Below, piece after piece: positions 1 through 40,284 of a DNA stretch of 40,284 bases (positions are counted from its first letter, which is position 1; each line of letters begins with the position of its first letter). Location: assembly GCA_900318465.1 (NCBI GenBank), contig ONKQ01000022.1, forward strand, positions 1 to 40,284, read 5' to 3'. The DNA is from an uncultured Bacteroidales bacterium. GTDB lineage: Bacteria; Bacteroidota; Bacteroidia; Bacteroidales; F082. A program made the translations under genes and the position numbers. Below the pieces are notes generated by a model. The model worked only from the letters and a program-made list of their open reading frames with translations. It ran no database searches and had not been told where the DNA came from.

Positions 1-787
1 AGTTGGCGACAACGAAATCTGCTTCAAGCGTCCCTTCAAGCGCATTACGATGATTGACTCCATCAAGGAGAAGACTGGCATCGACATCACGGGTATGGAC
101 GAAGCCCAGCTGCGCGACGTGTGCAAGCAACTCGGCATCGAGGTGGACGAAACGATGGGCAAGGGCAAGCTGATTGACGAAATCTTCGGTGAGAAGTGCG
201 AAGGCACTTACATCCAGCCGACCTTCATCACCGACTATCCCGTGGAGATGTCGCCGCTTTGCAAGCGTCACCGCAACAACCCCGAGCTGACCGAGCGCTT
301 CGAGCTGATGGTCAACGGCAAGGAGTTGGCCAACGCCTACACCGAGCTGAACGATCCCATCGACCAGCGGGCACGCTTCGAGGAGCAGATGAAACTCAGC
401 GAGCGCGGCGACGACGAGGCCATGTTCATCGACCAGGACTTCCTACGCGCCTTGGAGTACGGTATGCCTCCGACTTCAGGCATGGGCATTGGCATCGACC
501 GTTTCGTGATGCTGCTGACGGGTCAGACCACCATCCAAGAGGTGCTGCTGTTCCCAATGATGCGTCCCGAAAAGGTCGTGAAGAACGCCACCAAGGAAGA
601 CTTCATGGCTTTGGGTATGGCCGAGACTTGGGCAACGCTGTTGCTCACCAACGGCTACAACACCATCGAGCAACTGAAGGCAGAGAAGCCTTCGGCCCTG
701 CGCGAAAAGCTCAACGGTCTGCGCAAGAAGAACAAACTCGACATTCCCGCCTTGCAGTTAGAGGATGTTGAGGCGTGGATGAAGTAA
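1..787 (+). CDS. lysS: Lysyl-tRNA synthetase, class II, C-terminal part (5' end outside window)
   Basis: The reading frame is open from base 2, so the gene enters from the left edge. Lysyl-tRNA synthetase charges tRNA-Lys with lysine in the cytoplasm. The visible part carries class II motif 3 ([15 protein letters not shown], about bases 476-520), which contributes the ATP-binding arginine, followed by a hydrophobic strand and FPMMRP, both typical of LysRS. After the catalytic core there is an extra lysine-rich tail of about 70 residues (about 570-784) containing [20 protein letters not shown], resembling a helix-hairpin-helix element; such tails are common in LysRS of Bacteroidota. GC content is high: 38 of 60 bases in the line at 241-300, counted by hand. 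The ClC gene starts 15 bases downstream and is probably co-transcribed. Identification is secure; only the C-terminal part is present. Confidence 0.96.
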
Positions 788-802
788 CAAAACTTATTCC
801 CG

Positions 803-2587
803 ATGGCTGCGCTGAAGGACAGAATAAGCCAATGGGTTGACCAACTCAACAGCTGGCGGACGACGCACATGACCGACCGCCGCTTCATGTTGATTCTCAG
901 CATCCCGACGGGTTTCTTTGCCGGTGCCGCTGCTGTCATCATCAAGAAACTGGCGCATGGCATCCGCGATGTGGTCTTCAATGCGCAGTTCAACTACTCT
1001 CACTTTCTGTTTTTCATTTGTCCTGCCATCGGTATCCTGCTGACCATTCTGTTCTGCAAGTACATTTTGAAGAAAGAAGTCGGGCACGGCATCCCTGGCA
1101 TCCTTTACGCCATCTCGAAAAACAAAGGTAAGGTTAGTAGCAGTAGCACCTGGTCATCGATTGTCACCAGTGCGCTGACCGTCGGCTTTGGCGGTTCGGT
1201 GGGATTGGAAGGACCTTCCGTTTCAACAGGCGGCTCCATAGGTTCCAATATCGCCCAACTGCTGAAGCTCGACTACAAACACACCATCCAACTCATCGGC
1301 ATGGGTGGTGCAGCGGCTTTGGCTGCCATCTTCCAAGCGCCCATCACGGGCATCGTTTTTGCCCTTGAGGTGTTCATGATCGACCTGTCGCTCAACGCGA
1401 TAGTTCCCATCATCGTGTCGTCATTTACTGCCATCCTGACGGCGTATTTCTTCCTTGGCCAAACGGTGGAATATCCCGTCCTCATCTCCGAAGGTTTCAT
1501 CCCTTCCAATGCCATCTATTACATTGGATTGGGACTCTTCGCAGGTTTGGTGTCGGCTTATTTCCTCAAGGTGACTTTCAGTGTGGAGAAGAGTTTCAAG
1601 AAGGTGCAGTCGCCGTGGAAGCGTTTTTTCATTGGAGGCTCCTTGTTGGGCATCCTGATATTCTTGTTTCCCGCCTTGTATGGTGAGGGTTACGAGGCCA
1701 TCAACTCGGCTCTGCACGGCGACTACAGCCCCATTTTCGGCAACTCATGGTTTGAGCAGTTCAAGGATTTCGATTTGGTGGTCATCATTCTGTTTGCGGG
1801 CATGATTTTGCTGAAGGCCTTCGCCACGGCCTTTACCTTTGGTGCGGGTGGCGTGGGCGGCACTTTTGCCCCGGCTTTGTTCATCGGTGCGTTCACGGGA
1901 TTGTTTTTCGCCACCTTAATTAATTATATAGGTATAGGCGAACTGGATCCGGCCAAGTTTGCCCTTGTCGGCATGAGTGGTTTGGTGGCAGGTATGCTCC
2001 ATGCGCCGCTTACGGGAATTTTCCTCATTGCCGAAATCACCAACGGCTACGCGCTCATTGTTCCGCTGATGATTGTCTCGGCCTTGGCCTACGCCATCAA
2101 CCGCCTGTTTTTCAACCATTCCATCTATACCAATGCCGTGGCCGAAAAAGGAGTGGAAGTGACCCACAACAAGGATAAAAGCATCCTTAACATGATGGCT
2201 ATCAACCAATTGATAGAAACCAATTTCAGTCCCATCGACCCTGATTGTCTCTTCCGCGACCTGTTGCCTTTAGTGTCGTCGTCGAAACGCAACATCTTCC
2301 CTGTGGTCGACAAGGAAGGTTTCTTCTGCGGTCATGTGTTATTTGATGATGTGCGGGCCATCCTCTTCGATTCGAGTTATTATGACCAGTCGATACAGGA
2401 TTTTGCCGTCCTTCCCGATTATATTATCCACCCCGAGGAACCGATGGAGGAAATTGTGCACAAGTTCCAAAAGTCGGGCAAATACAACATTCCTGTCATT
2501 CAGGGTGGTAAGTATTTGGGTTACATTTCGCGCGCCAACGTGTTTTTGGCCTACCGCAACATGATGAGCGAAATTTCGGAGGATTGA
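803..2587 (+). CDS. ClC-family chloride channel/transporter with C-terminal CBS pair
   Basis: This 594-residue inner-membrane protein has about 440 residues of ClC core followed by a CBS-domain pair (about 470-590). Signature loops are present: GHGIPG (94-99, the GSGIP-like anion loop), GSVGLEGP (131-138, with gating glutamate E136) and GAGGVGGTFAP (about 347-357, the GxFxP loop). ClC proteins move chloride as channels or as chloride/proton exchangers. In E. coli ClC the internal proton glutamate (E203) follows another glutamate in an IIEEM stretch. The matching stretch here reads ALEVF, so residue 190 is valine, as in ClC channels. This suggests uncoupled or differently coupled transport, but it rests on my manual alignment. 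The CBS pair may sense nucleotides. The start ATG at 803 lies 15 bases after lysS. Confidence 0.93.
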   Translation: MAALKDRISQWVDQLNSWRTTHMTDRRFMLILSIPTGFFAGAAAVIIKKLAHGIRDVVFNAQFNYSHFLFFICPAIGILLTILFCKYILKKEVGHGIPGILYAISKNKGKVSSSSTWSSIVTSALTVGFGGSVGLEGPSVSTGGSIGSNIAQLLKLDYKHTIQLIGMGGAAALAAIFQAPITGIVFALEVFMIDLSLNAIVPIIVSSFTAILTAYFFLGQTVEYPVLISEGFIPSNAIYYIGLGLFAGLVSAYFLKVTFSVEKSFKKVQSPWKRFFIGGSLLGILIFLFPALYGEGYEAINSALHGDYSPIFGNSWFEQFKDFDLVVIILFAGMILLKAFATAFTFGAGGVGGTFAPALFIGAFTGLFFATLINYIGIGELDPAKFALVGMSGLVAGMLHAPLTGIFLIAEITNGYALIVPLMIVSALAYAINRLFFNHSIYTNAVAEKGVEVTHNKDKSILNMMAINQLIETNFSPIDPDCLFRDLLPLVSSSKRNIFPVVDKEGFFCGHVLFDDVRAILFDSSYYDQSIQDFAVLPDYIIHPEEPMEEIVHKFQKSGKYNIPVIQGGKYLGYISRANVFLAYRNMMSEISED

Positions 2588-2641
2588 GGCTCGTTTTCCA
2601 TAATACTGTTAATTGCGGAGCAACGATTTTATTTCGGATAA

Positions 2642-2671
2642 TTTGTTTCTGTAGTTTTTTTCTTATTTTTG
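2642..2671 (+). promoter_or_regulatory. Bacteroidota-type promoter upstream of the three-gene unknown operon
   Basis: A TTTG (-33-like) at 2642-2645 and TATTTTTG at 2664-2671, an exact TAnnTTTG (-7-like) match, are separated by 18 bases. This resembles the consensus for the primary sigma factor of Bacteroides. It lies 64 bases upstream of the start codon at 2736 and downstream of the ClC stop, so it would drive the 2736-4780 genes. The call rests on the consensus match only. Confidence 0.6.
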
Positions 2672-2735
2672 CGGCGTAGAGATAGCTGGTTAAGATTTGT
2701 AAACCTAATAAGAAACAACTATAAATGATAGGCCA

Positions 2736-3530
2736 ATGAGTTACTATGTATGGTTAAACTTCGTCATTGTCTTTATGTTTGGGGTCCTTTGGGGAATTCT
2801 GGAACTTGTCATTAATTATGAATTAAGGTATGTGGGTTCCTTCAACAGGAAATACAAAAAGGCAAAGAAAGAGCATGATGATGTTGTTCTCGATAAGGAA
2901 GAAAGCGCTCTCGGGTATGTTTTCCTGTATTTATTGTTGAATGGGCTTATTTCCGCGTTGGCGTTTTATTCGTTGAAGTTTTTCTCAAAAGAGCCAGTCT
3001 TGGAAATCAATTCCATTGAGATTCCCAACCTGATTATTGCAGGTTTTGGGGGTGTTCTTGTTTTGAGAAGCTCCATTTTTTCGATTCAGTTGAATGGAAA
3101 CAACGTGGAGGTTGGATTGATAAGCATTGTGCAAGGGCTGTTGGATAAAATCGAGAAAAAAATCAAGCACAACATCGCGGCCAACCGCATTTGTGAGATT
3201 TTTGATATTATGAAAGATATTGATTATGAGACGGCGAAGGCAGAACTGCCTTCTTTGTGCATTTGTTATATTGACGGTTTTTCGGAGAAGGATTCAAAAG
3301 ACCTGATCAATGCTATCAAGGAAATCAATGGAAATCTTAGCAATGTCAATAAATGCCTGCAACTTGGCAGGGAAATTGCACGGTATTGTGATGTGGAAAT
3401 CCTGAAAAGGGCCATAAAAAAACTGCCTGTCCTTAAAGAAGGTGATGAAGAGAGAATCAAGCGTCAGGGCATTGCCCAAACCAAAGACGAATTTGAAACA
3501 AGAAAAGAAAAACTCTTAATAATAAAATGA
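2736..3530 (+). CDS. Membrane protein of unknown function (264 aa)
   Basis: I do not recognise the family. The N-terminal half has three hydrophobic segments, about residues 6-27, 58-83 and 97-113, with a charged lysine-rich loop (38-56) between the first two. The remaining 150 or so residues are soluble, mixed helical and strongly charged, and probably cytoplasmic. There is no cleavable signal peptide. It is the first gene of a three-gene unit with its own promoter candidate at 2642-2671. Its stop overlaps the next start codon (ATGA, 3527-3530), which points to translational coupling and a shared role with the soluble protein and the lipoprotein downstream. Base composition is less GC-rich than the flanking lysS/ClC genes. 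A transporter, sensor or defence component would all be guesses. Confidence 0.8.
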   Translation: MSYYVWLNFVIVFMFGVLWGILELVINYELRYVGSFNRKYKKAKKEHDDVVLDKEESALGYVFLYLLLNGLISALAFYSLKFFSKEPVLEINSIEIPNLIIAGFGGVLVLRSSIFSIQLNGNNVEVGLISIVQGLLDKIEKKIKHNIAANRICEIFDIMKDIDYETAKAELPSLCICYIDGFSEKDSKDLINAIKEINGNLSNVNKCLQLGREIARYCDVEILKRAIKKLPVLKEGDEERIKRQGIAQTKDEFETRKEKLLIIK

Positions 3531-4006
3531 TGGAATCGGATAATAAAATAGTGGAATCATACGACAAACCCAACAGTTTCGCTGCCGACCTGAAAGCCTA
3601 TAATATTTCGGAAAATGCCATAAGTTTGGACGAAAATGCCAAGCAAATAGGTCTTTTGCTGAATCAAATTGAGACGGGAGACAGTAAGCTCGCGGTTGAC
3701 AATGTGGAATCGATCAAGAATGCTGTTGCCGAATCGCAAAACGCATCCCCGAAAAACAGGGTCGATGAATATGTGAAATTGGGAGAACACATGCAGTTCT
3801 TGGTTATGGAATTAAACCATACGAAAAACAAGAAGTATCTTAAACAGATGGCTGTGTGTTATTTGGATATTGCCAAATTGTCAGAAGACGAGCGCGTCAA
3901 GAACCTTTCTTTTGCCGTGGCCGACCGGTTGATTGGCGATGAAGTGGGTGAAGTTGTGCAGGGTAGGGAGGCCGGAGCCGGTGTCTCTCGTGCTACATGT
4001 CCTTGA
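3527..4006 (+). CDS. Soluble protein of unknown function (159 aa)
   Basis: The start codon overlaps the stop of the preceding membrane protein (ATGA); a second ATG follows directly at 3530 and could be the true start. The product is acidic and mostly helical by inspection, with no signal peptide, membrane segment or recognisable motif. The sequence is asparagine- and glutamate-rich (for example MELNHTKNKKYLKQMAVCYL). Its position between a three-pass membrane protein and a lipoprotein suggests a cytosolic partner of that membrane unit. The C-terminus (GREAGAGVSRATCP) looks less ordered and could reflect a frameshift or loss of a longer tail, but I cannot prove that. Confidence 0.72.
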   Translation: MMESDNKIVESYDKPNSFAADLKAYNISENAISLDENAKQIGLLLNQIETGDSKLAVDNVESIKNAVAESQNASPKNRVDEYVKLGEHMQFLVMELNHTKNKKYLKQMAVCYLDIAKLSEDERVKNLSFAVADRLIGDEVGEVVQGREAGAGVSRATCP

Positions 4007-4033
4007 GTCGGAAATCAATAAACACATATTATT

Positions 4034-4780
4034 ATGAAGCAATACGGTAATTTGTTCAATTGGATAAGACAAGCGGCTTTAGCCATACTTTTGGGTATTG
4101 TTCTGGGCGGTTGTATGAATAACGCAGCCCCTTCAGGTCCTAATCCCTATGGCACAGACCCCGAAAAGAACGCACCCACTCATGAAGATATGAGTTTTAC
4201 CCCTAACCCCAATGACAAAGCGACACGTGAGATTCTGAACAATTACGAGGCTGTATTGGAAGTTTCCAAGGAAATCAGGATGGGCACTTCTGGAACGCTC
4301 AGTGTTTGGATCGGGTTGGAGGAATACATGCCCAAGCAGAACCAAAACACGGTTCGCGACACCACCTCTTTATATAGTATTCGCCCGTATGCTCGCATCA
4401 CCCCTTATGCTCCCGATTTCAAAGTCAATCCCGAGGAAGCGCGATGCGTGAAGATCGACCCAACAGGCTCGAAGGTTTTGTTTACCTTAACGCCTGAGAA
4501 GAAGGGAAATTTTGAGGTGAGCGCAAGGATAGATTTGTTTGACAACGACGAATGTTCGGGTGTGCCTTTCCCCAAAAACACACAGGTAGTATCGGTTAAG
4601 GTGACGGTGGATTACAACAGTCGCCTCGCTGAAATATGGGCCGTGTTCTGGGATGGTTTTCTCCGTTTTTGGAAGATTCTTGTGCCGTTGGTGTTTGGAG
4701 CACTCATTTTCGTGATTCGCAGATTCATCAAGAAAAAGACAGGTTACAGCGGAGACGGAAACGAAGGCAAGGAGGAATAA
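4034..4780 (+). CDS. Lipoprotein with C-terminal membrane anchor, unknown function (248 aa)
   Basis: The N-terminus is a lipoprotein signal: hydrophobic residues 14-26 followed by the lipobox LGGC with Cys27, the expected signal peptidase II site. Residues about 30-205 look like an extracytoplasmic beta-rich domain with a strand-rich section near FTLTPEKKGNFEVSARIDLF. A second hydrophobic segment near the C-terminus (about 211-228) is followed by RRFIKKKTG, a positive stop-transfer tail. A lipid anchor plus a C-terminal transmembrane anchor is unusual and would place the domain in the periplasm, tied to the inner membrane at both ends. Last gene of the three-gene unit, 27 bases after the previous one. 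I do not recognise the family. Confidence 0.8.
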   Translation: MKQYGNLFNWIRQAALAILLGIVLGGCMNNAAPSGPNPYGTDPEKNAPTHEDMSFTPNPNDKATREILNNYEAVLEVSKEIRMGTSGTLSVWIGLEEYMPKQNQNTVRDTTSLYSIRPYARITPYAPDFKVNPEEARCVKIDPTGSKVLFTLTPEKKGNFEVSARIDLFDNDECSGVPFPKNTQVVSVKVTVDYNSRLAEIWAVFWDGFLRFWKILVPLVFGALIFVIRRFIKKKTGYSGDGNEGKEE

Positions 4781-4832
4781 ACTCTTCAAACAAATAAGGT
4801 ACAGATAGTCTTAATATGGCCTTCAATGTAAG

Positions 4833-4905
4833 GGGGCTTTTCGATCTTGTTCGAGTCTTAGCGCATCAATGATAAAATTGATGAAAGCCCCATTTCACTT
4901 TTTTT
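4833..4905 (+). terminator. Probable terminator (nested inverted repeats plus T-run) after the three-gene unit
   Basis: GGGGCTTT at 4833-4840 pairs with AAAGCCCC at 4884-4891. Nested inside is a perfect 7-bp inverted repeat, CATCAAT (4864-4870) and ATTGATG (4877-4883), with a 6-base loop. A run of T follows at 4899-4905. Together these can form a long stem ahead of a U-tract, fitting an intrinsic terminator for the unit ending at 4780. The U-tract starts 7 bases after the stem, so efficiency is uncertain. Confidence 0.45.
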
Positions 4906-4911
4906 CATCAT

Positions 4912-4945
4912 TTTGTGTATTTTGTTTCTTTTTTCTCTATCTTTG
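4912..4945 (+). promoter_or_regulatory. Main promoter candidate of the polysaccharide operon
   Basis: TATCTTTG at 4938-4945 is an exact TAnnTTTG match. TTTG at 4912-4915 lies 22 bases upstream, slightly longer than the usual spacing; another TTTG at 4921-4924 is closer. It is the best promoter match between the preceding unit and rmlA, and all genes from 5211 to 33808 run in the same direction. No inverted repeats flank it on both sides, so I see no evidence for an invertible promoter of the B. fragilis capsule type. Confidence 0.55.
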
Positions 4946-4951
4946 CAAGGT

Positions 4952-5210
4952 ATTTTAGATATATTAGAATTGTTGTATATTCAATATATCTACTTAAAAA
5001 TCAGCCCTTTGTCAGCACAAAATGTGACTGAAAGGGCGGAGCTGTAGGAAGCTATGACTTCGGTTGAACGTTTGTTCCGTCAAAGAATGTAACGCCAAAA
5101 AAGTAAAAATATTGTTTCGGCCTCAAACAAAACGAAGCGGAGTATTGTAAAAAAATGGGTTTTGTCAATAATAGTGTTTGTTAATGTTTAACTAAATAAT
5201 TAGAATAATT
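4952..5210 (+). promoter_or_regulatory. Long structured 5' leader of the polysaccharide operon
   Basis: No credible ORF fills the roughly 260 bases between the promoter and rmlA. Three stem-loops can be read by eye: TAGATATATT (4956-4965) with AATATATCTA (4983-4992); GCCCTTTGTCA (5004-5014) with TGAC plus AAAGGGC (5025-5037, two-base bulge); and GAAG (5048-5051) with CTTC (5058-5061). None is followed by a U-tract, so they are not ordinary terminators. A structured leader ahead of a 28.6-kb operon could control processivity or mRNA stability. No NusG-like (UpxY) gene is encoded in the window. Function is inferred; only the inverted repeats are seen. Confidence 0.45.
4956..4992. repeat. 10-bp perfect inverted repeat at the presumed transcription start
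   Basis: The arms TAGATATATT (4956-4965) and AATATATCTA (4983-4992) are exact reverse complements with a 17-base spacer; pairing extends inward with one bulged base. The first arm begins 11 bases after the -7-like element, so the repeat straddles or directly follows the transcription start. It could be a repressor operator or a 5'-end RNA hairpin. Confidence 0.5.
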
Positions 5211-6128
5211 ATGAAAGGGATCGTTCTCGCTGGGGGATCTGGCACAAGATTATACCCTATAACAAAAGGGGTGAGTAAACAATTGTTGCCCATCTATGAT
5301 AAGCCGATGGTTTATTATCCCATTTCGGCATTGATGTTGGCTGGTATCAGAGATATTTTAATTATTTCCACACCGTATGATTTGCCAGGCTTCCAACGTT
5401 TACTTGGTGATGGCTCAGATTATGGTGTGAACTTCGAATATGCCGAACAGCCTTCACCCGATGGCTTGGCACAAGCTTTCATCATCGGTGAGAAGTTCAT
5501 CGGTGATGATAGTGTTTGCCTTGTTTTGGGTGATAATATCTTTTATGGAGCGGGATTCACGAGTTTGTTGCGCCATGCTGTGCAGGATGCTGAAAAGAAC
5601 AAGAAAGCCACAGTTTTTGGTTATTGGGTCTCCGATCCCGAAAGATATGGTGTAGCTGAATTCGATAAACAAGGTAACTGCTTGAGTATTGAGGAAAAGC
5701 CCAAAGAGCCCAAGAGCAACTATGCTGTAGTAGGTCTTTATTTTTACCCCAACAAGGTTGTCAACGTGGCAAAGCACATCAAACCTTCCGCCCGAGGTGA
5801 GTTGGAAATAACTACGGTAAACCAGGAATTTCTAAAAGAAGGAGAGTTGAAGGTGCAAGTTTTTAGTCGTGGTTTCGCATGGCTGGATACAGGGACGCAC
5901 GATAGTCTCAGCGAGGCATCTACTTTTGTAGAGGTCATCGAAAAACGGCAAGGACTGAAAGTTGCTTGTTTGGAGGGCATAGCTTACCGTAATGGGTGGA
6001 TTTCAGAAGAAAAAATGCTAGAAATAGCCCAGCCGATGCTGAAGAATCAATATGGGCAGTATTTGCTACGGGTGATTGAAGAGAAGAAAGAAGAAATCGA
6101 TTCGGATTCATTCCGCACAATGGCATAA
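5211..6128 (+). CDS. rmlA: Glucose-1-phosphate thymidylyltransferase
   Basis: This enzyme joins dTTP and glucose-1-phosphate to give dTDP-glucose, the entry step for dTDP-deoxysugars. The 305-residue length is typical. The N-terminus has the nucleotidyltransferase signature [13 protein letters not shown] followed by [18 protein letters not shown], and [10 protein letters not shown] carries the metal-binding aspartate. It is the first gene of the long polysaccharide operon, preceded by a structured leader and followed 53 bases later by a UDP-glucose dehydrogenase gene. RmlC and an RmlD-like reductase lie about 20 kb downstream in the same operon; no RmlB was found, so the 4,6-dehydratase must be supplied from elsewhere. 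Confidence 0.96.
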
Positions 6129-6181
6129 TACTACTAAACTTCATAAGTGCAGAATGTTAGAATGTTTAATACTTTAGTTTT

Positions 6182-7483
6182 ATGAACATAGCAGTTGCAG
6201 GCACAGGCTATGTAGGCCTGAGCATCGCTACATTATTGGCGCAACACAATCACGTTACAGCGGTTGATGTGGTACCTGAAAAGGTGAATCTCATCAACAA
6301 TCGAAAATCTCCCATTCAAGATGAGTATATTGAAAAGTATTTGGCAGAGAAGTCATTGGACTTGAAGGCCACACTTGATGGTGAGGAAGCATACAAAAAT
6401 GCTGAATTTGTGGTTATTGCCGCGCCAACCAATTACGATCCACAAAAGAATTTTTTTGACACGACCCATGTAGAAGAGGTTATCGACTTGGTACTGAAAG
6501 TGAACCCTGAGGCTGTGATGGTCATTAAAAGCACTATCCCCGTGGGTTATACTCGCAACCTTTATGTGAAATATGCGGCCATGGGTGTGAAGAAATTCAA
6601 TCTGCTCTTTTCTCCAGAATTCCTGCGTGAGAGTAAAGCTTTGTACGACAACCTTTATCCAAGCAGAATTGTGGTGGGTGTGCCTAAGATTATAAATCGT
6701 CCCGACTTCGAAAACGAGAACAACGCTATCCGTCAGGTGACAGATGTAGAATTTTTACAGGCAAAGGCTAAAGAATTTGCTGAGTTACTACAGCAAGGAG
6801 CTATCAAGCAGGATGTACCAACATTATTCATCGGTATGAAGGAAGCTGAAGCAGTAAAACTCTTTGCAAATACCTATCTTGCCTTACGAGTGAGCTATTT
6901 CAATGAGTTGGATACATACGCAGAGGTGAAGGGACTTGATACACAAGCCATTATCGAAGGTGTTGGTCTTGACCCTCGTATTGGTACACATTACAACAAT
7001 CCTTCTTTTGGATATGGAGGTTATTGTCTCCCAAAGGACACTAAACAGTTGTTGGCAAATTACGAGGATGTGCCAGAGGATTTGATTCGTGCAATTGTAG
7101 ACAGCAACAGCACACGTAAGGACTTTATTGCTGAACAAGTACTGAGAAAGGCTGGCTATTATGAGGGTAGTAGCCAATGGGATGTTAACCGTGAGCATGA
7201 GTGCGTGATAGGGGTCTATCGTCTGACAATGAAGAGCAATAGTGACAATTTCCGTCAGAGTGCTATCCAAGGTATCATGAAGCGTATCAAGGCCAAGGGT
7301 GCAGAGGTGATTATTTATGAGCCTACGATTGAGGATGGCTCTACTTTCTTTGGTTCGTTGGTGGTCAATGATCTTGTTATGTTCAAAGCCCAAAGCCGTG
7401 CCATTATTGCCAACCGCTATGATAGTTGTCTTGACGATGTGGCAGAGAAGGTCTATACGAGAGACATTTTCAAAAGAGACTAA
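6182..7483 (+). CDS. ugd: UDP-glucose 6-dehydrogenase, copy 1
   Basis: The enzyme oxidises UDP-glucose to UDP-glucuronate with two NAD+. Visible features: Rossmann GTGYVGLS (7-14), [14 protein letters not shown], and the catalytic loop [10 protein letters not shown] with nucleophile Cys282. The C-terminal half has [15 protein letters not shown], typical of UDP-sugar dehydrogenases. At 433 residues it is 36 longer than its paralogue at 8578. The extra length lies mainly in two insertions, one after PSRIVVG ([12 protein letters not shown] region) and one before the GVYRLTMK strand. It sits immediately before the UDP-glucuronate 4-epimerase gene (8-base gap), a natural substrate-product pair. 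Family assignment is firm; whether both copies use UDP-glucose is not certain. Confidence 0.93.
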
Positions 7484-7491
7484 AAGACACT

Positions 7492-8556
7492 ATGACAAAC
7501 ATTCTTATTACCGGATCCGCTGGATTCATCGGGGCTAACTTGGTATTAAGGCTTCTTGAAAGCGATGTACCGTTGAATTTAGTTGGCCTTGACAATTTAA
7601 ATGCATATTACGACACTTCATTGAAGGATTACCGCCTTGGATTGATTGATAAAAAGGCTGTTGTCCATCCTGAGCATCGTTATGAATTTGTAAAAGGTAG
7701 CATTGCCGATAGAGATTTGATCAACCGACTTTTTGCAAAGCATGGCTTTGATATCGTTGTAAACCTCGCAGCCCAAGCGGGTGTTCGATATAGCATCGAA
7801 AATCCCGATGCTTACATTGAGAGCAATATCATTGGATTCTACAATATCATAGAAGCTTGTCGCCATCATCCTGTGAAGCATTTGGTCTATGCCAGTAGTA
7901 GCTCGGTATACGGTGGTAACAAAAAAGTGCCATTCAGCGTTGATGACCATGTTGACAACCCCGTAAGCCTTTACGCAGCCACCAAGAAGAGCAACGAACT
8001 CTTTGCCCACTGCTATAGCAAGCTCTACAATATACCTTCTACAGGATTGCGCTTCTTCACCGTCTACGGCCCAGCTGGAAGACCGGACATGGCTTACTTC
8101 GGCTTCACCAACAAACTGCTGAAAGGCGAGACGATACAAATATACAACTACGGCAACTGCCGCCGTGACTTCACCTACGTGGACGACATTGTAGAGGGTA
8201 TCGTGAGGGTGATGAAGAAAGCCCCTGAAAAGCGTTTAGGTGAAGACGGCCTGCCCATTCCGCCTTACAAAGTCTACAACATCGGAGGTGGCCAGCCTGA
8301 AAACCTATTGGACTTTGTGCAGATTCTGCAAGAAGAATTGGTTAGTGCGGGCGTGTTGCCACAGAACTATGACTTTGAAACCCACAAGCAGCTTGTGCCC
8401 ATGCAACCTGGCGATGTACCCACCACTTATGCCGATGCTACGGCATTGGAGCGCGACTTCGGATTTGTGCCAAAGATAACGTTGAGGGAAGGGTTGAGGA
8501 AGTTTGCGGAATGGTATAAAGAATACTATGAAAAGGAATTTGATTTAATGCTTTAA
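7492..8556 (+). CDS. UDP-glucuronate 4-epimerase-like SDR
   Basis: This extended short-chain dehydrogenase (354 aa) most likely interconverts UDP-GlcA and UDP-GalA. The NAD-binding GSAGFIGANL is at 8-17, the catalytic YAATK gives Tyr161 and Lys165, and a SSSSVYG strand supplies the serine. The stretch NLAAQAGVRYSIENP is characteristic of UDP-glucuronate 4-epimerases rather than plain GalE or RmlB. It is flanked by two UDP-glucose dehydrogenase genes, which would provide its substrate. The product, UDP-GalA, is a plausible acceptor sugar for amide-linked amino acids in this locus. A different nucleotide-sugar epimerase is possible but less likely. Confidence 0.88.
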   Translation: MTNILITGSAGFIGANLVLRLLESDVPLNLVGLDNLNAYYDTSLKDYRLGLIDKKAVVHPEHRYEFVKGSIADRDLINRLFAKHGFDIVVNLAAQAGVRYSIENPDAYIESNIIGFYNIIEACRHHPVKHLVYASSSSVYGGNKKVPFSVDDHVDNPVSLYAATKKSNELFAHCYSKLYNIPSTGLRFFTVYGPAGRPDMAYFGFTNKLLKGETIQIYNYGNCRRDFTYVDDIVEGIVRVMKKAPEKRLGEDGLPIPPYKVYNIGGGQPENLLDFVQILQEELVSAGVLPQNYDFETHKQLVPMQPGDVPTTYADATALERDFGFVPKITLREGLRKFAEWYKEYYEKEFDLML

Positions 8557-8577
8557 TTACCTAAATAAATTTTGATT

Positions 8578-9771
8578 ATGAAAATTACTGTAGCAGGTGT
8601 TGGATATGTCGGATTGTCATTGGCGGTATTGTTTGCGCAGCATCACGAGGTGACGGCGATAACCACAACCCCGAAAAAAGCAGACAAATTGAATGATTTC
8701 ATCAGCCCCATTCAAGATGATGAAATAGAGAGATTTTTTAGAGAAGTAAAAGAAGGAAAGCGTAAGCTCAACCTTCATACCACCGTGGATAAGGATGCCG
8801 CCTATCGCTCAGCTGAGCTGGTAGTGATTGCCACGCCCACGAATTACGATGATGAACACCATTTCTTCGACACATCGGCTGTAGAGGATGCCATTGAGAA
8901 CGTTTTGAGAGTTAATCCGAACGTGCTGATGGTCATCAAATCAACAATCCCTGTGGGATATACGGATTCCGTGCGCAAGAAATACGGGGTGGATAACATC
9001 ATATTCTCACCGGAGTTTTTGCGTGAGAGCAAGGCACTCTACGACAACCTGCATCCGAGCCGTATCGTGGTGGGTGCTTACGAAGACCAGCAAAAAGAGG
9101 CGGAAATGTTTGCGGAGCTGTTGAAAGAAGGTGCCGAGGACAAAGACATCAAGACCTTGATTGCCCATCCGACTGAAGCTGAAGCTGTCAAGTTGTTTGC
9201 CAACACTTATCTGGCAGTACGCGTAAGTTATTTCAACGAGCTGGATACCTACGCACAGGTCAAAGGATTGAATGTACAACAAATCATTGACGGAGTGTGT
9301 ATGGATCCGCGCATTGGCAGCCATTACAACAACCCCAGTTTTGGTTATGGTGGATATTGTCTGCCCAAGGATACCAAGCAACTCCTTGCAAACTATAAAG
9401 ACGTGCCTCAGACCATGATTGAAGCGGTGGTGAGGAGCAATGCCGTCCGTAAGGAATTCATTGCCGACACTATTCTCAAACGGAATCCCAAGACAGTTGG
9501 TGTCTATCGCTTGACCATGAAAAGCAACAGTGACAACTTCCGTGCCTCGGCTATTCAGGATGTCATCAAGCACTTGAGAGCCAATGGTGTGACGGTCATC
9601 ATCTATGAGCCAACGTTGGAGGATGGTAGTGAGTTTGTCGCCAATAAGGTGGTGAACGATCTTGCAAAATTCAAAGCCCAAAGTGATGTTATCATTGCTA
9701 ACCGTTATGATAGTTGCTTTGATGATGTGAAGGAGAAAGTATATACTAGGGATATTTTCAAACGCGACTAG
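8578..9771 (+). CDS. ugd: UDP-glucose 6-dehydrogenase, copy 2
   Basis: Second paralogue of the 6182 gene. I place the start at ATG 8578 rather than the in-frame TTG at 8572, because [14 protein letters not shown] then aligns with the N-terminus of copy 1. The 397-residue protein has the same motifs: [22 protein letters not shown], catalytic [10 protein letters not shown] with Cys261, and [15 protein letters not shown]. Both copies end in [10 protein letters not shown], so they share a recent ancestor, but copy 2 lacks the two insertions of copy 1. Keeping two copies around the epimerase may mean high demand for uronic acids or a shifted substrate for one of them, for example another UDP-hexose. 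Confidence 0.93.
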
Positions 9772-9923
9772 ATTCCACTTGATAAAGAAACATGTTGTTT
9801 GATGAAACATTATAATATTTGTAACAAATCGGATGAAGAGAATGGATGCTCTCAAGACATGAAAAAAACGATAGTTTTCCTATCATAATGACAATGAAGA
9901 AAGATTAAAAAATAAAAATCATC

Positions 9924-9983
9924 ATGAAAATCGCTCTAATCAAAGAAACCAAGACCCCTGTGGACAACCGCGTGCCACTTTGA
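9924..9983 (+). pseudogene. 5' stub of an alanine dehydrogenase/CEO-synthase-like gene
   Basis: The 265-base gap after ugd copy 2 contains ATG plus 18 codons encoding MKIALIKETKTPVDNRVPL and then TGA (9981-9983). This is recognisably the N-terminus of the alanine dehydrogenase/PNT N-terminal fold, where members start M-K-[IL]-x-[FL]-[IV]-[KR]-E...R-V-x-L. The intact relative at 20271 starts MKLGFIKPTYPGEKRVALLP. No continuation appears in the following 50 bases in any frame I checked, so only the 5' end survives. The stub lies just upstream of the opine dehydrogenase gene, as if a neighbour had been deleted. The rest of the gap (9772-9923 and 9984-10036) holds nothing I recognise. Confidence 0.6.
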
Positions 9984-10036
9984 TTAGGTAAGATTAATCT
10001 CAAATCTCAATAGTTAATAATAAAAGTAGTTTTAAT

Positions 10037-11125
10037 ATGAAATTCACCATTATAGGGTGCGGCAATTCGGGCCTCATCCATGCCGCCAAATTATACGAAA
10101 AAGGACACAAAGTAGCTTTGTTGAAGACTTCCAATACCAATGGAAGATATTTCGACATTATCCAAGAAGAAAAATGCTTCAAAGTTAAGGATGACACCAT
10201 ACAGGGCAATGGTAGGGAATATATAGTGAAACCAGCTATGATTACTCGTGATGTTAAAGATGCCATCGAATTTGGAGATGTCGTTATGGTGACTACAACA
10301 ACGCTTCAGCATGAGTTTGTTGCCCAATTGATAGCTCCTCATGTCAGAGATGGCCAAACCATCATTCTTGTGCCTGGCTATATGGGCAGTTTGATTTTCA
10401 AGAAGTACATTCACAAAGACGTGACCTATAGTGAATGGGAAACCACAGCTTACAACGGTCGTATTGTTAACAACGAGTATGTAAGGATTTCTTTCTACAA
10501 TCCGAGAAACGCCATTTCTGTACTTCCGGTTGCTAAGACCCAAGAAGTCCTTGACATGCTTTCAAAATGCTTTGACAACACCAAATATACCCGTAAGCAT
10601 ATCCTTGAATCAGCTTTTCACAACCCCAATATGATTGTTCATCCGATAGGCATTCTTTTCTCTGCCTCTCGTATTGAGTACAGCAATGGAGAGTTTTGGA
10701 TGTACCGCGAAGCTTTCACACCTTCAGTGGTAAATGTTATAAAAGCCTTCGATGTACAGAAAAACAAGGTATTGCAGGCTTTCGATTGTGAGCCACTGGA
10801 TTATTTTGAAGCAGCCAAATGGCGCAACGAAGAAGATTTGAGCATTGATGCCATGGCGGTGTTTCGTTCGTTTGCCGATTCGAGTAATAAAGGCCCGTCG
10901 TTTATCAACCACCGTTACTTGCTTGAGGATGTGCCAATGGGCTTGGGATTGTATATTTCAGTTGCTAAACTTGTAGGAGTGGATACTTCAATCCAGGAAG
11001 GCATTGCTTCACTTGCCTCGGCATTATTAAATAAGGATTTGAAGTTTGAGGCAAGAACTATCCAGTATCTTCTTGGAAGAGACGAAGTTACGGTAGAGGA
11101 TGTAAAACGGGCTATTTCAGAGTAA
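10037..11125 (+). CDS. Opine (octopine/nopaline-type) dehydrogenase
   Basis: Opine dehydrogenases reductively couple the amino group of an amino acid with a 2-oxo acid using NAD(P)H, giving an N-(carboxyalkyl) amino acid. The 362-residue protein has an N-terminal Rossmann fold with GCGNSG at 7-12 and the C-terminal helical domain of the octopine/nopaline dehydrogenase family. That domain carries FHNPNMIVHPIG (194-205), where His195-Asn-Pro and His202 match the conserved active-site motif of the family. It sits between ugd copy 2 and the Wzx flippase gene (3-base gap to Wzx), so it is part of the polysaccharide operon rather than a catabolic unit. The amino-acid and keto-acid substrates cannot be read from sequence. 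Confidence 0.85.
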   Translation: MKFTIIGCGNSGLIHAAKLYEKGHKVALLKTSNTNGRYFDIIQEEKCFKVKDDTIQGNGREYIVKPAMITRDVKDAIEFGDVVMVTTTTLQHEFVAQLIAPHVRDGQTIILVPGYMGSLIFKKYIHKDVTYSEWETTAYNGRIVNNEYVRISFYNPRNAISVLPVAKTQEVLDMLSKCFDNTKYTRKHILESAFHNPNMIVHPIGILFSASRIEYSNGEFWMYREAFTPSVVNVIKAFDVQKNKVLQAFDCEPLDYFEAAKWRNEEDLSIDAMAVFRSFADSSNKGPSFINHRYLLEDVPMGLGLYISVAKLVGVDTSIQEGIASLASALLNKDLKFEARTIQYLLGRDEVTVEDVKRAISE

Positions 11126-11128
11126 AAG

Positions 11129-12598
11129 ATGGCTGATGATTTAAAACAAAAGGCAACTTCTGGTGTGGCGTGGACTTCGATTCAGAAGTTTGCAGGGATG
11201 GGCGTCTCATTTATTGCGGGTATTATCCTTGCGCGATTGCTCACACCAGAAGACTATGGGTGCATAGGAATGCTTTCTATTTTTATGGTGTTGGCAGGAG
11301 CATTTGTTGATGGCGGTTTCGGTTCAGCACTAATTCAGAAAAAAAGGCCAACACAAGAAGACTATTCAACAATATTCTTCTTTAATCTTGGCATGTCCCT
11401 GTTGATGTATGTCATACTTTTTGTTTGTGCACCCGCAATTGCCCGTTTTTATAAAATGCCTATCCTTTCTTCCGTGTTGCGGGTACAAGGGCTAGTGCTA
11501 ATTATTAATGCCTTCTCCTTGATACAAAGTAATCAGTTACGCAAGCAGTTTAAGTTTAAAAAAATAGCGATAGTTACCTTAATTTCTTCTGTCATTTCTA
11601 TTTCGATCACTATTTTTATGGCTTATAAAGGGTTTGGGGTATGGTCTTTGGTAACAATGAACCTTCTTACAGCCTTTATTCCAACAGTGGTTTATTGGGT
11701 TACAAACAAATGGTTTCCGTTATTGGTGTTTTCGAAAACGTCTTTTAAGGAATTATTTAGTTTTGGCTTTTACATGTTCCTTACCACCATCATCACTAGA
11801 CTATGCAATAATATCCAAGGTCTTCTTATAGGTCGTTTTTATAACCCTGCTACGATGGGCTATTATTCGAAAGCAAAAAGCACCGAGGAAATGGCTTCGA
11901 CTAGCCTTTCAAATGTCATTGACCAAGTCGCTTATCCTTTGTATGCCGAATATCAGGATGATAAAGTATTGTTAATCAATGTGATAAAAAAAATAACGCT
12001 ATCTATTGCTTATATAACGTTCCCCATGATATTGCTTCTTATTTTACTTGCAAGGCCGATTTTTGTGTTATTGTATTCAGAACGTTGGTTGGATAGCGTA
12101 CCCTATTTTCAAATTCTTTGTGTCGCTGGTATTGCTATTTGTTTGCAGGGGGTTAATTATCAGGCGATTGCTGCTATTGGCAAAAGCAAGGTTATGTTTA
12201 GTTGGACATTGATAAAACGAGCATTAGGACTGCTGCTGGTTGTTGGTGGTTTATTTGCTTTTGGTATTAAAGGATTGTTGGTTGGCATGGTGATGCAATC
12301 GTGGCTGATTTACTTAATCAATGCTTATCAGGTACATAAATACATAGGATATAAAGTCCTCACACAGTTAATTGACCTACTGCCTATCCTGCTTTTGGCA
12401 GTTGTTTCTTGGGCGATAGCATTTTGTTTAGGGTATATTGTCCACAATTGGCACATGTATGTTATAGCTGTTATACGCTTTTTTGTTTTCATAGGTGTGT
12501 ATATCGGTGGTTCTATGCTGCTTAAGTTGGAATGTTTCAAGTATGTTAAAGAAACGTTGCCATTGTTTTTTGCAAAATTCAGAAAAAAGTCGAGTTAG
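11129..12598 (+). CDS. Wzx/WzxC-type lipid-linked oligosaccharide flippase
   Basis: This 489-residue inner-membrane protein has about 12-14 hydrophobic segments and the N-terminal pattern of the WzxC/TuaB branch of polysaccharide flippases (SGVAWTSIQKFAGMG, ILARLLTPEDYG, GGFGSALIQ). It would move undecaprenyl-linked repeat units to the periplasmic side. Its start lies 3 bases after the opine dehydrogenase stop. The DNA here is clearly AT-rich: 21 G/C in 60 bases at 12001-12060, counted by hand, against 38 of 60 in lysS. With the Wzy-like gene at 22238 it defines a Wzx/Wzy-dependent pathway. Export genes (Wza, Wzc) are not in the window. Confidence 0.92.
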   Translation: MADDLKQKATSGVAWTSIQKFAGMGVSFIAGIILARLLTPEDYGCIGMLSIFMVLAGAFVDGGFGSALIQKKRPTQEDYSTIFFFNLGMSLLMYVILFVCAPAIARFYKMPILSSVLRVQGLVLIINAFSLIQSNQLRKQFKFKKIAIVTLISSVISISITIFMAYKGFGVWSLVTMNLLTAFIPTVVYWVTNKWFPLLVFSKTSFKELFSFGFYMFLTTIITRLCNNIQGLLIGRFYNPATMGYYSKAKSTEEMASTSLSNVIDQVAYPLYAEYQDDKVLLINVIKKITLSIAYITFPMILLLILLARPIFVLLYSERWLDSVPYFQILCVAGIAICLQGVNYQAIAAIGKSKVMFSWTLIKRALGLLLVVGGLFAFGIKGLLVGMVMQSWLIYLINAYQVHKYIGYKVLTQLIDLLPILLLAVVSWAIAFCLGYIVHNWHMYVIAVIRFFVFIGVYIGGSMLLKLECFKYVKETLPLFFAKFRKKSS

Positions 12599-12634
12599 TA
12601 TTTTTGTGATACATTTATATAATTTATTGTTTTT

Positions 12635-13765
12635 ATGAATAACAGGATTATCTCTTATGAACATGTTGGGGAAGAATGGATCTCCGAGAAAATGACCAAA
12701 TTGCGAGAAAAATTATGGTACAAAGAAGATGTCAATACTATTAAGAAGAAACTCCAACAATGTGATGTTACCCCGTTGTCTCAGGAGCAAAAAAAAGAGA
12801 TTAATGCCTTTTGGAAAAAACTAATTGGTAAAGATGTGCCATTTTATTGGCACGAATACTTTTATTCCCGAAATGGAGTGTTTTCACCACGGTATGTGCC
12901 GACTTGCGTGTATCATTCTCAATTGATATATCGATTGAATTTGCGACCGCTTACCATGGCATATACCGACAAGTGTTCTTATGACAATTATCTTCCTGAT
13001 GTACACAGACCAGAAACTATAATTAGGAACATCAATGGCTACTTTTTTGATGAAAGAAAACCTATAACCAAAACAGAGGCGCTCGAAAGATGCAAAAATT
13101 TGGATGATGTGGTCATTAAACCTTCGATGATAGGAATGTGGGGTACTGGAGTGCGAATCATTTCATCAGACAATGGTCGTGTTAGTGAGACTGAGACAGT
13201 TGAAGATTTGTTTAACACATTCAAGGAAAACTATATCATTCAAAAGAAAGTTGTTCAACACCCGGAAATGTCACGTCTTAATCCCACATCGCTTAATACG
13301 TTAAGAGTGCTGTCATTTCATCATGGAGATGAGGTTTTCGTGCTTTATGCGGTGGTGCGAATTGGAAGAAAGGACAGAATGGTTGACAACGAAACCGCAG
13401 GAGGAATCAATGCTGACATTTGTCTTGAGGATGGTCGTATCCAAGATTGTGCATATGGTACACCAGCTGAAAAGCGCATTCAAACCACGGATGTCGGAAC
13501 GGCGTTGAAGGGTTTTGAAATACCTGCTTTTGCGGAAGTGCTGTCAACGGTAAAACAATTACATAAACGATTGCCGTATTTTAATTTGATAGGTTGGGAT
13601 TTCGGAGTTGATAGTACAGGAAAGCCTGTGTTAATTGAGTTTAATCGTTGTCCTGATTTGAGCCAAACAGCCCATGGACCGGCATTCGGTGATATGACGG
13701 AAGAGATTGTCAAGTTTGCGTTAAGTCAAAAAGACACTTTCAATATCAGACTCTGGAATGGCTGA
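12635..13765 (+). CDS. Sugar-transfer-associated ATP-grasp protein, copy 1
   Basis: The 376-residue sequence fits the ATP-grasp family found in polysaccharide loci (ATPgrasp_ST type). Visible elements: a nucleotide-binding lysine in VVIKPS (Lys162), NTLRVL near 220, RIGRK...VDNETAGGIN (about 243-258), and the metal-binding end GWDFGVD (320-326) plus VLIEFN with Glu335 and Asn337. ATP-grasp enzymes activate a carboxylate as acyl phosphate and join it to an amine or similar nucleophile. The family is generally thought to modify sugars, but its reaction is not established to my knowledge. It is followed 43 bases later by a CapA-type gene; the same pair recurs at 16899/17969. A role in attaching an amino acid or opine is inference. 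Confidence 0.85.
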   Translation: MNNRIISYEHVGEEWISEKMTKLREKLWYKEDVNTIKKKLQQCDVTPLSQEQKKEINAFWKKLIGKDVPFYWHEYFYSRNGVFSPRYVPTCVYHSQLIYRLNLRPLTMAYTDKCSYDNYLPDVHRPETIIRNINGYFFDERKPITKTEALERCKNLDDVVIKPSMIGMWGTGVRIISSDNGRVSETETVEDLFNTFKENYIIQKKVVQHPEMSRLNPTSLNTLRVLSFHHGDEVFVLYAVVRIGRKDRMVDNETAGGINADICLEDGRIQDCAYGTPAEKRIQTTDVGTALKGFEIPAFAEVLSTVKQLHKRLPYFNLIGWDFGVDSTGKPVLIEFNRCPDLSQTAHGPAFGDMTEEIVKFALSQKDTFNIRLWNG

Positions 13766-13808
13766 TTCTTTTTGTGAACAAGGCAATGTTTTGTAATAAA
13801 ATTGTGTT

Positions 13809-14957
13809 ATGAGTATTCGTTTGTTTTTTGCTGGTGACTTTTGTTCCAAGCCTACAACTTCATTTATCACGGTTTCCGATGAATTAAAGGTGTTGATTCA
13901 ATCTTGTGATTTGAGGGTGGTGAATTTTGAAGTACCCTTGAAACCAGACATTGACCTTCCACCACAACGCTATGAGCGTTTTTGGCAACATGACGATGTT
14001 CCCGATTTTTTGAGAGGACTTGGATTCAACCTCTTTCCAATGGCCAACAATCATGCGTTTGACTGGGGTGACGATGGGTTTAAGAAGACAAAAGCAGCGT
14101 TGGGAGACCAATCTTTTGGCGTTGGCTCGTATGACGATGCGTATAAAGTGAAGGTTTGTGAAATCAACGGTCTTAAAATCGGTTTCCTTGCCCTTACTTA
14201 TGCGGCATATACTGGTGTTTTTGATGATGTGCTTCGTCACGAAGGTTTAGGTTGTGCCTATATCAACGACCTTCGAGTCAACCATGATATTATGGAAGCA
14301 AAGAAAACTGTCGATTACTTGTTTGTTTTGCCTCACGATGGCATTGAATACATCGATGTGCCACTGCCTGAAACAATCGCTAGATATAGGGATTTCATTG
14401 ATTATGGAGCCGATGGTGTCATAGCTAGTCACCCACATTGTCCGCAAGGATGGGAGGAATACAAGGGTAAGCCGATTTTTTACAGTCTTGGAAACTTTTT
14501 TTTCAATAGCAAAGAAAACACATTATATCGTGCCTATAACAGACCACATTGGTACGAAGGAATTTGTGTTGAGTTGCAATTATCAGAAAACCAAATTAGT
14601 TATAGGGTTTTCAATACAAGGAATATTGATAATGTTTCACTTGTGATAGATTCTGGAAAAGATCGTGAAGAACATAATCTCAAGATTTGTTCTTATTTGA
14701 AAGACAAAGATTCATACATGACTTATCTCAACGAACAATGTAAAAATCTATCTGATTCTCAAGAAATGCCGATAATTGATAAAACTATGCATCCTGATTC
14801 GTTGAAATCGTACACCAAACAAGCGTTGAAGAATTGGATAAAGATACTGCGGAAACAAAAGGTTTCCAGCGACTTTCCAATAAAGACTTTATTGCGGAAT
14901 GATACAAGAAGAAATGTTTTGATGCGGAATTTAAAAAACGAAGAAACAAATAAATAA
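13809..14957 (+). CDS. CapA-type metallophosphatase-like protein, copy 1
   Basis: The first 260 or so residues match the CapA/PgsA family, a calcineurin-like metallophosphoesterase fold first known from poly-gamma-glutamate capsule loci. Likely metal ligands are in order: AGDF (Asp10), NFE (Glu41), NNHAFD (Asn81, His82, Asp85), PHDGIE (His176) and SHPH (207-210), then YSLGNFFF. All are intact, so the enzyme is probably active. No signal peptide is visible, so a cytoplasmic location is likely. The last 110 residues are a variable helical tail. It pairs with the ATP-grasp gene upstream. No CapB or CapC ligase is nearby, so classical polyglutamate synthesis is unlikely; a phosphatase role in the ATP-grasp reaction is a guess. 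Confidence 0.85.
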   Translation: MSIRLFFAGDFCSKPTTSFITVSDELKVLIQSCDLRVVNFEVPLKPDIDLPPQRYERFWQHDDVPDFLRGLGFNLFPMANNHAFDWGDDGFKKTKAALGDQSFGVGSYDDAYKVKVCEINGLKIGFLALTYAAYTGVFDDVLRHEGLGCAYINDLRVNHDIMEAKKTVDYLFVLPHDGIEYIDVPLPETIARYRDFIDYGADGVIASHPHCPQGWEEYKGKPIFYSLGNFFFNSKENTLYRAYNRPHWYEGICVELQLSENQISYRVFNTRNIDNVSLVIDSGKDREEHNLKICSYLKDKDSYMTYLNEQCKNLSDSQEMPIIDKTMHPDSLKSYTKQALKNWIKILRKQKVSSDFPIKTLLRNDTRRNVLMRNLKNEETNK

Positions 14958-14967
14958 ATTCTACAAG

Positions 14968-15044
14968 ATGCACATACTTTGCTGTCACAAATTTGGAGAA
15001 GATGTGTTGAGCATAATCTAAATAATGGCGTAAAGGAAAAAAGA
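14968..15044 (+). pseudogene. 5' stub resembling the start of ATP-grasp copy 2
   Basis: In the gap after CapA copy 1, bases 14997-15041 read RRCVEHNLNNGVKEK in one frame, against RRKRVEQNLINGVRKN at the start of the intact gene at 16899. By hand count, 23 of 27 bases match between 15006-15032 and the corresponding bases there. A weaker match reaches back to an ATG at 14968 (MHIL against MQIL), but in a different frame, so the stub is frameshifted. Similarity stops near 15044. The stub marks the left edge of an intruding block (about 15046-16898) that separates CapA copy 1 from ATP-grasp copy 2. The rest of the gap to 15162 shows nothing I recognise. Confidence 0.5.
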
Positions 15045-15162
15045 CATGAGGAGGAATATGCAGTTGAGGTTTTTGCCTGTGTGATGCAATTTTGTAATTA
15101 AATAATGTACTTTTTTGTGAGGATAAGCGTTATTAGTAGAAAAACTTAAAACGATTACACTG

Positions 15163-15546
15163 ATGACAATAGAATTGTTTACATTGTGTGACGGGGCTTA
15201 CAATTATAATGATAAACTTACCATCGTTGGGTCATGGACTTCCATAAGCGTCAACGAGATTCCTGCAAAAATACCCGTTGGCGTTGCCATGAGAATTAGA
15301 ATTGAAGCAAAAGAAAAGGGTAAAAAGGAGATGAAAATACACTTCTTGAATCCTGATGGCACTAAGGTTCCAACGGATATTGCTGTATCATTGGATATTA
15401 AACAAGCTAAAGAGATCACTTATATTAATCTTGCGGCTATGGTACAAGGTTTCCCTGTAACCCAAGTGGGGCAATATGTTGTCAAAGTGATAATTGATAA
15501 TGATGTAATAGAAGAGTATCCGTTTGTTGTTGAAATGAAAAAATAA
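15163..15546 (+). CDS. Small beta-rich protein of unknown function (127 aa)
   Basis: First gene of a tight three-gene cassette. The sequence alternates short strands (LTIVGSWTSISV, VAMRIRIEAKEK, KEMKIHFLNPDGT, QYVVKVIIDNDVIEEYPF) and looks like a single beta-sandwich. It resembles small 'hypothetical' bacterial proteins beginning MTIELFTLCDGAYNYN, possibly the DUF6941 type, but I name that only tentatively. No signal peptide or membrane segment. The stop overlaps the next start (TAATG at 15544-15548), so the two are coupled. No link to sugar chemistry is visible; it appears to be cargo inserted into the polysaccharide operon. Confidence 0.8.
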   Translation: MTIELFTLCDGAYNYNDKLTIVGSWTSISVNEIPAKIPVGVAMRIRIEAKEKGKKEMKIHFLNPDGTKVPTDIAVSLDIKQAKEITYINLAAMVQGFPVTQVGQYVVKVIIDNDVIEEYPFVVEMKK

Positions 15547-15965
15547 TGAGTACAAGTATAGAATATAGAATTTCCGACAATAAAGGAGTTCGGCACGTCA
15601 GTAACGAGGAGGGAATTGTCGTTAGATTATCGGCAATGCGTTCTGAAGCTGGGAAAAAAGCAAAGGAACTTGACATGTCGGATTCATCGACTTTCAGCAC
15701 ATTTAAAAGCAATTATGAAAGTTGGAACGCTACTAATCTTTTGTTATCCTCAAGCAATATTGACAATGTCTATTTTCAGGAAATTGTCAAAATGGGATTA
15801 GCAGCTGTGCCATATATTTATGAAGAACTAAAAAAGGGGCCGACGGATCTTGTTTATGCGCTGGATGAAATATTTGGTAATCCAATCAAGTATGATGGCT
15901 TTGTTTCTTTAAAGCAATCTTGTGATTTATGGCTCTCAATTCTCCAGAAAACAGGCAAATTCTAA
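15546..15965 (+). CDS. Small helical protein of unknown function (139 aa)
   Basis: The start codon overlaps the stop of the previous gene by one base, suggesting translational coupling. The product is soluble and mostly helical by inspection, with a section MGLAAVPYIYEELKKGPTDL that looks like one HEAT-type helical repeat and an ALDEIFGNP helix. No catalytic motif or export signal is visible. It overlaps the next ORF by 37 bases in another frame. With its neighbours it forms a compact cassette of three genes whose function I cannot assign. Confidence 0.78.
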   Translation: MSTSIEYRISDNKGVRHVSNEEGIVVRLSAMRSEAGKKAKELDMSDSSTFSTFKSNYESWNATNLLLSSSNIDNVYFQEIVKMGLAAVPYIYEELKKGPTDLVYALDEIFGNPIKYDGFVSLKQSCDLWLSILQKTGKF

Positions 15966-16528
15966 TTAGTATTTTTCCAAATCTTGGTCACGACGGTTCT
16001 TTCGTTATAAAAAGCGAAAAGACAACTGCCTATAATTGCATAGCATGGGCGATGGGCTTTGATGACAGGTGGGTTGACCATTTGCCTGATAATGATATAG
16101 CGAAAAAGAAATGGTGGCCAGACGGAGTGGCAAGAGACTATAACCCTGAAACTTTGGTTGTTGCTTTTGAAAAACTTGGTTTCGAAAAGTGCGATGATGA
16201 CCAAGAAGAGGTTGGTTATGACAAGGTGGCACTGTATAAGGTTTCACCTTTAGTCAACCCGATTACATTTCAAGTTATTGCAAATGAGGGATGGTCCCAT
16301 GCAGCACGAGTACTTTCCGCAAATTTATATTATAGCAAGATTGGTTCGTTATTTGATGTTTATCATCGAAGCGGTGATATCTTCAAGGGTTCTATTTATG
16401 GCGAGGTTTTTCAGTTCATGAAGCGAAAAGTAGAAGATAGTATCATCACGGAACGCATTAAGTCCGAACGGTCAACAATAACCGTTCCTGATAATATCCT
16501 TGATATTATTACAACAAAAATGATTTAG
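15929..16528 (+). CDS. Protein with AYNCIAWA/SHAAR motifs, possibly cysteine-hydrolase-like (199 aa)
   Basis: Third gene of the cassette; the start at 15929 lies inside the preceding gene (37-base overlap) and is favoured because the conserved-looking part (SIFPNLGHDGSF) begins soon after. Motifs: AYNCIAWAMG with Cys37, a KWWPDG segment, KVALYK, and GWSHAARVL with His124. This combination recalls a group of uncharacterised bacterial proteins (possibly DUF7689). A Cys/His pairing like a papain-fold hydrolase is conceivable, but only inferred from motif spacing. There is no signal peptide, so it probably acts in the cytoplasm. The C-terminal 45 residues are charged and less conserved-looking. 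Confidence 0.78.
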   Translation: MALNSPENRQILISIFPNLGHDGSFVIKSEKTTAYNCIAWAMGFDDRWVDHLPDNDIAKKKWWPDGVARDYNPETLVVAFEKLGFEKCDDDQEEVGYDKVALYKVSPLVNPITFQVIANEGWSHAARVLSANLYYSKIGSLFDVYHRSGDIFKGSIYGEVFQFMKRKVEDSIITERIKSERSTITVPDNILDIITTKMI

Positions 16529-16898
16529 AAAAAGAATATAATCACCACACACAGCCCATATCTTTTGACCCAATTTATTCTTAAGGCACGAATGCCCAAT
16601 AGGGAAACAATGGAGCTGATTCTATATGAAAGCATTAACTTATTATTCAGTTCATTTCATGACCAAAGAAGGGGCTGTGAAGGGTATGATGGGTTCCGAG
16701 ACCAAACTGATTAAAGGTGAATATCTCGATTCGGCTTCAGAAGATTCGGAAGACTTGTCATTATTGAATGACTATCAGCTGAGTTGAAAGCTTGGTCTTC
16801 GGAAAAAAGATGTTATTTGAGCAAACTACAACGTGTTGTGTCAAATGCCATTCAAGCATTGCTTTTTACACTTGTTACAATTACTTATATTAACAAAA
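16529..16898. other. 370-base gap between the small-gene cassette and ATP-grasp copy 2
   Basis: Apart from the 53-codon ORF at 16626-16787, described separately, I see no gene, tRNA or clear promoter here. No terminal inverted repeats or target-site duplications typical of an insertion sequence were found by eye. The sequence is AT-rich. It is probably the right flank of the block that separated ATP-grasp copy 2 from CapA copy 1. Confidence 0.5.
16626..16787 (+). CDS. Possible small protein or gene fragment (53 aa)
   Basis: An ATG-started frame encodes 53 residues beginning MKALTYYSVHFMTKEGAVKG and ending in an acidic serine/aspartate-rich section (DSASEDSEDLSLLNDYQ). I do not recognise it. 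It may be a genuine small protein belonging to the preceding cassette or the remains of a longer gene. No conserved motif supports either reading, and an in-frame stop lies directly upstream. Confidence 0.3.
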   Translation: MKALTYYSVHFMTKEGAVKGMMGSETKLIKGEYLDSASEDSEDLSLLNDYQLS

Positions 16899-17966
16899 AT
16901 GCAAATATTATCAAACATAAGAAGAAAACGCGTTGAGCAGAATCTTATCAATGGCGTAAGAAAAAACACCCAAAAAATCAACAATACTCGAGACCTTACA
17001 CCTACTCAAAAAAGGGAAATCAAACAATATTGGCGTGATTTGCTTGGCATCGACATTCCTTTGGATTGGCATCGTTATTTTTATAAACGGACAGGTGTTT
17101 TTTCTGTCAAATACATCCCTACAAGTCTGTATTATACAGACATTATTGGCAGAATCAATCAAATGCAATTTGAGAGGGCTTATTCAGACAAGAATCTCAC
17201 CGAATTGTTGTTAAAAGATGTAAAACAGCCGGAAACGGTGTTGAAAAACGTAAACGGTTATTTTTATCACGATGGAAAGAACATCAGCAAAGAAGAAGCC
17301 GCTCGTGTTTGTTGGAACATGGATGACATCATCATTAAGCCATCATTAAAGAGTCATGGTGACGGGGTGAAGAAGTTTGCTTGTGTCAATGGAAAAATAT
17401 CAGTTGAAGGCAAAACCATAGAACAGCTGTTTGATTTGTATGAAAAGGATTTTATCATCCAAAAAGTGGTGCATCAGCACGAAAAAATGAATGAACTGAA
17501 TCCTTCATCGGTCAACACTATTCGGATACTTACTTATCATTCAGGTATGGAAGTGATTGTGCCGTATACCGTTGTCCGTATAGGAAGGAAAGGCTGGGAT
17601 ATCGACAATGAGACCGCTGGTGGTATCAGTACTAAGATTAACGCGGATGGAACCTTATGCAAATATGCCTTTGGCTCGCCGGGGAACGACATGATTGAAA
17701 AAACCGATACAGGTACCGTACTCGAAGGTTTTAAGGTTCCTTCTTTTGATAAAGCCATTGAAAAGGTGAAGCAGTTACATCTTCAGTTGCCTCATTTCAA
17801 CTTGATTGGGTGGGACATCTGCATCGATAATGAGGGCGACCCCGTTCTGATTGAATGGAATGTGTGGCCTGAGTTAAGCCAATCCGCCAACGGACCCGCG
17901 TTTGGTGATTATACGGATAGAATCTTGAAAGAGATTTGGGGAAGAGAAAACACACATCAATACTAA
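16899..17966 (+). CDS. Sugar-transfer-associated ATP-grasp protein, copy 2
   Basis: I place the start at ATG 16899 (355 aa) rather than the upstream in-frame ATG at 16833. The extra 22 residues would be an odd cysteine/leucine-rich stretch, while MQIL onward is echoed in the stub at 14968. The protein is a clear paralogue of the 12635 product, sharing WHRYFYKRTGVFS, DIIIKPS (Lys147), NTIRILTYHSG, IDNETAGG (235-242), LIGWD (Asp306) and VLIEWN (Glu319, Asn321). All expected ATP and metal ligands are present. A CapA-type gene follows after 2 bases, reproducing the copy 1 pair. The acceptor and donor carboxylate are unknown; attachment of an amino acid or opine to a sugar is my inference. Confidence 0.84.
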   Translation: MQILSNIRRKRVEQNLINGVRKNTQKINNTRDLTPTQKREIKQYWRDLLGIDIPLDWHRYFYKRTGVFSVKYIPTSLYYTDIIGRINQMQFERAYSDKNLTELLLKDVKQPETVLKNVNGYFYHDGKNISKEEAARVCWNMDDIIIKPSLKSHGDGVKKFACVNGKISVEGKTIEQLFDLYEKDFIIQKVVHQHEKMNELNPSSVNTIRILTYHSGMEVIVPYTVVRIGRKGWDIDNETAGGISTKINADGTLCKYAFGSPGNDMIEKTDTGTVLEGFKVPSFDKAIEKVKQLHLQLPHFNLIGWDICIDNEGDPVLIEWNVWPELSQSANGPAFGDYTDRILKEIWGRENTHQY

Positions 17967-17968
17967 AA

Positions 17969-19060
17969 ATGATTACGATAGCTGCCGTTGGTGACATCAT
18001 GCCTGGAGGAATTCTTGCGGGTATTGATGATGGCTATGCTTCTAAGGAGGTTTTTGATGTCCTTAACAAAGCGGATATTCGAGTTGGAACCTTGGAAACC
18101 GCGATAGGGGATGAACCGACTTTTTATGAAGAGAAAATGAAGCGTATGGCTGATGTCATTTACGCAAAAGATCATGATGTGGTTAAATTGCAGCAACTCT
18201 CCATCGATATTGTCAGTTTGGCCAACAATCATTTCTTCGACCTTGGACCAAAAGGAGCTGAACATACCATCCAATTGTTGGATGAAATGGGCATAAAACA
18301 TATAGGTGCCGGAAAGAATCTTGAAGAAGCGCAGAGGCCGGTTGTTGAAACCATCAATGGAAAGAAAGTGACGTTCTTGGCGTTTTGCGACTGGCGGAAC
18401 GAAACTGTTGGTTGGTGTCCATTTGCATCGGAGGAAAGTGCTGGGGTAAATCCCATGAATGATGATTATGTGGTTAAGGAGATAAAAAAATATAAGAGTC
18501 AAAGCGATTATGTCGTGGTTATGCCCCATTGGGGGATAGAGCATACATGGACAACAACGAACCATGTTTATTCCCTGGCGAAGACAATGATAAAGGCTGG
18601 AGCTGATTTGATACTGGGCAGCCATCCTCACCGTGTCCAGCCAATTGTGAACTGCAAAAATGCTTCAGTTGCTTACAGTATGGGTAATTTTCTATTTCCT
18701 GATAGATTGATTACCAAACCTCGTTCTACGTACTATTCAGAAACACCCATTGATTTATCAAGCTTGCCTGTCACAGATGCCTATCCGTATGTGGAGCAGA
18801 TTACATACAAAAAATGGAAACCTTTGGCAAGGGTGGGAATGATTGTAAACACTGAGCTGTCAGAAAACACAGTGAATTCAAGTTATAAGTTGACTTTGAT
18901 GGGGGAGGATGGAGTATTAACTCTTTTGGATGATACGAAAAAGACAGACCAAATTTTAAAGAGACGCGGAAAGCTTTTGAGAATGAATACATATCCCGTA
19001 TTTTATCTAATTGAAAGATATTGGATTGCCGTGTTGAGAAAAATTGGATTAAAAGTTTAA
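17969..19060 (+). CDS. CapA-type metallophosphatase-like protein, copy 2
   Basis: Start set at ATG 17969 (363 aa): it lies 2 bases after the ATP-grasp stop and gives MITIAAVGDIMPGG, the normal CapA start, whereas an upstream in-frame ATG at 17936 would add 11 residues inside the previous gene. Metal-binding motifs are intact: VGDI (Asp9), TLET (Glu43), NNHFFD (Asn86/Asn87/His88/Asp91), PHWGIE, GSHPHRVQP and YSMGNFLF. This copy is closer to typical CapA/PgsA proteins than copy 1, for instance in the complete GSHPHRVQP. No signal peptide is seen. It forms the second ATP-grasp/CapA pair. The 74 bases after it contain nothing recognisable. Confidence 0.87.
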   Translation: MITIAAVGDIMPGGILAGIDDGYASKEVFDVLNKADIRVGTLETAIGDEPTFYEEKMKRMADVIYAKDHDVVKLQQLSIDIVSLANNHFFDLGPKGAEHTIQLLDEMGIKHIGAGKNLEEAQRPVVETINGKKVTFLAFCDWRNETVGWCPFASEESAGVNPMNDDYVVKEIKKYKSQSDYVVVMPHWGIEHTWTTTNHVYSLAKTMIKAGADLILGSHPHRVQPIVNCKNASVAYSMGNFLFPDRLITKPRSTYYSETPIDLSSLPVTDAYPYVEQITYKKWKPLARVGMIVNTELSENTVNSSYKLTLMGEDGVLTLLDDTKKTDQILKRRGKLLRMNTYPVFYLIERYWIAVLRKIGLKV

Positions 19061-19134
19061 ATATGAAACATCCTTTTAACTGACGCAAGTGAGTAGACCA
19101 TAGTTGTTGATTAGAACTATTAGCACACGAAATT

Positions 19135-20262
19135 ATGATTAATAAATTTACGGCTTTTTTTAATAGGATTTTAAAAGTCCTTATCAACTGGTTTATTATA
19201 AAACCGTTGAGATTGATTTATTTGTTTAGACACAAGGAACTTTATGTTCACAAGTCATACTTTCCTGAGCTAGCTGACAAAAGAAAATCTTCTGTGCGGA
19301 TTTTCTTTGAACAGATTGGGAATATATTTAAATATAATTGCTACGACTTGTTTTATTTCCCTTATGGATGTGATGTGAAGACAAAAAAAGAGTGTAAAAA
19401 ATACATCAATTACCAATTCTTCAATATTAAAAGGGATTCTCTCAATTTTTCTGATAAGGTGAATTGCGCTTGTATATTGCGCGATAAGATACTCTTTAAT
19501 ATTTTTGCGAATGGAATAGGCATAAGCACTCCCAAAAATGTACTTTATGTTTCCAATGGGAAGTTGTATGATTTTGAGACCAAGCAAGAAGTTTTTGCCA
19601 ACCAATTGGTTCAATATAGTGGCAATGCCTTGTTCTGCAAATTGGTGGATGGCGAATGCGGTAAAGGGGTTTTCAAATTGGAATATGAGAACGGCAAGTT
19701 CTATATTGACGGAGTTGAACACCCTGTTGACGAGGTCTATCAAAAATTGACAAGTGGTCGGTATTTGGCTCAAGAAGTGATACATCAACACGCATTGATG
19801 GCATCGTTACATCCCCAATCAGTTAATTCAATGCGTATTGTCACTGTTAAAAGCGTCAAAGACGGGATTATTAGAGTCTGGCCGTCCATATTTCGTATGG
19901 GTACTGGTAACAGTGTCGTGGATAATACTTCCCAGGGTGGCGTTTATACAGGCATTGATTTTACCACAGGAAAACTGAAAGAAACCGGTTTCTACAAACC
20001 TCAGTTTGGCTTGAAGACCGATCGACATCCAGATAGTGGTATCATTTTCAAGGAATTTGAGATACCATACCTGAAAGAAGTCCAAGAACAAGCCATTTAT
20101 TTCCATTCCATGCTTCCTGGATTGCAATCCGTAGGTTGGGATATTGCCATAGGTGAAAAAGGTCCAGTGTTTATTGAAGGAAACGACAATTGGGAAATCA
20201 ACGGACCGCAAATATGCAACGGTGGTCTGAAGGATTTGTTTGAAGAGCAAATGTATAAATAA
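19135..20262 (+). CDS. Sugar-transfer-associated ATP-grasp protein, copy 3
   Basis: This 375-residue protein is a more distant member of the same ATP-grasp group. The N-terminus has a short hydrophobic/basic stretch (FNRILKVLINWFIIKPLRLI) that could associate with the membrane. The core shows FCKLVDGECGKGVF (glycine-rich nucleotide loop), NSMRIVTV, VVDNTSQGG (Asp263, Asn264), RHPDSG, SVGWDIAIG (Asp336) and VFIEGND (Glu348, Asn350). These match the family signature better than copies 1 and 2 do. It has no CapA partner; instead the carboxyethyl-amino-acid synthase gene begins 8 bases downstream. It is therefore a candidate for the enzyme that uses the product of that synthase. Confidence 0.85.
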   Translation: MINKFTAFFNRILKVLINWFIIKPLRLIYLFRHKELYVHKSYFPELADKRKSSVRIFFEQIGNIFKYNCYDLFYFPYGCDVKTKKECKKYINYQFFNIKRDSLNFSDKVNCACILRDKILFNIFANGIGISTPKNVLYVSNGKLYDFETKQEVFANQLVQYSGNALFCKLVDGECGKGVFKLEYENGKFYIDGVEHPVDEVYQKLTSGRYLAQEVIHQHALMASLHPQSVNSMRIVTVKSVKDGIIRVWPSIFRMGTGNSVVDNTSQGGVYTGIDFTTGKLKETGFYKPQFGLKTDRHPDSGIIFKEFEIPYLKEVQEQAIYFHSMLPGLQSVGWDIAIGEKGPVFIEGNDNWEINGPQICNGGLKDLFEEQMYK

Positions 20263-20270
20263 ATAATATT

Positions 20271-21206
20271 ATGAAATTAGGATTTATCAAGCCCACCTAC
20301 CCGGGCGAAAAAAGAGTGGCGTTGTTGCCAGAACACATTACTCCCGACTTTGAAAACGAGCTAATCATCGAAACAGGCTATGGCTCAAATTTAGGCATTG
20401 ATGATGCCGAATACGTGGCCAAGGGTTGTACGATAGATACTCGGGCTAACGTCTTTCTGAAATGTGACACTGTTTTTTGCTTGAAATTGATTCAACCCGA
20501 AGATTATGATTCACTTCGCAACGGACAGATGATTATCGGTTGGACCCATCCTACAGGATCAGGTACAAAATTCTATCAGAATGTGGCCTGTAAAAAAGGT
20601 CTATACATTATTGACCTTGATAATATATACCCTACAGCTCATATTGGCGACAAGCATATCCCTGTTCCGTTTATTAGGAAAAACTTTGTGTGGAAGAATA
20701 GTTTCTATGCAGGTGTGGCCAGTGTGCAACATGCTCTTTTGTATTTTGGTCTTTATCCGGATTCTGAAACGAAAGTGGCAGTGTTGGCAAGTGGAAGTTG
20801 CTCACAGGGCGCTTACAGTTACATTTCAAAGTACAATGCCGATGTTCGTATGTTCTATCGCAAAACCATGAATGAGTTTTATGAGACCATTGGTGAATAT
20901 GATGTGATTATCAATGGAATTGAAGTTGATAACACGGTAGCTCACATTATCACCAAAGATGATTTGAAACGAGTGAAGAAAGGGTGTCTTATCATTGACT
21001 CCGCAGCTGATGCAGGTAACGCCATCGAAGGAACAAGATACATGTCAATTGCCGAACCAATGTATGAAGAAGACGGTCTTTTCTTCTACGAGGTAAACAA
21101 CGCGCCTTCGTTGCTTTATCGCCGCACCAGCTTTGAAATCAGCAAATCATTCTCAGAATGGGTTTATAAAAAGGATGTGAAACGTTTCTGGCAATTATTT
21201 GAATAA
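20271..21206 (+). CDS. ceo: N5-(carboxyethyl)ornithine synthase-like enzyme
   Basis: The 311-residue protein closely resembles the Lactococcus N5-(1-carboxyethyl)ornithine synthase (about 313 aa), which reductively condenses pyruvate with the side-chain amine of ornithine, and also lysine, using NADPH. Visible features: GEKRVALLP (12-20), CLKLIQPEDY (Lys72), IGWTHPTGSG (His93), a Rossmann strand with SGSCSQGA, RMFYRKTMNEFYE, and IDSAADAGNAIEGT. The fold is that of alanine dehydrogenase/PNT. The first glycine of the usual GxGxxxxG loop is Ala, which may affect cofactor preference. The gene sits between two ATP-grasp genes (8-base gap upstream, one-base overlap downstream), which suggests the product is ligated to something. 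Alanine or saccharopine dehydrogenase activity is less likely given length and motifs. Confidence 0.83.
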   Translation: MKLGFIKPTYPGEKRVALLPEHITPDFENELIIETGYGSNLGIDDAEYVAKGCTIDTRANVFLKCDTVFCLKLIQPEDYDSLRNGQMIIGWTHPTGSGTKFYQNVACKKGLYIIDLDNIYPTAHIGDKHIPVPFIRKNFVWKNSFYAGVASVQHALLYFGLYPDSETKVAVLASGSCSQGAYSYISKYNADVRMFYRKTMNEFYETIGEYDVIINGIEVDNTVAHIITKDDLKRVKKGCLIIDSAADAGNAIEGTRYMSIAEPMYEEDGLFFYEVNNAPSLLYRRTSFEISKSFSEWVYKKDVKRFWQLFE

Positions 21207-22222
21207 TGAAAATAGGTGTATTTAATTCATTTGATGGTATTCATGAAAAGGTCGTTGCAGCTTGCAAGGATCTTGGTGTTGATTATGAAGTAGTTGACAT
21301 CTTGTCGGCGAATTGGATCCAGAATGTTAAGGATTCTGATGCAGATGGCTTCTTTTGCCCATCAAATTACCAGTCGCAAGAAAAAAAGTCAATTCTAGAT
21401 GAAAGATACTATTTCGTTTCACAGTTGATGAAACGCCCAATCTACCCTGATTTCCTTGGTGGATTTATCCATGAGAGTAAAAGAAACATGGCTGCATGGC
21501 TCGAATTGTATGGATTCCCCCATCCAAAGACCCGTGTGTTTACCAATAAGCATGAGGCGTTGGAATACGTGGAACATTGTTCCTATCCTTTTGTTACTAA
21601 GGCCAATGTGGGATCTGCGGCCACAAAGGTTATTATCATTAAATCAAAAAGAAAGGCCAAGCGCATGATAAGGAAGTGCTTTACTTGGTTTGATGGTAGA
21701 AATGCGCTGTATAATATTCCATTTCATGCTTTCTATTATAAGGCAAAACTCAAAGGACTTCCTTTTAAGGATCGTCGAAACCCACAAAAGGATTACTTTA
21801 TAGCTCAGGATTTTGTTACAAATGTTCAGCACGAGTGGCGCATTTTGAAAGTGGGAGATTCGTATTTTGGCCATCAAAAGTTGTTGAAAGGTGAGTTCGC
21901 GAGTGGTTCGGGTTTGGTTGGATGGGTGGCTCCTCCTAAGGAATTATTGCTTATGGTAAAAGAGTTATGTGAGATTGGAGGTTTCCCCTGCATGGATGTT
22001 GATATTTTTGAGAATGACAAAGGCGAATACTATATCAATGAGCTTCAATCATTTTTTGGTTCCTATCTGGATTATCAAATGAAAATTGATGATGTACCAG
22101 GTAGATATGTCTATAAAAACGGAGAGTTCGTTTTTGAGAAAGGTGAGTTTAACACATTTGGATCTAATAGACTGAAAATTGAGCATTTTATTCAAATGCT
22201 TGAGTCTGGTGAAATAAGATAA
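21206..22222 (+). CDS. ATP-grasp ligase, RimK/D-Ala-D-Ala-ligase-like
   Basis: This 338-residue protein is not of the sugar-transfer-associated type but has a standard ATP-grasp outline. It has an N-terminal alpha/beta domain (MKIGVFNSFDGIHEKVV), the nucleotide lysine in FVTKANVGSAATKVII (Lys132), an EWRILKVGD strand and a C-terminal metal site with MDVDIF (Asp264, Asp266) and YYINELQS (Asn278, Glu279). Such enzymes form amide bonds between a carboxylate and an amine. Its start overlaps the stop of the carboxyethyl-ornithine synthase gene (TAATG), so the two are almost certainly translated together. The obvious hypothesis is that it couples the carboxyethyl amino acid to a uronic acid or another amino acid. 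A Wzy-like gene follows 15 bases later. Confidence 0.8.
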   Translation: MKIGVFNSFDGIHEKVVAACKDLGVDYEVVDILSANWIQNVKDSDADGFFCPSNYQSQEKKSILDERYYFVSQLMKRPIYPDFLGGFIHESKRNMAAWLELYGFPHPKTRVFTNKHEALEYVEHCSYPFVTKANVGSAATKVIIIKSKRKAKRMIRKCFTWFDGRNALYNIPFHAFYYKAKLKGLPFKDRRNPQKDYFIAQDFVTNVQHEWRILKVGDSYFGHQKLLKGEFASGSGLVGWVAPPKELLLMVKELCEIGGFPCMDVDIFENDKGEYYINELQSFFGSYLDYQMKIDDVPGRYVYKNGEFVFEKGEFNTFGSNRLKIEHFIQMLESGEIR

Positions 22223-22237
22223 TAGAAACTTACATAA

Positions 22238-23344
22238 ATGACAACAACATTAGGGCAGTTTTGGTTCAACTTAATTCTGTTGAATGCCTGTATTTTATTG
22301 AGTTTTCTTCATGCAAGAAAAGAAAAAATAAACAAATTAAGTTGGTGGCTTATGCTCTTTTTTTGCGTGTTTGCATATTGGGACATAGACTATTTTGGCC
22401 TCTATGGTGATTTTTTAATTATGAATAGGGGAGGAGCGCATCGAGATGTTATTTATCCGTGGCTTGTGAAAATCTCTTTCGGGTCATATACTCTTTTTAG
22501 ATTTTATATTTGGGGAATTGCGGAATTGTTGTTCTATAAAGCCGTAAAACTCTTAGGATTAGACCGCAATCTGACTATTTATGTCATGATAATGAATTTC
22601 ATGCTACTCTTTTCATACGCACGTGCCTCTTTAGGAATGAGTTTTTATTTCTATGGGATTACCTGTTTTGCCATGTCAAAAAGTAAAGGAAAAGGTGTTT
22701 TGGTTATGCTGCTCTGTTTTTTGTTCTCATACTTTAGCCATAGAAGCATGTTGATCCTCATAGCTTTGACTCCTTTGTTCTTCGTCAAATTAAATACTAG
22801 AAGGTTGATATTGTTTGGTATTGTCTTTTTTGCGGCGCTCATTCCTCTGTCAAGATATATTTTGCTTTCTTCGGCTTCCGGTGATGCTCTGGTAGGTGGT
22901 GATGAATTCAGCGAATTCAATGCTGCAGCTCAACAATATGCAAATTATGATGAGAGCTATCTTAGGGAAGACAACTGGAAATTCACTCTTATTAAGAGGT
23001 TGAGGAATTTATCTGTGATTGTAGGTGTTGTATTATCTGCTTTTATAATTTTGCGCAAAAAAAACAAGATATTTGTTGATGCTTATATGAATCGGCTGCT
23101 GATGTTATCTATTGGGATTGTTCTTGTTGCGATTACGTTTCTCATCCAGACTTCATCGTATGGAAGTGAGATTATCGGCTATCGTATTCTCTATATGGCG
23201 GGTATTCCTGTGGTGTTGATGTTGTCTTATCTTTATGAAAACGGCTTGTGTTCTTGGAAAACGCTTCATTGGGCATTCCTCCCATCCATATTGTTCCAAG
23301 AAGGCTTTATTATAGGAAAAATCATTAGTCTTGGAATTTTTTAG
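22238..23344 (+). CDS. EpsG-family / Wzy-type polysaccharide polymerase
   Basis: A 368-residue integral membrane protein with about 10 hydrophobic segments and the EpsG-type outline. It has a short N-terminal helix pair, a periplasmic stretch with YFGLYGDFLIMNRGGAHRD, then a SFGSYTLFRFY segment and several helices, including FLFSYFSHRSMLILIA. EpsG/Wzy proteins join lipid-linked repeat units in the periplasm. The combination with the Wzx flippase at 11129 supports this role, and there is only one such candidate. An O-antigen ligase function is less likely because the typical ligase loop is not evident. The AT-rich sequence matches the rest of the centre. Confidence 0.8.
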   Translation: MTTTLGQFWFNLILLNACILLSFLHARKEKINKLSWWLMLFFCVFAYWDIDYFGLYGDFLIMNRGGAHRDVIYPWLVKISFGSYTLFRFYIWGIAELLFYKAVKLLGLDRNLTIYVMIMNFMLLFSYARASLGMSFYFYGITCFAMSKSKGKGVLVMLLCFLFSYFSHRSMLILIALTPLFFVKLNTRRLILFGIVFFAALIPLSRYILLSSASGDALVGGDEFSEFNAAAQQYANYDESYLREDNWKFTLIKRLRNLSVIVGVVLSAFIILRKKNKIFVDAYMNRLLMLSIGIVLVAITFLIQTSSYGSEIIGYRILYMAGIPVVLMLSYLYENGLCSWKTLHWAFLPSILFQEGFIIGKIISLGIF

Positions 23345-23365
23345 TTTTATAAATGTAAAGCTAAC

Positions 23366-24319
23366 ATGAAAGTACTCCATATTACAGCAAATTACCCAAC
23401 GCAAGAACATCCTGTGTTTGGAATTTTTGTCAAAGAACAGATTGAGTCGCTCCAAAAGATTGGTGTGGATTGTACTGTCTATTTCAGTAACGGAAAAGAA
23501 GCTGGTGGGATGAAAGCTCACCGTGCTTCAATTCAGAATGTGCGGAAATTGTTACGAGATAACAATTATGATGTCATTCATTGTCATCATTCCATCAGTG
23601 GTTTAATCTTGCTCCTGTCGGGAGGTGCTTTCCGCAATAAATGTGTAGTATCTTATCAGAATGATCCTACAAGAGAGTTTGGTGGAAAGTGGCTTTTCCG
23701 ATTACTTTATCCTTTTTTTAATAAGATTATCATTAAGAATACATCTCCCTATTTAAAGAAAAAGAAGGTCGTTTATTTGCCGAACGGAACCAATTCCGTT
23801 TTTTTTAAACCAATGGATAAAAAGGAGTGCAAGACTAAACTCGGATGGGATAATGACAAATATTACATCCTCTATATGGACTCAAATGTTGGGACACGGA
23901 CACAAAAAAGGCATGACCGTTATCTGGAGGTTTTGGATTTGTTGAAAAAAGACTTTGATAATGTTGTTTCTGTTGAGCTGACCAATACTCCCCGTGAGCA
24001 AATCCCCACATATATGAATGCTTGCGACTTGCATCTCTTGACTTCAGACTTTGAAGGTTCTCCGAATTCGGTAAAGGAATGTCTGTGTTGCAATACTCCC
24101 GTAGTTTCCACGGATGTAGGCAATGTGAAGGATATGATTGGAGATATCCCAGGATGCTTTGTGACAAAAGAAAAGGATTCAAAAGAGTTAGCCGAATGTG
24201 TAGCCAAAGCGTTGAAATCAAATGATACGTTTAACGGAAGGGAGATGTTTCTTGCAAAAGGGTATGGTATTGAAAGAGTGGCCGAAAAATTGTTAAATTT
24301 ATATCAATCAATAACATAG
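23366..24319 (+). CDS. Glycosyltransferase, GT4-like (GT-B fold)
   Basis: The 317-residue protein begins MKVLHITANYPTQEHPVFG, a standard GT4 start, and has IHCHHSISGLIL in the acceptor half. The C-terminal half carries LTSDFEGSPNSVKECLCCNT, with the E-x7-E donor-site motif, followed by PVVSTDVGNVKDMI. GT4 enzymes are retaining transferases using nucleotide sugars. It is somewhat short for the family but no domain seems missing. It is one of only two unambiguous glycosyltransferases in the locus besides the initiating enzyme. The sugar transferred cannot be deduced; a uronic acid or deoxysugar is plausible from the operon content. Confidence 0.9.
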   Translation: MKVLHITANYPTQEHPVFGIFVKEQIESLQKIGVDCTVYFSNGKEAGGMKAHRASIQNVRKLLRDNNYDVIHCHHSISGLILLLSGGAFRNKCVVSYQNDPTREFGGKWLFRLLYPFFNKIIIKNTSPYLKKKKVVYLPNGTNSVFFKPMDKKECKTKLGWDNDKYYILYMDSNVGTRTQKRHDRYLEVLDLLKKDFDNVVSVELTNTPREQIPTYMNACDLHLLTSDFEGSPNSVKECLCCNTPVVSTDVGNVKDMIGDIPGCFVTKEKDSKELAECVAKALKSNDTFNGREMFLAKGYGIERVAEKLLNLYQSIT

Positions 24320-24323
24320 TGGT

Positions 24324-24785
24324 ATGAATTCTCTAATACTAAGGTCAAAGTTAGCCAAATTTATTCGTTCGTTTAGGATGGGTATCCTGCATCTCTATGG
24401 GTATAAAAACATTGATAGTAATGTGATTATTGAATCAGGGATCAAGTTGGACAAGTTGAACAAGAAAGGCATACATATCGGTTCTGGATGTTTAATTGCT
24501 TCAGGGACGACAATTCTTGCCCATGAACATATATTTGTAAAACCAGATGGTAGCTATTATTTTAAGGATACTTTTATCGGCAATAATTGTTTTGTAGGTG
24601 TGAATTCTTTGATTTGTCCAGGTGTACACATTGGTAATCAGGTGGTTATAGGGGGTGGTAGCGTTGTGACAAAGGATATCCCAGACCATTGCATAGCGGC
24701 GGGTGTTCCTGCTAAGGTAATTAAATCTGGAATTCAAATGAACAATCATGCAAGACTTGAAGGAGAGTTTAGATATAAGGAATAA
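24324..24785 (+). CDS. Left-handed beta-helix (hexapeptide) acyltransferase
   Basis: The 153-residue protein has hexapeptide repeats typical of acetyltransferases of the WcaF/NodL/serine acetyltransferase group: IHIGSGCLIASGTTI, TFIGNNCFVGVNSLI, and VHIGNQVVIGGGSVVTKDIP, closing with AAGVPAKVIK. Residue His in ILAHEH is a candidate catalytic histidine. It most likely O- or N-acetylates a sugar of the repeat unit, using acetyl-CoA. It starts 4 bases after the GT4 gene. A role in polysaccharide acetylation is inferred from family and context. Confidence 0.85.
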   Translation: MNSLILRSKLAKFIRSFRMGILHLYGYKNIDSNVIIESGIKLDKLNKKGIHIGSGCLIASGTTILAHEHIFVKPDGSYYFKDTFIGNNCFVGVNSLICPGVHIGNQVVIGGGSVVTKDIPDHCIAAGVPAKVIKSGIQMNNHARLEGEFRYKE

Positions 24786-24801
24786 AAACACCATAATAAT
24801 A

Positions 24802-25704
24802 ATGAAAAAGAAGATTTACATCGCTGGCTGTGGAGGTATGCTCGGCGAGGCTTTCTACCAGCAGTTTAAGGATGACTATATCATTAAGTGTACGGATAAG
24901 GACGTAAATGCCGACTGGCTGTCGTTCTTGGACTTCCGCGACTTCGATGCCTACAAGAAAGATGTCGAGGAATTCCACCCCGATTATCTCTTTCATCTTG
25001 GAGCCTACACCGACTTGGAATGGTGTGAACAAAATGCCGATGAGGTGTATTTGACCAACACGCTCTGTGTGGAAAACGCAGTATATATCGCCAATTCGTT
25101 GAATATTCCTCTATTATACATCAGCACAGCAGGCATCTTCGACGGCAAAAAACAGCTCTATGACGATTGGGACCAACCCAACCCATTGGGTGTTTATGCA
25201 CGCTCCAAGTATATGGGTGAGCGCTTTGTGGTGGAGAACGCCAACCGTTACTTGGTTTGCCGCGCAGGTTGGATGATGGGTGCTGGTCCGACCAAGGACA
25301 AGAAGTTCATCCAAAAAATAATGCGCCAGCTGAAAGACGGCAAAAAAGAACTTTTCATTGTGAATGACAAGGATGGCACGCCTACTTACACACAAGACTT
25401 TGCCCATACAGTGAAAAACCTCATCCATAAGGAATATTGGGGATTGTATAATTGCGTTTGCAGCGGACAAACAAGTCGTTTGGAGGTATGCGAAGAGTTG
25501 CTGAAAATATTAGGTTTACAAGACAAAATCAAAATCAACGTTGTGACCTCGGAATATTTCGCAAAGGAGTATTTTGCCGACCGTCCTGCTTGCGAGCGTT
25601 TATGGACGAGAAAACTGAACCTGAGAGGCGTCAATGCGATGCGTGACTGGCGCATCTCGTTGAAAGAATACATCGAAAACTATTATCAAGGATATTTGGA
25701 TTGA
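24802..25704 (+). CDS. RmlD-like dTDP-4-dehydrorhamnose reductase family protein
   Basis: Start set at ATG 24802 (300 aa), giving MKKKIYIAGCGGMLGEAFYQ; an upstream in-frame ATG at 24748 lies inside the acetyltransferase gene. The protein matches the RmlD group: GCGGMLG nucleotide loop, LGAYTDLEWCEQNADEVYLT, TAGIFDGK, NPLGVYARSKYMGE with the catalytic Tyr and Lys, and a terminal DWRISLKEYI. RmlD reduces dTDP-4-keto-rhamnose to dTDP-rhamnose with NAD(P)H. The gene is followed one base later by a rhamnosyltransferase-like gene, which fits rhamnose. However, RmlD relatives also reduce other 4-keto sugars, so the exact product is uncertain. GC content rises from this gene onward. Confidence 0.83.
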   Translation: MKKKIYIAGCGGMLGEAFYQQFKDDYIIKCTDKDVNADWLSFLDFRDFDAYKKDVEEFHPDYLFHLGAYTDLEWCEQNADEVYLTNTLCVENAVYIANSLNIPLLYISTAGIFDGKKQLYDDWDQPNPLGVYARSKYMGERFVVENANRYLVCRAGWMMGAGPTKDKKFIQKIMRQLKDGKKELFIVNDKDGTPTYTQDFAHTVKNLIHKEYWGLYNCVCSGQTSRLEVCEELLKILGLQDKIKINVVTSEYFAKEYFADRPACERLWTRKLNLRGVNAMRDWRISLKEYIENYYQGYLD

Positions 25705-25705
25705 T

Positions 25706-26833
25706 ATGTCAGACAAGAAAAAAGTTGTGTTAATTGGTACCAACGGCATTCCTGCCAGTTATGGTGGCATAGAGACTTTAGCAGAGTATTTGGCTCGTGA
25801 CCTTAACGAATACTACGACTTGTATTGCTATTGCTCAAAGACACCCAAAGAAAAGCAATTGGAAACATATAGAAACACAAAATTGATTTATTCACGTTGG
25901 AAAGCCAACGGCTGGCAGTCTATCTTTTTCGACGGCTCGACTATTCTCAAGTCTTTAAGAAAACATGATGTCTTGGTTGTTTTAGGCTGTTCATGTCCTC
26001 CAGCATTGTTTTTCAAGGTATTTACTCACAAGCATATAGTACTGAATGCCATCGGTGGCAAGGAAACTGAGAAAGTCAGAGGCTTGAAGCTTTTTGGAAA
26101 AATAGAGATAGCCATCAAGAAATGGATGGAAGGTCTTCAAGCAAAATACGCCGATTTTGTCATCATCGACAACGCAGCCAATGTGGAAACATTTGAAAAG
26201 AAACATCATGTTGATGTTTTGTTGGCAGAATATGGTGGTGACCATGCAATGGCTGAACCTGTTACACCTGAGATGGTTAAGAAGTATCCGTTCTTGAAAG
26301 TACAATACGATGTTACGGTTTCAAGAGCCCAAGAAGATATGAATATCCACATGGTGATTGAGGCATACAAACAGGTGCCTGAGCGCAAGGTGGTCATCAT
26401 TTCCAATTGGCAGAAATCGGAATACGGTCAGAAACTTTATGCAGAGAACTTCAACAAGTATCCCAACATCATTTTGCTTAATGCCATCTACGACCAAAAA
26501 GAGTTGAATACCATTCGTTCCAATGCCTCATTATATTTGCACACCCATTCGATGTGCGGTACTGCACCTTCGTTGGTAGAGGCCATGTACTTGGATCTGC
26601 CTGTAATTTGCTTCAAGGTACCTACCAACATGGAGACGACGGAGGGAAAATCCGTTTATTTTGAGACCGCCAATGAATTGGTAAACGTATTGAAAGGACT
26701 GGATGAAACAACACTTATGCGGCTGAAAACTGATTTGAACGAGATAGCTTTGCGTCGCTACAACTGGAAACGCATTTCTGACATATACAAGGGTTGCATC
26801 GACAAATGCATCGAAAAGCAAGAAAAGAAATAA
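25706..26833 (+). CDS. DUF1972/Cps2T-type glycosyltransferase, possibly rhamnosyltransferase
   Basis: The N-terminal domain starts VVLIGTNGIPASYGGIETL, the hallmark of the DUF1972 domain found in rhamnosyltransferases such as streptococcal Cps2T. The C-terminal GT4 half has VSRAQEDMNIHMVIEAYK and SMCGTAPSLVEAMYLDLPVI, which forms the donor-binding site. At 375 residues it is full length. It starts one base after the RmlD-like gene, so a dTDP-rhamnose donor is a reasonable inference. It contains no membrane segment and acts at the cytoplasmic face on the lipid-linked intermediate. Confidence 0.88.
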   Translation: MSDKKKVVLIGTNGIPASYGGIETLAEYLARDLNEYYDLYCYCSKTPKEKQLETYRNTKLIYSRWKANGWQSIFFDGSTILKSLRKHDVLVVLGCSCPPALFFKVFTHKHIVLNAIGGKETEKVRGLKLFGKIEIAIKKWMEGLQAKYADFVIIDNAANVETFEKKHHVDVLLAEYGGDHAMAEPVTPEMVKKYPFLKVQYDVTVSRAQEDMNIHMVIEAYKQVPERKVVIISNWQKSEYGQKLYAENFNKYPNIILLNAIYDQKELNTIRSNASLYLHTHSMCGTAPSLVEAMYLDLPVICFKVPTNMETTEGKSVYFETANELVNVLKGLDETTLMRLKTDLNEIALRRYNWKRISDIYKGCIDKCIEKQEKK

Positions 26834-26844
26834 TCCATTGAAAT

Positions 26845-27759
26845 ATGAAAACAATAGCCATTACAGGTGCGTCGGGCTTCATTGGTCAGCACCTGCTAAA
26901 ACATTATCTTGACGAGGGTACGAAGGTGGTTGCCATCGTACCCGATCCCGAAACATTGGAACCTTACGCTTGCCCTAATCTTGAAGTGGTGAAAGCCTTC
27001 TTTGAGGATTTCGGACGGCTTTCGGAATTAACTGCTACCCGCGACATTGACATCTTCTACTATTTGTCGTGGGGTGGTTATGGCAAGTCCACCAACGACT
27101 ATGCGGCCCAGGAGCAGAACATCCTGCCCATCTGCAATGCGGTGAGTGAGGCAGCCAAAATGGGATGTAAGCGGTTCCTGTTCAGTACTTCATTTTCGGA
27201 GTATATGATTAGCGAACACGAAAAGCTGACACACAACACCGGCGCACACTGCAATGTGTACGGAGCGGCAAAACAAGCCGCCCGAGTGCTGGCTCATGCC
27301 ACAGCTGCTCAAAAGGGTGTGCCTTTCCTTTGTGTGGCTTTCGCCAACACTTTTGGCGTTGGCGACCGCTCTCATCGTAGTACCAATCTATTTGTACATA
27401 AGTTATTACGTGGCGAGGCTTTGGATTTGACAGAAGGCATTCACCTCTATGATTGGAACTATGTTGAGGACACACTAGCTGGATTAGTGTTGGCTGGTGA
27501 GAAAGGCAAAGTGGATTCGGTGTATTATATTGGTAGCGATCGTCGCCGGCCGCTGAAAGACATTGTGAGCGAGGTACGCGATATTTTGGCACCGGGTGTG
27601 GAAATTCGTCTTGGTACTTACAAGGAGGATTTCCATGTCGACTACACCAGTGTGGATGTGACAAAACTATACCGTGACACAGGTTATCAGCCGAAGTGGA
27701 ATTTCCGCGACGCAGTGGTAGCCACGGCCAATTGGGTAAAAACTCTTGATTGGGATTAA
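26845..27759 (+). CDS. NAD-dependent epimerase/dehydratase (extended SDR), sugar-nucleotide type
   Basis: A 304-residue extended SDR with GASGFIGQHL near the N-terminus (GxxGxxG), FSTSFSEYM and the catalytic VYGAAKQAAR (Tyr and Lys). It lacks the RmlB signatures and the GalE/GAE signature AAQAGVRYS. Its position directly before rmlC (18-base gap) suggests it acts on a dTDP-4-keto-6-deoxy sugar, possibly as a 4-reductase giving a sugar other than rhamnose. This is inference from context. The long divergent middle section (NYAAQEQN... type) gives no further clue. Confidence 0.8.
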   Translation: MKTIAITGASGFIGQHLLKHYLDEGTKVVAIVPDPETLEPYACPNLEVVKAFFEDFGRLSELTATRDIDIFYYLSWGGYGKSTNDYAAQEQNILPICNAVSEAAKMGCKRFLFSTSFSEYMISEHEKLTHNTGAHCNVYGAAKQAARVLAHATAAQKGVPFLCVAFANTFGVGDRSHRSTNLFVHKLLRGEALDLTEGIHLYDWNYVEDTLAGLVLAGEKGKVDSVYYIGSDRRRPLKDIVSEVRDILAPGVEIRLGTYKEDFHVDYTSVDVTKLYRDTGYQPKWNFRDAVVATANWVKTLDWD

Positions 27760-27777
27760 TTATAAATCTTTTGAATT

Positions 27778-28347
27778 ATGGCATATAAGAAAATAGCGAC
27801 AGAATTACCGGGCGTGTTCATCTTGGAACCGCAGGTGTTTGGCGACCACAGAGGCTGGTTTATGGAATCGTGGTCGGTAAAGAATATGGAAGACCTTGGA
27901 ATAAAAGTGGATTTTGTTCAGGATAACCAGAGTTTCACAGCCAAGAAAGGCACTCTGCGCGGTATTCATTACCAACAGAATCCAATGGCGCAAGCCAAAT
28001 TGGTACGTGTGGTTCGTGGTGCGGTGATGGACATTGCCGTCGATTTGCGTAAAGGTTCACCTACATACGGACAATGGACTGGCGCAGAGCTATCAGCGGA
28101 AAACAAGAGGCAAATCTATATTCCGCAAGGATTCGGACATGCTTTCTTGACGCTTACTGATGATGTGGAATTCTGTTACAAGTGTGACAACCTCTATAGC
28201 AAGGAGTGCGACCGTAATATCCGCTGGAACGATCCAGACATCAATGTAGATTGGAAGTCTTTCGGACTAGAAAGCGAGCCCGTGCTAAGTGAGAAAGATG
28301 CCAATGCACCATTGTTGAAAGATAGCGACTGTAATTTTATGATATGA
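27778..28347 (+). CDS. rmlC: dTDP-4-dehydrorhamnose 3,5-epimerase
   Basis: The 189-residue cupin matches RmlC: FGDHRGWFMESW, VQDNQSFTAKKGTLRGIHYQ with catalytic His64, DIAVDLRKGSPTYGQW, IYIPQGFGHAFL and CYKCDNLYS with the active-site tyrosine (Tyr134 or Tyr140). It epimerises C3 and C5 of dTDP-4-keto-6-deoxyglucose. With RmlA at 5211 and the RmlD-like protein at 24802 the dTDP-rhamnose pathway is present except for RmlB. The rml genes are scattered over 23 kb rather than clustered as rmlBDAC, which is unusual and suggests the operon was built from several sources. Confidence 0.93.
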   Translation: MAYKKIATELPGVFILEPQVFGDHRGWFMESWSVKNMEDLGIKVDFVQDNQSFTAKKGTLRGIHYQQNPMAQAKLVRVVRGAVMDIAVDLRKGSPTYGQWTGAELSAENKRQIYIPQGFGHAFLTLTDDVEFCYKCDNLYSKECDRNIRWNDPDINVDWKSFGLESEPVLSEKDANAPLLKDSDCNFMI

Positions 28348-28366
28348 ATTTTAAAAAACAATCAAT

Positions 28367-29395
28367 ATGGACAAAGTAAGAGTAGGAATTATCGGTTTTG
28401 GTCGAATGGGACTAACCCATTATTCAATTATTAATACGCATCCTGCGGTGGAAATGACGGCTATTGCCGACACGTCAAGTATGATGCTAAATATGATTAA
28501 AAAGTATTTGCCCAATGTGAAGATGTTTGAGGATTACAAAGACCTATTGAAAAGTGGTCTTGTTGATGCGGTCATCATCTGCACGCCTTCGATATTGCAT
28601 TACGAAGCCTGTAAGCTGGCAGGTGAAAATGGTATTGCAGTGTTCTGTGAGAAACCTTTCACAACTAGTCCTGAACAATCTCTTGAGTTGGCTAATATGT
28701 TCGAGCAAAAGGGTCTGGTAAACCAAGTGGGATATGTGTATCGTTTTGATGTAGTATTCAACAAAGTGAAAGAATACCTTGATCAAAACCTCATAGGCAA
28801 AGTGTCACATGTGAATGCGCAATTTTTAAGTGCGACCATCCAAAGTACTAAACCGGCCAAAGGATGGCGTTCAAAAAGAGAGAATGGTGGAGGTGCTACA
28901 TACGAAATGGGCAGCCATGTGTTTGACCTGATGAACTTCTTTATTGGCAAGCAGCAGAAAGTGTATGGATCCTTGCTGAATCAGGTCTATTCTGAGAGTG
29001 TAGAAGATATCTGTTCGGCAGAAGTTCAATATGCTGATGGTATCACATGTTCATTCCATGTCAACTGGAGCGATTACACCTATAGGAAACCTATGTTGAA
29101 GCTTGATTTTCATGGTACCAAGGGCAAAATACAGGCCGATTTGTACGGATTGAAGGTGTACTTGCGTGACGAGAACAAAGAGCATGGTATTCCCGAAGGT
29201 TGGACTACCACGCCCATGAATATGCTACCCGATCCGACGCCTTATTATGTGAGAGGAACAAGTTTCACCAATCAATTGTATGCTTTTGCCGATGCGGTGA
29301 AAGAATCACGTAATACCACTGGCTGCTCGTTCCGTGCCGCTTCTGAGACACAAGAGTTAATCCACACGATTTTTGAAAACAACGAAAAACAGTAA
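28367..29395 (+). CDS. Gfo/Idh/MocA-family oxidoreductase
   Basis: A 342-residue NAD(P)-dependent oxidoreductase. N-terminal Rossmann fold: VGIIGFGRMG (6-15), ICTPSILHYE, and CEKPF (94-98), where Lys96 is the usual catalytic lysine. The C-terminal domain has GGGATYEMGSHVFDLMNFF, with the histidine that often joins catalysis. Members in polysaccharide loci oxidise or reduce nucleotide sugars, for example WlbA/WbpB-type 3-dehydrogenases, but this one is not close enough to name. It is followed 5 bases later by an unknown TIM-barrel-like protein with which it probably works. Confidence 0.88.
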   Translation: MDKVRVGIIGFGRMGLTHYSIINTHPAVEMTAIADTSSMMLNMIKKYLPNVKMFEDYKDLLKSGLVDAVIICTPSILHYEACKLAGENGIAVFCEKPFTTSPEQSLELANMFEQKGLVNQVGYVYRFDVVFNKVKEYLDQNLIGKVSHVNAQFLSATIQSTKPAKGWRSKRENGGGATYEMGSHVFDLMNFFIGKQQKVYGSLLNQVYSESVEDICSAEVQYADGITCSFHVNWSDYTYRKPMLKLDFHGTKGKIQADLYGLKVYLRDENKEHGIPEGWTTTPMNMLPDPTPYYVRGTSFTNQLYAFADAVKESRNTTGCSFRAASETQELIHTIFENNEKQ

Positions 29396-29400
29396 GCATT

Positions 29401-30279
29401 ATGGAAAAGATAGACAAGATAATTTTTGGAGATAATCAGTTTTTTGGAATAAATCATCGCTCTCAAGAAAAAGCCGAGGAATTATTAAAACGCTTCAGCG
29501 ATGTTCATAACATTCTGAAAGTTTATGACGATGCTTTTAGCTGTGGTATTAAGGCAGTGATGCTGAATAGTAACGACCGCGCAGAAGAAATCTGTCAGTA
29601 TTTTCGTGACCATAAAGAAAAGTATAGTGACATTGCTTGGTATCCTTCTGTGCCTTATCCACATAAATATGCCGATATGGTAAATGAATTAGGTATTTTC
29701 CCGGCAATCAACGAAGTGTTGTTCAAAGGCAACAGTGTTGGCGGTGTGTTAGGAATGATTGGTAAGGGAGCCGCAGCCGTTTTCACAAAAGATGCTATGC
29801 GTATGATGGAAATGTTGCTTGATGTCGAGTTCAAAATCTATAGGGGGCTGAATGTGAAATGCTATTTCCTATTGAATCCTATTACCGATTTGGTTTTGGG
29901 TTACAACATCAAGGATGTATTTGAACACTATTGTGAATATGTGCAGAAAAAGTATAAAGTTTTGCCAGGGTTTATCACATTGAATATGCCTTATTTGAAA
30001 CGCAAATTGGAAGAATGGGGCATTGATAATGTGGTCATTTGTTCAACAATCAATAAGGCGGGATTCAACATGTTTCCCTCGAAAGAGGAGTATGAAAAAG
30101 CAATTGCAGCGAACGATCCTGAAAAGTATCAGTTAATGGCTATGTCACCCTTGGCGTCAGGTTCCATTTCACCTAAAGAGTCATTTGATTATATCAATAG
30201 CTTGAATCTGCAATCTGTGGTGTTTGGTGCTTCTTCGAAGAATCATATTGAGAGTTCGGTAGAATTGATAAAGCTTTAA
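29401..30279 (+). CDS. Unknown protein, TIM-barrel-like, paired with the Gfo/Idh/MocA enzyme (292 aa)
   Basis: I do not recognise the family firmly. It begins KIIFGDNQFFGINHRSQEKA and alternates strands and helices in a way that suggests a beta/alpha barrel (IKAVMLNSN, IAWYPSVPYP, NVKCYFLLNPITDL, NVVICSTINKAGFNMFP, LMAMSPLASGSI, VVFGASSKNHIESS). The last section recalls aldo-keto reductases, where a late ...MSPLASG strand precedes the cofactor site, but the usual catalytic tetrad is not evident to me. No signal peptide is seen. Context points to modification of a nucleotide sugar together with the 28367 product. Confidence 0.78.
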   Translation: MEKIDKIIFGDNQFFGINHRSQEKAEELLKRFSDVHNILKVYDDAFSCGIKAVMLNSNDRAEEICQYFRDHKEKYSDIAWYPSVPYPHKYADMVNELGIFPAINEVLFKGNSVGGVLGMIGKGAAAVFTKDAMRMMEMLLDVEFKIYRGLNVKCYFLLNPITDLVLGYNIKDVFEHYCEYVQKKYKVLPGFITLNMPYLKRKLEEWGIDNVVICSTINKAGFNMFPSKEEYEKAIAANDPEKYQLMAMSPLASGSISPKESFDYINSLNLQSVVFGASSKNHIESSVELIKL

Positions 30280-30310
30280 AACACGAAGGCTTATTTAGAA
30301 TTATTGAACC

Positions 30311-31249
30311 ATGAACATTCTCATCACTGGAGTCCACGGTTTCGTGGGCTCCAATTTAGTTACTGCTCTCAAAGGAAATAACAAAATTTATGGTCTTGAC
30401 ATTGTCGCTCCAGGAAAAGACGGCGTGGCAAAGACCTATTCTTGGGATGATTTGGATAGCGGACAAGTACCAGAAGTCGACGTCATTATCCATCTGGCGG
30501 GTAAGGCTCACGACACGAAAAACCAAACCGAAGCCGAGGTTTATTTCAAGGTCAATACAGGACTGACTCAAAAGATTTACGATTATTTTTTGAAATCTTC
30601 GGCCAAGAAATTCATTTTCTTCAGTACTGCCAAAGCTGCGGCTGATAAGGTGGATGGCATATTGACGGAAGATGTTGTTCCTTCGCCAAAAGGTCCATAC
30701 GGTGAAAGCAAGATTGCTGCTGAAAAGTACGTTCAGGAGCATCCTGCTGCCGACAAGCAGGTATACATTATGCGTCCCTGCATGATACATGGGCCAGGCA
30801 ACAAGGGCAATTTGAATTTATTGTATAATGTGGTGAAGAAAGGTATTCCTTGGCCTTTGGGTGCTTTTGATAACCGCCGTACTTTCACTTCGATTGATAA
30901 TTTGTGTTTTGTCATTGACGGTTTGCTCACCAAGGACGTGCCTTCAGGTATCTACAATATGGGCGACGACGAAGCTTTAAGCACCAACGAGCTCATTGAA
31001 ATCATCTGTCAGAGCCTCGGAAAAAAAGCCCATATTTGGAAGCTTTCAAAAGGTTTTATGACCAAAACAGCAAAAGTCTGTGGCAAGCTACATCTTCCCT
31101 TGGATGAGGAGCGGCTGCGCAAACTAACCGAAAGCTATATTTCTTCCAATGCAAAGATCAAAGCAGCATTGGGTGTTGAATCTATGCCAGTGGCCGCTCG
31201 CGATGGATTGATGAAAACCTTGAACTGTTTTAAAGAAGAACAATCATGA
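30311..31249 (+). CDS. NAD-dependent epimerase/reductase of the WbpV/WbpK type
   Basis: Extended SDR of 312 residues: GVHGFVGSNL (7-16), VIIHLAGKAHDTK, FFSTAKAAA, and GPYGESKIAAEKY with Tyr130 and Lys134. The HLAGKAHD strand and the gene order directly before a WbpL/WcfS-like transferase are typical of reductases that finish UDP-FucNAc, UDP-QuiNAc or related amino-deoxysugars. Its stop overlaps the next start by four bases (ATGA), so the two are coupled. It likely prepares the 4-keto sugar used by the initiating transferase. The exact sugar is not readable. Confidence 0.83.
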   Translation: MNILITGVHGFVGSNLVTALKGNNKIYGLDIVAPGKDGVAKTYSWDDLDSGQVPEVDVIIHLAGKAHDTKNQTEAEVYFKVNTGLTQKIYDYFLKSSAKKFIFFSTAKAAADKVDGILTEDVVPSPKGPYGESKIAAEKYVQEHPAADKQVYIMRPCMIHGPGNKGNLNLLYNVVKKGIPWPLGAFDNRRTFTSIDNLCFVIDGLLTKDVPSGIYNMGDDEALSTNELIEIICQSLGKKAHIWKLSKGFMTKTAKVCGKLHLPLDEERLRKLTESYISSNAKIKAALGVESMPVAARDGLMKTLNCFKEEQS

Positions 31250-32229
31250 CTTTGTGGATTTACTTGTTCATCGCCGTAATCCTTGTGGTAGCGGAGTTGG
31301 TTTATTTTAAGATTGCAGACAAGCTTAACATCATCGACAAACCTAATCAGCGTTCATCGCATACCAAAGTCACCTTGCGTGGTGGAGGTATTATCTTTCT
31401 TTTTGGTGCATGGCTTTGGGCGGTTTTCTTTGGCCTTCAATACCCATGGTTTATGATAGGTTTGACGGCTATCGCCATCATCAGCTTCATTGATGATGTG
31501 CATTCTGTTCCAAATTGGGCAAGGCTTATTATTCAGTTTACTGCCATGTTCTTGATGTTCCATGAACTTTGTATTCTTCAGTGGAACATGTGGTGGGCGG
31601 TGTTCATTGCTTGGATTGTATGTGTGGGCATCATCAATGCTTACAACTTCATGGATGGTATCAATGGCATCACGGGAGCTTATTCTTTGGCGGTGCTTTT
31701 ACCCTTGATTTATGTCAATAGCAAGACCCCGTTCATTAATATGCCTTTTCTTATCGTTACAGGGTTGGCCATACTTGTATTCTGTTTCTTCAATTTCCGA
31801 AAGAAAGCCAAATGTTTTGCTGGTGATGTGGGAGCCATTGGCATTGCCTTCATCCTTATCTTTGCAGTGGGCAAACTGATGGTGTCCGAGAATGACCTCA
31901 CTTATATCGTTTTCTTCACGGTCTATGGCGTTGATACAGTGCTCACCATTTGTCACCGCATTATGTTGCATGAACACTTGGGTGAGGCACACCGCAAACA
32001 TGCATTTCAAATCATGGCCAACGAGCTAAGGATACCACATGTGGTGGTCTCAACCATTTATATGATGTTGCAGTTACTTATTTCTTTTGGTATGATATTG
32101 CTTCCAATGAAACACTGGATTTATATGTGTATTGTGTTTGCTATCTTCGGCAGTGCCTATCTGTTATTTATGTGGAAGTATTATTATTTGCATGAAGAAT
32201 ACCTTAAATCCCAGAAAAATGTTAATTGA
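31246..32229 (+). CDS. Initiating glycosyl-1-phosphate transferase (WecA/WbpL/WcfS family)
   Basis: A 327-residue polyprenyl-phosphate N-acetylhexosamine-1-phosphate transferase with about 10 membrane segments. Signatures: GGGIIFLFGAW, SFIDDVHSVP (Asp-Asp), NAYNFMDGINGITG, GDVGAIGIAF and the cytoplasmic loop HRIMLHEHLGEAHRKHAFQ. It transfers a sugar phosphate from a UDP-sugar to undecaprenyl phosphate and so starts each repeat unit. The loop is closer to the WbpL/WcfS branch (amino-deoxysugar substrates) than to WecA, fitting the neighbouring WbpV-like reductase and WcfR-like aminotransferase genes. It is the only initiating enzyme seen. Confidence 0.92.
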   Translation: MTLWIYLFIAVILVVAELVYFKIADKLNIIDKPNQRSSHTKVTLRGGGIIFLFGAWLWAVFFGLQYPWFMIGLTAIAIISFIDDVHSVPNWARLIIQFTAMFLMFHELCILQWNMWWAVFIAWIVCVGIINAYNFMDGINGITGAYSLAVLLPLIYVNSKTPFINMPFLIVTGLAILVFCFFNFRKKAKCFAGDVGAIGIAFILIFAVGKLMVSENDLTYIVFFTVYGVDTVLTICHRIMLHEHLGEAHRKHAFQIMANELRIPHVVVSTIYMMLQLLISFGMILLPMKHWIYMCIVFAIFGSAYLLFMWKYYYLHEEYLKSQKNVN

Positions 32230-32614
32230 CCAACAACTTCTTGACCATTTAACCGAACAAGCCAAAGCATCACCCCGTCTGAGGATGAATTTTGACTTGC
32301 GCAACAGTGACAAGGATCAATCGCAGCGCATGTTGAACGCCATAGAACCAGGTTCACCCATTCCTATTCATCGTCATCAAAAGTCAACGGAGACGGTGGT
32401 CTGCTTGCGCGGCAGGCTTGTGTGGGAGTTTTATGACGAGATGGAAAAGATATGCACCGAGACTATAGAATTGTCTCCTAATGGCTCTGTGGTGGCTCTT
32501 AATGTCCCGAAGGGACAATGGCATACCGTGAAAGCCTTGGAGTCAGGCTCTGTAATCTTAGAAGTTAAAGAAGGTTCGTATGAACCGCAAAGTCCTTCGG
32601 ACATACTATTATAA
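32219..32614 (+). CDS. wbuC: WbuC-family cupin
   Basis: Start chosen at ATG 32219 (131 aa), overlapping the end of the transferase gene by 11 bases. A longer frame from 32132 would add 29 residues that only repeat transferase sequence in another frame. From MLIDQQLLDHL onward the protein matches WbuC: SPRLRMNFDLRNSDKDQSQR, IEPGSPIPIHRHQKSTET with the cupin histidines, RGRLVWEF, and NVPKGQWHTVKAL. WbuC proteins occur in many O-antigen and capsule loci, often beside WbpL-like genes, but their reaction is not established. It probably acts in the cytoplasm. Confidence 0.85.
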   Translation: MLIDQQLLDHLTEQAKASPRLRMNFDLRNSDKDQSQRMLNAIEPGSPIPIHRHQKSTETVVCLRGRLVWEFYDEMEKICTETIELSPNGSVVALNVPKGQWHTVKALESGSVILEVKEGSYEPQSPSDILL

Positions 32615-32623
32615 TTCAGTTTT

Positions 32624-33808
32624 ATGACTAACAAAATTCATCTCCATCTCGCTCGCATGAGCGACTCAGGTGCTGAGCAACAATATATTCGGGAAGCCTT
32701 TACCACAAACTGGGTGGCGCCTCTTGGACCTAATGTGGATGGGTTTGAGAAGGCTTTGGAGGGTTTTGTTGGCAATGACAAACGCGTTGCGGCACTGTCA
32801 TCGTGCACCGCCGCCATTCACCTTGCTTTGTTGTTGCTTGGTGTGGGTAAGGACGATGAGGTATTGTGTCAGACTTTCTCGTTTTGTGCATCAACGAATC
32901 CTGTCATATATTGTGGAGCTACACCTGTTTTCGTTGATAGCGAACAAGACTCATGGAACATGGATCCCGTTTTGTTGGAGCAGGCCATCCGAGATCGTAT
33001 TGCCAAAACAGGCCGTAAACCTAAGGCCATCATCGTTGTAGACTTGTATGGTATGCCTGCAAATTGGGAGGCACTGATAGCCATTGGCGTGAAATACAAT
33101 ATTCCCATCATCGAAGATGCGGCGAATGCTTTAGGGTCGTATTATGAAAAGAAACCTTGTGGCACTTTTGGCAACATTAGGACTCTCTCTTTCAATGGCA
33201 ACAAAATCATTACTACAAGTGGAGGCGGTGCTTTGGTTTGCGATGATTTGGAGACCAAGAAAAGTGCCATCTTCCTTGCCACACAAGCTCGCGAGCCTCG
33301 ACCTTATTACCAACATGAAGCCATAGGTTTCAATTATCGGATGAGCAATATTTGTGCAGGTATTGGAAGAGGTCAAATGACAGTACTCGGCGACTATGTT
33401 AAATGCCACAAGCACATCCACGATTTGTACATGCTATTGCTAAGCGAGGTAGAGGGTATCACGGTTCACGATAATCCTTCCATTAAATTTGATAGTAATT
33501 TTTGGTTGACCACCATTACCCTTCATCCAACTTTACACATTAAGGGACAAGCTCTTATTGTGGACGATAATGAACCCAATCCCAATGTGGAGGCCTTGCG
33601 TGTCTATCTTGACCAAGCGGGCATCGAGGCGAGGCCATTGTGGAAACCCATGCACAAGCAGCCTGTCTATAAGAACGCACCTGCATACGTTAATGGCGTT
33701 TCGGAAAGCTTGTTCAAGGTGGGTATGTGCCTGCCGAGTGGACCATGTGTGACAGATGAAGATGTAAAGTATATCGTTCAGACCATCAAAGACGCTATCG
33801 AAGGCTGA
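32624..33808 (+). CDS. DegT/DnrJ/EryC1/StrS-family sugar aminotransferase (WcfR/PglE-like)
   Basis: A 394-residue PLP enzyme that aminates a 4-keto nucleotide sugar using glutamate. Features: TNWVAPLGPNVDGFE at the N-terminus, SSCTAAIHLAL, EDAANALGS with Asp165 for the pyridine nitrogen, and SFNGNKIITTSGGG with PLP lysine Lys194. It resembles PglE and B. fragilis WcfR, which with WcfS forms UDP-AADGal for capsule initiation. It is the last gene of the operon and is followed by a strong terminator. The needed UDP-GlcNAc 4,6-dehydratase is not in the window. Assignment to the family is sure; the product is inferred. Confidence 0.92.
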   Translation: MTNKIHLHLARMSDSGAEQQYIREAFTTNWVAPLGPNVDGFEKALEGFVGNDKRVAALSSCTAAIHLALLLLGVGKDDEVLCQTFSFCASTNPVIYCGATPVFVDSEQDSWNMDPVLLEQAIRDRIAKTGRKPKAIIVVDLYGMPANWEALIAIGVKYNIPIIEDAANALGSYYEKKPCGTFGNIRTLSFNGNKIITTSGGGALVCDDLETKKSAIFLATQAREPRPYYQHEAIGFNYRMSNICAGIGRGQMTVLGDYVKCHKHIHDLYMLLLSEVEGITVHDNPSIKFDSNFWLTTITLHPTLHIKGQALIVDDNEPNPNVEALRVYLDQAGIEARPLWKPMHKQPVYKNAPAYVNGVSESLFKVGMCLPSGPCVTDEDVKYIVQTIKDAIEG

Positions 33809-33831
33809 TAAATCTACAATTTAGATTTTAA

Positions 33832-33877
33832 AGCAAAGGGTCGGTTTCCGTTTGGGAGCCGACCCTTTGCTGTTTTG
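33832..33877. terminator. Bidirectional intrinsic terminator between convergent genes
   Basis: GCAAAGGGTCGG (33833-33844) and CCGACCCTTTGC (33859-33870) are perfect 12-bp reverse complements with a 14-base loop. The plus-strand right side continues TGTTTTG and the left side has TTTTAAA, which becomes a U-rich tail on the minus strand. It lies between the plus-strand operon ending at 33808 and the minus-strand gene ending at 33885, so it can stop transcription from both sides. Confidence 0.88.
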
Positions 33878-33884
33878 TGTCTAC

Positions 33885-36800
33885 TCATTCCCCAACTCGA
33901 ATCCGCATCCCATCCGAATATGCACTGAACTCCGGCGCATACTGGCATTGGATCAAGGCGTATCCGTTGTTAAGGTAGCCTTCCTTGGTCACGAACATGC
34001 TGTATTCCAGCTGGTGCGTGCCCTTGGGCAGATGCTCGATGAAGAATTGCATATCGGTGTCGGTGTTGCTTTGGTAGTAACTCATTCGGTCGTTGTACTC
34101 GTAGCGCGAGATTTGCTCAATCGGCTCGAAACCAGCGGCGCGGAGGTCCTTGACGAAGACGAAGCTCATATCCTGCTGGCTGGTGAAGGTGATTTTCACG
34201 GTGAGTTTGTCGCCGACCTTCAAGGTTTGCTTCTCAACAGGAACCAGCTTTTTACCCTTATCAGTGACCGTCTCCACAAACAATTCGCGCTTGATGGTGA
34301 AGCCCGATTCGTCGCTCTTCACTTCGTCAATCGGGACGAAATACTGGCGGAACAGACCGCCCCAGACCAAGTGGTTAGTCGGGTTGTTGACGGTGAGTTG
34401 GCGCATTTCAGAGGTCACTTCGTTGGCGTTCCAACGGCGTTGGATGAAGCCCGTGCCAGCCACGCCGCCTTCGGTGCTGATGGGCGTGTTGCCAAAGCGC
34501 AGGGTGACTTCCTTGCCTTCCTCGAACCAGTCGCTGCCACGCATCAGCAGGGCATAGATGGCGTCGGCGGTGGAGGCGGAGTTTTCCCATTTGTTGGTCT
34601 GCTTTTGGGTGAGCAGCCACACACGCAACTCGTCAATCATTTCTTGGTTCTGGTCGATTTCGGCGAAGGCGGCCATGATGTTGGCGTGGGTGGCGATGTG
34701 CGACTCAAACGAGAAGTATTTCTTCGGCCAGTACATCCCAATTTGCTCGTTCTTCTGGGCGCACTCCTTGAACGACTGAATCATCAGTTTGGCGGTCTTT
34801 TCGTTGCCGTTGCGGTAGAGTACCAAGGCACCTTTCGAGCGGTCGTTGAAGTTGAACGAGGTCCATTCTTTGTCGAGGCTGCCGAGGTAGTATTTTTTCG
34901 CCGTGGCAAAGTCCTTGTCGGAGTTTTGTTCCTTGAAGAAACTCAAAGCGTAAAGCTCGTTCAAGGTGCTGGAACCGATGGGCCAGTCCTTGCCTTTGCT
35001 GTAACGCTTCATTTTGCGGTAGGTCTCGGCCACCTCGTATTCGAGGTAGCGCACGGCCTTGTCGCAGATGCTTTGGGCGGTGTTTTGGTCGGCCTGGCTC
35101 AGCGAACTCCACGCGCCCATTTTCTGCAACTTGCCGAAGCCGCTCAAGATATAGGTGCTGATGTAGGGACTTTCGGGCATACCGTCCATCCAAGGCCAAC
35201 CGCCGTTATACTTCTGCTTTTGCGCGATGAGCTTCAAAGCGTTGGTCTGTTGGTTACAAATGGTGTTCACCTCGAAGAGCGTGGCAATGCGGCTGCGTTG
35301 CTCGGTCTCGCTCTTGGCCTCAAGCACCCACGGCGTTTCTTGCAACATAATCGCCTTCAAGTCTTGGTCTTTCTCGAGTTGTGAGAGCAGGGCATCAGGT
35401 GTCTCGATTTGCCATTTCTTGATGTAATTCAAGAGGTTCGGGATGTGGTCGGCGATGTAGGACGAGAGCGTGTTGGCGTAGAACACATAGAAGGCAGTTT
35501 CGGCGCGGTCGGTGCTGACATTGGCCAAGTATGGCAGGGCTTGCACGGCATACCACACAGGGTTGGTGCTGAAGTTCAAGGTCAGGCTGTAGTCGCGCAC
35601 GTGGCTGTCGGGGTTGGCGATGGCTTCAAAGTCGAAGGTCTTTTCGGTCTCGGCCTTCACGGTGATGGGCAGGGTTTGCGTCATAAAGATTTCGCTACTC
35701 AACACGGGCAGGAGGTGCTGCTCGGCATCGCTGAACTGTCCCGCGTAGGCGGTGAAGCGGAAGGCCAAAAGGCTCAAATCATACTGTCCCTTCACTTTCC
35801 AGCGTACTTCCTTGCTGCGACCGGGTTGGATGGTTTCCATCGGGATTGTGGCGTTGGAGACAATCAAATTCACAGGTTGCATCGTGCCTGCATCGAAGAT
35901 TTCGAGTTTCGCCTTGGGCGTGACAGGCTCGTCGCCCGTGTTGATGACGTTGGCCACAAACCAAAGTTCATCGTTGTCGTACATATAGCGCGGCATGTCG
36001 GCCATAATCATCACGGGCTTCGAGGAAGTGAAAGTGTAGTCCTTGCTGCCCGTCTTGCGGTCTTTGGTGTAGGCCATCAGCATCAGGCGCCAGCGCGTGA
36101 GGGCATCGGGCATGGTGAAGCTGAAGGTCGCGCTGCCGTCCTTGTTGGCGCGTAGTTGCGGGAAGAAGAAGGCCGTCTCGTTGAAGTTCTCGCGGAGGGT
36201 GGGTTCGGCATATTCCTTGGGCTTTCCCGATTCAGTGACTTCATAAAACATTACTTCGTTATTTCCATCTGCCATAACCATTTCTTCATCCGCAGCATTT
36301 TGTGCCACCAAGGGGATTTCATAATTCACTGCATTAGAAGACTTTTCCAACACCGCTCCAGTCATCATAGGTGCTGATTCCTCAACATAATCATAAAGCA
36401 CACGCCCGCCTTTTCTATACCGGCGCGCGCCGAATCCATAGCCGAAATCGAAGAAGGGCGCATCGGAGGGCAGGCTGAAATTGAAGAGTTCGACGAAATA
36501 ATAGAGATATTCCAAGTTTGTGTTGGATGAGGTAAAGTTGTGCGCACAAGTGGAAAACCTGAAACTGCGTGGGCCCCAAGGCGACATACTGAAATTCCAG
36601 TAATTGCGTTCAAATACATCCAACGAGGCATCATACATTCCCGCGAGCAAGGCGGCTTCCAAAGGCTTATTCTTGTAGTCGCTGACGGTCACTTCCCAAG
36701 TCTCTTCAGCACCGGGGTTGAGTTTGTCGCGCACGGTGGCCAATTTCACGTCCAAATCATAGTTGTCGAAAGGCACGGAAATATGTTCGTCCCAAGTTCT

Positions 36801-39800
36801 GAAAGCGTTTTCCTTCACAAGGACATAACGGAAATTGAGGCCGCCACGGTCGCTTTCGGTCACCTTATAAGTAAAGTTCTGCGCCGCGTTGCTGACCGTG
36901 ATTTTCTTGTCCAAACGGATTTCGTCGCCGTGGAGCAATTGCACCCAAATGTCCACATCCTTGGCTGAACTGCCGATGCTGAACTTGATTTCGTCGCCAG
37001 GATGGGCGGTCGATTTGTCCACATCGCTCCAAACAATAGCGGTATATGGCATCTTTTTGGCCTCGTTTTCGTAAAGGGTGAAATCTTCCGTCGTAACGGC
37101 CAAAGGATCGTCCAAACTCTTCAGTTCAACGACATATTCTCCAGGTTCCAAAGTCTTGCCTTCCAAGAACTTGGCCTTGTCGTCCACCATAATTTCAGCC
37201 TCATCGACCAAAGTCTTGGTTCGCTTGTCATAGAAACTGTATTCGGGGAAGAGTTTGCTCAACTGTTCATCGCTATACAATTGTCGGTCAAGGACTTCCA
37301 AATGTTGCATAGCTTCAAAATAATTAATTCTGGCCTTGTCATCGTAGCGGTAAATCTTCCTCAAGATACGGCTCTTGGCAGGTTGCCAACTGAGGTTGCT
37401 CACGGTGATTTGGTACTTGCCGAGGTTCGATTTCTCGATGGTGCGGGGCAGGTCGGTGCTGATGGCGATTTCGTTGTAGCCCGCGCGGATACTGTAAGTG
37501 TCGGCGTGGGTTTCGCCCTGCTTGCTCGTGGCGGTCACCTCGATTTCGTAGGTGAACATAGGCTGTTTTTCGGGCGCGATGGTCTTGGAAGGCTTCAGGT
37601 TGAAGGTGACGGCGAACTTGCCGTTCTCGTCGGTGCGGGCCTTGCCGTGGGTGATTTGCTCGTCATTGACGATGGGGTACCACCACCACCAGCAACGCCA
37701 CGGGAAACTAGTTTTGCGCACGACGCGATAGGTGTATTCCACATCGTCCAAGCCGAAACCGGCGTAGGCTTTCACGTCGCCGCGCACCGTAACTTCTTGG
37801 TTCAGTTTGTATTGCTCCTTCGGCTGTTCAAAAGTCACCTCGAAGGTCGGGCGTTTGTATTCCTCCACGCGGATGGTCACACTGCCACGATTGGCGTTGA
37901 GGTGGAACACGCCGTTCAGCCTGTCGGTGGGGATGACAAACGAGCCGCTGAACGAGCCGTATTCGTCGGTGCTGAAGTTGGCCGAACTGATCTCTTGCCA
38001 GTTGGCATCGCGGAAAGAAACCTTTTCCGAGTAATTGTTCACAAGGCTCAAGTCCTCACCTTGGCGGCGGGTCGTAATGCCTTGGAAATAGACGGTTTGT
38101 CCGGGACGATAGATGGCGCGGTCGGTGAAGAGTTTCGTTTCGTACACCTCGTTGTTGTTCTTGTACTGCTCATTGAGGCGGAAGTACCTTTCTGAAAGCA
38201 GGTTGTCATCGCCCTTGCGCAGGTTGATGCCAAAAGAGTTGTTGCTGCCCACTTTCCCATCAAGCACGGCGCGACCGTTTTTGTCGGACTTAAACGTCGA
38301 TAAAATGATGGTCTTGTGTTCACGAGCCTTGTAGTCCCACTCGCGGCGGAAAAGTTCAACGGTAACGCCTTCCACAGTTTTCCCCATTTTGCGGTCAACG
38401 GTCACCACGGTCATTTTTTCGTCTTTTTGGTCAACGATGTAACCGAGGTTGGAGACTTGGAAATTGAGCACCAGCGTCTTATCCTCGCTCTTGATGCCTT
38501 GTTTGGTGGTGGCAGTCAGGTAGTAAATGCCTTCCTTCAAGGCGGGCAAGGCAATTAAGGTGCTGTGGCTGCGATAGTCGGTTTCAGCGGGCAACATGAG
38601 GTCCTGCTCCGCTACAGGCAACTTTTTCTTCAATTCCTTGAGCAAATCCTCCTTTTGCATATTGTTCAATTTGCTCAATTCTTTCTCGCTGACTTTCACG
38701 ATTCTATAATAAGGTGCGGTCGTGTTTTTGTATTCCAACACGGCGGGAATGGCCTCGTTGGGCAGTTGCACTTTGTTCAAAGTAAGGTCGATTTGCGGCT
38801 CCTCGATGCGCTTGATGAGGTTTTCACAGTTTTTCGCGCCTTTTGACTTCGGGAATTTTGCGATGGCCTCTTCGCACATCGTCTTGGCTTTCTTGTAGTT
38901 GTCGAAATAGGTGCTGTCCTCGTCGTTGTTTTCGTATTGCCCCATCAGGTTCCGCGCCATCGATGCAGTGATTTCTGTCGAAAGCGGATTGTCTTTGTGC
39001 TGTGCTTTCAATTCCTCCATTGCGGCTTGGTATTGCGTGTAATGGAGAAGGATGCCAAGGGTATTGTTGACGAATTCCAAACGCTTGAAATCATTGTAAA
39101 TCAGCACATTCTCGTTCTTTTCCTTAAGGTTGTAGGCAATCAGTTCCTGATAGATTTTCAGGCATTTGATGAGTGGGTTGTCGAAATCGCCCAAGTCGGC
39201 TTTCACAAAGTCTTTGGCGGGAAGCCACCATTTTTCCGTGTCGCCCTCGGCTTGGTCGGCGTTGGCCTCTTCTTGATAGTATTTCGCCACACGATGGAAC
39301 ATAAACTCGAACAGAGAAGCCTCATACCCAATGTAATCCGCGTTGTTGTTCGTGTTTTCATACAAGGCCATAAAATCCTCGGTCTTGGCTTTTTTCAGTG
39401 CCTCGACGGGCTTCAAGGCTTCGTCATAATGCTGGTTGATGCGCGTTTTGAAGCTCTCCTTGTCCCAATATTTCAACTCCACCTTCGAAATGTCGCCGTC
39501 GATGGGAAGGTTCTCGCTGATGCGCCATTCGTTTTGGTCCAAATACTCGGCGTAAGCCTTGGCGATTTCCTCGTGCAGCAGGGCATTGTGCACCTCGTCC
39601 AACTGCCCGACTTTTTCTTCAATGTATTGGATGAAAGCCTGTTGCGGGTCTTCCTCCACGGTAAACCGCATAATGTTCTGCCGATAGAGCCAAGTCTTCA
39701 GCAGTTGGGTTGGGTTGTTGTCGTTCAAGGCCTGTTGCTCGATGGCAACCAATTCTTTTTCAGCCGATTCCGGCAGGTTTTTCTCAAGGTTTTCCTTTAC

Positions 39801-39932
39801 TTTTTTCCACATAGTCTCATAGTTGTTTTTAGGCGTTTTGGGATTGTCGGGAGTTTTGTCAGGCGTGGCAAATGCCAACAAACCGATGGCCACTAAAGCA
39901 GTGATTGCGATGATGATTCCGGTGCGTTTCAT
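33885..39932 (-). CDS. Alpha-2-macroglobulin family protein, thioester motif apparently degenerate
   Basis: A 2015-residue cell-envelope protein. Residues 5-22 form a signal peptide or N-terminal anchor (no lipobox cysteine). About 25-430 is helical, TPR-like. MG2-type domain near 600-690 (DRAIYRPGQTVYFQG, EEYKRPTFEV); alpha-2-macroglobulin core near 1255-1350 (DGSATFSFTMPDALTRWRL); helical domain with NGGWPWMDG near 1579; C-terminal beta domain near 1925-2015. Bacterial members are thought to trap proteases in the periplasm. At about 1465-1485, where related proteins have C-x-E-Q followed by a FYAN stretch, this one reads STDRAETAFYVFYAN, so no thioester can form. No penicillin-binding protein 1C gene, a common partner, lies in the window. 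GC-rich; long frames on the opposite strand are shadows of it. Confidence 0.92.
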   Translation of the reverse strand: MKRTGIIIAITALVAIGLLAFATPDKTPDNPKTPKNNYETMWKKVKENLEKNLPESAEKELVAIEQQALNDNNPTQLLKTWLYRQNIMRFTVEEDPQQAFIQYIEEKVGQLDEVHNALLHEEIAKAYAEYLDQNEWRISENLPIDGDISKVELKYWDKESFKTRINQHYDEALKPVEALKKAKTEDFMALYENTNNNADYIGYEASLFEFMFHRVAKYYQEEANADQAEGDTEKWWLPAKDFVKADLGDFDNPLIKCLKIYQELIAYNLKEKNENVLIYNDFKRLEFVNNTLGILLHYTQYQAAMEELKAQHKDNPLSTEITASMARNLMGQYENNDEDSTYFDNYKKAKTMCEEAIAKFPKSKGAKNCENLIKRIEEPQIDLTLNKVQLPNEAIPAVLEYKNTTAPYYRIVKVSEKELSKLNNMQKEDLLKELKKKLPVAEQDLMLPAETDYRSHSTLIALPALKEGIYYLTATTKQGIKSEDKTLVLNFQVSNLGYIVDQKDEKMTVVTVDRKMGKTVEGVTVELFRREWDYKAREHKTIILSTFKSDKNGRAVLDGKVGSNNSFGINLRKGDDNLLSERYFRLNEQYKNNNEVYETKLFTDRAIYRPGQTVYFQGITTRRQGEDLSLVNNYSEKVSFRDANWQEISSANFSTDEYGSFSGSFVIPTDRLNGVFHLNANRGSVTIRVEEYKRPTFEVTFEQPKEQYKLNQEVTVRGDVKAYAGFGLDDVEYTYRVVRKTSFPWRCWWWWYPIVNDEQITHGKARTDENGKFAVTFNLKPSKTIAPEKQPMFTYEIEVTATSKQGETHADTYSIRAGYNEIAISTDLPRTIEKSNLGKYQITVSNLSWQPAKSRILRKIYRYDDKARINYFEAMQHLEVLDRQLYSDEQLSKLFPEYSFYDKRTKTLVDEAEIMVDDKAKFLEGKTLEPGEYVVELKSLDDPLAVTTEDFTLYENEAKKMPYTAIVWSDVDKSTAHPGDEIKFSIGSSAKDVDIWVQLLHGDEIRLDKKITVSNAAQNFTYKVTESDRGGLNFRYVLVKENAFRTWDEHISVPFDNYDLDVKLATVRDKLNPGAEETWEVTVSDYKNKPLEAALLAGMYDASLDVFERNYWNFSMSPWGPRSFRFSTCAHNFTSSNTNLEYLYYFVELFNFSLPSDAPFFDFGYGFGARRYRKGGRVLYDYVEESAPMMTGAVLEKSSNAVNYEIPLVAQNAADEEMVMADGNNEVMFYEVTESGKPKEYAEPTLRENFNETAFFFPQLRANKDGSATFSFTMPDALTRWRLMLMAYTKDRKTGSKDYTFTSSKPVMIMADMPRYMYDNDELWFVANVINTGDEPVTPKAKLEIFDAGTMQPVNLIVSNATIPMETIQPGRSKEVRWKVKGQYDLSLLAFRFTAYAGQFSDAEQHLLPVLSSEIFMTQTLPITVKAETEKTFDFEAIANPDSHVRDYSLTLNFSTNPVWYAVQALPYLANVSTDRAETAFYVFYANTLSSYIADHIPNLLNYIKKWQIETPDALLSQLEKDQDLKAIMLQETPWVLEAKSETEQRSRIATLFEVNTICNQQTNALKLIAQKQKYNGGWPWMDGMPESPYISTYILSGFGKLQKMGAWSSLSQADQNTAQSICDKAVRYLEYEVAETYRKMKRYSKGKDWPIGSSTLNELYALSFFKEQNSDKDFATAKKYYLGSLDKEWTSFNFNDRSKGALVLYRNGNEKTAKLMIQSFKECAQKNEQIGMYWPKKYFSFESHIATHANIMAAFAEIDQNQEMIDELRVWLLTQKQTNKWENSASTADAIYALLMRGSDWFEEGKEVTLRFGNTPISTEGGVAGTGFIQRRWNANEVTSEMRQLTVNNPTNHLVWGGLFRQYFVPIDEVKSDESGFTIKRELFVETVTDKGKKLVPVEKQTLKVGDKLTVKITFTSQQDMSFVFVKDLRAAGFEPIEQISRYEYNDRMSYYQSNTDTDMQFFIEHLPKGTHQLEYSMFVTKEGYLNNGYALIQCQYAPEFSAYSDGMRIRVGE

Positions 39933-39967
39933 GGTTGATGCGTTTTTGAAGAATAACGTAGACTCTG

Positions 39968-39975
39968 CAAATATC
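39968..39975 (-). promoter_or_regulatory. Possible -7 element for the alpha-2-macroglobulin-like gene
   Basis: On the minus strand the bases read GATATTTG, one mismatch from TAnnTTTG, 36 bases upstream of the start codon at 39932. No convincing TTTG at the proper distance was found, so this is weak. Confidence 0.25.
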
Positions 39976-39982
39976 GTGCATT

Positions 39983-40017
39983 TTTGGGAGCCTTATCGAA
40001 AAAAAAGCGTATTTTTG
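39983..40017 (+). promoter_or_regulatory. Bacteroidota-type promoter upstream of the antitoxin-like gene
   Basis: TTTG at 39983-39986 and TATTTTTG at 40010-40017 (exact TAnnTTTG) are 23 bases apart, a little wide. The -7 element ends 21 bases before the ATG at 40039, leaving a short leader. It is divergent from the alpha-2-macroglobulin gene. Confidence 0.5.
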
Positions 40018-40038
40018 CACACGAAAAAGTTATATATC

Positions 40039-40284
40039 ATGTGCACTTATAGTATTACACTAAGCGACACTCTCATTGAACAGGCACGTCCCGCCATCGG
40101 AGCCGATACCGACATCTCAAAATGGATGCAGCGTCAGATGGAGATGATCTTGGTTCGCCTTGCCACCACTACGCAACGTGATTCGAAAGACACCACAGAG
40201 CACTATGCACCAGATTTGGAGGCCATACTTGCAATGCCGTTGCTTGACGATTCAGAGGTGGGTCTCAATGGCGAGTATGCACGA
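40039..40284 (+). CDS. Antitoxin-like small protein, 3' end outside window
   Basis: An open frame of 82 codons runs to the window edge. It starts MCTYSITLSDTLIEQARPAI and continues with ISKWMQRQMEMILVRLA, a beta strand plus two helices similar to short DNA-binding antitoxins (ribbon-helix-helix-like) often seen in Prevotella and Bacteroides genomes beside RelE/ParE-type toxins. A toxin gene would be expected just beyond the edge, but is not visible. The preceding promoter match supports a real gene. Function is tentative. Confidence 0.5.
   Translation, partial: MCTYSITLSDTLIEQARPAIGADTDISKWMQRQMEMILVRLATTTQRDSKDTTEHYAPDLEAILAMPLLDDSEVGLNGEYAR

Follow-up and report, generated by a model that had tools for sequence, protein, structure and literature searches.

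The glycan locus and its genes

The window, i.e. the whole stretch of 40,284 nucleotides that was analysed, comes from an uncultured gut Bacteroidales and carried an intact glycan locus of the Wzx/Wzy type with all genes on one strand. The gene set proposed in the initial annotation was recovered in full, namely two Ugd, an epimerase, two types of opine enzyme (an opine dehydrogenase and a carboxyethyl-ornithine-synthase, or CEOS, homologue), four ATP-grasp proteins, two CapA proteins and a Wzx/Wzy pair. Genes are designated below by their first coordinate.

5211..6128, +, RmlA-like nucleotidyltransferase (NTP_transferase, 261.9 bits), likely the first glycan gene
6182..7483, +, Ugd 1, nucleotide-sugar (UDP-glucose type) dehydrogenase (UDPG_MGDP_dh domains)
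7492..8556, +, SDR epimerase (Epimerase Pfam match), probably UDP-uronate 4-epimerase (UDP-GlcA to UDP-GalA)
8572..9771, +, Ugd 2 (56% to the S. fidelis enzyme, 59% to those of an E. coli plasmid and G820)
10037..11125, +, opine dehydrogenase (PF02317; H202/R293/D298 present)
11129..12598, +, Wzx flippase (Polysacc_synt_3, 315.7 bits)
12635..13765, +, ATPgrasp_ST a (PF14397, Pfam match), candidate amidoligase
13809..14957, +, CapA/PGA_cap protein a (Pfam match)
16833..17966, +, ATPgrasp_ST b (PF14397, Pfam match)
17936..19060, +, CapA/PGA_cap protein b (Pfam match)
19135..20262, +, ATPgrasp_ST c (PF14397, Pfam match)
20271..21206, +, CEOS homologue of the AlaDh_PNT family (similarity to annotated CEOS, residues, fold)
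21206..22222, +, LysX/RimK-fold ATP-grasp (alignment family A1/A3), predicted ligase (fold, gene pairing)
22238..23344, +, EpsG-type Wzy polymerase (EpsG, 34.5 bits)
23366..33808, +, remaining glycan genes (Pfam scan): GTs at 23366 and 25706, hexapeptide transferase at 24324, RmlD at 24748, epimerases at 26845 and 30311, RmlC at 27778, GFO/IDH/MocA at 28367, 29401 without Pfam match, WecA-like at 31246, DegT aminotransferase at 32624

A flippase (11129), a polymerase (22238) and an initiating transferase (31246) were all present, as expected of a Wzx/Wzy-dependent system. Chain-length and export genes were absent among the Pfam-scanned window proteins and may sit elsewhere in the genome. The 7492 epimerase displayed 50-53% identity to homologues in the loci of S. 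fidelis, P. luteoviolacea, an E. coli plasmid and G820; its best PDB label was dTDP-glucose 4,6-dehydratase, and a UDP-uronate is its presumed substrate. Small ORFs at 15163-16528 suggested a patchwork locus; their assignment to a defence cassette was rejected (six window ORFs without PADLOC match).

The 20271/21206 gene pair

The 20271 protein (311 aa) shared 47-53% identity over 98-99% of its length with five genes, four of which are annotated as CEOS. Its nearest solved structure was AlaDH, and alanine and saccharopine dehydrogenases, which share its fold, were considered as alternative assignments; both were set aside since sequence favoured CEOS (about 50% identity, against only about 24-27% to the alanine dehydrogenases listed). 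In alignment A2, R15, H93 and D247 were conserved in all six rows and K72 in five, 20271 having all four residues, whose catalytic roles we take to be those of alanine dehydrogenase. Its predicted reaction is a condensation in which pyruvate reacts with lysine or ornithine at the side-chain amine. The Lactococcus and Vagococcus CEOS (310-314 aa) resembled 20271 over their full length and displayed identical conserved residues, but they lay outside glycan loci and had no adjoining annotated ATP-grasp gene in the two plasmid regions viewed. Homologues of 20271 without 21206 also occurred in G004, G003 and G020, in addition to the Firmicute plasmids.

Gene 21206 was not singled out in the initial annotation, yet it is the most important gene of the locus for the present question. 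Its product combined the ATP-grasp fold with conserved ATP and metal residues. Although it has the LysX/RimK fold and the expected chemistry, it is not counted as a member of that family, its scores being 35.1 bits against NCBIfam TIGR00768 (cut-off 143.4) and 33.4 bits against TIGR02144 (cut-off 275.6). LysX joins alpha-aminoadipate to a carboxyl of its carrier. LysX, ArgX and RimK were only 14-16% identical to 21206 and their acceptor is a protein carrier, whereas a sugar is predicted here: 21206 would ligate the alpha-amine of an opine to the carboxyl of a uronic acid.

The two genes recurred as a pair. Searched for on its own (query of three rows, one supplied by genome L069, itself among the loci), the 21206 family gave 25 loci, a number that overstates independence because several Bacteroidales loci are near-copies. 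An opine-type dehydrogenase was found nearby in 20 of them, directly adjacent in 19, and in none of the fetched flanks of the other five (L071, L077, L081, L085 and L090). Eleven of these dehydrogenases had the CEOS/AlaDH fold and nine the unrelated octopine-dehydrogenase fold, with at least six exchanges of fold on the 21206 tree (26 rows; the partial L092 was left out, as from alignment A3). The HMMs used for typing were seeded with those same neighbours; independent support came from Pfam for eight, from BLAST to window proteins for most others, and from whole-genome PF02317 matches, the call for L092 being a weak match (37 bits). In S. fidelis, P. luteoviolacea, the E. coli plasmid and G820, the pair came together with homologues of Ugd and the epimerase. 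The locus scan, in which two peptide patterns had to match exactly and each species was represented by one genome, gave no Providencia or Proteus loci.

A sample of 395 genomes of the phylum counted against a simple rule. PF02317 was recorded in 5, the 21206 family (E<=1e-20) in 19 and the CEOS family in 14; outside G000, no genome of the sample had a dehydrogenase next to 21206, and in G215 they lay on different contigs. Weaker matches to 21206 are paralogues that lack a dehydrogenase. Since such divergent paralogues (L099, in the window's own genome, and L138-L141) had no dehydrogenase and a different gene context, an opine substrate cannot be deduced from the ligase fold by itself.

Among the 21206-family loci was that of the marine type strain Shewanella fidelis ATCC BAA-318 (KMM 3582), whose O-polysaccharide is reported to contain Nε-[(S)-1-carboxyethyl]-Nα-(D-galacturonoyl)-L-lysine, the very amide put forward in the initial annotation. 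The strain encodes a single dehydrogenase of the octopine type and a single homologue of 21206, as direct neighbours in a locus that also has Ugd and an epimerase; AlaDH-type genes occurred elsewhere in the genome. Similarity to the window extended over the 21206 homologue (44%), the dehydrogenase beside it (43% to 10037), Ugd (56%), the epimerase (50%), Wzx and polymerase-like genes. The two differ in phylum, in the rest of the locus and in the ligase neighbour, which is of the octopine type in S. fidelis and of the CEOS type in the window. Because of this gene pair and the reported glycan structure, 20271 and 21206 most likely provide a carboxyethyl amino acid linked as an amide to a uronic acid.

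A proposed second module: 10037, PF14397 and CapA

Protein 10037 matched PF02317 with 105.5 bits (cut-off 30) and aligned over its full length with CENDH (PDB 1bg6, E 2.2e-28). Its residues H202, R293 and D298 aligned with H202, R292 and D297 of 1bg6 (counted by hand), and the same triad occurred in all nine ODH rows; these are presumably the active-site His, Arg and Asp of CENDH. In contrast to the CENDH/octopine dehydrogenase family at large, 10037 sits in a glycan locus. It shared 43% identity with the enzyme of S. fidelis and 41% with that of Photobacterium jeanii, each located beside a 21206 homologue. Judged by these residues and similarities, it is probably a real opine dehydrogenase, as first annotated.

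The single pathway initially proposed is better replaced by two modules, because relatives show 10037 and 20271/21206 apart. Orthologues of 10037 (65-97%) and homologues of 20271 were found in different relatives, and only the window's genome, among those matched, had both at 65% or above. A 21206 homologue was absent from the fetched stretch of all seven fetched relatives carrying a 10037 orthologue; a joint pathway for both dehydrogenases was thus rejected. A PF14397 gene lay within 6.3 kb of the 10037 orthologue in seven of seven same-genus genomes (window included), and this proximity makes 12635 a candidate ligase partner of 10037.

Proteins 12635, 16833 and 19135 scored 139.5-173.6 bits against PF14397 (cut-off 31.4), and the two CapA proteins 149.6 and 205.1 bits against PF09587 (PGA_cap, cut-off 27). 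The proposal that the ATP-grasp enzymes form opine-uronate amides was supported for the 20271/21206 pair, through the S. fidelis locus and the glycan reported for that strain, and gained no support for the three PF14397 proteins or for CapA: BLAST gave no homologue of either in the locus of S. fidelis, and the genome of G047, which carries the pair, is devoid of PF14397 matches. PF14397 proteins were accordingly rejected as ligases for the 20271 opine. A PF14397-like gene stood beside the pair in L080 and L068, where a contribution is possible.

A putative pathway and its alternatives

We consider it probable that the locus directs a Wzx/Wzy-type surface polysaccharide in which a uronic-acid carboxyl is amide-linked to an N-(1-carboxyethyl) amino acid. 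At the level of families, Ugd and the 7492 epimerase would supply UDP-GlcA and UDP-GalA. In view of its close similarity to annotated CEOS, 20271 would join pyruvate to L-lysine or L-ornithine in a reductive condensation at the side-chain amine, yielding N6-(1-carboxyethyl)lysine or N5-(1-carboxyethyl)ornithine. The fold of 21206, the company it keeps in the genome and the glycan reported for S. fidelis suggest that it would use ATP to activate the carboxyl of a uronate, borne by a nucleotide sugar or a lipid-linked repeat, and would join it to the opine alpha-amine. Wzx would flip and Wzy polymerise the product. In the weaker part of the scheme, 10037 would very likely make a further carboxyalkyl amino acid of like type, joined by a PF14397 ligase.

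Opines from 20271 and/or 10037 might instead acylate an amino sugar through their own carboxyl, a DegT enzyme supplying the sugar. This seems improbable: for the 20271/21206 pair, the S. fidelis link points to a uronoyl amide via the alpha-amine, and Ugd and epimerase homologues accompany the pair in the four loci named above. It is nevertheless the arrangement of P. alcalifaciens O35, with alanopine, as (2S,4S)-N-(1-carboxyethyl)alanyl, on Qui4N (PMC10609480); the window has the DegT gene 32624, and loci of five relatives share a separate conserved block of PF02317, another ATP-grasp and DegT. Still less credit is given to the idea that the ATP-grasp enzymes attach ordinary amino acids while the dehydrogenases act on alanine or other amino acids, or in unrelated metabolism. 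Uronic-acid amides with plain amino acids are common (PMC10609480), AlaDH is the closest structure to 20271, and some 21206 homologues lack an adjoining dehydrogenase; yet 20271 is far nearer to CEOS, two unrelated opine-type folds swapping at one place are hard to square with alanine metabolism, and the glycan reported for S. fidelis argues for an opine.

That 10037 is a leftover, or an independently acquired cassette outside the glycan repeat of 20271/21206, is unlikely but deserves more weight than either of these. Its separation from 20271 among relatives and the patchwork suggested by the small ORFs are consistent with it, whereas the intact ORF with its catalytic residues, its position between Ugd 2 and Wzx and the proximity of PF14397 in all seven same-genus genomes with the orthologue argue against it. 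Beyond the amide-linked carboxyethyl amino acid, we tentatively envisage, with some doubt on both parts, two different opine substituents, each the product of its own dehydrogenase, the two enzymes being unrelated but encoded in one locus, with one substituent placed on a uronic acid via 21206 and the other via a PF14397 ATP-grasp/CapA unit (e.g. (S)- and (R)-carboxyethyl forms, or lysine and ornithine forms), and, more generally, an interchangeable cassette 'opine dehydrogenase plus ATP-grasp' with two unrelated dehydrogenase folds, serving surface glycans in Bacteroidota, Pseudomonadota, Campylobacterota-like and candidate phyla.

Carboxyethyl-lysine amides in O-antigens have been known from chemistry for two decades. 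No gene assignment for them was found in the open-access literature, nor any usable gene cluster of a Providencia or Proteus strain with carboxyethyl-lysine. Providencia rustigianii O14 carries carboxyethyl-lysine on GalA (PMC10609480) and, like P. alcalifaciens O35, resembles the glycan predicted here at the level of chemistry. The S. fidelis link points to genes behind this known chemistry and, with a two-gene signature and a strain of known glycan structure, the question is directly testable. The exchange of dehydrogenases is a clear case of non-homologous enzymes replacing each other beneath one ligase, and the signature lets opine decorations be predicted from genomes, including those of uncultured gut Bacteroidales.

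The locus and its two modules

The window comprises the entire contig G000:C23, from a genome of 3.67 Mb in 132 contigs. All genes named in the initial annotation proved real, and the glycan genes are bordered on both sides:

803: ClC channel gene
~5211 to 33808, plus strand: glycan genes, all in the same orientation
33885-39932, opposite strand: alpha-2-macroglobulin gene

Three small ORFs (DUF6941, one without match and DUF7689) were inserted within the glycan operon at 15163-16528 and gave no PADLOC match.

Orthologues of 10037, the probable opine dehydrogenase of octopine-dehydrogenase type (PF02317), were found at 65-97% in 8 of the 149 relatives searched, the window's genome included. 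A gene of the ATP-grasp family PF14397, which has matches in 35 of the roughly 90 genomes of this genus overall, lay at most 6.3 kb from the orthologue in all seven same-genus genomes (55 bp in G088); the eighth genome, G090, had no PF14397 match. Homologues of 21206, the LysX/RimK-like ATP-grasp ligase, were absent from all seven stretches fetched around these orthologues. G047 carried adjacent homologues of 21206 (63%) and of 20271 (82%), the carboxyethyl-ornithine-synthase (CEOS) homologue, and no PF14397 match. Each pair thus occurs without its counterpart, and 20271/21206 and 10037/PF14397 appear to be independent cassettes brought together in the window's genome. CEOS homologues without 21206 were also encountered (L062:10238-11173, L063:10211-11164 and L064:9541-10590; 80%, 34% and 32%, respectively), adjoining DUF354 sugar-enzyme genes, with hexapeptide transferases in L062 and L063 and NeuB in L062.

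A third pairing was observed around an octopine-dehydrogenase-type gene in five other, glycan-like loci of relatives (L055-L059, from G049, G026, G114, G050 and G148). It consists of PF02317, an unrelated ATP-grasp (GARS_A/ATP-grasp_4 in L055, the locus submitted to Pfam), a conserved protein of ~620 aa that matches nothing in Pfam and, in most cases, a DegT aminotransferase (adjacent in four of the five), and is perhaps another opine-decoration cassette.

The ligase and its dehydrogenase neighbours

The key gene of the locus is 21206. It is nearly devoid of annotation at the sequence level, and its structure model is a clear ATP-grasp with LysX, ArgX and RimK as nearest structures. These enzymes join the alpha-amine of an amino acid to a carboxylate.

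When species genomes were scanned with three query rows of the 21206 family, 25 loci emerged, distributed over Bacteroidota, Pseudomonadota, one Sulfurovum, one Bacillota and candidate phyla. An opine-type dehydrogenase was present in 20 of them (CEOS/AlaDH type in 11, octopine-dehydrogenase type in 9), directly adjacent to the ATP-grasp in 19 and one gene off in L080. Shuffling gene order within loci (20,000 trials) gave a mean adjacency of 4.1 and a maximum of 15 against the 19 observed, near-copy loci being partly dependent. In a tree of 26 ligases, dehydrogenase type required at least six changes, and opposite types occurred within two sister pairs that have strong support (L068/L080 and E. 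coli plasmid/L084). Because two unrelated folds substitute for each other at one place, this suggests that the ligase needs the dehydrogenases' shared product class and not their ancestry.

The five remaining loci (L071, L077, L081, L085 and L090) had no dehydrogenase within the fetched flanks. The L071 genome carried a PF02317 gene on another contig; the other four genomes had none, only AlaDH-type matches. In L071 and L077, a CapA/PGA_cap-like gene lay directly upstream of the ligase, at the position of the dehydrogenase in other loci. Divergent 21206 paralogues in the window's genome (L099) and in a phylum sample (L138-L141, n=4) had no opine-type dehydrogenase neighbour. The former (L099:9163-10182, on G000:C123; 33% identical) lies beside an epimerase and glycosyltransferases; those of L138-L140, similar to it, adjoin a ~576-aa protein and a glycosyltransferase.

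Among 72,556 plasmid records, the only 21206 match was in a polysaccharide island carried by an E. coli plasmid; there, the homologue (41%) adjoins a distant CEOS-annotated gene (24%) together with a flippase, EpsG, an epimerase and Ugd. The pair occurred in 5 of 5,426 E. coli genomes, on plasmids in two (100% identity) and on chromosomes in three (71%); the chromosomal copy viewed lay in an island disrupted by insertion sequences. The plasmids came from a human in Viet Nam (L067, NZ_AP027746.1) and a frog farm in China (L094, NZ_JCAPTY010000003.1), and their islands are flanked by IS91-type or IS26 elements. The chromosomal pair at L093:12962-15078 (71% identical) is located close to tRNA-Phe; the surrounding island is rich in IS elements and retains remnants of flippase and ATP-grasp genes.

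Link to a known glycan and nature of the acceptor

Shewanella fidelis ATCC BAA-318 is given in PMC6722870 as KMM 3582, and the title of Kilcoyne 2004, as referenced in PMC11087588, names Nε-[(S)-1-carboxyethyl]-Nα-(D-galacturonoyl)-L-lysine for the S. fidelis O-polysaccharide. Its whole genome contains a single PF02317 gene and, next to it, the only member of the 21206 family. The locus further comprises SLBB/export, Wzz, sugar-phosphate transferase, glycosyltransferase, Wzx and Wzy_C-like genes (the latter at 31.1 bits, slightly below the 31.7 cut-off), as well as a Ugd and an epimerase, 56% to window Ugd 8572 and 50% to probable UDP-uronate 4-epimerase 7492. The AlaDH-type genes of S. fidelis lie on other contigs and are probably ordinary alanine dehydrogenase. 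Across 335 evenly sampled genomes from the order, the ligase occurred only in S. fidelis and G820, whose locus holds a CEOS-type gene four genes from the ligase, Ugd (59%) and epimerase (52%).

A nucleotide-sugar dehydrogenase was detected in only part of the 25 ligase loci (10 by BLAST at E<=1e-4, 6 by strict HMM), some of which end at contig ends; a uronic acid acceptor is therefore supported in the gammaproteobacterial cases and in the window, and less so for other loci.

Opine-amide chemistry itself is already known; the gene assignment and the dehydrogenase exchange were not found in the searchable literature. In the initial proposal, opines made on site are amide-linked to the uronic acid of the glycan by ATP-grasp enzymes; 10037, the PF14397 ligases and CapA are candidates for a part in such chemistry, and for the 20271/21206 pair there are good odds that the proposal is correct.
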